41,446 nucleotides of DNA from positions 1 through 41,446 of the IMG/VR virus record IMGVR_UViG_3300047170_000201; one strand, given 5' to 3'. This document shows positions 1 through 41,446 of this stretch, one piece after another. The notes beneath the pieces are model-generated. The model was not told the DNA's origin, ran no database searches, and saw only the letters and a program-made list of their open reading frames with translations. Every line of letters starts with the position of its first letter. The stretch's first letter is position 1. Source of the stretch: a virus. Made by a program: the position numbers and the translations under genes.

Positions 1-156
1 CTAGAGGAGGAAGTGCAAAAAAACGCCAGCCACCAGCCAGAGAAGCCCGCTTACGAACAGCAGCACGCCGATGGTGCGGCGCAGCGTCCATTTTTTCGGT
101 CGGTCCATCGGACGATCAGATCCGGCCGACAGGGACGGCGTGACACCAAATTTCAT
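1..156 (-). CDS. small single-pass membrane protein (host)
   Basis: A 51-residue protein. I chose the ATG at 156 because GGAAGAG lies just upstream on the minus strand. An in-frame ATG at 108 is an alternative, and the longer frame to 192 has no ribosome site. The first half is polar and basic (DRPKKWTLRRT). It is followed by one hydrophobic helix of about 20 residues (GVLLFVSGLLWLVAGVFLHF) that runs to the end, so the likely topology is N-in with the C-terminus buried or periplasmic. The stop codon is at the window edge. No function is recognised. It lies on the host side of the prophage junction and is divergent from the ATPase gene. Confidence 0.5.
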   Translation of the reverse strand: MKFGVTPSLSAGSDRPMDRPKKWTLRRTIGVLLFVSGLLWLVAGVFLHFLL

Positions 157-365
157 CGCTCTTCCAGCTGTCGTCACGGGCCGTTCGGGCATCCTGCGTT
201 TCCACGGAAAAGGTATGGCTCATTTCAAGGCGGAAATCCATACGTCGCTCTGGCGGCGCTCTCGGCGAGGAGGCGACCGAATGAGCCGCGGGGGTTTGTT
301 TCCGCTCGCTTGGCGCGTTATCTTGAAACGGCGAGCGCAGCATAATTGTGACCCCAGGGGGCAGA

Positions 366-1766
366 GTGAACTGGTTTGAAAGACTGAAGCCGCGGTTTCG
401 TCGCGGGACCGAGCGTGGCGGGCCCCCGAAGCTGGACGGCGGCGCGGAAACCCCCCGCACATTCGGCGGCGAACATCGCGCGGCGAAAGGCGACGAAGCG
501 GCGACATTCCCACGGTTCCGGTCGACGGCGGGTGACCAGCCCGACCGGTCGGCGTCGGACGGTCTGTCCCTGGCCTGGCTCAACTTGCGGCGCGCCTACA
601 CGCCATCCCAACCGATTACCGACCGCGAGATGTTCGCCGGCCGCAAAGCCATAGTAACCAAGGTAATCCGAGCCATCGAGGACGAGCGCCTGCACGCCAT
701 CATTCATGGCCAGCGTGGCATCGGCAAGACGTCGCTCCTGCATGTTCTGGCCCAGGCTGCGCGAGAGGCCCGCTACCTCGTCGTTTATGTCCCCTGTGGC
801 GCGACCGCTAGCTTCGACGAGATTTTCCGGGCGGTGGCCAGCGCGATTCCGGTGCGGTTCCATGAGGACTACGGCCCGACCTCGCCCGAGGCGGAGCGTG
901 GGGCTTCATTGGCCAATCTGCTGCCCGCGACCGAGGTGTCTCCGCGTCTGGCCAGCGACCTGTGCGCCAAGGTGGTGGGCACGCGCGCCTTGGTGGTGCT
1001 GGATGAGTTCGACCGCAGCGAATCGATGGATTTCCGCCGCAACGTCGCCGAGTTCCTGAAGAATCTCTCCGATCGTTCAGTGCGGGTGCAACTCGTGATC
1101 GCGGGCGTGGCCGGCAATCTCGAGGAACTGATCGAACCGGGCGCGATGATCCAGCGCGCCGTCGTAGGGATCGCGGTGCCCCGAATGACGCCGGAGGAAC
1201 TGGCGGAGCTCGTGCGCAAGGGCCAGGCGGTTTGTGGGATCACGTTCGCTCCAGACGCCGTGGAAACTCTTGTCTCGGCGGCCAATGGGCTGCCGTACCT
1301 CGCCAGCCTGCTGAGCCGGCACGCCGGAATGCTGGCGCTGGCGCAAGGCAGCCTGTCGGTCGTCGCCGCGGACGTCCACGCAGCCGTTGCCGAAGCCCTG
1401 ATGGAAATGAAGGCGCGCGCGCATCGCCGGACCCTCATCGAAATCGCCAAATGCGAGCGCGACGGTTCGCACCTGTTTCTGGGTCGGCTGTCGGGGCTGG
1501 CGCAGGTCGGCAACGGCGGCTTCTCGAACGCGGGAATCAACGCCCTTTTTCCGGGCAACGCAGCGCGCGTGCGCGAATTGGTCGCCAGGCTTGCGGCCGA
1601 CGGCGTGCTGGTCGAGGCCCACGAGGACGAATTCGGCAACCAGTACCGCTTTCCTGATCAGAACATCCTGCCCTACCTCTGGCTCCTGGCTACTCAGGCC
1701 CGAATGGAGGGGCGCGATCCGTTCGCCGCGCCGGCGATACCGCGCGCCCAGGCGGAAGCACACTGA
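366..1766 (+). CDS. AAA/STAND-like P-loop ATPase (host)
   Basis: A 466-residue protein starting at GTG 366, with AGGGGG at 356-361 as a near-ideal ribosome site. A GTG at 348 is in frame but has no such site. Residues 1-60 are low-complexity and polar. A P-loop NTPase domain follows: Walker A GQRGIGKT at residues 115-122 (K121) and Walker B LVVLDEFD with D213-E214. A downstream helical region resembles the lid and winged-helix part of Orc/Cdc6- or STAND-type ATPases. This predicts an ATP-dependent switch or a DNA- or protein-handling ATPase, with no known substrate. It is chromosomal and sits upstream of a decayed gene and the prophage. The family assignment rests on motifs only. Confidence 0.85.
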   Translation: MNWFERLKPRFRRGTERGGPPKLDGGAETPRTFGGEHRAAKGDEAATFPRFRSTAGDQPDRSASDGLSLAWLNLRRAYTPSQPITDREMFAGRKAIVTKVIRAIEDERLHAIIHGQRGIGKTSLLHVLAQAAREARYLVVYVPCGATASFDEIFRAVASAIPVRFHEDYGPTSPEAERGASLANLLPATEVSPRLASDLCAKVVGTRALVVLDEFDRSESMDFRRNVAEFLKNLSDRSVRVQLVIAGVAGNLEELIEPGAMIQRAVVGIAVPRMTPEELAELVRKGQAVCGITFAPDAVETLVSAANGLPYLASLLSRHAGMLALAQGSLSVVAADVHAAVAEALMEMKARAHRRTLIEIAKCERDGSHLFLGRLSGLAQVGNGGFSNAGINALFPGNAARVRELVARLAADGVLVEAHEDEFGNQYRFPDQNILPYLWLLATQARMEGRDPFAAPAIPRAQAEAH

Positions 1767-1781
1767 GGAGGGCGCTCGCGA

Positions 1782-2220
1782 TCAGGCGGCCTGGCCAATC
1801 ACGCGTGCTTCCAACCCCAGCTTTGGCGGTCTCGACCGCGCTCGAGATGAGTTCCTGAATGTGCCTTCGATCCCGGCAGATCTTTCGCCGCGAGTGGCGA
1901 TAGGCCCAGGGTTCCAAGTCCAGTGTCGCGCGGCCGCGCCTGAGTCGACGCGCGGATCGACCCCCGGAACCATCGCGATGTCGTCCGAAACAACAAACGC
2001 GGCGCGACCGTAGTCGCTGAGTTGTGGTAACGGCTGTATGGGCACATCGATCCGAAAGGGCTCGAACGCCGCGATCGCCTCGACCGGAGAGCGGCTTGAA
2101 CGCCCCCAAGCGAAGCGCCCGCTCGTCCTGTCGAAGATGGCCGCATTGTTCACCAGAACGCTCGTCGCCCCCTAGTCGAGATCGCTCGTGGATCGACGGG
2201 ACGTATTCAAGCGACCGATC
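1782..2220 (-). pseudogene. short-chain dehydrogenase/reductase remnant
   Basis: Read on the minus strand, one frame gives VLVNNAAIFDR, the classic NNAG-type strand 4 motif of Rossmann-fold short-chain dehydrogenases. About 40 residues later it gives DYGRAAFVVSDDIAMVPGVD, then VDSGAAARHWTWNP, the family's usual C-terminal end. The middle, including the YxxxK catalytic pair, is missing, so about 100 residues have been lost. Upstream, SIHERSRLG continues the protein in another frame; removing one G from the GGGGG run at about 2170-2174 would join the two frames. The Rossmann N-terminus is absent. It is a decayed host gene next to the tRNA-Lys insertion site and cannot encode an active enzyme. 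Confidence 0.6.
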
Positions 2221-2267
2221 CCAGCCCGTCGGCCTCGAGATTACCACCTTCCATCAAGAGATAGAAT

Positions 2268-2312
2268 TGGTGGGTGCAGTAGGGATCGAACCTACGACCC
2301 GCTGATTAAGAG
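2268..2312 (-). other. attL: 3' half of tRNA-Lys(CTT)
   Basis: On the minus strand this reads as a tRNA from the anticodon loop to CCA. It has loop CTCTTAA (anticodon CTT, lysine), the 3' anticodon-stem strand TCAGC, variable loop GGGTC, T arm GTAGG-TTCGATC-CCTAC (perfect stem), acceptor strand TGCACCC, discriminator A and an encoded CCA at 2268-2270. To the right, the bases that should pair with TCAGC read AGTAG, and no D arm or 5' acceptor strand follows, so the gene is not intact. This is the expected scar of a phage that integrates in a tRNA 3' end. The integrase is next to it. The whole tRNA should be restored at the far right junction, outside the window. Confidence 0.8.
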
Positions 2313-2348
2313 CTACTGGCTACCAGCCGAAAAGCTAAGCAAATCAAC

Positions 2349-2377
2349 GCCCGCGCCGGTCAAAAACGGGCGCGGGC
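2349..2377. terminator. GC hairpin after the leftward operon
   Basis: A 9-bp perfect stem, GCCCGCGCC (2349-2357) with GGCGCGGGC (2369-2377), encloses an 11-base loop. It lies just past the last leftward gene (stop at 2411) and before attL. The leftward transcript leaves the stem into GTTGATTTGC, which is only moderately T-rich, so termination is plausible but not textbook. It would isolate the prophage operon from the host. Confidence 0.5.
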
Positions 2378-2410
2378 GGCCCTATTTGGGCGGGGAAGTC
2401 TCACGGGGCG

Positions 2411-2677
2411 TTAAGGTATAATCGGTCGTCCGGTGACCGGGTCGCGCGCCCAGCCATCGAACAGCCCCGGCGGCTCTTTGTGGCCGCGAGGCTTCCAGCC
2501 GAACCGGCGTAGGTATTCGCGCCGCGCCTTCAGCCAACCCTTGTAGGGCCAGTAGGCCCGCTCGCCGAACGGATAGGCGGCGTCGACGGCCTTGATGCGC
2601 TCCTTGAGCGTGGCGTCATCGGACAGCTGCGCATGCACCCGCGCGATCATCTGGCGGCTGGTTTCGGTCCAACTCAT
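2411..2677 (-). CDS. conserved phage hypothetical protein
   Basis: An 88-residue protein starting MSWTETSRQMIARVHAQL. The start at 2677 overlaps the upstream stop as ATGA and has GAGGAAGAGGG upstream. Residues 20-55 carry a motif seen in many temperate-phage proteins of unknown function: KERIKAVDAAYPFGERAYWPYKGWLKARREYL. The rest is basic and proline- and glycine-rich. No enzymatic motif is visible. It is the last gene of the leftward operon and lies next to attL, so it may be expressed in the lysogen or early after infection. Confidence 0.75.
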   Translation of the reverse strand: MSWTETSRQMIARVHAQLSDDATLKERIKAVDAAYPFGERAYWPYKGWLKARREYLRRFGWKPRGHKEPPGLFDGWARDPVTGRPIIP

Positions 2678-2994
2678 CCCTCTTCCTCCTCCGCGTTGTC
2701 CGTCATCCAGCGGACCGCCGCCGCGCGGTCGGCCTCTCCGGTCATGCCGCATAGATCACATGGAAACTCGCTCTTGACGGTGGGCAACCAGGCGTCGCCC
2801 TGGCGCGTGATGGCGTAAACATATCGGACGCCATCGCACTTCGGGCACGGCACATAGAGCTCGCCGGGCCGCCATCGGGAGAGCTCGATCCATATGGGCC
2901 GGTCGTCAAGGGTGCGGTCCAGGGCGAATATCCCGGTGAAGTCCTCGCCGTCGTCCGTCATGGCGCCGGGCATTGTTTGGTGCGCCACCCTCAT
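2674..2994 (-). CDS. zinc-ribbon phage protein
   Basis: A 106-residue protein. Two CxxC knuckles, CPKC near residue 50 and CDLC near residue 80, are spaced like a zinc ribbon or half of a DnaJ-type zinc finger, so it probably binds one Zn ion. The segment before them, DDRPIWIELSRWRPGELYVPC, is likely beta-rich. The C-terminus is acidic (NAEEEEG). The start at 2994 overlaps the previous stop as ATGA with GAGGG upstream; ATGs at residues 8 and 12 are alternatives. It is translationally coupled to both neighbours. Its role is unknown, and a nucleic-acid- or protein-binding accessory role is a guess. Confidence 0.72.
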   Translation of the reverse strand: MRVAHQTMPGAMTDDGEDFTGIFALDRTLDDRPIWIELSRWRPGELYVPCPKCDGVRYVYAITRQGDAWLPTVKSEFPCDLCGMTGEADRAAAVRWMTDNAEEEEG

Positions 2995-3290
2995 CCCTCA
3001 ACCTCCTTCGCCGGCGCGGGCGCCGCTGAAGCGGCCGCCTCCATTTGGGCCATGTGCTCGGCGATGACCTTGGCGCACAAGACGAGCTCCGAGGTGTTTT
3101 TGGCCTCGATCATCCTTTTGCATAGATCCCACAATCGGCCCGTCGTCCAGGCCTCAAGGGACGCTCGAAGCCGCGCGTTTTCTTTTAGATGGTCACGGAT
3201 GGCGATCAGCTGGCTCTCGGGGAGGCCGCCCCAGACGTCGCCCATCGAGCTTTCAACGGCCGCAATCAACTCCTCCAGGGTGTGGCTCAT
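2991..3290 (-). CDS. hypothetical helical protein
   Basis: A 99-residue protein, mostly amphipathic helix, with no recognisable catalytic motif. It opens MSHTLEELIAAVESSMGDVWGG and ends in an Ala/Pro-rich tail, AAASAAPAPAKEVEG. The tail resembles the end of the integrase just upstream (QAKEVEQ), so both genes end on a similar GAGGTTGAG-type sequence that serves as the next ribosome site. The start overlaps the integrase stop as ATGA. Function unknown. Confidence 0.7.
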   Translation of the reverse strand: MSHTLEELIAAVESSMGDVWGGLPESQLIAIRDHLKENARLRASLEAWTTGRLWDLCKRMIEAKNTSELVLCAKVIAEHMAQMEAAASAAPAPAKEVEG

Positions 3291-4633
3291 TGCTCAACCT
3301 CCTTCGCCTGCGTCGGCAGCGCCAGCAGTGTCTCAAAGCTATAGCCCTGCGCCTGATAGTGGGCGTCCAGCTTGATCGCGGCCTGGTCGGCCACGGTCTG
3401 GCGGATCGCGCCGTAGTGCTTCTCGATGACCGCCTGCGCGCGGGTGGGCTTATGCAGCGTGCGGCTGCAGGTCTCCTCGAGCGTCAGGCCGGCCTCGATG
3501 CAGTAGGTGACCGTCGTGTCGCGCGTGTCCCGAAACTGCTTGCCGGCCACGTCGGGCAGCTGCTCGGCCACCGTGGCGCGGATCTGCGAAAAGTAGTGGC
3601 GGAAGGTGTCGGCGCTCCACGGCCTGCCGGTGAGTTCGCACACGATCACATGCGTGGGGCGCACCTTCTGGCCGGCCCAACGCTGGCGTATGGCGTCGAG
3701 ACGGCTTCGGCCGATGAGCAACAGGGGCGGGTTGCCGGCGACGCCGGTCTTGATCCGGCGGTGCTTGACGCGGCCGTCGTTGACCTGGCCCCAGGTGAGC
3801 GCCAGCACGTCCTGCTGGCTCCAGCTGAGGTCGACCGCCAGCACGATGGCATCGCCGATCGACGCGAGCCCCGCGGCCTCGGCCGCGCGCACCAGCGCCA
3901 GCAGCTCGGGCCACTCATAGACGACGATGCGGCCGTCCGGCGCCGAGCGCTCCACCAGGGCGGCGGGGTTGGTCGGCCAGATGCGGCGCTTCTTGACGCA
4001 CCAATTCAGCCACGCGCTGACGCACGCCATGACACCATAGGCCATGCTCTCGCCAGCGGTCTCGGCCAGCACGTCGGCCGCCTTCTGCAATTCGAAATCG
4101 GCGTCCGAGCCGAACGGCGGCGGCAACAGGATATCGACATCAAGGGCGCGGATGCGGGCGACCTTCTTGGGGTCGGTGCTCTCGGCCAGCACTTCCAGGA
4201 ACCGACGCAGTTTATTTTTGTAGTCAGCCTGGGTGCGCTCGCCGAGGCGCTTGCCCCGGGCCTCGGTGGCTACAAATTTCGCGCTCTCGAAATAGGCGTC
4301 CATCAGGGCGCCGATGGAGCGCGGCGCCAGCGCGGCCGGCGTTGCGCCGCTGGCGGTCGCGCCCTTGGGAGCGACGTTCGCCAATCCGGCCGGCACGGCA
4401 ACGCCAGCCGACCACGCCTCGACGGCCGCGGCGATCACCTGGGCGCGCTCGATCGCCGCGCCCATGGGCAGCCACTTGCCCCATTGGTCTTTGAGATCAT
4501 GGCCGCGCCAGCCCTGCGCCCGCCTGGTGGGCGAGGGTATCCAGCGCGGGCGCCCTTCGCGCCAGACAAAGCCGGCCGGCAGGTCGCCATGCCGGCGCAT
4601 GCGTCGTTTCGATTTGGTGGGGGATTTGGTCAT
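3287..4633 (-). CDS. int: tyrosine recombinase, prophage integrase
   Basis: A 448-residue site-specific recombinase, expected to integrate and excise the phage at tRNA-Lys. The ATG at 4633 has GGAG eight bases upstream. Residues 1-100 are arm-binding-like and basic, about 105-225 form a core-binding SAM-like domain, and about 235-415 form the catalytic domain. Visible active-site residues are K295 (beta-hairpin Lys), R371 within FRDTR (second Arg; the usual His is R368), H394 and the nucleophile Y407 in EKHYG. The first catalytic Arg should sit in the turn before the DVLALTW helix, but the sequence is DLSWSQQDVLALTW and the aligned residue is S272. The gene lies 1 kb from attL and points towards it. 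Confidence 0.93.
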   Translation of the reverse strand: MTKSPTKSKRRMRRHGDLPAGFVWREGRPRWIPSPTRRAQGWRGHDLKDQWGKWLPMGAAIERAQVIAAAVEAWSAGVAVPAGLANVAPKGATASGATPAALAPRSIGALMDAYFESAKFVATEARGKRLGERTQADYKNKLRRFLEVLAESTDPKKVARIRALDVDILLPPPFGSDADFELQKAADVLAETAGESMAYGVMACVSAWLNWCVKKRRIWPTNPAALVERSAPDGRIVVYEWPELLALVRAAEAAGLASIGDAIVLAVDLSWSQQDVLALTWGQVNDGRVKHRRIKTGVAGNPPLLLIGRSRLDAIRQRWAGQKVRPTHVIVCELTGRPWSADTFRHYFSQIRATVAEQLPDVAGKQFRDTRDTTVTYCIEAGLTLEETCSRTLHKPTRAQAVIEKHYGAIRQTVADQAAIKLDAHYQAQGYSFETLLALPTQAKEVEQ

Positions 4634-4681
4634 GGCGCAACTCCAGGGACCGAAAGTGTGGATGGAAAGGGGAGCGGGTGT

Positions 4682-4927
4682 CTAGCCGCCGTCAGTGTCG
4701 GGGTCGGCCGGCTTCGCTTGCATGAACCGTCGGGTATTCTCGGTTTGCATATGCAGGGCCGCTTCACGGGCACCGGCGCTTACGTACAAATCAACCGCGA
4801 TCGCGGTGCAGAATGCCAAGAGGACAGGCATCATATGCGGCTGGGCTTGAAACCTACCTAAGGTCTCGCCGATCTCGTCACAGGCATCCATGAATTCAGG
4901 TGTGCTTTTGAATGGGCGCTCTTCCAT
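4682..4927 (-). CDS. hypothetical phage protein
   Basis: An 81-residue protein beginning MEERPFKSTPEFMDACDE. The start at 4927 was preferred to the longer frame (to 4963) because GAGGAGAG lies seven bases before it. The middle, HMMPVLLAFCTAIAVDLYVSAG, is a hydrophobic helix that could be membrane-embedded or a buried core, flanked by charged ends. The tail is acidic (ADPDTDGG). It lies 48 bp upstream of the integrase in the same operon. No family recognised. Confidence 0.65.
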   Translation of the reverse strand: MEERPFKSTPEFMDACDEIGETLGRFQAQPHMMPVLLAFCTAIAVDLYVSAGAREAALHMQTENTRRFMQAKPADPDTDGG

Positions 4928-4937
4928 TGGGCTCTCC

Positions 4938-5141
4938 TCAACCTTCGATCGGGTAGTTTGCACGGTGGCTGATCACGTCGAACACCATGCAGGCGCGGGC
5001 CCAGCAGCCGAACGCCCCCTTGACGTCATCCTCGTCACAGCTCTGGTCGAACATGCGCTGTTGTTCCCGCATCTCCGCTCGCAGGCGCTCGTCAGTCTGC
5101 GCCTCGAGCCAGCCCTCTTCGTAACCTTCGTCGCCAGCCAT
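4938..5141 (-). CDS. small acidic hypothetical protein
   Basis: A 67-residue acidic protein, MAGDEGYEEGWLEAQTDERL. The upstream part of the open frame has the arginine- and proline-rich composition of a shadow frame. The chosen ATG at 5141 sits one base from the previous stop (TGATG-type overlap) behind CGAGGAGGG. The second half holds three cysteines within about 20 residues (SCDEDDVKGAFGCWARAC), which might bind a metal or simply be buried. Function unknown. Confidence 0.65.
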   Translation of the reverse strand: MAGDEGYEEGWLEAQTDERLRAEMREQQRMFDQSCDEDDVKGAFGCWARACMVFDVISHRANYPIEG

Positions 5142-5407
5142 CACGCCCTCCTCGCGGCGGCTAGCTGCGCGCGCAGCCGATCGTGGTTGGCGCCGGCCGG
5201 CATGGCGGCGGCGGGCGGCTCGATGACCAGGCGGCGGGCCGACCGTGCGACCTTCCACGCACTCACTGCCTCCGGGTCCCAACGCGTGCCGAGGATGGGG
5301 CAGGGGAAGCCGGCGTCACGCACCATGTCGGGCCACGCCTTGCGGAAGCGATCGTAGCTGAGCCCGACCGCCAGCGCCGCCTCGCGCATGCTGATGGGCG
5401 GCGTCAT
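5141..5407 (-). CDS. HTH DNA-binding protein, excisionase candidate
   Basis: An 88-residue protein. Residues 5-50 read ISMREAALAVGLSYDRFRKAW and then RDAGFPCPILGTRWDPEAVSAWKVAR. This is the MerR/AlpA/Xis-type winged HTH pattern: a helix pair, a wing with the G-x-R-W-D turn, and a closing helix. Such proteins bind att or promoter DNA and often act as recombination directionality factors. Its place in the leftward operon, three genes upstream of int, fits an excisionase. The ATG at 5407 overlaps the previous stop as ATGA. The basic C-terminus (RLRAQLAAARRA) may help DNA binding. A transcription regulator is the main alternative. Confidence 0.72.
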   Translation of the reverse strand: MTPPISMREAALAVGLSYDRFRKAWPDMVRDAGFPCPILGTRWDPEAVSAWKVARSARRLVIEPPAAAMPAGANHDRLRAQLAAARRA

Positions 5408-5757
5408 GCGGCCACCTTCCGCTCTAACCCGTCGCGCACCAGGTCGATCGCGTCCATGAGGTGGCGCGCCGGCGAGGCGACGTAGCAATGGTCCCGGTGC
5501 GTTGGCGGGTCTGGCTGCGAAAGGCACATCGCGTAACCCAGAAGCCGGCCTCGCTCGTGCGAACCGTCTAGGATGTACACGCTGACGCAGGCGCCGCCGG
5601 GCAGCGCGTCGCGCGCCAGGATGGCGGTGACCAGCTTGATTTCGGGCCGGTGCGGCCGTTCGCAGCGCAGCGCGTGGATCCACGCGGCCAGATCGGCCGT
5701 GCTGGGAAACTCGCGGTCCGGCGCGCCGACGCCCGAGGCCAGCAGCCAGGCGCTCAC
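5404..5757 (-). CDS. hypothetical phage protein
   Basis: A 117-residue protein. GTG 5757 was chosen because it overlaps the stop of the small membrane gene upstream (GTGA). The 36 residues ahead of it in the same frame are arginine-rich antisense-type sequence. The core alternates predicted helix (STADLAAWIHAL) with strands (KLVTAILAR, ACVSVYILDG, LLGYAMCL) and ends in a long helix, PARHLMDAIDLVRDGLER. No catalytic motif is recognised. It is coupled to the HTH gene downstream. Confidence 0.62.
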   Translation of the reverse strand: MSAWLLASGVGAPDREFPSTADLAAWIHALRCERPHRPEIKLVTAILARDALPGGACVSVYILDGSHERGRLLGYAMCLSQPDPPTHRDHCYVASPARHLMDAIDLVRDGLERKVAA

Positions 5758-5897
5758 GAGAACGCGCCCATGAGAATGCCGGCGACGACGCCCAGCGCCC
5801 CGCACGCGAAATTGACGGCGAGGCCGCGCCAGTTGAAAAACCGCCGGCGCGCCGGGGGCATCCACAGCATCATGGCCGGCTTTTTACGGACGAACAT
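5754..5897 (-). CDS. 47-residue single-pass membrane protein
   Basis: The first gene of the leftward operon, only 47 residues long. The ATG at 5897 has a strong AGGAGGG ribosome site with ordinary spacing. The N-terminus is basic (MFVRKKPAMMLWMPPARRRFFNWR) and is followed by one hydrophobic segment, GLAVNFACGALGVVAGILMGAF, which ends the protein. The positive-inside rule puts the N-terminus in the cytoplasm. As the promoter-proximal gene under the left operators it would be made first on induction. A superinfection-exclusion or host-takeover role is possible, but only by position. Confidence 0.65.
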   Translation of the reverse strand: MFVRKKPAMMLWMPPARRRFFNWRGLAVNFACGALGVVAGILMGAFS

Positions 5898-5947
5898 CGC
5901 GAACCCTCCTCGCGGCCGAGGCGGCCGCAAGGGCCAACTAGGGCCGG

Positions 5948-6002
5948 TTCGCGAAAGTCGTCAATACGTTTTTCGTCAATGATTGACGGAAAATTCCGTC
6001 AG
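5948..6002. promoter_or_regulatory. left operator/promoter region
   Basis: The 113-bp gap 5898-6010 holds a perfect 15-bp palindrome CGTCAATGATTGACG at 5974-5988, a CGTCAA half-site at 5959-5964, CGTCAG at 5997-6002 and the 8-bp palindrome TTCGCGAA at 5948-5955. Read leftward, TTGACG-N3-TTCGCGAA gives a good -35 (TTGACG) for the operon that starts at 5897, with a poor -10 (CTAGTT) 17 bases on. The same module faces outward at the right operators. It is the likely binding site of the repressor encoded at 6011-6625. Confidence 0.65.
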
Positions 6003-6010
6003 GCGGAAAG

Positions 6011-6625
6011 CTAGAAGCCCCGAAAGCTCACGCCGCTGATGGCGTGCACGGCGCGCACCTGCACGCTGGGGATGCTGCTCTCGGTCGCCTTGGGCGCAGC
6101 CGTGCGGACAAACAGGGTGCGGTCGTCCTGGCGCACGTAGATGCGCGCCAGGGCATGGCCGTCGACGTACTCGACGAGGCAAGGCATGTCCGGCAGGGGG
6201 GTGCGACCGCGCAGCACATGGCCCACCTCGCCGCGCCGCAGGCGATCGCCCAGGCCGTCGTCGTCCATGACGAATGCGAAGGCGTCGCGCGCACCGCGCT
6301 GAGACGGATGTAGAGGAAAATCACCCACTCTATTGCTCTCCCCGAGCCGGAGTGGCGCGCCCACGCCCCCCGCCGCGAACAGGGGGACGCTATCGGCGGC
6401 GTGTGTCAAGGGCAAAAATGGGACGTCCACGGCGGGGTCCGCTGCGGCCATTTCGCGCAGGGCGTCCATCTCGTCGGCCGCCACCTTGCGGTGGCCGGTG
6501 ATCATCCGGCTCACGTGATAGTGGCGCACCACGCGGCCCAGCCGCTGCGTCAGAAAGTCGGCCGCCTCGTCTTGCGTGCGTCCGCTGGACTCGAGCAGCC
6601 GCCTCACCTCGTCGGACGAATTCAC
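6011..6625 (-). CDS. phage repressor, CI-like, degenerate S24 domain
   Basis: A 204-residue protein. I chose GTG 6625 because GGAGGG lies eight bases upstream; the longer frame to ATG 6730 would bury the 6674-6694 operator in coding sequence. Residues 5-55 form a Cro/CI-type HTH (EVRRLLESSGRTQDEAADFL, then HVSRMITGHRKV). Residues 113-200 look like a LexA/S24 fold: AFAFVMDDDGLGDRLRRGEV and LVEYVDGHALARIYVR. The S24 Ser of GDSM is G124 here and the Lys position is A160/R161, so self-cleavage is not expected. It should hold lysogeny by binding the CGTCAA sites on both sides of the gene. Confidence 0.83.
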   Translation of the reverse strand: MNSSDEVRRLLESSGRTQDEAADFLTQRLGRVVRHYHVSRMITGHRKVAADEMDALREMAAADPAVDVPFLPLTHAADSVPLFAAGGVGAPLRLGESNRVGDFPLHPSQRGARDAFAFVMDDDGLGDRLRRGEVGHVLRGRTPLPDMPCLVEYVDGHALARIYVRQDDRTLFVRTAAPKATESSIPSVQVRAVHAISGVSFRGF

Positions 6626-6673
6626 CAGCGCAACCCTCCGCGCCTCACGCGCCGCAGAGGATTTGCCATTTTT

Positions 6674-6737
6674 CGTCAACGAAAACGATTGACGTTTTTC
6701 GCGAACCACCGGAGTTCTCTTTCGCAACATCCGTCAA
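6674..6737. promoter_or_regulatory. right operator/promoter region
   Basis: Between the repressor and the Cro-like gene lie CGTCAA-N9-TTGACG at 6674-6694, TTCGCGAA at 6698-6705 and another CGTCAA at 6732-6737. Rightward, TTGACG (6689-6694) is a good -35 followed by the same N3-TTCGCGAA seen at the left operators. A second possible rightward promoter is TTCGCA (6721-6726) with TATAGG (6744-6749), 17 bases apart, with the 6732 half-site between its boxes. These sites should control the operon that starts at 6759 and the repressor itself. Confidence 0.6.
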
Positions 6738-6758
6738 AGCCATTATAGGACAGTCTCG

Positions 6759-6989
6759 GTGAGCGCACGCGAAAAGATGCAAGCGTATGGCATGGTGGCC
6801 CTGCAGATCGCCACCGGCCGCAGCCTCTCGGTGATCTATCGGTGGGCCAAGGCGCTCGAAGAGGGGCGCGGGATCAGCGATCGGGCCAAGCGCCTGCTCA
6901 TCGCCGCGACCGCCAGCGCGGCCGAGCCGCTGCTCTGGGCCGACTTCGAGCCGGTCCTCGACGCCGCGGCCGAGCGGGAAGCGGCGTGA
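6759..6989 (+). CDS. Cro-like HTH regulator
   Basis: A 76-residue protein starting at GTG 6759, with AGGA eight bases upstream. Residues 8-45 (GMVALQIATGRSLSVIYRWAKALEEGRGISDRAKRLL) read as an HTH in which the SLSVIYRWAKAL segment is the recognition helix. It is the first rightward gene and is divergent from the repressor, the usual Cro position. It should bind the same CGTCAA operators and repress the repressor promoter during lytic growth. The C-terminal 30 residues are acidic and alanine-rich. It overlaps the next gene by one base (TGATG), so the two are coupled. Confidence 0.7.
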   Translation: MSAREKMQAYGMVALQIATGRSLSVIYRWAKALEEGRGISDRAKRLLIAATASAAEPLLWADFEPVLDAAAEREAA

Positions 6990-7306
6990 TGTTGCGGGAC
7001 GGGCTCACGCCGGCCGAACGCGCCACCTGGTGGGCGCTGGTCGGCCTCGCCCGGGCGTGGTCTTGCAAGCCCAGCCACGCGCGCCGGCGCAAACTGGCGG
7101 CGGCCGGGCGTCGCACAAACAAGACCACGGTGCCTCTGCCGCGCGACCCTCCCAAATACCGGCTCTTCGTCAACCTCGTGCGCGCGGCCGTCGACCCGAA
7201 CGCCGGCAGCGCCGAGATGCGCCAGCTTGCCGACCAGGTCGCCGCGCACCTCGGTGAGGAGCCGGCCGCCAAGGATGCGCAAACCCCCTGGTGGTTGGAA
7301 GCGTAG
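6989..7306 (+). CDS. hypothetical early phage protein
   Basis: A 105-residue protein starting at ATG 6989 inside the upstream stop (TGATG). The first half is very basic (AWSCKPSHARRRKLAAAGRRTNKT) with scattered tryptophans, and the second half is helical and mixed-charge (AEMRQLADQVAAHLGEEPAAKD). This composition suits a nucleic-acid-binding early protein, but no fold is recognised. It is followed directly by the DnaA-like gene with no gap (TAGATG). Confidence 0.68.
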   Translation: MLRDGLTPAERATWWALVGLARAWSCKPSHARRRKLAAAGRRTNKTTVPLPRDPPKYRLFVNLVRAAVDPNAGSAEMRQLADQVAAHLGEEPAAKDAQTPWWLEA

Positions 7307-7816
7307 ATGGCGCTGGGGGATCGGAAATGGTCAATCTCCGCCTCCTGGCGCGCGGCGGTCGAGGTCGTCGCCATGGCGTACGGTGTCGACGCCGCCTCGC
7401 TCGATCTGGATAGCCGGGGCCGGGGCTCGCGGCCGCCCGAGGATGCCCGCGCGCCGCGCAAGATGGCGCTCCACCTGGCCGTCCTGGCCTCGGGCTGCAG
7501 TTATGCCGCGCTTGCGGCGCACATCGGCTACCACCGGGACACGGTCACGTCGGCGTGCATCGACGTGCGCGACGCGATCTCGGCCGACGACGACGCTGAA
7601 CTCAACTCGCGCCGCCTCGAGGCGCTGGTGCGAGCCAACCTGGCGGCCAACGGGCGCGGCGCCATAGCCGTTGCGCGGGCTCGGCTGGCGACGCTCGAAG
7701 CGCTTTACGAAAGCGACCCGGACCCTTCATCCGACAGTTTTCCGACGTTCATCCGACACGAAACCGGCGATCACGAAAACGTGATCACGATGATACAAAA
7801 GGCGGACGCGGCATGA
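7307..7816 (+). CDS. DnaA domain IV-like DNA-binding protein
   Basis: A 169-residue protein. Residues 47-90, APRKMALHLAVLASGCSYAA then LAAHIGYHRDTVTSACIDVRD, follow the pattern of DnaA domain IV: an arginine-led long helix (R-x-x-A), then the HTH and a HRDTV segment that matches the GRDHTTV signature loop contacting DnaA boxes. The AAA part of DnaA is absent, so this is a stand-alone DNA-binding domain with extensions. It precedes the primase and helicase genes and is a candidate origin-recognition protein for the iterons at 12.7-12.96 kb. The C-terminal 40 residues are acidic and coincide with two TCATCCGAC elements in the DNA. Confidence 0.65.
   Translation: MALGDRKWSISASWRAAVEVVAMAYGVDAASLDLDSRGRGSRPPEDARAPRKMALHLAVLASGCSYAALAAHIGYHRDTVTSACIDVRDAISADDDAELNSRRLEALVRANLAANGRGAIAVARARLATLEALYESDPDPSSDSFPTFIRHETGDHENVITMIQKADAA
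7726..7757 (+). promoter_or_regulatory. TCATCCGAC element, double copy
   Basis: Two copies of TTCATCCGAC, at 7726-7735 and 7748-7757, are 22 bp apart (two helical turns). They lie at the 3' end of the DnaA-like gene, 119-150 bp before the ATG of the ParB-like gene at 7876. The nonamer recurs before other gene starts downstream. They may be a promoter or a regulator site for the 7876-12470 operon. Confidence 0.4.
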
Positions 7817-7875
7817 GAGCGATGCACGCCGCGCGACTGCCAACCCTCCCCCTCCCCTGAGCAAGGAACCCCGAC

Positions 7876-8589
7876 ATGAGCGGCAAACTGCGTGCGATCG
7901 CGCCGGTCCAAGAGAAGAAGCACTACCGCATCACGCGCGCGCCGATCGCGCCACCGCCGCGTGTGGCGTGGGTCTCGGTGAAGGCACTGGTCATCGACGA
8001 AAGCTACCAGCGCCACATCAGCGCCGCCGGCGCGCGTCTGGTCCGTCAACTAATCCAGTATTGGGACTGGAACCGGTACAAGGCGCTATCGGTGGCGCCG
8101 ACGGGCGACGGCAAGTTCGAGATCGTGGATGGCCAGCACACGGCGATCGCGGCCATCTCGCACGGCGGCATCGAGATGCTGCCCTGTCTGATCCTCGACA
8201 GCGCCAGCGCGAAGGAGCGTGCGGCCGACTTCGTCGGCATCAACACCACCCGCACGAACCTGACCCCCTATGCTCTGTTTCGCGCCCAGCTGGTCGCGCT
8301 CGACCCGCTGGCGCTGGAAGCCCAGGCGGCATTGGACGAGGTTGGGGCAAACATGATCGAAAGCGTCAGGGCGCACCAAACGGAATATGCCGCCGGGACG
8401 CTCGCTTGCCCTAGCGCGGTGCTGTTCATCGCGCGAAAGGGCGGCCGCGCGGGCCTGGTGCGGTCTCTGCGGGCATGTATGGCCGCCGATCTCCGGCCAA
8501 TTCCGTCGACGGTGCTACGCATGGTGCATTACGCTTGCGCACGCAGCACGGACGCCGAGCTGCTCGCCATCGCCCGGCAATGCGCCTGA
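7876..8589 (+). CDS. ParB/DGQHT-type domain protein
   Basis: A 237-residue protein. It starts MSGKLRAIAPVQEKKHYRIT with CAAGGAA upstream of the ATG. The segment ALVIDESYQRHISAAGARLV, then about 40 residues on FEIVDGQHTAIAA and INTTRTNLTPYALFRAQL, follows the ParB/Srx N-terminal fold of the DGQHR subgroup: a basic YQR strand, the DGQH nucleotide- or DNA-binding loop and a downstream helical half. Homologues in phages and plasmids partition or nick DNA or act on DNA ends, but the specific role here is unknown. It starts 59 bp after the DnaA-like gene and is coupled (TGATG) to the next gene. Confidence 0.72.
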   Translation: MSGKLRAIAPVQEKKHYRITRAPIAPPPRVAWVSVKALVIDESYQRHISAAGARLVRQLIQYWDWNRYKALSVAPTGDGKFEIVDGQHTAIAAISHGGIEMLPCLILDSASAKERAADFVGINTTRTNLTPYALFRAQLVALDPLALEAQAALDEVGANMIESVRAHQTEYAAGTLACPSAVLFIARKGGRAGLVRSLRACMAADLRPIPSTVLRMVHYACARSTDAELLAIARQCA

Positions 8590-8726
8590 TGCCGGAGCCA
8601 AACGACCCGCTGCGCGCCTGGCTCGAGTACGTGGCCGACACGGCGATCGAGATGCTCGACGCCCCCGACGCGCCCTTCGAGGACCGCGAAGACGACGAAT
8701 GCGAAGACGATCGGGAGGTGGCGTGA
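8589..8726 (+). CDS. very small acidic protein
   Basis: A 45-residue protein from ATG 8589, which overlaps the previous stop. It is strongly acidic, with 16 Asp/Glu in the last 24 residues (DAPDAPFEDREDDECEDDRE), and the first part is a short amphipathic helix, DPLRAWLEYVADTAIEML. Such a polyanionic tail could mimic DNA or serve as a partner-binding peptide, but there is no direct evidence. The overlap of its stop with the primase GTG suggests that translation of this ORF drives primase translation. Confidence 0.5.
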   Translation: MPEPNDPLRAWLEYVADTAIEMLDAPDAPFEDREDDECEDDREVA

Positions 8727-9814
8727 GCGAGCTTCGCGCCCTCCCTTACGACTGGAAGGACTTGCGCAAGCGCCTCCAGGCTCGCGTGCCAGACCTGGTG
8801 CGGCGCCTCGGGGTCGTCGATCCGATCCGAGGCGGTATCGTTATGCCGCTCAACCCCACGCGCCAGGACCGGCGCCCGGGTAGCTTCGTCATCTGGACGG
8901 GCGGCGACGGCGCCGGGGCGTGGAAAGACTACGCCACCGGCGAGGCCGGCGACGTCATCGATCTGGTCGGCTACCTGCTCGGTCTGGCCACGCGCATGGA
9001 TGCCTATTGGTGGTGCCTGGAGTTCCTCGGCCTCGGCCGCGGCGAGGTCCGCACCGCCAGTCAGGCGGAGGCCGATCGCCGGCGAGCGGAGCGCGACCGC
9101 CTGGCGGGCGAGGCGCGCGCCAACGCCGACGCGGCCGACCGCTCGGCCGGGCTGTTCAAGAGCTGGTTGGCGTTGCCGCCGATCGCCGGCACGTTGGCCG
9201 AAACCTACCTGCGCGAGGCGCGCAAGATCCCGCTCGATCGCCTGCCGCACATGCCGGGCGCCCTGCGCTTCGCGCCGGCGCTGGATCACACGGACAAGGA
9301 TACGGGCGAGGTCACCAGCTGGCCCTGCATGGTCGCGGCGATGACGCGCGGCTCAAAGTTCGCCTCGATCCACCGAACCTTCCTCGCCCTCGATGGGAGC
9401 GGCAAGGCGCCCGTGAACAAGCCCAAGATGATGCTCGGGCCGTGCCGAGGCGCAGCCATCCGCCTGTCACCTGGTCCAAGCGGGCTATCGCCAGGCGCCG
9501 CTGACAAAAAGGGGCGCCGCGACCCGCTGGCCCTCGGTGAGGGGATCGAAACCACGCTGACGGTGGCGTGCGCGCGGCTCGACTATCGCGCCTGGGCGGC
9601 CGGTTCGCTGAGCCTCATGGGCCTGCTGGATTGGCCCGACTGCGCCAGCGCGGCCGTGCTGCTCAAAGAGAACGATTACAGCCCCGAGGCGGTGACGGCC
9701 TTCGCCCGCGTCGAGGCGCACTGGCAAGCGCAGAGCGCCGGCCGACCACTCGTGACGGCCGCCAGCAGCGTGGGCAGCGATTTCAACGATTGGGCGATGA
9801 GGAGAACAGCATGA
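8723..9814 (+). CDS. Toprim-type DNA primase
   Basis: A 363-residue protein starting at GTG 8723 within GTGA of the previous stop, with GGGAGGTG upstream. The N-terminal third (FVIWTGGDGAGAWKDYATGE, then DVIDLVGYLLG) matches the substrate-template part of P4-alpha/DUF7146-type primases. A charged coiled segment follows (residues 110-140). The C-terminal Toprim domain holds ALGEGIETTLT with E273 and the second acidic cluster E316-N-D318, then GSDFNDWA. It should make RNA primers for phage DNA replication with the helicase two genes downstream. No zinc finger is visible. The stop overlaps the next start as ATGA. Confidence 0.85.
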   Translation: MSELRALPYDWKDLRKRLQARVPDLVRRLGVVDPIRGGIVMPLNPTRQDRRPGSFVIWTGGDGAGAWKDYATGEAGDVIDLVGYLLGLATRMDAYWWCLEFLGLGRGEVRTASQAEADRRRAERDRLAGEARANADAADRSAGLFKSWLALPPIAGTLAETYLREARKIPLDRLPHMPGALRFAPALDHTDKDTGEVTSWPCMVAAMTRGSKFASIHRTFLALDGSGKAPVNKPKMMLGPCRGAAIRLSPGPSGLSPGAADKKGRRDPLALGEGIETTLTVACARLDYRAWAAGSLSLMGLLDWPDCASAAVLLKENDYSPEAVTAFARVEAHWQAQSAGRPLVTAASSVGSDFNDWAMRRTA

Positions 9815-10323
9815 CTAAGCCGGTTACACAGGCGTGGACGCACGAATTGTCTCTAATGCAGCAATCTGTGCTGTTGGGCGCGGTTCGCGGCCCCGATGGA
9901 CTGCCAAAATATGGGGCGGTCAAGATGATGGTCCGTTTTTATCGCCGTGCAATCCTGACCAGTTCCTTCAAGGGCGTGGCGATCGATAATCCTTACGATG
10001 GTGACGGCGGTTCATTTTATGGTCCTAGCATCTCGCAACCCGACGATGACAACTGGGAAACACCTCTGAACGTGGTGCTGAGCGCATATTTGCGAGACCT
10101 GGATGCGATCCCGCATCATTTTCAGCTACACTTCATCCATGCGGTGGAGATCGTCGGGTACAAGCACCCAAATCCCCGCGTTCGTGGATGGTGGCGGGTG
10201 GCCTATCTGCGGCTTGTTCATGACATGCACCTTTATCCGGAAAGCCTCGAGCAACTGGATAGGCGCTTGAGCGACACGCGTGTCGGCTGGCTGGAGCGCG
10301 CCGACCCGACGACGGTGGACTGA
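9811..10323 (+). CDS. conserved phage protein of unknown function
   Basis: A 170-residue protein starting at ATG 9811 with AGGAG upstream, coupled to the primase. It contains LMQQSVLLGAVRGPDGLPKY, an FYRRAILTSSF helix, PHHFQLHFIHAVEIVGYKHP and YLRLVHDMHLYPESLEQLDRRL. These are conserved-looking, tryptophan- and histidine-rich helices but carry no motif I can tie to a reaction. Similar short proteins occur in temperate tailed phages next to replication genes, from general knowledge. The start of the gene is noticeably less GC-rich than its neighbours (31 of 60 bases in 9901-9960), which suggests a separately acquired cassette. Confidence 0.72.
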   Translation: MTKPVTQAWTHELSLMQQSVLLGAVRGPDGLPKYGAVKMMVRFYRRAILTSSFKGVAIDNPYDGDGGSFYGPSISQPDDDNWETPLNVVLSAYLRDLDAIPHHFQLHFIHAVEIVGYKHPNPRVRGWWRVAYLRLVHDMHLYPESLEQLDRRLSDTRVGWLERADPTTVD

Positions 10324-10326
10324 CCT

Positions 10327-12207
10327 TTGGCCCGCGCGCCGCTCCAATCCCTCGACGCGATCGCCGCCGCCCTGCCTGACTTCGATGTCGAGCAGGCGGA
10401 GACGCTGCGCCAGCTGGGCAAACGTGACCCGTTGCCCGGCACGCCTTGGGACGTCGAGGTTTACCCTGGCGGCGAGCCTGAGCCGATCGAGCCTGGCGCG
10501 TGGGTCAACATGGGCATTGGCGATGGCCGCACCGGTCTGCCGCCCGGTTGCCCCGTTGTGCCTTTGGGCAAGGATGGCGCCGATTGCTATTTCCTGGATA
10601 CCCTTGGCGCCGTGTTCCAACTCGACGCCAAGTCGAGCGGCAAGGGGCCGATCGGCTACATGTTCGCCGGGCGGTCCCGTTTCCTCGAATGGGCGTGGCC
10701 GCGCTTCGGCCGGGCCGCGAAGGGGCGGCCGCCGCCGGTGACGGGCTGGGACGCCGACGACGCGCGCCAGTCGCTCGTGGATGCCTGCGCGTACCTCGGT
10801 TATTTTACCATGGAAGATCAGGTGCGCGGCCGCGGGGCCTGGCGCGATGATGACGGGAGCCTGATCTATCACGCGGGCGACGCCGTCTGGATCGGCGGCA
10901 AGTGGCGCGGCTGCGGCGTGCACGGCCGCCACATCTATCCCGCCCGGCTCAAGCTCGGCCGGCCGACCGTGCGCGCGCACCCCGCCGGTGTCGGTTCGAG
11001 CGGCGATTTGCTCCTCGAGCTGCTGCGCACGTTCAATTGGGACCGGGGCGAGCTCGACGCCAGATTGATGCTGGGTTGGCTGATGACCGCCAAGATGGGC
11101 GGTGCGTTGGATCGCCGGCCTGTGGCGTTCGTGGTCGGTGGCGAAGGCTCGGGCAAGAGCACGCTGCACGGCCTGCTGCGCCTGGTGATGACGGGGGCGC
11201 TGATCAAGACGTCGAACACTACGCAGGCGGGCATCTACGGCCGCCTGCGCCAGGACAGTGTTGCAATCATGGTCGACGAAATGGAGGCCAAAGAAGACAC
11301 GCGCACGGTCGACAAAATCCTGGAGTTGGCGCGGATTTGTTACTCGGGTGACAATATGAACCGGGGAACAAAAGACGGCGGTTCGCTCGAGTTCACGCTG
11401 TTTAGTTCGTTCATGGGTTCCAGCATCGCCAAGCCGGCTACGGATGCACAGGACGATAGCCGCATGGCCGTGCTGATGCTTCGCGAGCGGGAAACCGCCG
11501 GCGGCAAGCTCGATACGTCGCGCGAGGACATCGAGCAGATCGGCCGCGACTTGATGCGCAGGATCTTTGATTGGTGGCCTCGGTGGGATGCGCTGGTCGA
11601 GGCCTTCCGCGCGATGATGATCACCACCGGCCATAAGGACCGTGCGTGCGATACGTTCGCGCCGCTGGCTGCCGGCTACCACATCGCCACGAGCGATCAG
11701 ATGCCGACCGAGGATGATCTCGCGCCCTGGCGCGACTGGCTGGCGCCGCACGAGCTCGCTGAGACCGCGACGCGCGAGGCCAGCTGGGAGCGCTGCTGGT
11801 GGCACATGATGGACGCACAGCCCGAGAGCCTCAAGACGGCCGCCAGGCGCAGCGTGGGCGCGGCAGTCAACGCCTGGCGCAGTGCCGGCTTCGGCGAGCT
11901 CGAGGCCGTCACCCGCACCCTGACGCACGTCGGCCTGGCGCTGAGCTGGCCTAAGGGCTGCGAGGAAACATTTGAGCTCGCGCGGTTGTTCGTCCCGCTC
12001 AAAAGCCCGCCGCTGCATGAGTTGTTCGCCGGCACGCCGTGGAAAGGTCGCCTCGGTGCGCCTGGCCCGTGGGGTGGCGTGCTGCGCCAGATGCCTAAGC
12101 ATCTGTGGAAGATGAGCACGTGCGACAAGACGTTAAACCGCGCCGCTAGAGGTCTCATGATCGATTTGGCGGCGCTTCTTGAGCATATAGAGGAGGCTCA
12201 ACAGTGA
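10327..12207 (+). CDS. P4/VirE-type superfamily 3 helicase
   Basis: A 626-residue protein. The start is TTG 10327, three bases after the previous stop, behind GGTGG; no better start lies nearby. Residues 1-200 are an N-terminal accessory domain that includes MFAGRSRFLEWAWPRFGRAA. The ATPase core has Walker A GGEGSGKST (K277), Walker B VAIMVDE (D317-E318), a conserved TSNTTQAGIYGRL strand and a sensor-1-like SSFMGSSIAKPATDAQDDSR. This is the layout of phage P4/VirE-type helicases with a DUF5906-like core. The C-terminal 220 residues are helical and probably bind DNA or the primase. It is the expected replicative helicase, placed just upstream of the iteron region. Confidence 0.88.
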   Translation: MARAPLQSLDAIAAALPDFDVEQAETLRQLGKRDPLPGTPWDVEVYPGGEPEPIEPGAWVNMGIGDGRTGLPPGCPVVPLGKDGADCYFLDTLGAVFQLDAKSSGKGPIGYMFAGRSRFLEWAWPRFGRAAKGRPPPVTGWDADDARQSLVDACAYLGYFTMEDQVRGRGAWRDDDGSLIYHAGDAVWIGGKWRGCGVHGRHIYPARLKLGRPTVRAHPAGVGSSGDLLLELLRTFNWDRGELDARLMLGWLMTAKMGGALDRRPVAFVVGGEGSGKSTLHGLLRLVMTGALIKTSNTTQAGIYGRLRQDSVAIMVDEMEAKEDTRTVDKILELARICYSGDNMNRGTKDGGSLEFTLFSSFMGSSIAKPATDAQDDSRMAVLMLRERETAGGKLDTSREDIEQIGRDLMRRIFDWWPRWDALVEAFRAMMITTGHKDRACDTFAPLAAGYHIATSDQMPTEDDLAPWRDWLAPHELAETATREASWERCWWHMMDAQPESLKTAARRSVGAAVNAWRSAGFGELEAVTRTLTHVGLALSWPKGCEETFELARLFVPLKSPPLHELFAGTPWKGRLGAPGPWGGVLRQMPKHLWKMSTCDKTLNRAARGLMIDLAALLEHIEEAQQ

Positions 12208-12470
12208 AATTCGTTTGGCTAGAGGACGTGCGGGGCAAGTTTGGCCCGGTCAATCCCGACCGTGTCGCTTATCTGCGCGAGAACGTCGAGGGCAAGACGT
12301 GCGTCGTCTTCGGCGCGATGCCCGGCGGATTCGATGAGGTCGCGGTCAATGGCTCGATGAAAGAGGTCGCGGCGCTCCTGGAAGGCGATGGCCTGCAGGC
12401 GATGGGAATTGCGCTGACCGAGGCGCTAGCCGAGCCCCCGCAGCAACGGCGAAGACGCGCCAAAGGCTAG
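12204..12470 (+). CDS. hypothetical phage protein
   Basis: An 88-residue protein starting at GTG 12204 inside the helicase stop (GTGA), with GAGGAGGCT upstream. The first half has short strands (KFVWLEDV, CVVFGAMPGGFDEVAVN). The second half is a helix (SMKEVAALLEGDGLQAMGIALTEALA) with a basic tail (QQRRRRAKG). No family recognised. It is the last gene before the putative origin. Confidence 0.65.
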   Translation: MKFVWLEDVRGKFGPVNPDRVAYLRENVEGKTCVVFGAMPGGFDEVAVNGSMKEVAALLEGDGLQAMGIALTEALAEPPQQRRRRAKG

Positions 12471-12514
12471 CCGAACCCTCCTCTTAGGCGTTCCTCGCCC
12501 TCTACTGAAAACCT

Positions 12515-12608
12515 GTGATGGCCAGAGCGCCAGGTGCGACACGCGCCGGCGTTTGGCTGAGTGCGCCAGCGCGTGGGTGTCGCGCCTGGTGATCGGTACG
12601 GCCATCAC
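12515..12608. repeat. 94-bp imperfect inverted repeat (large hairpin)
   Basis: The arms GTGATGGCC (12515-12523) and GGCCATCAC (12600-12608) are perfect complements. Inside them, 12528-12551 (CGCCAGGTGCGACAC onward) pairs imperfectly with 12564-12589 (ending GTGTCGCGCCTGG) around a 12-base loop at 12552-12563. There is no T-run after it, so it is not a simple terminator. It sits directly before the iterons and could be an origin structural element or a stable transcript end. Confidence 0.6.
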
Positions 12609-12655
12609 GCCGCTCAACCCTGACCCGCTGCACAACCCTCACCCGTCGACCATCG

Positions 12656-12667
12656 GTCATCCGACCC
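12656..12667 (+). promoter_or_regulatory. TCATCCGAC element
   Basis: TCATCCGAC at 12657-12665, preceded by GG, so that GGTC and GACC flank the centre. It lies in the non-coding stretch between the large hairpin and the iterons, about 320 bp before the small terminase gene. Confidence 0.4.
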
Positions 12668-12716
12668 GGACCCCCAGGCTCTTAGCGTGGAAGTCGCGAT
12701 TTGGCCGTCAGCGGCC

Positions 12717-12959
12717 ATCCAATCATCCAATCGTTGCGCCAGCTGGCCCGATTGGACCGTTCCTCAAATAGATCAGCGCGTTGGACGGCGACCAATCGTC
12801 CAATCGAACAATCGCGTTTCCGCTCTACATGCGAGGCGCTTTGCCTCGGGAAAGCTCGCGCATAAGGGATTTGTCGATTGTTCGATTGTTCGATTGGATG
12901 GGTAATAAACCCTGGAAAAGCCTCGGAAATCATCCAATTAATGTCCAATCGACCAATCA
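12717..12959. repeat. 8-bp iteron array, candidate replication origin
   Basis: Copies of an 8-bp unit close to NCCAATCG form five clusters: ATCCAATC x2 (12717-12732), one reverse CGATTGGA (12749-12756), ACCAATCG-TCCAATCG-AACAATCG in tandem (12791-12814), CGATTGTT-CGATTGTT-CGATTGGA in tandem on the other strand (12875-12898), and TCCAATCG-ACCAATCA (12944-12959). A 6-bp-stem hairpin (12832-12848) lies between the two opposed triplets. The stretch is richer in A+T than the surroundings, especially 12900-12980. No gene is visible in 12471-12982. The layout fits initiator binding sites plus an unwinding region; a regulator site array for the late operon is the alternative. Confidence 0.6.
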
Positions 12960-12982
12960 AAGGCTTAAAAAATAGGTCTTAA

Positions 12983-13492
12983 ATGGATCAGCCGTCTCTA
13001 CCCCTCGCGATCGGGGGCACAACGAAGCGTCGGGGACGGCCGCCGGGCTCGGTGAACAAGAGCTCGATGGATCTGGCCCGGTACGTCGAGGCCCAGTTCG
13101 GCGGCATGACGCCGGGCCAGCAGAGCGCGCGCCTGTGCCTGGTCACGCCGGCGGACCTGAAGAACGCGCAAGCCAACGCCAAGCGTGTCGGCCTCGCCCA
13201 TCCTCCGAAGGACCCGATGATGTGCGCCATGGCGGTGAAGGCGGAGGAGCTCGCGAAGGCGTTGGGGTGCGAGCGCGCCTTCGCCTGGGCGCTGATCTCG
13301 CGAGAGCGCGAGGGCCTGATGAAGTACATCCATCAACCGCAGCCAGCGGCCCCGCCGAAGAAGGGCGATGGCGCGTCCATCCTGGCCTACATCGTGCCGG
13401 AGGGCTCGGATGGGCCAAACGTTGAAATCGTTGACGATTTCGACCCGGACTTGATCGAAGTCTCACCGGTCAAGTCTCACGACGCCACCTAA
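12983..13492 (+). CDS. putative terminase small subunit
   Basis: A 169-residue protein starting at ATG 12983 with AATAGG upstream. Residues 15-27, KRRGRPPGSVNK, are an AT-hook-like basic motif. The central helical part (MDLARYVEAQFGGMTPGQQS, then KAEELAKALGCERAFAWALI) resembles the DNA-binding helical part of small terminases. The C-terminus is acidic (VEIVDDFDPDLIEV) and could contact the large subunit. The call rests on these traits and on position immediately before the large terminase; sequence alone is not decisive. It would recognise the packaging site, probably nearby. Confidence 0.65.
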   Translation: MDQPSLPLAIGGTTKRRGRPPGSVNKSSMDLARYVEAQFGGMTPGQQSARLCLVTPADLKNAQANAKRVGLAHPPKDPMMCAMAVKAEELAKALGCERAFAWALISREREGLMKYIHQPQPAAPPKKGDGASILAYIVPEGSDGPNVEIVDDFDPDLIEVSPVKSHDAT

Positions 13493-13678
13493 GGCGTTGA
13501 AAAACCGAGGGTAACCCTCCGCACGCCCGCTGATCGTAAATCAGCTGGACCGCGCCGGCGCCGCACTGAGGGAACCGCTCGGCGCGGACCTCGGCGACCA
13601 GGGCGCACCCCACCCCCGGTTTTTGCGCCGACCCCCGACGCTGTGGCCCATCTTCCGTCTGGAATTCTAGCTTTCGAG

Positions 13679-13691
13679 CCCATCCGACGCC
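13679..13691 (+). promoter_or_regulatory. CATCCGACGCC element upstream of terL
   Basis: CATCCGACGC at 13681-13690 continues as CTCCGGCTGGC. Over about 21 bases it matches the 35476 copy (CATCCGACGCCCCGGCCGGC) with one gap and one substitution. It lies in the 255-bp gap 13493-13747 between the terminase genes. That gap also has small palindromes at 13506-13519 (GAGGGTAACCCTC) and 13529-13545 (GCTGAT/ATCAGC). Confidence 0.35.
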
Positions 13692-13747
13692 TCCGGCTGG
13701 CCGCTAAAATTCGAAAACTGGCAAAGGGTCAGGGTGAGGGTCGACGC

Positions 13748-15262
13748 TTGGGGCCGCAATCCGAGATGGAGTTACGGCCTTGGGAGTTCGCCGGTCCGGT
13801 CGCCCGGGCCTTCGAAGTCTCGCGCGCCCCGATCAGTGCGATCGTGGGGCCTACGGGTGGTGGGAAGTCGACGGCGAGCGCTCGCCGGTGCCTCCGTGTC
13901 GCATTGTGGCAAGAGCCTAGCCCCCGCGACGGCGTACGTCGAGCCCGAACTGTCTGCATCTGCCCAACCTACCGGCGCGCCTGGGACACGGTGATGCCGA
14001 GCTATTTCAAGGTGTTCAGCCAGACCAGCGGCACGTTCCGCGGCAGCCGCGGCGATCCGGCCGATCACTTTTTCGACATCGTGGTCAATCACGGCGGCGT
14101 TCCGGCCAAGGTGCACGTCGAGGTGCTGTTTCGGGCGGTGAACGACCTCGACGTCGAGGACTTCATGCGCGGGCTCGAGGTGACGGGCTTCTGGCTGCCG
14201 GAAGCCGACACCAACGGCGACCTTGCCCAGCTGCTCAGCCTGGGCAGCAACCGGGTGGGGCGATACCCCGAGCCCGACGACAGGCCCGACCATAGCGAAG
14301 TCACGCCGTACAGCGGCATATGGATGGACGCCAACGCGCCCATGATCGACACCCCGTTTCACGATCGCCTCTACCTGAAGAAAATGCCGGATGGCACCGC
14401 CGCGCCGGCAACGGACAGGTTGTTCATTCAGCCGGGCGGCTTCAACGCCAATGCGGAGAACATGAGTAATCTGCGCAAAATCCGCAAAGACTACTATGCG
14501 CACATGGCGACCCAGCTGGATGCTTACGACGTGGGCCGGATGATCAACAACCGGCCCGGCTATGGCCGCCATGGTCAGCCGGTGCACCCGAATTTCGACC
14601 AGGAAGCCCACGTCGCGCAACGAACGATCGAGGTCGACCGCTTCTCGGATGTCTACATCGGCGTCGACGCGGGCTCGAACGCGCTCGTGCCCGGCGCTGT
14701 GTTCAAGCAGCGGGCCTATAGCGGCCAATGGCGGGTGCTGGCCGAAATCTACCTCAAAGACGGGCAGATGAACACCGAGGAGCTTGCCCGCGAGATCCGG
14801 CGGATCATGGAGAGCCGGTTCGCCGGCCTCGGCCGCGATCACGGCGCCATGCTGTGCCTGGACCCGGCCGCCGGCGGCCGCAACGCCGGCAGCGAGTACA
14901 CCACGGCTCTGGCCCTGCAGCAGCTGACCGGCATCGAGGCCCAGCTGGCGCCCAGCAACGACCCGAAGCACCGGCGCAGCGCCCTGGACAAGTTGTTCAA
15001 GCGCAACTGCGGCCCGGGGGAGCCGGGGATCATCATCGACCCGTCCTGTCACGGCCTGATCGGGGGCCTGAGCGGCGGCTTCCACTATCCCAGGCGCGGC
15101 CAGGTGGTCAGCGCGTCGGCCGCCAAGAACCGGTTCAGCCACGTCTGCGAGGCGGCGGAGTACGTGCCGCTCACCGTCGACGGCCTGGACGCCAGCGAGG
15201 GGCGCTTCATCCGACCCGGCGGCGCGGGCTCCTACGATGCTCCCATCGGCATCTACGACTAG
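13748..15262 (+). CDS. terminase large subunit
   Basis: A 504-residue packaging ATPase/nuclease. I start at TTG 13748 because GAGGG (13736-13740) lies seven bases upstream. The frame is open back to a GTG at 13643, which has no ribosome site and would swallow the element at 13681. The ATPase domain has RPWEFAGPVARAF (adenine-binding region), Walker A GPTGGGKST (K40) and Walker B-like GFWLPEA with E152. The nuclease domain begins YIGVDAGS (D307) and includes MLCLDPAAGG. The type resembles the T7-like/DUF-type large terminases of podoviruses. It would cut and pump DNA into the prohead through the portal encoded two kilobases downstream. Confidence 0.9.
   Translation: MGPQSEMELRPWEFAGPVARAFEVSRAPISAIVGPTGGGKSTASARRCLRVALWQEPSPRDGVRRARTVCICPTYRRAWDTVMPSYFKVFSQTSGTFRGSRGDPADHFFDIVVNHGGVPAKVHVEVLFRAVNDLDVEDFMRGLEVTGFWLPEADTNGDLAQLLSLGSNRVGRYPEPDDRPDHSEVTPYSGIWMDANAPMIDTPFHDRLYLKKMPDGTAAPATDRLFIQPGGFNANAENMSNLRKIRKDYYAHMATQLDAYDVGRMINNRPGYGRHGQPVHPNFDQEAHVAQRTIEVDRFSDVYIGVDAGSNALVPGAVFKQRAYSGQWRVLAEIYLKDGQMNTEELAREIRRIMESRFAGLGRDHGAMLCLDPAAGGRNAGSEYTTALALQQLTGIEAQLAPSNDPKHRRSALDKLFKRNCGPGEPGIIIDPSCHGLIGGLSGGFHYPRRGQVVSASAAKNRFSHVCEAAEYVPLTVDGLDASEGRFIRPGGAGSYDAPIGIYD
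15206..15215 (+). promoter_or_regulatory. TCATCCGAC element in the terL 3' end
   Basis: TTCATCCGAC, followed by CCGGCGGCGCGG, about 60 bp before the ATG at 15278. It is also codons for FIRP in terL, so chance or protein-coding constraint cannot be excluded for this copy. Confidence 0.3.
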
Positions 15263-15277
15263 GAGGCTAGCACCCCC

Positions 15278-15688
15278 ATGACGCGACTGTTCGCGCGATA
15301 CCTGACCCCCATGTGTGGGGCCTCGTTCCTGTTGGCCCTCGCGGGCGGCCTCCTCGTCCTCGGCGGCCATGCCACGGCGACGCAGGTTCAGACCGCCCCG
15401 ACGGCCTACCCGGTCACCGACGCGTCGGGCGCGATCACCGCCGGCGGCAGCTTCCAGACCGTGTTCGCCCAGACCGCCGGCCGCCACGACTGCATCATCG
15501 AAAACCCCGTCGCGGCCACCGAAACCCTGTTCATCCACGCCGACGCCGGCTCGCCCACCACGGCCAACAGCTTCTCGATCGGCGCGGGCGCCGTGTTCAA
15601 CTGCCAGGCCTTCGGCATCGTCACCCCCGACACCGTCCAGGTCGAAGCGGCCACCACCGGCCACGCCTTCGTGGCCAAAACCCAATGA
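15278..15688 (+). CDS. exported or virion-surface beta-rich protein
   Basis: A 136-residue protein. AGGAGG lies about ten bases before the ATG. The N-terminus is a typical signal sequence or signal anchor: basic MTRLFARYL, then a hydrophobic stretch SFLLALAGGLLVLGGHA, with a possible cleavage site after ATA (about residue 34). The mature part is threonine- and alanine-rich with short beta strands and two cysteines that could form a disulfide (RHDCIIENP and FNCQAFG). No family recognised. It sits between large terminase and portal and is coupled (ATGA) to the next gene, which is also exported-looking, so the pair probably works together on the lysogen surface or as head decoration. Confidence 0.65.
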   Translation: MTRLFARYLTPMCGASFLLALAGGLLVLGGHATATQVQTAPTAYPVTDASGAITAGGSFQTVFAQTAGRHDCIIENPVAATETLFIHADAGSPTTANSFSIGAGAVFNCQAFGIVTPDTVQVEAATTGHAFVAKTQ

Positions 15689-16755
15689 AGGCGCACATCC
15701 CTTTCCTGGCCGCCGTGGCCCTGACGGTCACCGTATCGCTGGCGGTGTCGCAATCGATCCGGCCGGCCCCCGGCGGCGGCGGCGGCGGCGGCGGGAGCGG
15801 AACGGTCACCTCGGTGGGGAGCGGCGTCTGCCTCACCGGCGGCCCGATCACGGTCAGCGGCACGCTCGCCGTGGCTTGCGGCCCCACCGACGAACTCGCG
15901 TGGAACGGCGACGTGGGCCTGTCGCGCCACTCGGCCAATTTTCTCTACGTCGGCAACGGTACGCAGAACGATTCGAGCGGCACGCTGGGCGCGGGCGCCT
16001 TCACCCTCTCTTCCGGCGCGGCCGGCCAATGGAACTCGGCCGCGTTCGCCCTGCCGGCCCTGGGCCTGCAGGGTTGGACGGCTGGCGCCAACGCCACCTT
16101 GGCGCTCGACACGGGTTTATCCCGCGACAGCGCCGGCGTGGTCGACGTGGGCAACGGCAGCCAGGGCGATTCCAGCGGTTCGATCAAGCTGGCCAACCTC
16201 ACCATCAGCAGCGTCACCGCCTCCAGCGACGTCTGCGCCAGCGCGGCGAAGCTGCTGGTGACCTGCACCTCGACCGGCACGGGGCTCAATGTCCAGCAGA
16301 CGTCGCCGGCGCTGATCACGCCCACCCTGGGCGTGGCCACCGCGACCAGCATAAACGGCGAAGTGGTGCCGACCGCCAGCAGCACGCTCATGGACCTGGG
16401 GTCCTCACAAACGGTCACCGCAAGCAAGGGCTTCAGCGGCATCGTTAGCCTGCTGGGCGGCTTGAACCAGCTAGTCTCGGTGATCACCGCGGCCGGCGCG
16501 ATAACGGTCAACTCGTCTCAGCAAATCATAGAAGTCGACAAGACGACGGGCGCGGCCACGACCGTGAACATACCGGCGCCGACCACGGCAAATCGCGTCC
16601 TATACATCGTCGACGGCAAGGGCGACGCCAACACGAACAACATTACCGTCACTCCGTCTTCGGGCACGATCAACGGCGCGGCCAGCTACATCATGAACGT
16701 CAATCGCGAGGCGATCCAGATCGTCTCGGACGGTACGCAGTGGGTCGTGCTGTAG
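15685..16755 (+). CDS. signal-peptide fibre-like protein
   Basis: A 356-residue protein starting at ATG 15685. The N-terminal MKAHIPFLAAVALTVTVSLAVS is a signal-like hydrophobic helix. An eight-glycine linker follows, coded by GGC repeats at about 15772-15796. The rest is rich in Gly, Ser, Thr and Asn. It begins SGTVTSVGSGVCLTGGPITV, the GTVTSV repeat style common in phage tail and head fibres, and ends in a likely trimeric beta domain (YIMNVNREAIQIVSDGTQWVVL) typical of fibre tips. The role is probably adhesive or decorative. The hydrophobic start is unusual for a virion fibre and could instead mark export of a lysogen surface protein. Confidence 0.65.
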   Translation: MKAHIPFLAAVALTVTVSLAVSQSIRPAPGGGGGGGGSGTVTSVGSGVCLTGGPITVSGTLAVACGPTDELAWNGDVGLSRHSANFLYVGNGTQNDSSGTLGAGAFTLSSGAAGQWNSAAFALPALGLQGWTAGANATLALDTGLSRDSAGVVDVGNGSQGDSSGSIKLANLTISSVTASSDVCASAAKLLVTCTSTGTGLNVQQTSPALITPTLGVATATSINGEVVPTASSTLMDLGSSQTVTASKGFSGIVSLLGGLNQLVSVITAAGAITVNSSQQIIEVDKTTGAATTVNIPAPTTANRVLYIVDGKGDANTNNITVTPSSGTINGAASYIMNVNREAIQIVSDGTQWVVL

Positions 16756-16943
16756 TGTCCGGCCTGTTCAACCCCAAGGTTCCCGCGCCGCTGCCGGTGA
16801 TCAACCCGGCGGACACGCAGAACCGGATCAACGACGCCCTGGGGCGCATGCTGCAGGCCGGCGGCACGAACGCCGACACCACGTCCACCGCGACCGCGCC
16901 GGTGGGCGGCGCGCGCATGCCGACGCTGACCGGGCTCAACTGA
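16755..16943 (+). CDS. small protein preceding the portal gene
   Basis: A 62-residue protein, MSGLFNPKVPAPLPVINPAD, starting at GTG 16755 that shares a base with the previous stop. It is proline-rich at the start, then DTQNRINDALGRMLQAGGTNAD forms an amphipathic helix, and it ends ARMPTLTGLN. Short proteins of this style precede the portal gene in several podovirus-like temperate phages. No known reaction; it may be a minor head protein or chaperone. Confidence 0.68.
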   Translation: MSGLFNPKVPAPLPVINPADTQNRINDALGRMLQAGGTNADTTSTATAPVGGARMPTLTGLN

Positions 16944-16944
16944 G

Positions 16945-18678
16945 GTGACGGACTGGGCGCAGAAGTCGCGCGTCGACAAGCGCCTGATACAGTGGGAGAG
17001 CATGCGCGCCGATCGCCAGGACTTCGACCGCAAATGGCAGCTGGTCAGCGACTACATCCTGCCCCGGCGGGATTTCAGCATCACGCAGCGGCCGAACCAG
17101 CTGCGCCCGCACCGGGTCACCAGCAGCGTCGCCACCAATGCGAACACGCGCATGGCCACCCTGGTGCTGGCCTATTGGTTCGATCCGACCCGGCCCAACC
17201 TGCTGCCCAACGTCAAGCGCGGCCTGGCGGTGGCGGGGCGCAACACCGAGCTCGACGACGACGGGATCAACTATTGCGGCGACCTGGCGTGGAACGTGTG
17301 GGACCACATGGTGCGCCCCAAGGCGCGGCTGATGATGCACAGCGGCAGCATGCTCAAAGAGTTTTGCGCCTTCGGCTGCGGCGTGCTTTGGACCGGCCGG
17401 CGGCGTGGCTTCGGACCGTACTATAACGGCCGCGCTTTGTCGGCATCGTGGTGGTCTTGTAACGAAGAAGGCGTGATCGACACTTTCTATTATCTGATGA
17501 AACAACCGCTCTATAGAGTATTGGAGCGATGGCCGGAGACCGCGCCGCCGCTTTACACGGAGACCAGGGACCGCAACGAAAACGTCCTGGTGGACATATT
17601 GCTGACCTGCCAGCCGCGTCCGGGCGGACGGCCTGGCGCGGTGGTCGAGGCCAAGCCCTTCGAATTCCTCGCCATCGCGGTGGGCAAGGGCGCGGTGCTG
17701 GAAGAGAGCGGGTACGACAGCTTTCCGTATTCGGTGTTCCGCTATGACCCGATGCCCAGCCAGACCTATGCCGAAGGTCCCGGTTGCCAGGTCCTGCCGG
17801 ACGTCATGGTCCTCAACCATCTGCAGGAAGCCGTCGAAAACGTCGCGAGCCAGAAGGCCGCGCCGCCCCTGGCCGTGCCGGCGCGGATGTTCGGCAAGAC
17901 CCTGGATCGGCGCCCGGGCGCGCTCAACGCCTACAACCCCGCCGGCCTCGGCCTGCAGCGCGCGGACCAGGCGATCATCAAGCTCGACATGACCGGCGAT
18001 CCCAGCGAGTGCGTCGCCCTGATCCAGGAGCTGACCAACACGATCGAGACCGGGTTCTTCGTCGATTGGTTGAGGTTGAGAGAAACCGGCGACATGACGG
18101 CCGAGGAGGTCAGCGAACGCCGCGACATGCGCCTGCGCGGCATGGCGTCCATCGTCGCGAACCTGGAAGAGCCGACATCCGCCTTGGGCGACCGCACCAT
18201 GGAAGTCATGTTGGCCGAGGGCGCGATCCCGCCGGCGCCCGGCAGCGTCGCCGGCGCGGATGTGGATTGGGAATATGCCGGGCCCCTGCAGATCGCCCAG
18301 CTGCGCGGCAACGTCCAGTCGCTCCTGCAGCTGATGAACGCCCGGGGCCTGGCGCTGGAGCAGGACCCCGACGCCGCCGAGGCTATAGACCTGGAAAGCT
18401 GCCTGCGGTCGATCCATTCTGGCCTGGGCGCGCCCGAGGGCGTGCTGATGAGCAAGGCCTTCGTCGAGCGCAAACGCCAGGCGCGCCAGCACGCCCTGCA
18501 GCAGCAACAGGACGCTGAAAAGTTGGCCCAGGTGGCCGGCGCGGCCAAGAGTGGCGGCGCGGGCATCGCCAGCGTCATGGGCGCCATGCAGGGCGCGGGC
18601 CAGGGCGGCGGAGCGCCCGGGCCCGGCGGCGCGCCCTTCGCCCCCGCCGCGCCCCTGGCCCAGCCGCTGGCGGCGTAG
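16945..18678 (+). CDS. head-to-tail connector (portal) protein
   Basis: A 577-residue protein resembling the T7 gp8-type portal family (head-tail connecting protein). Typical parts are KRLIQWESMRADRQDFDRKW near the start, DYILPRRDF, an N-terminal region with conserved tryptophans (WTGRRRGFGPYY, then SWWSCNEEG), RYDPMPSQTYAEGPG in the middle and a helical clip and barrel region. The glutamine- and glycine-rich tail (RKRQARQHALQQQQDAEKLA then GAPGPGGAPFAPAAP) is a flexible extension. The start is GTG 16945, two bases after the previous stop. It forms the DNA entry pore and joins the capsid to the tail tube. Bases 17431-17530 are only about 47% G+C. Confidence 0.9.
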   Translation: MTDWAQKSRVDKRLIQWESMRADRQDFDRKWQLVSDYILPRRDFSITQRPNQLRPHRVTSSVATNANTRMATLVLAYWFDPTRPNLLPNVKRGLAVAGRNTELDDDGINYCGDLAWNVWDHMVRPKARLMMHSGSMLKEFCAFGCGVLWTGRRRGFGPYYNGRALSASWWSCNEEGVIDTFYYLMKQPLYRVLERWPETAPPLYTETRDRNENVLVDILLTCQPRPGGRPGAVVEAKPFEFLAIAVGKGAVLEESGYDSFPYSVFRYDPMPSQTYAEGPGCQVLPDVMVLNHLQEAVENVASQKAAPPLAVPARMFGKTLDRRPGALNAYNPAGLGLQRADQAIIKLDMTGDPSECVALIQELTNTIETGFFVDWLRLRETGDMTAEEVSERRDMRLRGMASIVANLEEPTSALGDRTMEVMLAEGAIPPAPGSVAGADVDWEYAGPLQIAQLRGNVQSLLQLMNARGLALEQDPDAAEAIDLESCLRSIHSGLGAPEGVLMSKAFVERKRQARQHALQQQQDAEKLAQVAGAAKSGGAGIASVMGAMQGAGQGGGAPGPGGAPFAPAAPLAQPLAA

Positions 18679-19035
18679 ATGGCGGACATTCCGTTCGACG
18701 CCGTCAAGCTGATCGCCGACATCCGCGCCGGCGACGGCGAGGCGATGGCGCAGGCGTACCGCGCCACCTTTGGCGGCGATCTGGGGCGCCTCGTGCTGGC
18801 CCATCACCTGCAGGAATGCGGCGTGGGCAATGCGCTGGGGGACGAGAACCTGAAATATCGCGCCGGGCGACACGACGGCGCGCTGTTGCTGGCCTCCAAG
18901 GCCGGTTTCGACGCGGTCTCTATCGCGGTGGCCGTGATGACTGATCAACTCGAAGGAAATACAGATGAGCGAAGTATCGACAGCGGCCCCGGCCAGCAGT
19001 GGGGCGACAGCGACCCCGAACATCTCGAATTCTGA
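18679..19035 (+). CDS. Bbp19-like virion-associated protein
   Basis: A 118-residue protein starting directly at the portal stop. Residues 20-90 (AYRATFGGDLGRLVLAHHL, then YRAGRHDGALLLASKAGFD) fit the Bbp19 family pattern: an F/Y-x-G helix, then a G-R-x-D/H loop and a helix. Members are found between portal and scaffold in podoviruses. The C-terminus runs 71 bases into the scaffold gene in another frame, an unusually long overlap, and becomes acidic and polar there. Function unknown; a head-assembly role is inferred from position. Confidence 0.75.
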   Translation: MADIPFDAVKLIADIRAGDGEAMAQAYRATFGGDLGRLVLAHHLQECGVGNALGDENLKYRAGRHDGALLLASKAGFDAVSIAVAVMTDQLEGNTDERSIDSGPGQQWGDSDPEHLEF

Positions 19036-19819
19036 CGGCGGCGCGCCCGCGCCGGCGTTCTACGAGGCCTTCAAGAGCGAGGCGATCCGTACCAGCCCGT
19101 CCATCCAGCGCTTCGCCGACCCCGAGGCGCTCAGCGAGGCCTACCTGCACCTGGAAAGGCGATTCGGCATCGATCCGAACCGCCGTCTCGACCTGCCCGC
19201 CGACCCTAAGGACGCCGCCGCCATGGATGCGGTGTGGAACCGCCTGGGACGGCCCGAGAAGCCCGACGGCTACAAGTTCGAGCTCACGGCCGACGCGACG
19301 GACACGGACAAGGCGCTGGTGAGCAGCTATGCCGAGACGGCGCACAAGCTCGGCCTGACCGCGGAGCAGGCGCGCGGCGCCATGGCCTTCCTGGTCGAAC
19401 AGCAGGGCAAGGCGGCCGAAGCCAACGCGGCGGCCTTCGCGGCGGCCGCCGAGGCCGGCCGCGCGGCGCTGAAGGGCGAATGGGGGCAGGCGTACGACAC
19501 CCGGGTCAAGGAGATCGGCGCGGTGGTCGCCAAATACGGCGACGAGGCCCTGATCAAGGAACTCGACGCCAATGGCCTGGGCAACTATCCCAACCTGGCC
19601 AAGATGCTTAGCCGCATGGTCGAGCGCATGCAGGAACCGGGCGTCGCCGGCGGCAATTCCGGCGACGCGGCCGCCGCGGACCGGGCGCTGACGCCCAGCC
19701 AGGCCAAGGCCGCGGTCCGAGCGCTCGACACCAATCCGGCCCTGCGCGACCGCGACCATCCCCAGCACAGGGCGGTGGTCGAGGAACGGCGAAAATTGTT
19801 GGCGATGGCCGAAGGTTGA
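18965..19819 (+). CDS. capsid scaffolding protein
   Basis: A 284-residue protein. ATG 18965 has GAAGGAAAT upstream within the previous gene. The N-terminal 35 residues are low-complexity Ser/Ala/Pro. Long charged helices follow (FADPEALSEAYLHLERRFGI, GRPEKPDGYKFELTADA, ANAAAFAAAAEAGRAALKGE), and it ends in a basic amphipathic helix, HRAVVEERRKLLAMAEG. That helix matches the coat-binding C-terminal helix of podovirus scaffolds. It should guide capsid assembly and leave before packaging. The order portal, scaffold, capsid is the T7 order. Confidence 0.82.
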   Translation: MSEVSTAAPASSGATATPNISNSDGGAPAPAFYEAFKSEAIRTSPSIQRFADPEALSEAYLHLERRFGIDPNRRLDLPADPKDAAAMDAVWNRLGRPEKPDGYKFELTADATDTDKALVSSYAETAHKLGLTAEQARGAMAFLVEQQGKAAEANAAAFAAAAEAGRAALKGEWGQAYDTRVKEIGAVVAKYGDEALIKELDANGLGNYPNLAKMLSRMVERMQEPGVAGGNSGDAAAADRALTPSQAKAAVRALDTNPALRDRDHPQHRAVVEERRKLLAMAEG

Positions 19820-19858
19820 GCTTGACCGGCCGCGCAAATCACTAGAGCCCAATGATCT

Positions 19859-19987
19859 CCGACGACACCGGGGCACTCCTCCCCCAGCCAGGATCCCGGT
19901 GTTCGTCGGCGCCGCGCGGGGCGTAAAGCCGAAGGCCAGGCTCCGGAGCACCGGGCAATCCTGCCGATCAAACCCTTTCTTTTGATC
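19859..19987. promoter_or_regulatory. two hairpins upstream of the capsid gene
   Basis: In the 185-bp gap before the capsid gene, CCGACGACACCGGG (from 19859) pairs with CCCGGTGTTCGTCGG (19895-19909), giving 14 pairs with one bulged T. A second stem, GATCAAA (19966-19972) with TTTGATC (19981-19987), ends four bases before the GGGAG ribosome site of the ATG at 20005. They could be RNA-processing or stability elements that raise capsid expression. Neither has a terminal T-run. Confidence 0.45.
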
Positions 19988-20004
19988 AGCGGGAGCGCGC
20001 CATC

Positions 20005-20973
20005 ATGGCGACCAACGAAGATACCATTCTTTCCCAGTATGTCCCGGGGTTTAGGGCCAACCTGGCCCTGGCGCCACAGCAGACCGACACGCGGTTGCTG
20101 GGCGCCGTCGACGGCGACCTGATGTACGACACGCCAGGCCAGATGTTCAACGCCGACGATGTTCAAACGTCGGACCCCGAGGACATCACCACGCGCGTGC
20201 CCAACACGCCGGACAAATTCCTGGGCTTCACGCGCCGGGTCGGCATTTTCACGCCCTTCCAGGACGCGGCGTGGTTGGACAACGTCGACAAGGCGCGCGA
20301 GCTCGAGGACCCTACCAACAAGACCATGATGGCCCTGATGGCGGGCCGCTGGCGCAAGGTCGACTATCTGATCCTCTCCGCCGGCATAGGCAACGCCGCT
20401 TCCCAGGTCACCACCTTGCAGGGCGGCGGCTTGACCACCACGGCGCTGCCGGCCGCGCAGGTCGTGTCCGCCACCGACGTCAGCTACGCCCATGACGCCG
20501 AGATCGTGCCCACCGACGGCAGCCAGTACGGCATGAGCGTCGGCAAGCTGCTCCACGCCGGGGCGATTCTCGACGAGAGCGAGCTCGAGGGCCCGCGCTA
20601 TCTGGCGCTCACCAGCCAGCAAAAGGCCGATCTGCTGCGCCGCACGCCGGTGACCAGCATCTACTACGCCGAGGTCAAGGCGCTGCAGAGCGATCAGCTG
20701 AGCGAGTTCGTGGGGTTCAAGATCGTGCGGCTGCAAAAGAGCCGTTTCCAAAGCTTCCTCGGGCACGACGGCGTCAGCCCCGTGCGCCAGTGCATGGCCT
20801 GGATCAAGGATGCGATCGCCTACCGCGGGCGGCCCATCACCGACGCGTCGATCCAGATCCGGCCCGACAAGAGCCGCACGCCGCAGGCCTTCTACAAGGC
20901 CGAACACGGCTGTGTGCGGCGTTATGACGCGGCCGTGGTCGAGATCGACTGCTACGAAGGCGCGGCCTACTAG
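20005..20973 (+). CDS. major capsid protein
   Basis: A 322-residue protein with a strong GGGAG site. The scaffold-capsid order, a length near the HK97-fold minimum and sequence style support the call: MATNEDTILSQYVPGFRANL, TPGQMFNADDVQTSDPED, RRVGIFTPFQDAAWLDNVDK, GRWRKVDYLILSAG, ALTSQQKADLLRRTPV. There is no cleaved N-terminal delta domain. A beta-rich middle part (ILDESELEGPRYLALTS, EFVGFKIVRLQKSRF) suits an HK97 P-domain spine. It should be the most abundant virion protein, consistent with the hairpins before it and the terminator-like element after the next gene. Confidence 0.87.
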   Translation: MATNEDTILSQYVPGFRANLALAPQQTDTRLLGAVDGDLMYDTPGQMFNADDVQTSDPEDITTRVPNTPDKFLGFTRRVGIFTPFQDAAWLDNVDKARELEDPTNKTMMALMAGRWRKVDYLILSAGIGNAASQVTTLQGGGLTTTALPAAQVVSATDVSYAHDAEIVPTDGSQYGMSVGKLLHAGAILDESELEGPRYLALTSQQKADLLRRTPVTSIYYAEVKALQSDQLSEFVGFKIVRLQKSRFQSFLGHDGVSPVRQCMAWIKDAIAYRGRPITDASIQIRPDKSRTPQAFYKAEHGCVRRYDAAVVEIDCYEGAAY

Positions 20974-21009
20974 GCCGCGCCTCAAACCCTTACTTGAAAG
21001 ATCAGTCAA

Positions 21010-21498
21010 ATGACCAAACTCTATGGTTCCCTGGTCGGCGCCATCAAGCAAATCAGCCCGATGCAGCCGGTCGACAACGCCTATGAGCGCAACAACGACG
21101 CCATCCTGGTGCGCGACACCATCACCCTGGCGGCGGCGGCCGCCGCAACCACCATCCAGGCCATCGTAGGCCTGGGCTGGGAAAGCGTGCTGCACCCGCC
21201 CGGCTGCTACGTCGCCAACGGGGCGCTGGGCGCGGGCGTCACGATCAGTCTGGGCGACGTGACCTATCCGGCCGCCCTGGCCGCCGCGACCGCTGTCAAC
21301 GCGGCCGGGACCACGCTGAGCGGCCTGCCGGCGGTGACCATCGGCAACTATTGGCAGCCGCTGTGGCAGCAGCTGGGCTATGCCTCCCTGACGGCGGCCA
21401 AGGCTGTCGGCCCGCAGGCGGAGCTGCTGTTCACGATCGCCGGCGCGGCCGCGACCGGCATTCTCACCTGGCAGCTCAGCGGCGTTCGCCGGATTTAG
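21010..21498 (+). CDS. putative capsid decoration protein
   Basis: A 162-residue protein following the capsid gene by 36 bp. It is mostly small residues, with predicted beta strands and two hydrophobic stretches (LAAAAAATTIQAIVGLGW and GYASLTAAKAVG), and ends GILTWQLSGVRRI. There is no enzymatic motif. Small proteins just after the capsid gene are often head decoration or stabilisation proteins; that role is inferred from position only. It is followed by a terminator-like hairpin that would limit readthrough into the tail genes. Confidence 0.68.
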   Translation: MTKLYGSLVGAIKQISPMQPVDNAYERNNDAILVRDTITLAAAAAATTIQAIVGLGWESVLHPPGCYVANGALGAGVTISLGDVTYPAALAAATAVNAAGTTLSGLPAVTIGNYWQPLWQQLGYASLTAAKAVGPQAELLFTIAGAAATGILTWQLSGVRRI

Positions 21499-21542
21499 GC
21501 TTCGTCCCCCTCCGTGTCGCAACCATGACGGGGACGGATGAG

Positions 21543-21590
21543 GCGGCCGCGGCGGGGGTGCTCAGCCCCGCCGCGGCCGTAGCTCTTTTT
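21543..21590 (+). terminator. GC-stem hairpin with T-run after the capsid block
   Basis: A perfect 13-bp stem, GGCCGCGGCGGGG (21545-21557) with CCCCGCCGCGGCC (21566-21578), extends by C-G and G-T pairs and is followed after GCTC by TTTTT (21586-21590), 11 bases before the next ATG. Its place, after the capsid genes and before tail genes, matches the T7 terminator after gene 10. It could be partial, lowering tail transcripts relative to capsid. Confidence 0.6.
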
Positions 21591-21600
21591 GGAGGGTGCG

Positions 21601-22368
21601 ATGAGTGATCCGATCCAGGTCCAGCTGGTCAACACGGCGCTCAGCGATCTGGGCCAGGAACCGGTCAGCGACCTGACGCCCGACAGCCTGGCGCAGAGCA
21701 ACGCGGCCGTTAAGCTGCTGAGAGTGCTCGACACCGCCCGCGACGTGGTGCTGGCGCGCCACGGCTGGACATGCGCCCTGGAGTACGTGGCCCTGCAGCC
21801 GGCCACCCTGCCGCCGGCGTATCAGAACTTCCGCTACCCCACCTCCTACCTTTTGCCCGCCGACGCCCTGCGCGTCTGGGAGATCGCCGGCGTCAGCTTC
21901 AACGGCAATTTCAACTGCTGGGCGCCGCGCTGGCAGGTGGGCACCACGGAAATCAGCGGCAGCCCGCAGATCATCATCCGGGCCACCGGGCTGGTGAACG
22001 ACGGCTACGGCTTCGGCTACGGCTTCCTGGACAGCTACATCGCCGGCTGGAGCACCGCGCCCAGCAGCTCCGACCCCGACGCCCAGGTCACGGGCGCGCC
22101 GCTGAACCTGGGCCCGCTCGACGTGGCCTATGTGCGCCGGGCGGCCTATGGCGCGCTGGACATGCACGTGCGCGACGCGATCGCCCACACGGCCGCCGCG
22201 CGCGCGGCTTATTCGATCACCGGCGACAGCGCCAAGGCCAAGGCGATGATGCAAGAGGCCGAGGCGGCCGTGCTGCTGGCGGTCAGCGCCGAGGGCGCGC
22301 AAGAGGGCCTGCAGGACGCCGCCGCCCCGTCCATTCCGCTGCTGCTGCGGCAGTACGCCCGCTATTGA
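21601..22368 (+). CDS. tail tubular protein A-like
   Basis: A 255-residue protein starting at ATG 21601 with GGAGGG upstream; a TTG at 21589 is in frame but lacks a site. The opening IQVQLVNTALSDLGQEPVSD, then AVKLLRVLDTARDVVLARHGW, is the T7 gp11-type gatekeeper pattern (AL..LGQ.P then D.ARD..L..H.W). The middle is beta-rich and aromatic (NFNCWAPRWQVGTTE, YGFGYGFLDSYIAG). The C-terminal helix (KAKAMMQEAEAAVLLAVSAE) closes the fold. It should form the ring between portal and nozzle. Confidence 0.85.
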   Translation: MSDPIQVQLVNTALSDLGQEPVSDLTPDSLAQSNAAVKLLRVLDTARDVVLARHGWTCALEYVALQPATLPPAYQNFRYPTSYLLPADALRVWEIAGVSFNGNFNCWAPRWQVGTTEISGSPQIIIRATGLVNDGYGFGYGFLDSYIAGWSTAPSSSDPDAQVTGAPLNLGPLDVAYVRRAAYGALDMHVRDAIAHTAAARAAYSITGDSAKAKAMMQEAEAAVLLAVSAEGAQEGLQDAAAPSIPLLLRQYARY

Positions 22369-22370
22369 GC

Positions 22371-22382
22371 CTCATCCGACGC
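22371..22382 (+). promoter_or_regulatory. TCATCCGACGC element
   Basis: CTCATCCGACGC directly after the tail tubular A stop, followed by AGCCGCGCGC, 26 bp before the tail tubular B start. It is in non-coding DNA and on the coding strand. It shares TCATCCGACGC with the 35476 and 40097 copies. Confidence 0.4.
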
Positions 22383-22407
22383 AGCCGCGCGCAAGCGATG
22401 CTGGGGG

Positions 22408-24660
22408 ATGCTCGCGACCGGCTTCACCAACAGCTTCACGTCCGGAGAGATCTTCCCGGACGCCCAGGACCGCGTCGACATCCAGCCCATCGCCAAGGGC
22501 TGCGACACGGCGACCAACCTGCTGGTCCAGATCGTCGGGCCCCTGCGCAAGCGGCGGGGCTTCTGGGCGCTGGGCCAGGTCTACGACCAGAACGCCACGG
22601 GGCGGCTGATCCCGTTCCGGCGCAGCATCGACGATGCCCTGATGCTCGAATTCGGCAACCTGGTGGTGCGTGTGTGGCTGAGCGACGGCTCGCCGCTGAT
22701 CGATCCCGACACCGGCGTCCAGGCGCAGTTCGCCAGCCCCTATACCACCGCGGACCTGGCCGGCCTGCGCTATCGCCAGATCGCCGACGTCATCTATTTT
22801 CGCCACAACACCGGCCTGCAGCCGCAGGCCCTGGAGCGGCTCACCGACACCAGCTGGCAGTTCAACGTCGAGACGTTCAGCAACGGCCCCTGGCTGCCGG
22901 AAAACATTTCCACCACGTCGCTGACGTTCAGTGGCGGCACGGTCACCACCGATCAGAACCCGGCCGCCGGCGACGCCGGCGTCACCCCCGCCGAGGCGAT
23001 CATGACCGGCCAGACGGTGAGCATCGTCGCCAGCGCCGCGGTGTTCACGCCCGGCATGGTCGGCGACAGCTTCCGCATCCGCGCCGGCGACGGCGCCGCC
23101 AGCATCCGCAGCTGGGAAGCCGGGGCGAACACCCCGGTGGGGTGGTTCATCCTCAGCGTGGGCAACATCTATGTGTCGATCGCCGACGGCGGCGGCAGCA
23201 ACAAGGCCAGCGCCAGCACGCCGCCGGTCAACACCAGCGGCACGCAGAGCGACGGCTGCAGCACCTTCCAGTTTCTCCACGACGGCGCGGGCATCGTCCA
23301 GATCACCTCGGTGGCCAGCGGCACCAGCGCGGAGGGCACGGTGCTGGCCACGCTGCCCATAGGCACGCAAAGCACAACCTATTGGGCCCGGGGCGCGTAT
23401 GGCGCGGACATCGGCTGGCCGCGCGCGTGGCCCAGCGCCGTGGAAGAGCGCCTGGTCGAGGGCGCGACGGCCAGCAACCTTGACATGATGGACCTCACGC
23501 GCACGGCGGGGTTCACGCCGGTCAACGAGGATTTCCACCCCGGGCTCGGGACCGGCCTGGTGGTCGACACCGACGCGCTGCGCCGGCGGCTGGGCGACGA
23601 CGGCGCGGAGATCCTGTGGACGCGAACCGCGACCTTCGTACTCGCCGGCACGGCCAGCGGCGAATACATCGTCAGCGGCGGCCTGTTCGGCGACCCGATC
23701 ACGCCCAGCACGATCGTGGTGCGCGAGCTGTCGGACTACGGCAGCGAGGATGTGTATCCGGCCAAGACGCACAAGGGCATTACTTTCGTGACGCGCGGTG
23801 GCCAGACGCTGCGCAAGATGACGGTCGATCCTCAACAGAACATCGGCACCGATGATCTGTCTTTCCTCGCCAAGCACATCGCCAGCCTGGGCATGGTGCA
23901 GCTGGCGTGGCTGCCGCAGCCCGACGAGGTGCTGTGGGTGCGCCTGGCCACCGGCGGCGTCGCGGCCCTGACCATGCACGACGAACAGCAGGTGCGCGGG
24001 TGGACCACACAGCAGCTGGGCGGCGGCCTGGTGGTCGAGGACATCGTCACCCTGCCGGGCCCCGGGCGTCTCGAGACGCTGTGGATGATCGTTTCGCGGC
24101 TGAAGAACGGCGCGACGCAGCGCCAGCTGATGATGCAGAGCCAGGTCAGCGACGGCCTGTTCATGGACTATGCCGAGCTGTACGAGGGCTCGCCCACCAC
24201 GCTCATAGGCAACCTGGATTATCTCGCCGGCGAGACCGTGCGGGTGCTGGCCGACGGCGTGCAGGTCCCCGACACCACCGTGAGCAACGCCGGCACGCTG
24301 GCGCTGCCCACGGCCGCCAGCAAGGTGCTGGTGGGGCTGGCGATGCCGATCAACTTCGTCTCGCTCAAGCTCGATGTCGCCACCGTGGGCGGCACGCTTC
24401 TGAAACAGCAGCGGGTCGCCGGCGTGCTGGTCGATCTTCAGGCGGCCAGCTGCCAGGTGGGCCTGCAGGGTGGCCGCGCGGAAACCTTCATGCCGCGCCT
24501 GCCAGGCGACGTGGGCGCCGTGGTATCGCGCAAGGCGGTCAAGAACGTGACCCTGGCCGGCGACAGCGGCCGCGATCCCCGCATCGTGATCACGGAGGAC
24601 AGCGCCTACGATTTTGCGATCTTCTCATTGAAACCGCAGGTGACCCTTGGCGACCGCTGA
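22408..24660 (+). CDS. tail tubular protein B-like (nozzle)
   Basis: A 750-residue protein of the T7 gp12 type. The opening ATGFTNSFTSGEIFPDAQDR, then QPIAKGCDTATNLLVQIVGPL and RKRRGFWALGQVYD, is the standard N-terminal signature (few-helix start, then G.L..R.G). Long beta-rich regions follow (YTTADLAGLRYRQIADVIYF, AKTHKGITFVTRGGQTLRKM), ending in VLITEDSAYDF-like strands. It forms the tail nozzle that carries the fibres. The ATG at 22408 has only GGGGG immediately before it, so translation may rely on coupling or on the element at 22371. It overlaps the next gene by 14 bases. Confidence 0.86.
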   Translation: MLATGFTNSFTSGEIFPDAQDRVDIQPIAKGCDTATNLLVQIVGPLRKRRGFWALGQVYDQNATGRLIPFRRSIDDALMLEFGNLVVRVWLSDGSPLIDPDTGVQAQFASPYTTADLAGLRYRQIADVIYFRHNTGLQPQALERLTDTSWQFNVETFSNGPWLPENISTTSLTFSGGTVTTDQNPAAGDAGVTPAEAIMTGQTVSIVASAAVFTPGMVGDSFRIRAGDGAASIRSWEAGANTPVGWFILSVGNIYVSIADGGGSNKASASTPPVNTSGTQSDGCSTFQFLHDGAGIVQITSVASGTSAEGTVLATLPIGTQSTTYWARGAYGADIGWPRAWPSAVEERLVEGATASNLDMMDLTRTAGFTPVNEDFHPGLGTGLVVDTDALRRRLGDDGAEILWTRTATFVLAGTASGEYIVSGGLFGDPITPSTIVVRELSDYGSEDVYPAKTHKGITFVTRGGQTLRKMTVDPQQNIGTDDLSFLAKHIASLGMVQLAWLPQPDEVLWVRLATGGVAALTMHDEQQVRGWTTQQLGGGLVVEDIVTLPGPGRLETLWMIVSRLKNGATQRQLMMQSQVSDGLFMDYAELYEGSPTTLIGNLDYLAGETVRVLADGVQVPDTTVSNAGTLALPTAASKVLVGLAMPINFVSLKLDVATVGGTLLKQQRVAGVLVDLQAASCQVGLQGGRAETFMPRLPGDVGAVVSRKAVKNVTLAGDSGRDPRIVITEDSAYDFAIFSLKPQVTLGDR

Positions 24661-25075
24661 ACAGCTGCGCTTGCGCCCCTACATGCCGGGCGATTTCGAG
24701 TGGTTCGAACCGCGCGCCGACTTCGTCGCCGACATGGCGGCCGACGATTGGGACTGGAGCAAGGGGCCGCCGCGCGGGCGCGTGTGGACGCTGCAGCGTG
24801 GTGAGGTCCAGGTCCTGGGCGTCGCCGGCATCGGCCGGGTCGACGCCGACTGGCACGCTTGGGCCATATTGGCCGACATCCCGCCGAAGGTGTTCGTGCG
24901 GGCGCTCTGGCTGGCCCAGCGTCAGCTGGACTTGTTCGAGCGCATGGAGGCCGGCGGCCTCTACAGCTTTAGCCGGCGCGAAAACCCGGCCGCGCAGCGC
25001 TGCCTCGAGCATATCGGCTTTCGGCGGGTGGGCCACACGGCCAGCCACGCGATCCTCTGCCGGCGCGAGCGCTGA
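24647..25075 (+). CDS. GNAT-fold internal virion protein (gp13 position)
   Basis: A 142-residue protein starting at TTG 24647 within the end of the nozzle gene, with CAGGTG upstream; no other start fits before the conserved part. It has short-GNAT features: LRLRPYMPGDFEWF at the start, VLGVAGIGRVDADWHAWAIL in the middle (strand-turn-strand) and ENPAAQRCLEHIGFRRVG at the end, the usual N-P-A-x-R-x-x-E-x-x-G-F motif. T7 gp13, in the same position, is an internal virion protein. Whether this one acetylates anything is unknown. A stop-start overlap (TGATG) links it to the next gene. Confidence 0.72.
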   Translation: MATAEQLRLRPYMPGDFEWFEPRADFVADMAADDWDWSKGPPRGRVWTLQRGEVQVLGVAGIGRVDADWHAWAILADIPPKVFVRALWLAQRQLDLFERMEAGGLYSFSRRENPAAQRCLEHIGFRRVGHTASHAILCRRER

Positions 25076-25569
25076 TGGATCCGTTCACCATCATGGCCGG
25101 CATCGGCGCGGTCGGCAGCCTGTTCAAGGGCCTGACCGGCTTCTTCGGCGGCAACGCCCAGGCCCAGGAGGAGCGCAACGCCGCCGAGGAAGCCGACCGC
25201 CAGGCCGGCGTCAACGCCCAGATCGCCCTGCAGCAGGGCGACGAAGCCGCCGCCCACGGCGCGGTGGCCGCGGCCGCAAACGGCGGAGGGTTCGTCGGTT
25301 CGGCGATCGGCGTGATCGGCAATCTGAGCAATCAGGCGATGTACAACGCCCGCCAGCAGGTCTACCGCGGCCAGACCGAGGCGCAGAACGACCTCTACGG
25401 CGCGGCCGTGGCCAAGACGCAGGCCTGGGACAGCCTGATCAGCGGCGGCGTGGGCGCCGCCTCGAGCATCGTGGGCGGCTTTGCGCAGGCCAGCCTGGCC
25501 GCTCAGCAAAAGGCGGCGCTGAGCGCGCTCAAGGGCGACCCCTACGCGGCCTACGGCGGCGGCTATTAG
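25075..25569 (+). CDS. internal virion protein (gp14-like)
   Basis: A 164-residue protein with the composition of T7 gp14: a glycine-rich hydrophobic start (IMAGIGAVGSLFKGLTGFFGG), a long charged helix (AEEADRQAGVNAQIALQQGD), two further hydrophobic segments (GGGFVGSAIGVIGNLSNQA, LISGGVGAASSIVGGFAQA) and an Ala/Gly/Tyr tail. Such proteins are ejected and inserted into the outer membrane to start the DNA channel. The assignment rests on position, length and hydrophobic pattern. It is coupled to both neighbours. Confidence 0.72.
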   Translation: MDPFTIMAGIGAVGSLFKGLTGFFGGNAQAQEERNAAEEADRQAGVNAQIALQQGDEAAAHGAVAAAANGGGFVGSAIGVIGNLSNQAMYNARQQVYRGQTEAQNDLYGAAVAKTQAWDSLISGGVGAASSIVGGFAQASLAAQQKAALSALKGDPYAAYGGGY

Positions 25570-28557
25570 ATGGTCGCCATTCCCGACCAGCTGCCGCTAG
25601 ACCCGAGCGCCGGCGCGACGCCCAGCGGCGCGAGCGTGGCCCCGACGGACTTCGGCCTGGGGCAGGCGGCCGGCGAGGCCGACCGCGTGGCGGCGATGTC
25701 GCGGCGCACCGCCGCCCTGCAAATCCGCGCGCAGGCCCAGGCCGACAAACAGGCCGCGATGCCGACCTATCTGAAGGTCCAGGCCGCGAACGAGGCGGAT
25801 TATCAGGCGGCCGTGGCCAGCGGCGCGGCCGGCCAGCCCGGGTTCGTCGGCTCCCAGTACGACAACGCCATGGAGCGGGTCGACCGCGCCGCGTCGAGCC
25901 CGGACCTGACGCCGGGCCAGCAGAGCGAGCTCCGCGCCATGGGCGTGCAGCATGCCAACGCCCTGGCCACGGCCGCGGCCAGCGCGCACGCGGCCGCCCT
26001 GGCCCAGCCGATCGCGGATCTCTACAAGGCCCAGCAGACCAGCCAGATCGCCGACGGCCTGACCAGCTTCGCGGGCGGCTTCGAGCCGGCCTTCACCGAC
26101 CTCAAGAACAACTATGTCGCCGGCGCGCCGGACCTGGTCCCGGCCACGGCCGCGCTGTTCGACAGCCATGCGCAGGCGGCCGTTGCCGCCGCGCCGGCGG
26201 CCGTGCAACCGCAGCTGCAGCAACAGTTCGCGGGCATGCGTGCCAAATACCTGGGCGATGCGCTGGATACACAGATCGCCCATGGTCAGACGGCGATTAC
26301 CCAGGGGTTCACCAAGCAACTCAACGTCGCCGCCGACACCGTGGCCAGCAACCCGGCCAGTTACGACAACGCCATGAACGTCCAGCTGCCGGCGGCCGTG
26401 GCGGCCCTCCCGGCCGGCCTGCGCGAGGCGGCGACGAACGATTGGGGCGCGACCCTGGCGACGGCGCGGGTCAAGGCGCTGATCGCGGCCGGCGACGCCG
26501 GCGCGGCCACAAGCGAGCTCAACGCCGGCAAGTATGACGCCTACCTGATCCCGAAGGAAAAAGAGGCGCTGCTCAGCGAGGCCGACGCCGCCGGCCGCGA
26601 CACGGCGCCGCGAAGCCTGGACCAGGCCACGGCTCAACTGAACGTCAAGCAAAAGGCCGATGCCGAGATCACCGGCATCCTGACCACCGGCAAGGGCGCG
26701 GACCTGACGCCCGATGAGCTCAAGACCATGAGCTACACCGAACAGGCCGCCTACCTGGCCCGGCGTACGCAGGCTCAGCAGGCGTTCGCGGCGGCGGGCA
26801 GCGTGCGCGACATGCCGCTCAACAGTTTGCAAGCCCTCGCCCACGGCGCGGGACCGGACCCCACCGATCCCGACTATGCGACCAAGCTGCCGCTCTGGCA
26901 GCTGCAGCAGAAGCTGGCGCAGGACGAGATCACCAACCGCACCAACAACCCGGGCGGCTGGGCGTGGGCGAGCAACGGCAAGGGCGCGGCGGTGAAGGGC
27001 GACGCCTCGGGCGTGGCCGTCGATCGGGGCGCGGCGCTGCGAGCCATGTGGGGCAACGTCCAGAGCGCGACCGGGGCGGCTCAGCAGTCGGCGGCGATGG
27101 GTTACGCCGGGACCATGCTCATGGCCCAATATGGGGCCGGCGTGCCGGCGACCGCGCGCCAGATCGTGCCCTCCGACCAGGCCGAGGCCATGGCGGCGAG
27201 CATCAACGACGCGCCGCCCGAGGGCAAGCTCGCGGCGATGCAACAGGTATCCGGCCTGTTGCGGGCGATGCCGCCCGTGATGCGCCTGCCCGATGGTTCG
27301 TTGGCCTCGCCCCAGACGATATTGCGTGACCAGCTGCTGGCGGCGCACCTCAATCCCGTGTGGGTGTCGGCGCTGGTCGACTATGGCGGCAACCCGGCCG
27401 CGCTCGGCCGCTTCGTCGCCGCCACGAACGACCCGACGCTCAAGGCGCCGCTGCCGGGCACGGGGCAGGCCACCCTCGAGCGCGACGTGCGGGCGGCGCT
27501 GGCCCCGGAACTGAAGGCCAGCGCCCCGCTGCCCGGCGCCCAGGCGCTCAACCAGGCGCGCATAGACCGCACCGTCCTGGTGGCCCGTAGCCTGATGGCC
27601 GCGGGCTCCGACGCGGGCTCGGCGGCGCAGGCGGCCGCCAAGGATCTGACCGGCGGGCGGCGCTACGTCGACACCTGGAGCATCCCGGCATCGATCGCCG
27701 GCGGCAGCCAGACGGCCTGGGGGGCGGGCGACAAGCCGATGCTCACCGACGGCGCGGGCCTCGTGCGCGCCGGGGCGGCGACGATCCTGCGCGAGCTCAC
27801 CGCCAACCGCGGCGCGAACCTCTACATCCCGCCCGGCAACCCGGCCTATTCGGCCGCCGTCGCGGCGAACGCCAGGTGGGTCACGGCGCCCGACAACAGC
27901 GGCCTGACGCTGATGACGCCGAAAACCGATGGGACGTGGCAACAGGTCGCCGACAAGTGGGGGCGGCCGGTCAGCGCCACGTGGAACGACCTGAGCGCGC
28001 AAGGCAGGGGTGGCGCGCCTTCGCCGTTCACTCCGCCGCCGGCCGCGCTGCAAGGCCCCAGCGGGCCGCTGCCGGCGTTCTCGAAGCAAAGCGCGTTCAA
28101 CGCCCTGGCGCGGTCGATCGAGACGCAAGAGAGCGGTGGCCGATCGGGCCTGATCAGCGACCAGGGCGCCTATGGCGTCATGCAGGTCCTGCCGAGCACG
28201 GCGGCGAGCTACGCCCAGCGCCTGACCGGCGCGCCGCTCGATTCAAACCGGCTGTTGCATGACGACGCCTACAATCGGCAGATCGGCCGCCAGATCCTCG
28301 CGGACGGAGTGAACCATTACGGGGCGACGCCCGGCGGCCTGGTGCTGAGCCTGGCGGACTATTTCGAGGGTCGCGGCAACGTCGAGGGGTACACGGACAA
28401 TAAAGGGTATCACCCCGGCTTGCTGCAGCGCCTCGGCGACCCTCGCCAGCCCGGAACGTCCATAGACCAATGGGTGGCCCACCTGCCGCCCAAGGGTCAA
28501 GCCTACGTCCAGCGCACTCTGCCCCGCGCGGTCGCCTACCTGGCGACGGGGCAATAG
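25570..28557 (+). CDS. internal virion protein with C-terminal lytic transglycosylase
   Basis: A 995-residue protein with no gap to its neighbours. Residues 1-830 are mostly Ala/Gln-rich helices (LGQAAGEADRVAAMSRRTAAL and similar), like the elongated gp15 of T7. The C-terminal part from about 840 is an SLT lytic transglycosylase: ARSIETQESGGRSG with catalytic E854, then GAYGVMQVLPSTA (G869-x-x-Q872), with the end LADYFEGRG. In T7 the SLT domain is at the N-terminus of gp16, so the domain has moved. It should cut peptidoglycan as DNA is injected. Confidence 0.83.
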   Translation: MVAIPDQLPLDPSAGATPSGASVAPTDFGLGQAAGEADRVAAMSRRTAALQIRAQAQADKQAAMPTYLKVQAANEADYQAAVASGAAGQPGFVGSQYDNAMERVDRAASSPDLTPGQQSELRAMGVQHANALATAAASAHAAALAQPIADLYKAQQTSQIADGLTSFAGGFEPAFTDLKNNYVAGAPDLVPATAALFDSHAQAAVAAAPAAVQPQLQQQFAGMRAKYLGDALDTQIAHGQTAITQGFTKQLNVAADTVASNPASYDNAMNVQLPAAVAALPAGLREAATNDWGATLATARVKALIAAGDAGAATSELNAGKYDAYLIPKEKEALLSEADAAGRDTAPRSLDQATAQLNVKQKADAEITGILTTGKGADLTPDELKTMSYTEQAAYLARRTQAQQAFAAAGSVRDMPLNSLQALAHGAGPDPTDPDYATKLPLWQLQQKLAQDEITNRTNNPGGWAWASNGKGAAVKGDASGVAVDRGAALRAMWGNVQSATGAAQQSAAMGYAGTMLMAQYGAGVPATARQIVPSDQAEAMAASINDAPPEGKLAAMQQVSGLLRAMPPVMRLPDGSLASPQTILRDQLLAAHLNPVWVSALVDYGGNPAALGRFVAATNDPTLKAPLPGTGQATLERDVRAALAPELKASAPLPGAQALNQARIDRTVLVARSLMAAGSDAGSAAQAAAKDLTGGRRYVDTWSIPASIAGGSQTAWGAGDKPMLTDGAGLVRAGAATILRELTANRGANLYIPPGNPAYSAAVAANARWVTAPDNSGLTLMTPKTDGTWQQVADKWGRPVSATWNDLSAQGRGGAPSPFTPPPAALQGPSGPLPAFSKQSAFNALARSIETQESGGRSGLISDQGAYGVMQVLPSTAASYAQRLTGAPLDSNRLLHDDAYNRQIGRQILADGVNHYGATPGGLVLSLADYFEGRGNVEGYTDNKGYHPGLLQRLGDPRQPGTSIDQWVAHLPPKGQAYVQRTLPRAVAYLATGQ

Positions 28558-31500
28558 ATGCCGGTCGGCGGCACATATCTGCCGGGCCCCGATCTCGACG
28601 AGATCGATACCAACGCGAATGCCCTGCCGGTCCCGCAGGGCGAGCGCACGAGCGAGGCGTTCGGCCATTTCGACTTCACCACGCGCGCGCTCCAGCTGGG
28701 CCGCGAGCTGGTCGGCGACGTCACTCAGCCGCAAGTGCTCGACCCGGACACCGGCTTCACCCACACGCCGCAGCTGGACAGCGACACGCTGAACGCCCGC
28801 TACGGCGTCCCCGGCTATCTGCGCTTCAACAAGCCGGACAGCGAAGCCGACGCCGCGTTTCAGCAGTCGCAGGCGCAAGAGCGCCGGTTCCGCGACAGCG
28901 TCTTCGCGCGCACCAACCCGCAGCCTCTGACGGATTTCGGGGCCGGGCTGGCCGGCAGCCTGCTCGATCCCGCCGGCCTGGCGACGATGTGGGCCACCGG
29001 CGGCGCGGGCGAGGCGGCGCTGGGCGCGCTCGGCCTCAAGACCGCCGCGGAGGCCGCGCCGGCGGTCTCGACCCTGGGTCGCCTGGCCAACGCCGGCGGC
29101 GACGTGGCGCGCACCCTGGCGACGGGAGCCATCGACAACGTGCCCTATGTGGCCGCCAACGCCCTGCTCTCGCACTACGCCGGCGACGACTACGACCTTG
29201 CCGACGGCCTGCGCGACATCGCCGCCGGCGCTGTACTGCACACGGCCGCCCACCTGACGTTCCGCGGCGCGGGCGCGCTCTGGGACCGTTTCGGCGCCGG
29301 CCTGGACGCGGACGCCGCGCCGATCGGCGGCGTGCCCGAGCGCCCCCCTCCTTTCTCGCCCGACCCGGCGCCCGGCATGCCGCCGGCCGTCGCGGCCATG
29401 GGCGACGCCGCCAGGCGCGGCGCCTGGGTCAAAGCCCTGGACGACATGGCCGAAGACAGGCCGGTGGACGTCGCGCAGTATGTCGAGCGAGAGGTGGGCG
29501 CGCAGCCCGCAGCGCCGGAAACCGAGGTTCCCGAACAGGAGCAAGGAGCGCCGAATGTCGATCTTGGATCTGCCGATCGATCAACCGTTGACGGAACAGC
29601 AGCGCCAGAGCCTGGCGCGGGCGTTGAGCACGATCCGTTTGCGTCGCCCGCGACCGACCCCGACCGGGTCCACTTCGACCAGAACCACGCGGATCTCTAT
29701 CGGCTAGGCGAGGTCATCGCCGACCGGTCCGCGCCGCGAGAGGCGATCGAGGCGGAAGCCACGCGCCTGGCCGACACCATGGGCCGCTACATGGACTGGA
29801 CGGACATCCCCATGTCCAAGGCCGCGCGGCGGGTGCTGGACAGGACGGGCGCGCCGCCGGCGATCGAGATGCGCCGCGCGGCCGCGGACTATCACCGCGA
29901 GGTGGATATCGAAAACGCCGCCGGAATGTCGCTCTATGATTCCGACCGGCTGCATGAAGCGGTGACCTCCGAGCGCGGCCGCGCGGCGCAGGCGACGCCG
30001 GCCGGCGACCCGCTGGGCGAGCTCGACGCGGCGTATGCGAAGGCGGCCGCCGGTGGGGCGATCCCGGAACCCACTGTGAGACCGCCCGGCGAGGGGCCCG
30101 GCGCGCCGGGCGGCGATGCACACCCCGCCGTGGTCGACGCGCTGCAGCTGGATCGGCCGCGGAAGACGGAGGGCGCCGCTGGCGCGCGCGCCGACCCGCA
30201 GGAACCCCGCGCCGCTTTTCGCGCCCGGGCCGACGCGGTCATTGCGGCCGATCCGGAGCTGAAGGCGCTGCTGGAGGATACCCAGCGCCTGGCCGGCCGG
30301 CCGGACGTGCTCGACGAGCCAGGCGAGGAAAGCCCAGGCCCCCAGCCGGGCGCGAAGCTGCAAACCAGCTTCATGACGGATGCCAAGCCCGTCGGCCGCG
30401 AGGGCCTGGGCGCGCATCTGATCGACGATCTGTACGGGCAGCCGGCGGGCAAGCCTCTCGACGAAAAGACGGCCGCGCTGTTCCGCGAGGTCAGCGACCT
30501 GGTGAAGCGCATCGCGCCAGGCGCCACGGCGCGGCCGTTCGAATTCCTGCGCGGCGAGGGCCAGGCCGAACGCGGGCAGGGCGTCATGGGGGCGAGCTAC
30601 CGCAAAGGGGCGCGCCAGATCCTGGCCTGGAGCCTGGAAAGCCCCGACGCTGTGGGTACGGCGCGCCACGAGGCCATTCACGCTCTGCGCGAGATGGGCG
30701 CCTTCAGCGACGAGGAATGGCGCACCCTGGAGCGCGCGGCCGTCGATCAGGACTGGCTGGGTCGCTACAACATCGAGCAGCTCTATCCGGACGACGGCTG
30801 GGAAACCCACCTCGAGGAAGCGATCGCCGAGCGGTTCCGCGAGTGGCGCCGCGAGCCGGTTCCGGAGGGCCTGCCGTCAAACATCCATGAGGTGTTCCAA
30901 CGGCTGCTCGATCTGCTGCAGCGCCTCGGCGCCGCCGCCAGGTCCGCCCTCGGCCCAAACGCCGCCGACATCCTCGACGCCGTCGACCGCGGCGAGGTCG
31001 GCGCGAGGGACACCGCCAGGCCGGCCAAGGGTAAGGCGCGGCCGAAGCTGCAGGAAGCCTTCCACGGTAGCCCGTTCGACTTCGACCGTTTCGATAGCGG
31101 GCGCATCGGGGATGGCGAGGGGCGTCAGGCCTATGGCCACGGTCTTTACTTCGCCGGCAAACGCGAGGTTGCCGAGCACTACAGGGAGGTGCTCGGGGGA
31201 AAGGGGTACGCGCCCGAAGACTACGCGGAATATTTCAGACCCGGCCGCATCATCGAAGGTCGGCGGGGCCGCGATAGGGTGGTGGCCTTTCACCCGAGCG
31301 ATATCGACGGTGGCGCGCACTGGTCGGTCACCGTTCGCAGCGTCGGGCGCAACGGCGAGGAGATCGCCGGCGAGCGCGATCGTAACCACTCCACCCGCCC
31401 CGAAGACAGCGCGATGGAGAGGGTGCTTGGCCGGCCGCCGAAGCTCTTCGGCAAGCTATACCACGTCGATATTCCCAACGATTTCGAATACCTGGACTGG

Positions 31501-31959
31501 GACAAGCCGCTGAGCGCGCAGCCGGAGTTCGTGAAAACGGCGCTCAAGAATGCTGGGATCGATGCCGAGGAAAAGCAGGACCTCGGTGAATTCATGGGCG
31601 AAAGGGTCGAGGGGTCCCCGCGCACCGGCCGGGACCTGTACCGCGACCTGGGCAGCGAAGCGCGGGGCGCCGGCGCCTCGCGCGGCGAAGCGAGCCGGGC
31701 GGCCGCCGCGCGCCTGCGCGAAGCGGGCATAGCCGGCGTCCGCTACCTCGACGGGTCCTCGCGGTTCGCCGGCGACGGCACACACAACTATGTCGTTTTC
31801 GACGACGCCCGCGTGGTGCCGCTGGCCAAGTACCAGCGCGCCCAGGTGGCCCAACCGCCCGAGGTCCGCGCCGGCGAGGCGGTCACCAAAGACAAACTCA
31901 ACACCCTGGTCGAGGCGATCCGCGCCGCGGCCATTTGCGTCACGGAGGAACTGGGATGA
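28558..31959 (+). CDS. polyvalent virion protein: zincin peptidase and ADP-ribosyltransferase
   Basis: A 1133-residue protein. Residues 1-330 hold a virion-type N-terminal region with a hydrophobic patch (LGALGLKTAAEAAPAVSTL). Residues 320-640 are low-complexity Pro/Asp/Ala. At about 660-770 is a zincin-type peptidase: H704-E705-A-I-H708 (HExxH), with E753/E754 in LEEAIAERF as the likely third ligand. At 833-1087 is an ART-PolyVal-type fold: FHGSPFDFDRF (H836), QAYGHGLYFA (Y864), a long insert and NYVVFDD near the end. This domain set is known from polyvalent proteins delivered with phage DNA. It would enter the cell on injection and may disarm host targets, but its activity is unproven. Confidence 0.78.
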   Translation: MPVGGTYLPGPDLDEIDTNANALPVPQGERTSEAFGHFDFTTRALQLGRELVGDVTQPQVLDPDTGFTHTPQLDSDTLNARYGVPGYLRFNKPDSEADAAFQQSQAQERRFRDSVFARTNPQPLTDFGAGLAGSLLDPAGLATMWATGGAGEAALGALGLKTAAEAAPAVSTLGRLANAGGDVARTLATGAIDNVPYVAANALLSHYAGDDYDLADGLRDIAAGAVLHTAAHLTFRGAGALWDRFGAGLDADAAPIGGVPERPPPFSPDPAPGMPPAVAAMGDAARRGAWVKALDDMAEDRPVDVAQYVEREVGAQPAAPETEVPEQEQGAPNVDLGSADRSTVDGTAAPEPGAGVEHDPFASPATDPDRVHFDQNHADLYRLGEVIADRSAPREAIEAEATRLADTMGRYMDWTDIPMSKAARRVLDRTGAPPAIEMRRAAADYHREVDIENAAGMSLYDSDRLHEAVTSERGRAAQATPAGDPLGELDAAYAKAAAGGAIPEPTVRPPGEGPGAPGGDAHPAVVDALQLDRPRKTEGAAGARADPQEPRAAFRARADAVIAADPELKALLEDTQRLAGRPDVLDEPGEESPGPQPGAKLQTSFMTDAKPVGREGLGAHLIDDLYGQPAGKPLDEKTAALFREVSDLVKRIAPGATARPFEFLRGEGQAERGQGVMGASYRKGARQILAWSLESPDAVGTARHEAIHALREMGAFSDEEWRTLERAAVDQDWLGRYNIEQLYPDDGWETHLEEAIAERFREWRREPVPEGLPSNIHEVFQRLLDLLQRLGAAARSALGPNAADILDAVDRGEVGARDTARPAKGKARPKLQEAFHGSPFDFDRFDSGRIGDGEGRQAYGHGLYFAGKREVAEHYREVLGGKGYAPEDYAEYFRPGRIIEGRRGRDRVVAFHPSDIDGGAHWSVTVRSVGRNGEEIAGERDRNHSTRPEDSAMERVLGRPPKLFGKLYHVDIPNDFEYLDWDKPLSAQPEFVKTALKNAGIDAEEKQDLGEFMGERVEGSPRTGRDLYRDLGSEARGAGASRGEASRAAAARLREAGIAGVRYLDGSSRFAGDGTHNYVVFDDARVVPLAKYQRAQVAQPPEVRAGEAVTKDKLNTLVEAIRAAAICVTEELG

Positions 31960-32141
31960 CAATCGAACACCTGATCGACGAACAGGCGCTGGCGCAGCGA
32001 GCGCGAATGGAGGCGGCCAAAACTCACGCCGCCGCCGGCGTGGTACTGGACGAGTGCTTCGCTCGCGAGCGCGACGCAACGTCGGCGTTGCGCGTCGAAT
32101 TGGAGCGCCTTTGCGCAGAGGCGGCCGCGCGCCTCAAATGA
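31956..32141 (+). CDS. small coiled-coil protein
   Basis: A 61-residue protein beginning MTIEHLIDEQALAQRARMEA. ATG 31956 overlaps the previous stop, with GGAGGAAC upstream. Heptad-like hydrophobic spacing and high Ala/Glu/Arg content (EAAKTHAAAGVVLDECFARE, then SALRVELERLCAEAAARLK) predict a coiled coil. It is the first of three small genes inserted between two large virion genes. No family recognised. Confidence 0.62.
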   Translation: MTIEHLIDEQALAQRARMEAAKTHAAAGVVLDECFARERDATSALRVELERLCAEAAARLK

Positions 32142-32455
32142 GCGATACCGTCGAAAGGACCATCGGCCCTTTTGTTCGCCCTGGCGATGGCCGGCTGCTG
32201 ACGATGCTGGAAATGCTCGAATGGCGCGAGCGGAGCTTTCTGTGCGGCTATCGGCTGACGGACGGGTTTTGCGATGGTCGCAACCATCCGCAATGCAAGC
32301 GGTGCGCCAACACGGCGACCCGCCACGTCAAGGGCATGCTGGAGCGGCTACGCGAACCCACGGCCGCCATGATCCGCGCGGGCCAAGAGGCGCGGCGCTC
32401 GGGGGGCGACGAGGTCGGCATATTCGAGGCCATGATCGACGAGGCGCTGCTATGA
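32138..32455 (+). CDS. cysteine-cluster hypothetical protein
   Basis: A 105-residue protein starting at ATG 32138, coupled as ATGA to the gene before it. LCGYRLTDGFCDGRNHPQCKRC (residues 35-57) holds four cysteines and a histidine that could form a zinc site. The tail LREPTAAMIRAGQEARRSGG, then FEAMIDEALL, resembles a short helical motif found in small phage proteins of unknown function. No virion role is evident. Confidence 0.66.
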   Translation: MSDTVERTIGPFVRPGDGRLLTMLEMLEWRERSFLCGYRLTDGFCDGRNHPQCKRCANTATRHVKGMLERLREPTAAMIRAGQEARRSGGDEVGIFEAMIDEALL

Positions 32456-32745
32456 CCCTCGGCGAGGCCCTGGATGACATCATCGGGGCGACTTCGAATG
32501 CAGCCTTAGCGGCCGCCGGTCAAAGCGTGGAGTGGCGATTGGCGTTGGCCTTCGCCATCGTGCCGGAAAGCGGGGTCGAAACCGTGCCTGGCGTCGCGCT
32601 TCGGGATTGGTGGGACGGCCGTTTTGGCGTCCCCGTGGACCGCAATTACACCAGGGCAGCGTGCGAGTTGGCCATGCGCACCGAGTTCGAACGCGAGATC
32701 AGCCCGGAGTTCTTGTTGGCCGTAAAGAAGGCGCTGGGCGCATGA
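32452..32745 (+). CDS. hypothetical protein
   Basis: A 97-residue protein, MTLGEALDDIIGATSNAALA, starting at ATG 32452 inside the previous stop. It looks like one globular domain: two N-terminal helices, a possible turn at PGVALRDWWDGRFGVPVD, and a long C-terminal helix (AACELAMRTEFEREISPEFL). No recognised motif. It lies in the small-gene cluster between the polyvalent protein and the gp16-like protein. Confidence 0.6.
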   Translation: MTLGEALDDIIGATSNAALAAAGQSVEWRLALAFAIVPESGVETVPGVALRDWWDGRFGVPVDRNYTRAACELAMRTEFEREISPEFLLAVKKALGA

Positions 32746-35474
32746 GCCGCCCCTGTCACATGAGCGTCCGGATGGCTACGGGCGACGTCTTCAGCGACGC
32801 CGAGATTGACGATTTCCTCGACCGCCTGGCGGCCAAGGCCAGGCGCGCCGGCGCGGCCGACCCTTCCCTGAGCGAGCGGGCGAAGGTGGCCAGGGCGGCG
32901 GCCGACCTGACCAAAGAGGAACTGATGGCGCAGTTGCTGCAGAAGCGGCTGGCGATCGCGCACGAGATCAGCGCCCGGGCGCGCGCCGGCCGCCTGGACG
33001 CCATGGCGGGAGACGAGGCGCAGCGTTTGCACGCCTACGACCTCGGCAGCGAGCGCCAGGGGCCGTTCAGCGGGTCGAGCGTCGACGCCGAAGGGCGCGC
33101 AAGGCAGATGGGCCTGTGGGGCAAGGTCGACCTCGGCCTATCGACCATGCCCGGGCTCAAGGATCGGCTGTCGAACTTCTGGGGGTTTCCGGAGAAAGGC
33201 TTCGATTACAAGGTCGCCGATGAGCTGGCGCGCATCAATGGCGACGGATCCGTCGAGCCGACCGGCGATGAGGGCGCGCTCCACGCCGCCCGGGTCATGG
33301 CCGAGCAGCTGGAGGAAAGCCGCCTGATGCAGAACGCGCAAGGCGCCTGGATCAACCGGCTGCAGGGCTACGTGGCGCGCCAGACGCACGATCGCCTGAA
33401 GGTGGCCGGCGGCTTCTGGCGGGAGTTGGCGGAGGCCGGCCGCAACCTCCAGGAAGGCAAGCGGCTGGACTGGGCCACGGTGCGACAGGGCGCGGCGCGC
33501 AAGGCGTTCGGCGCCTGGCGCGACTTCATCATGCCGCTGCTGCACGAAAAGACCTGGGACGGCCTCGAACTCGCCGACGTGCCGTTGGAAGAGGACCCCA
33601 CCGGCGATCGGCAGTTTCGCCGCGAACAGGATCTCCGCGACGCCGCCGGCCTGCACGCGCGCGGCATCCTGCGCGATCCCCAAGACCTGCGCGAGCGCAT
33701 GCTCTACCGCGTCTGGAGCGACATCGTGACCGGCCGCCACAGCGTGCTGACCGGCATGGATGACGAAGCGGACTATAAGGGCGGCCAGAACAAGGCCGGG
33801 GCGGTCAGCCGCGCCCGCGTTCTTCACTTTCAGAAGCCCGCCAACTGGGTTGACTACAATAACAAATTCGGAACGGGCAGCTTGTTCGCGGCCGTGATGG
33901 AGCAGCTCAGCCGCGGAGCGCGCAACGCGTCGCTCATGGAGCGTTGGGGGCCGGCGCCGGACGACGCGCGGGCCGTCGAGGTCAACCGACTGGCCGACGA
34001 AGCCCGCCAGCGCGGCGACCCGGACGTCGCCAACCGGCTCCGGAGCGCCCGGCAACAGGCCGATTTCGAGGCGCTGAACCGGCGGTTGAACACTCCCGAA
34101 AACCTGCGCCTGGCGATGGTGCTGCGGGGCGTGCGGTCGTGGGAAGCGATCACGAAGCTGGGCAGCATCGTCCTTTCAAAGGCCACCGACCTGCCGATGA
34201 CCGGCCACACTTTCGCGCGCGCTGGCGCCGGCTTCCTCAAGGGGTACGAGGGGGCCATTCGCGGCATCACGCACATGGACACCGCCGAGGGCAAGCGGGC
34301 GGCCGAGCTTCTCGACGTCGGCGCCAGATCCTTTGCGGGTCACATTGGCGCGCAGTTCAACGCGACGGATGGCGCTCTTGGATGGGGCGCCTGGGCGCAA
34401 CGGCTGATGTACCGCATCAATCTGTTCGAATACTTCAACGAAGGTGTCCGGACCGGCAGCGCGACAATGCTGTCGAGGTTTCTTGGCCAGGAAGCCGAGC
34501 ACGATTGGGACGGCCTTCAGAAAGGCACGCGCGAAACCTTTGAGCGCTTCGGCGTCGACCCGGCGGCCTGGGCCATTGCTCGCCATGGGGTTACCGAGGC
34601 AGGCGACGGCATGCGCTATTTCACCCTGGATCACATCCAGGACACACCGGATGAACAGGCCCACGCCTGGGCCAGGACGCCCGAAGACCAGCAGAACGCC
34701 GATACCGCCCAGCGCGCGCGAAACGAGCTCGAGCTCCGCTTTCGCACGCTCATTCACGACGTGATCGATAATACCACCAGCGAGCCGCGCATGCGCGAGA
34801 GCACGGCCCTGGCCGGCGGCCTGCGATCGGGCACGATCTGGGGCGAGGCGGCGCGGAGCTTCGGCCAGTTCCGGGGCTTCCTGCAGACCATCCTGGGGCG
34901 CCACCTGGCGCCGGCGATCACTGGCTACGCGGGCTACAAGCCGGCGGCGCTGCTGGCGCACTTCATCGTCGCGACCGCGTTGGCCGGTTGGCTGAGCATG
35001 AACGCCAAGCTCATCGTCAAGGGCGAGACGCCGCGGCCGCTCGCCGGCGAGGACCTGGGCGAGACGGCGAAAATCTGGGGGGCGGCCCTCGCGCAAGGCG
35101 GCGGCCTCGGCATCTATGGGGATTATCTGTTCGGCGAGGCGAACCGCAACGGCCTCGAATTCACCCTGTCGAGCGCCGCCGGCCCGGCCATAGGCGACGC
35201 CGAGCAGGTCCTGCAGGTGATACGCCAGGCCACGCACGGCGGCGCTATAAGCGAGACCACGGGCCGCAGCCAGATCCCGGGTGAAGTGGTGCGCCTGGGC
35301 GCGCACAACATCCCGCTGATCAATCTTTGGTATACGCGCCTGGCGCTGGATTACCTGGTGCTCTGGCGCCTGCAGGAGGCGGTCAGTCCGGGCTATCTGC
35401 AGAGGACCGAAAGCCGCGTGATAAACCAGGAGCACGGCGGCTTCATCGTGCCCCCTACCAGCGCCGCGCCCTAG
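32742..35474 (+). CDS. large internal virion (gp16-like) protein
   Basis: A 910-residue protein starting at ATG 32742, coupled as ATGA. There is no transglycosylase motif. It has long helical regions (SLSERAKVARAAADLTKEEL, AFGAWRDFIMPLLHEKTWDG), an aromatic middle part, a conserved-looking MRESTALAGGLRSGTIWGEA then FGQFRGFLQTILGRH, and two hydrophobic stretches near the C-terminus (LLAHFIVATALAGWLSM and IWGAALAQGGGLGIYG). These resemble the C-terminal half of gp16-type ejected proteins, which reach the inner membrane and pull DNA in. The call is from size, position and this region. Confidence 0.75.
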   Translation: MSRPCHMSVRMATGDVFSDAEIDDFLDRLAAKARRAGAADPSLSERAKVARAAADLTKEELMAQLLQKRLAIAHEISARARAGRLDAMAGDEAQRLHAYDLGSERQGPFSGSSVDAEGRARQMGLWGKVDLGLSTMPGLKDRLSNFWGFPEKGFDYKVADELARINGDGSVEPTGDEGALHAARVMAEQLEESRLMQNAQGAWINRLQGYVARQTHDRLKVAGGFWRELAEAGRNLQEGKRLDWATVRQGAARKAFGAWRDFIMPLLHEKTWDGLELADVPLEEDPTGDRQFRREQDLRDAAGLHARGILRDPQDLRERMLYRVWSDIVTGRHSVLTGMDDEADYKGGQNKAGAVSRARVLHFQKPANWVDYNNKFGTGSLFAAVMEQLSRGARNASLMERWGPAPDDARAVEVNRLADEARQRGDPDVANRLRSARQQADFEALNRRLNTPENLRLAMVLRGVRSWEAITKLGSIVLSKATDLPMTGHTFARAGAGFLKGYEGAIRGITHMDTAEGKRAAELLDVGARSFAGHIGAQFNATDGALGWGAWAQRLMYRINLFEYFNEGVRTGSATMLSRFLGQEAEHDWDGLQKGTRETFERFGVDPAAWAIARHGVTEAGDGMRYFTLDHIQDTPDEQAHAWARTPEDQQNADTAQRARNELELRFRTLIHDVIDNTTSEPRMRESTALAGGLRSGTIWGEAARSFGQFRGFLQTILGRHLAPAITGYAGYKPAALLAHFIVATALAGWLSMNAKLIVKGETPRPLAGEDLGETAKIWGAALAQGGGLGIYGDYLFGEANRNGLEFTLSSAAGPAIGDAEQVLQVIRQATHGGAISETTGRSQIPGEVVRLGAHNIPLINLWYTRLALDYLVLWRLQEAVSPGYLQRTESRVINQEHGGFIVPPTSAAP

Positions 35475-35515
35475 GTCATCCGACGCCCCGGCCGGCGCGC
35501 CATGCTGCGAGCATG
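35474..35515 (+). promoter_or_regulatory. TCATCCGACGC element with hairpin
   Basis: GGTCATCCGACGC follows the gp16-like stop. After GCGCGCC there is a 6-bp stem hairpin, CATGCTGCGAGCATG (35501-35515). The 178-bp gap before the fibre gene (35475-35652) holds this and little else: a 47-codon ORF (35514-35656) and the first part of a frame from 35562 are both too weak to call. Confidence 0.45.
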
Positions 35516-35652
35516 AGATCGCGGCGCCCATTCCGAACTCCGACCGCCGGGCGCGGAGTCAATGGCCACCCTGAGGGATCCACAAGCGGGGGCGGAGAAC
35601 GCGGGTATAGAACCGCTGAAGGATGGCAAGCCCGGCGCCGGGGAGCGGTCGC

Positions 35653-37782
35653 TTGACCGTCGCCCCGGCCTATACCGAGACGATCTACGCCCTGACCGGT
35701 TCGACGCTGGGGCCGTTCCAGACGGTCTTTACCTACGAAGACGACAGCGACGTGCTGGTGTGGGTCGACCTGGGCGCGGGACCGGTGCTGCAGGCCAGCG
35801 GCCTGGGCTATACGCTCACCGACAACGGCGGCGACAGCCTCGACAACGGCGGCCAGGTGATGCTGCTGGCGGCCGTCCTCGACGGCGCGCTGGTATGGCC
35901 CGCCAATTCGCAGATCACCCTCGATCGCGCCACGGCGCAGAGCCAGCCGTCGGCCCTGGGCGAAGCCATCGGCTTCAGCCCGCAGGCCTATGAAGACGCG
36001 CTCGACCACGTGGACCGCCAGGTCCAGGACGCCGGCGCGCTGCAGGCCCGCAATCTGCGCGGCCAACCGGGCGACGTGTTCACCGCCCTGCCCACGGCCG
36101 CGTTGCGCGCCGGGATGCTTCTGGGCTTCGATCCCGTCAATGGCGCGCCGGTGGTGGAGCTGCCCAGCTTCGCCACCAGCAGCACGCCGCTGCAGTTCTC
36201 GACCCTGGCCACGGCCACGGCCGCCGCCATCCCGGCCGCGAGCCCGTTCGTTCAGACCCAAGGCTATGCCGCCGCCGGCGATGGCGGCGGCGCGCTCTAC
36301 GCCCCCGCGGCCGCCGGCGCGGGCCTGGGCAAGTTCCAGAGCGCCGACGGCCAGTGGTGGGGCCTGGCGCAGCAATCGATCCGCCCGGAAATGATCGCCG
36401 CCACCGGCACGGGCCAGCTGGCCAGCGCCATAAGCTACCTCGCGGCCGGGCGCGGCGGCCGCCTCGAGCTGTTCGCCAAGGAATACGACATCGCGCCGTT
36501 CACGCTCGACGTCGGCGTCAATCTGCGCGGCCAGGGCCCGGCGCACCAGGCCTTCTATGCGACCGATCCCAAGGGCACGGTGCTGGCCATCGCCGGCGTC
36601 GCGGCCGGCTGGCTGCTCACCTTCCAAGGCGAGGCCACGGGCGGGGGAAACTATGGCCTGAGCGATCTCTCCGTCTACCAGACCGGCACGGCCGCCATCG
36701 CCGGCCTGGTCGACATCGCGGGCCTGCAAAACGCGTTTCTGCAGAACGTCGAGATCAGCGGCCAGTTCGTCAATCAGGGCGTCGGCCTGTACTTGAGCCG
36801 GGGCGACCTGAGCCTGCCGACCAGCTTCGGCGACTTCGTTCACCTGAAAATAGACGGGTGCAATACAGGCCTGCAGATAGACCAGGACTGCACCGGCAAC
36901 GCCTGGCACGGTGGCAGCATCCAGGGCGCCCGCTACGCCTTGCACATGACCGGCGGCGCGAACGTGCCGGCCGGCAACAGCTTTCATGGCGTGGCCTTCG
37001 AGGCCACGTTCGTGGCCGGCGCCATGGAGATCGTCTATCTGCCGCCCGGGACCAACGTGGTCGGTTTCACGCCCAACACCACCGGCGTCTATGTGGTCAA
37101 GTTCGTGAAGATCGAACAGGGCCAGAGTACGCTCTTCGCCGGCTGCTACTTCGAGCTGGGCAATTTGCCGGGCAGCTACAACGACGGCGTCAACGGCACC
37201 CATACCATTCTTGGGGTGATCTCGGTCGAGGCCGGCGCGGTGGACACGTTCTTCTATGGCTGCCGCATGGCCTGCTACATGCTGGACGCCGGCAACGACA
37301 CACAGGTCAAGAGCGTCCAGACCAATCTGCCGGACTACAGCACCAAGAGCCCGCCGCGCAGCATACGCACCACCACGGTGGCCACCGCGATCCCGGCGGT
37401 GGTGGCCGGCGTCTACACGCCCATTCCCTTCGCCACCGCGCTCGAGGAGGACAGCGGCTATTTCACCTGGAACGGCGGGGCGACCGCGTGCACCGTGAAC
37501 GCGCCGGGCGAATACCGGGTCGACATGACCCTGGTCTATGGGGCCATGGCCGGCGCCAGCACCTTCAACCTCGCCGCCGCGCTCATAGGCGGCGTCCAGC
37601 GGCGCGGCCGCAGCGTCATGGCCCTGGCGGCCACGGCCGCCGGCCAGGTGTGCGTGGATCTCGTCTGGCAGGGCTATCTCTACGCCGGCCAGACCATCGC
37701 GCCGCAGGCGCAGTGCGCCTACGGCTGCAGCCTCGACGTCGCCGCGCCCGACAATCGGATCGCCATCCTCAAGGTGCAATAG
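35653..37782 (+). CDS. tail fibre/tailspike protein 1
   Basis: A 709-residue protein. TTG 35653 was chosen for GGGGAG upstream and because the paralogue downstream starts identically (MTV then a ten-residue strand before LGPF). An ATG at 35623 lengthens it by ten residues. The N-terminal 170 residues resemble the T7 gp17-type virion anchor (TVFTYEDDSDVLVWVDLGAG, then HVDRQVQDAG). The middle is a likely right-handed beta-helix (GGRLELFAKEYDIAPFTLDV, VNLRGQGPAHQ). The C-terminal knob ends QAQCAYGCSLDVAAPDNRI. It should bind host surface glycan and perhaps cleave it. It overlaps the next gene by one base. Confidence 0.84.
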   Translation: MTVAPAYTETIYALTGSTLGPFQTVFTYEDDSDVLVWVDLGAGPVLQASGLGYTLTDNGGDSLDNGGQVMLLAAVLDGALVWPANSQITLDRATAQSQPSALGEAIGFSPQAYEDALDHVDRQVQDAGALQARNLRGQPGDVFTALPTAALRAGMLLGFDPVNGAPVVELPSFATSSTPLQFSTLATATAAAIPAASPFVQTQGYAAAGDGGGALYAPAAAGAGLGKFQSADGQWWGLAQQSIRPEMIAATGTGQLASAISYLAAGRGGRLELFAKEYDIAPFTLDVGVNLRGQGPAHQAFYATDPKGTVLAIAGVAAGWLLTFQGEATGGGNYGLSDLSVYQTGTAAIAGLVDIAGLQNAFLQNVEISGQFVNQGVGLYLSRGDLSLPTSFGDFVHLKIDGCNTGLQIDQDCTGNAWHGGSIQGARYALHMTGGANVPAGNSFHGVAFEATFVAGAMEIVYLPPGTNVVGFTPNTTGVYVVKFVKIEQGQSTLFAGCYFELGNLPGSYNDGVNGTHTILGVISVEAGAVDTFFYGCRMACYMLDAGNDTQVKSVQTNLPDYSTKSPPRSIRTTTVATAIPAVVAGVYTPIPFATALEEDSGYFTWNGGATACTVNAPGEYRVDMTLVYGAMAGASTFNLAAALIGGVQRRGRSVMALAATAAGQVCVDLVWQGYLYAGQTIAPQAQCAYGCSLDVAAPDNRIAILKVQ

Positions 37783-39893
37783 TGACCGTCACGCCGACGC
37801 CGACGCTGAGCGTGTACGCCCTGGCCGGTACGAACCTCGGGCCGTTCGCGGTCGGCTTTCCCTATGAGCAGCCGTCCGACGTGGCCGTCTGGGTGGACAT
37901 GGGCGCCGGCGCTGTGCTGCTGGCCGTGGGTGTCGGCTACACGCTGGCCGCCGCCGACCCTCTGCTCGCCGGCGGCTACCTGACCCTGCTGGCGGCGGCG
38001 CTGAAGGGGCATGCGACATGGCCGCCCGGCAGCACCCTGGCCATGCGGCGACAGACCGAGGCCGACCAGCCGTTGGCGGAGAGCGGTTTCTCCGCCTTTG
38101 ACCCGGTGGCCTACGAAGCGGCGCTCGATCATGTGGAGCGCCAGGTGCAGGACATCTTCGGCCTGGTCCCCAACGCGCTGCGCGGTGGCCCGGGCGACGA
38201 ATTCGCGCCGCTGCCGCCGGCCGCCCAGCGCGCCGGCGGCCTGCTGGGCTTCGACCCTGTGACCGGCGCGCCGGTGGTGACGGTGCTGACCTTCGGCGCG
38301 GACGGCGGCGCTCTCTATTTCGCCACCACCGCCTCGGCCGCGCTGGCCTTTATTCCGACCGGGTCGCCGGCGCTCACCACCGCCGGCTTCACGATCGCCG
38401 GCGACGGCGGCGCGGCGCTGTTCGCGCCCGTGGCCGGCCCAGGCGCCGGGGCGTTCCAGAGCGCCGACGGCCAGTGGTGGGCGCCGGGCCTGCAGCTGGC
38501 GCGACCGGAGATGGTCGGCGTGGGGCGCGGCATGATCGCCGCCGGCGCGGGCTGGCTGAACGCCGGGCGCGGCGGCCGTCTCGAACTGTTGGCCAGCGAG
38601 TACGACCAGGCTCCGTTCGTGCTGCCGCACCGGGTCAACCTGCGCGGCCAGGGGCCGGCCGATCAGCCCTTTTACGCGTCCACGCCCAAGGGCACGGTGA
38701 TCTCCAGCATGGTGCTGGTGGGCGACGCCGTCGCCTTCGAAGGCGACCTGGGCAGCAAGGGCGAATTCGGGATCTCCGATCTGTCGATCTACCAGGCCGG
38801 CGTGGGTTCGCCCAAGGCCCTGCTGGAAATCGCCGGCGTCCTGCATCCTCAGGTGAGCAACGTCGAACTGAGCGGCCAGGGTTTCTACGACGGCGTGGGC
38901 CTCTTGCTCGATCGCGACGGTCTGGCCGAGCCCACGATCTATAACGACTTCATCCATCTGCGTATAAGCGGGGTGAGCGTCGGTATCCAGATCGTCGACG
39001 ACTGCAACGCCAGCCACTTCCATGGCGGCTATGTAGAGGCCGGCCTCTACGCCCTGCACATGTATGGCATCGCCGCCTATCCGACCGGGTGCGGCTTCTA
39101 TGGCACGGCCTTCACGGCGACCTTCAACGCCGGCATGGACATCCTCTGGCTGCCGGCTGGAACCAACCTCATCGGCTACGCGCCCAATACGGCGGGGATG
39201 TACGCGGCCAAGCTGGCGCGCATCGAGAAGAGCCAGAGCACTCTGTTCCATGGCTGCAGCTTCACCATGGCCGGGCTGCCGGGCAGCTACGATGACGGCG
39301 TGCATGGATCCCTTCCCATCGTTGGCGTCGTCAGCATCGAGACGGGCGCCGTCGACGTGTGCCTGTACGGCTGCGCCTGGAGCGGCTGCGCGGTCCTGGA
39401 CAACGGCAACGGCACCGAGGTCAACGGCCTGGGCGGCGGCCTGCCGGACTTTCGCAGCAAGAGCATGCCGCGCAGCGTGCGGGCCACCACGACGCCGACG
39501 CCGATCCCGGGCGGCACGGGCGCCTACACGCCGATCGTCTTCGACATCGGCGACGAAGAGGACACCGGCTTTTTCAGTTGGAACGGCGGCAACACCGTGT
39601 GCACGATCAACTATCCTGGCCAATACAGGATAGACATGACGCTGAGCTTCGACGCCATGGCCGGCGCCAGCGCGTTCAATCTCGCCGCCCTATTGGTCGG
39701 CGGCGTCCAGCGCCGCGGCGCCAATGTGATCTCGACCGGCGTGACGGTGCGTGGCGAGGTCTGCTGTGGCGTCACATGGCAAGGCTACCTCGAGGCGGGG
39801 CAGACCATCACGCCGCAGGCGCAATGCAGCTACGGCTGCCTGCTGGCGCCGAGCCTGCCGGACAACCGGCTGATGATCACGAAGGTGCAGTGA
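37782..39893 (+). CDS. tail fibre/tailspike protein 2 (paralogue)
   Basis: A 703-residue protein starting at GTG 37782 that shares a base with the stop of fibre 1. It matches fibre 1 end to end: FPYEQPSDVAVWVDMGAG near the start, VNLRGQGPADQ at the same place, and the same C-terminal block (FNLAALLVGGVQRRG, then WQGYLEAGQTITPQAQCSYG). The middle surface region differs most, as expected if the two bind different receptors. Both probably trimerise. Neither has an obvious catalytic motif by eye. The last 17 bases overlap a minus-strand gene. Confidence 0.84.
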   Translation: MTVTPTPTLSVYALAGTNLGPFAVGFPYEQPSDVAVWVDMGAGAVLLAVGVGYTLAAADPLLAGGYLTLLAAALKGHATWPPGSTLAMRRQTEADQPLAESGFSAFDPVAYEAALDHVERQVQDIFGLVPNALRGGPGDEFAPLPPAAQRAGGLLGFDPVTGAPVVTVLTFGADGGALYFATTASAALAFIPTGSPALTTAGFTIAGDGGAALFAPVAGPGAGAFQSADGQWWAPGLQLARPEMVGVGRGMIAAGAGWLNAGRGGRLELLASEYDQAPFVLPHRVNLRGQGPADQPFYASTPKGTVISSMVLVGDAVAFEGDLGSKGEFGISDLSIYQAGVGSPKALLEIAGVLHPQVSNVELSGQGFYDGVGLLLDRDGLAEPTIYNDFIHLRISGVSVGIQIVDDCNASHFHGGYVEAGLYALHMYGIAAYPTGCGFYGTAFTATFNAGMDILWLPAGTNLIGYAPNTAGMYAAKLARIEKSQSTLFHGCSFTMAGLPGSYDDGVHGSLPIVGVVSIETGAVDVCLYGCAWSGCAVLDNGNGTEVNGLGGGLPDFRSKSMPRSVRATTTPTPIPGGTGAYTPIVFDIGDEEDTGFFSWNGGNTVCTINYPGQYRIDMTLSFDAMAGASAFNLAALLVGGVQRRGANVISTGVTVRGEVCCGVTWQGYLEAGQTITPQAQCSYGCLLAPSLPDNRLMITKVQ

Positions 39894-40086
39894 GGACGGG
39901 CAGCCGGCCCGTGGTGATCAGGCTCGCGACGCACGAGCCGACGAACGCGACGGCCATGACGCCCCAGCCGAAACACACGATGGCGGCCGCGAAGATGTTC
40001 CCGCCGCGCCGTCCCCAGACGGCGAACCACAGCGCAAAAAGCGCCGCGCCAACCCCGTAGTACCCCGCGATCGCCGTCCAGATCAT
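39877..40086 (-). CDS. small two-helix membrane protein, antisense to fibre end
   Basis: A 69-residue protein on the opposite strand to its neighbours, with GAGGGGGCGGCG before the ATG at 40086. Two hydrophobic helices (YYGVGAALFALWFAVWG and NIFAAAIVCFGWGVMAVAFVGSCVASLI) are separated by a basic loop, GRRGG. The 3' end overlaps the fibre gene by 17 bases. The longer open frame to 40362 is shadow sequence. The opposite strand and separate position suggest expression in the lysogen, for example superinfection exclusion; a holin or anti-holin is the alternative. Confidence 0.58.
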   Translation of the reverse strand: MIWTAIAGYYGVGAALFALWFAVWGRRGGNIFAAAIVCFGWGVMAVAFVGSCVASLITTGRLPVLTAPS

Positions 40087-40095
40087 CGCCGCCCC

Positions 40096-40107
40096 CTCAT
40101 CCGACGC
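40096..40107 (+). promoter_or_regulatory. TCATCCGACGC element
   Basis: CTCATCCGACGC followed by GCACGCGCGCGAGG, in the gap between the minus-strand gene start (40086) and the next plus-strand gene (40165). It faces the lysis genes. Confidence 0.42.
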
Positions 40108-40164
40108 GCACGCGCGCGAGGCACAGTGCGCTTCCCAGCAGCGATTGCAAGGCGCCTCGGCCCG

Positions 40165-40500
40165 ATGACGCAGTTCGAACCGTTCCGGCCCGTCGCGGTC
40201 CCGGCCTCGCCCGAGGAGCTCGCCGACGCGGTCAACCGGCTGGGGCGCAACATGGACAGCAGCCACGCTTGCATGGACGCCTTTCGCGAGGAGAGCCGGG
40301 CGCACCAGGAGACCCTCTTGCGCGCCCTGCGCCTGATGCCGGACGAGGCGCCGCACAAACACAGCCTCGTCACCATGAGCCGCGCGAGCGCCGTCTGGCG
40401 CATCGGCGGCGTGGTGTTCGCGGGCGTCCTCGCGGCGCCGCTGATCTCCAAGCTAGCGGCGGCCGTGCTGACCGCCGCGGCCAGCGTTTTGCTCAAATAG
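40165..40500 (+). CDS. tail-anchored membrane protein, lysis candidate
   Basis: A 111-residue protein from ATG 40165 (MTQFEPFRPVAVPASPEELA). A GTG at 40126 is in frame, close behind a GAGG ribosome site, and would add 13 residues. Residues 15-70 are a charged coiled region (ELADAVNRLGRNMDSSHACM, then FREESRAHQETLLRAL). One hydrophobic segment near the end, ASVWRIGGVVFAGVLAAPLI-like, with KLAAAVLTAAASVLL behind it, anchors it in the membrane. It precedes the endolysin by ten bases, so it may be a spanin- or holin-type lysis protein, by position only. Confidence 0.62.
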   Translation: MTQFEPFRPVAVPASPEELADAVNRLGRNMDSSHACMDAFREESRAHQETLLRALRLMPDEAPHKHSLVTMSRASAVWRIGGVVFAGVLAAPLISKLAAAVLTAAASVLLK

Positions 40501-40510
40501 GAGAGACCTC

Positions 40511-40906
40511 ATGGACCCGCGGTCCGAAGCCTGCCTGGCCCAGGTCGAGCCCGATCTCTGCACCGTCATTCGTGGCGCGGCCCAGACGCCGCAGCCGTTC
40601 GAGGTGACGTACGGCATCCGCACGCTGGCGGCCGAGGAGCAGGCGGTGGCCACCGGCCATTCGCAGACGCTGGACAGCCGCCACCTGCCCGACCAGGCCG
40701 GCTACGCGGCGGCCGTCGACGTGACCCCCCTGATCGACGGTGAGCTGTCGTTCGCGCCGGGCGAGGAAGCGGCCGTCTACGGGCAGCTGGCGCTCCAGAT
40801 CAAGGCCTCGGCGGCCGCGCACGGCGTCGCGATCGAGTGGGGCGGGGACTGGCAGAGCTTCAAGGATTGGGGTCACTTCCAGCTGCCGTGGGCGACCCAC
40901 CCATGA
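40511..40906 (+). CDS. M15-family peptidase endolysin
   Basis: A 131-residue protein with AGGAGAG before the ATG at 40511. It fits the short M15/VanY-type phage peptidases that cut the L-Ala-D-Glu or D-Ala bond of peptidoglycan. The family pattern is present: SRHLPDQAGYAAAVDV (zinc ligands H58 and D70) and WQSFKDWGHFQLPW (D119 catalytic or assisting, H122 third ligand). There is no signal peptide, so it needs a holin. It is next to two membrane proteins. The stop overlaps the next ATG as ATGA. Confidence 0.86.
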   Translation: MDPRSEACLAQVEPDLCTVIRGAAQTPQPFEVTYGIRTLAAEEQAVATGHSQTLDSRHLPDQAGYAAAVDVTPLIDGELSFAPGEEAAVYGQLALQIKASAAAHGVAIEWGGDWQSFKDWGHFQLPWATHP

Positions 40907-41109
40907 GCCCGCTCAATCCCCAGGTCCTGCTTGCCGCCGGCGCGCTGGCCGCTCTGAGTGGCATAGGGACCGCGCTGCTGGTCTTCCCGATCCCGGCGCC
41001 CAACGCCCAGTCCGTCACCTTCGTGCTCGGGGCCCTGGCGGGCGCGCTGACCACGCAAGGCATCAGCCACGCGACGGCGCCGGCCAACCCTCCTTCACCC
41101 CCAGCCTGA
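40903..41109 (+). CDS. two-helix holin candidate
   Basis: A 68-residue protein starting at ATG 40903, coupled to the endolysin. It has two hydrophobic segments, VLLAAGALAALSGIGTALLVF and VTFVLGALAGALTTQG, a short turn between them with proline (PIPAPNAQ), and a proline-rich C-terminus (PANPPSPPA). This is the usual shape of a class II holin, which would form the hole that releases the endolysin. The call rests on topology and neighbours, since holins share no sequence motif. Confidence 0.65.
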   Translation: MSPLNPQVLLAAGALAALSGIGTALLVFPIPAPNAQSVTFVLGALAGALTTQGISHATAPANPPSPPA

Positions 41110-41137
41110 TTCACCCCCAGCCTGAAAGGCAACTCCC

Positions 41138-41446
41138 ATGGACATCAAATCTGAACTCGGCCGCATCGGCTCCTTCTTCGAAGGGCTCCTGGTGCACCTG
41201 CCTCCAGAGGCTCAGCCTCAGGGCGCCCAGGCCGTCGCCGACCTTAAGGGCCTGGCCGAAACCGGCGTGACGGCCGGCGCGACCGCGCTCGCCGGGCCGC
41301 TGCTCGGCCCCGAGATCGCGGCCGTCGTCGACGAAGCTTTGGGCACGTACGCCGACAAGATCGTCTCCGATGCGCAGGCCAAGGCGGCGGCCGCCACGGC
41401 CGCTCGCGCCACCATCGCCTCGGCCTCGGCGCCGCCGGCGGCGTGA
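41138..41446 (+). CDS. small alanine-rich hypothetical protein
   Basis: A 102-residue protein, complete; its stop is the last codon of the window. The start ATG 41138 follows CTGAAAGGCAACTCCC. It begins MDIKSELGRIGSFFEGLLVH, an amphipathic helix, then has an Ala/Gly-rich hydrophobic middle (TAGATALAGPLLGPEIAAVV) and an Ala/Lys helix at the end. This resembles small proteins found at phage lysis-cassette ends, possibly membrane-associated. No family recognised. Confidence 0.62.
   Translation: MDIKSELGRIGSFFEGLLVHLPPEAQPQGAQAVADLKGLAETGVTAGATALAGPLLGPEIAAVVDEALGTYADKIVSDAQAKAAAATAARATIASASAPPAA

Follow-up and report, generated by a model that had tools for sequence, protein, structure and literature searches.

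A two-box promoter-like element and a GafY-like candidate activator in a small lineage of temperate short-tailed phages

In the middle promoters of bacteriophage T4, an asymmetric MotA box replaces the -35 element and is combined with a -10 element of the sigma-70 type. At leaderless promoters of Deinococcus-Thermus, the -10 element adjoins the start codon (PMC12340547). In gene transfer agents (GTAs), GafA and GafY are direct activators of phage-like late genes (PMC6363796, PMC11150451). GafA binds near the -10/-35 region of the RcGTA promoter and is required for activation of that promoter (PMC6363796, PMC9638019), and it has been suggested to act in a sigma-like manner (PMC9638019). GafY co-purifies with domains 3-4 of RpoD and has been proposed to help RNA polymerase at degenerate -35 elements (PMC11150451), and no consensus site for GafY could be derived from the few known targets (PMC11150451, PMC9632790).

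We analyzed a stretch of 41,446 nucleotides, which is a whole IMG/VR virus contig (the window). In addition to the genes listed in Table 1, it carries a primase/helicase block, TerS, TerL, portal, a scaffold-region gene, the major head protein, tail tube A and B, internal virion proteins, two tandem fibre-like genes and an endolysin-like protein, although several of these labels rest on position and on homology to a related contig (g6, below). The gene order matches the podovirus module of BcepC6B and pelagiphages. No RNA polymerase or sigma factor was recognised among the window genes, and Rfam and tRNA scans returned nothing. The tandem tail-fibre-like genes (35623-37782 and 37782-39893) contain blocks that are ~75% alike in DNA and 2.1 kb apart. 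Near the contig edge, 366-1766 encodes a STAND/AAA-type ATPase (nSTAND1, 5e-12) with a weak match to the candidate defence family PDC-S27 and no counterpart in g6, g8 or g9.

A sequence-only reading of the window had drawn attention to a recurrent 9-mer, TCATCCGAC, and its seven exact copies, all on the plus strand, were confirmed (7727, 7749, 12657, 15207, 22372, 35476 and 40097). The 9-mer is rare by chance: dinucleotide-preserving shuffles scored on both strands (n=100) gave a mean of 0.28 copies and a maximum of 3, and none reached 7. Moreover, a k-mer ranking of the window places TCATCCGAC near the top of its over-represented 9-mers. The reported variant copy, CCATCCGACGC, is also present, at 13680. 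Of the copies said to lie in non-coding DNA directly before a gene, that at 12657 is indeed non-coding, but the next gene begins at 12983, ~330 bp away, and thus not directly after it. The copies at 7727 and 7749 are within the 3' end of gene 7307-7816, each in a different reading frame, and the copy at 15207 is within the 3' end of TerL. We also noted that the gap between the helicase-like gene and TerS holds an A+T-richer non-coding stretch (12720-12975) with many CCAATCG/CGATTGG-type repeats, e.g., CGATTGTTCGATTGTTCGATTGG; this stretch might be a replication origin or the sites of another regulator.

We found related phages from the DNA pattern and then from alignments. A blind DNA scan of viral contigs with the pattern TCATCCGACGCN{3,8}GCGCGC gave 54 matches, most of which are probably due to chance, and yielded the first relative, L040 (record G001, here g1), whose last internal virion protein is 47% identical to that of the window. 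In g1 there are five box copies, all on the coding strand, and one is directly past the stop codon of the last internal virion gene, the same gap as 35476 in the window. Further relatives came from protein searches: g5 (G005) and g6 (G006), two contigs that overlap and are nearly identical; g7 (G007); g8 (G008), which is more distant; and g9 and g10 (G009 and G010). The MCP or portal of the relatives is 43-70% identical to that of the window. Single-protein searches of viral contigs with tail tube B, portal or the last internal-virion protein returned no relatives, and part of the window, compared as DNA with cultured phages, gave no match.

The sequence-only reading had named the lack of the box at the same gaps in relatives as evidence against it, and we observed the opposite, with the box at the same gaps in every related viral contig. 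Places common to the window and the relatives, on the coding strand, are before TerL, in the 3' end of TerL, ahead of the portal block (g1 and g5 among the relatives), before tail tube B, and past the last internal-virion gene, ahead of the fibre genes. At some shared places in g8 and g9, the variants TCGTCCGAC, TGATCCGAC or CCATCCGAC occur. Matrices built with one lineage left out found the same places and little else in the genomes, and a scan of viral contigs for the pattern with its second box (described below) returned family members only, plus unrelated single matches. The two-box element is confined to one small phage lineage within the collections searched. A first bacterial genome scan gave no match. 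A distantly related prophage with the same gene order (portal 32%) was identified in a Robiginitomaculum MAG (G011 contig C18; L077, L087-L089); based on this prophage and on the links to GafY discussed below, our guess is an alphaproteobacterial host.

The element is bipartite, with TCATCCGAC followed after 16-17 bp by NANNNT (mostly SATSCT). Counting the first T of the box as position 1, we found an A and a T at 27/31 or 28/32 in 23 of 24 late copies (random mean 1.2, maximum 6/24 in 5000 draws), and an ATG at 37-39 in 11 of the 24 (random mean 0.85, maximum 5). The phage g9 was checked after this rule had been fixed, and 5/5 of its late copies obey it; when all late copies are pooled, 28/29 have the second box at the right distance, and the copy at 12847 in g7 has no -7 T. 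In g9, the starts of tail tube B (17583) and of the fibre gene (30132) lie exactly 37 bases past the first T. Since the conserved A and T are in the place of the -11 A and -7 T, position 38 would be the +1 base, and since several start codons fall at this predicted +1, those late mRNAs should be leaderless. The early copies tested (n=4) have no A/T pair at the second-box positions. Thus, the second box at fixed spacing and the start codons at the predicted +1 support the proposal of a candidate phage promoter or regulator site, and we consider it very probable, as predicted from the sequence, that the TCATCCGAC element is a promoter element (Table 1). We also noted a possible weaker promoter in g9 (L083-L085 joined) at 40373, close to where the helicase-like gene ends, with GCGTCCGAC and CATGAT as its -10.

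Table 1. Predicted promoters, boxes and selected genes of the window
Feature	Coordinates	Strand	Box	-10	Remarks
Integrase	3287-4600	minus
Repressor-type gene	6011-6625	minus
Gene for stand-alone DnaA-domain-IV-like DNA-binding protein, GafY-like, candidate activator	7307..7816	+			Fold, family match, conservation, profile
Early box pair, candidate operator of regulator gene or operon	7727..7757	+	7727-7735, 7749-7757	None at right spacing	Counterparts at same gene end in g6 (inverted pair) and g8
Predicted promoter ahead of TerS (12983-13492)	12657..12695	+	12657-12665	TAGCGT 12683-12688	17-bp spacer; ~290 nt leader; weaker matrix score
Predicted TerL promoter	13680..13717	+	Variant CCATCCGAC 13680-13688	TAAAAT 13705-13710	TerL start probably TTG 13748; recovered by matrix trained without window; matching copies in g1, g6, g8, g9
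Predicted promoter in TerL 3' end, ahead of gene 15278	15207..15245	+	15207-15215	TACGAT 15233-15238	17-bp spacer; identical spacing in all five phages
Predicted late promoter before tail tube B	22372..22407	+	22372-22380	GATGCT 22397-22402	Start codon 22408, predicted +1 22409; orthologous copies in g1, g5, g7, g8, g9
Predicted late promoter just past stop of last internal-virion gene	35476..35513	+	35476-35484	CATGCT 35501-35506	Predicted +1 35513 = ATG of 47-codon ORF; fibre gene start 35623 or 35653; orthologous copies in g1, g5, g7, g8, g9
Predicted late promoter before lysis-side genes	40097..40134	+	40097-40105	CACAGT 40122-40127	g7 18397 in comparable place past fibre genes

We considered that the copies inside TerL, all of which have the one-base longer spacer, might reflect mere conservation of the protein (FIR/LIR), but codon usage counters this explanation. 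The five TerL genes have 23 invariant Arg columns; the box Arg is encoded by CGA in 5/5 phages, while the other 22 columns use CGA in 6/110 cases. Thus, the use of this rare codon in all five phages places the constraint at the level of the DNA. Between TerL and portal, g1 (L061, 6366-9737) encodes an 1123-aa protein whose family is unassigned, and the equivalent place in the window, 15278-16755, is likewise without a Pfam match.

With respect to promoter class, the late copies have the A at -11 and T at -7 of the sigma-70 class at a fixed distance, but a TTGACA-like -35 is missing and TCATCCGAC stands there instead; we therefore propose an activator-dependent class. Alternatively, an alternative sigma factor, either of ECF type and from the host or encoded unrecognised by the phage, could use TCATCCGAC as its -35 and SATSCT as its -10 without any separate activator. 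Such a factor would account for the -35/-10 geometry, the 16-17 bp spacing and the unusual -35, and GafA has itself been suggested to be sigma-like (PMC9638019). We nevertheless regard this alternative as unlikely, based on three observations: the window proteins scanned include no sigma-like gene; the -10 retains the sigma-70 -11 A and -7 T, and reads TAAAAT once (13705-13710); and the early boxes stand without a -10, which suggests that a protein binds the box alone.

The best candidate for a protein that reads TCATCCGAC is the product of 7307-7816. Its AlphaFold2 model (mean pLDDT 76) has as top Foldseek match 1j1v (prob 1.00, TM 0.75 by target, E 0.006), the structure of domain IV of E. 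coli DnaA in complex with a DnaA box; the DnaA domain of M. tuberculosis was matched as well. The assignment to the DnaA domain IV fold agrees with a Bac_DnaA_C match in 3/4 family members (best E 0.0016), and a four-member profile aligns weakly to 1j1v and 3pvp. No homologs were found in cultured phages. The protein is kept in g6, g8 and g9, the relatives with an early region, and the only regulator candidates shared in that region are this protein and one excisionase-like gene. The early region is covered by four viral genomes only (the window, g6, g8 and g9), so that few cases bear on the association of protein with box; the Robiginitomaculum prophage, in which we found no DnaA-like protein and no exact box, is consistent with this association.

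The window, g6 and g8 have boxes without a -10 at the end of the DnaA-like gene, and no box (≤1 mismatch) is found there in g9. The orientation of the pair differs, being inverted in g6 (reverse complement of L069+L070, 4189-4217) and tandem in the window. A palindrome in this region, GATCACGAAAACGTGATC at 7769-7786, was set aside as an operator because its first letters recur in g9, where they code for a shared DHEN peptide.

Reading the alignment, we found that the base-reading helix of DnaA retains its shape in the phage proteins and that the contact residues are changed; the recognition-helix residues are nearly invariant among the phages (H-R/K-D-T-V). The changed contact residues would fit a related but different box, and by our own comparison TCATCCGAC differs from the DnaA box TTATCCACA at 4/9 bases, with an ATCC core in common. 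This common core could also be taken to mean that a host transcription factor (e.g., host DnaA) binds the box and ties late expression to the state of the host. We find this improbable, given that these phages have essentially no canonical DnaA boxes but preserve the variant exactly, and that among viral contigs the two-box form is limited to this phage lineage.

The phage-encoded DnaA-like protein is linked to the GTA activators by homology. We compared the four-protein profile with 289 alphaproteobacterial genomes (the class of the Robiginitomaculum MAG) and obtained only two matches (7e-9 and 2e-7), both of them 144-aa Bac_DnaA_C proteins with a DUF6456 gene directly next and with sufE and a divergent XRE-type gene adjoining. 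This layout is that reported for split gafA genes (PMC9638019) and resembles Caulobacter gafYZ (PMC9632790). The homology of the 7307-7816 protein to these genes is thus established by profile, and their identity as GafY by synteny. DUF6456, the GafZ partner, is absent from Pfam scans of the window proteins.

Two further explanations concern signals of other kinds. We judged it very improbable that the box is an RNA-level signal (processing, translation enhancer or terminator) in a read-through mRNA: some copies do lie a few bp past a stop codon, and the spacer is rich in G+C (87% vs 69%) and slightly palindromic, but the -10-like box and the +1 start codon are fixed, there are copies far upstream of genes and an inverted copy in g6, and no T run of the intrinsic-terminator kind is present. 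(Since 12/500 shuffles are equally palindromic, a slight excess only, we do not claim a GafZ-like palindrome in the spacer.) T7-type promoters can be dismissed with near certainty: 7/9 bases of TAATACGAC, the T7 -17 to -9 segment, do match TCATCCGAC, as the sequence-only reading had stated, and the phage has a T7-like structural module, but no single-subunit RNA polymerase match was obtained among the window proteins scanned (PHROGs, Pfam), in agreement with that reading, and only two separate boxes are conserved, the second 16-17 bp downstream, with no T7 -8 to +6-like block directly next and no continuous T7-type block from -17 to +6. The resemblance to T7 is coincidental; the element is arranged like a bacterial -35/-10 promoter.

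We thus return to the activator-dependent reading, in which TCATCCGAC would be the -35-region element (-37 to -29) of the late promoters of a temperate short-tailed phage. Host RNA polymerase would read these promoters, its housekeeping sigma contacting the NANNNT -10 located 16-17 bp downstream, while a phage activator would bind the asymmetric 9-mer in lieu of a consensus -35. The activator would most likely be the DnaA-domain-IV-like 7307-7816 product, made early from an operon beside the lysogeny switch, and would switch on in concert the blocks for terminase, portal, tail tube, fibre and lysis. Where the start codon coincides with the +1 base, as predicted for several promoters, the mRNA would be leaderless, and the boxes without a -10 at the end of the activator gene may provide feedback on the early operon. 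We infer, with moderate confidence, that the late promoters are read by host sigma-70 RNA polymerase by way of the GafY-like protein. Weighing against this reading are the differences from DnaA in the box and in the contact residues, the position of the GafY site in Caulobacter, the absence of a GafZ match among the window proteins, the lack of a box at the gene end in g9 and the missing -7 T of the g7 copy. The broader proposal, that the whole late programme is under a GafY-like, DnaA-derived activator whose 9-bp site stands for the -35 at about six promoters, several of them leaderless, seems to us evenly balanced. If true, the GTA switch would have a counterpart in a free-living phage, and the GafA/GafY class of activators would gain its first sharp recognition site; a phage relative with several clean sites would make both recognition and the phage origin of the GTA switch directly testable.

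This late promoter class appears to be undescribed. A literature text search for TCATCCGAC gave no phage promoter among the matches listed, and we found no described late promoter set for temperate phages of this group that lack their own RNA polymerase. Among known systems, the T7 promoter shares the partial base match and the location before gene blocks, but the window element is bipartite and occurs without a phage RNA polymerase. T4 middle promoters likewise combine a phage box in place of the -35 with a -10 of sigma-70 type, although MotA/AsiA are unrelated proteins and the T4 box is nearer to the -10. The leaderless promoters of Deinococcus-Thermus resemble the element in having the -10 near the start codon and a leaderless mRNA (predicted here) (PMC12340547); here, in contrast, there is a conserved activator-type box, and phage genes only. 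The closest likeness is to GafY/GafZ and GafA, with a DnaA-domain-IV-like DNA-binding protein, a degenerate -35, profile homology, and direct activation of phage-like structural blocks, a known feature of GafY and GafA that we propose for the phage protein. The phage system differs from these in belonging to a temperate phage, in having many promoters with one sharp box, and in that no DUF6456 partner was found. Moreover, Caulobacter GafY needs IHF and binds at about -120; the box in the phages is at -37 to -29, overlapping the -35.
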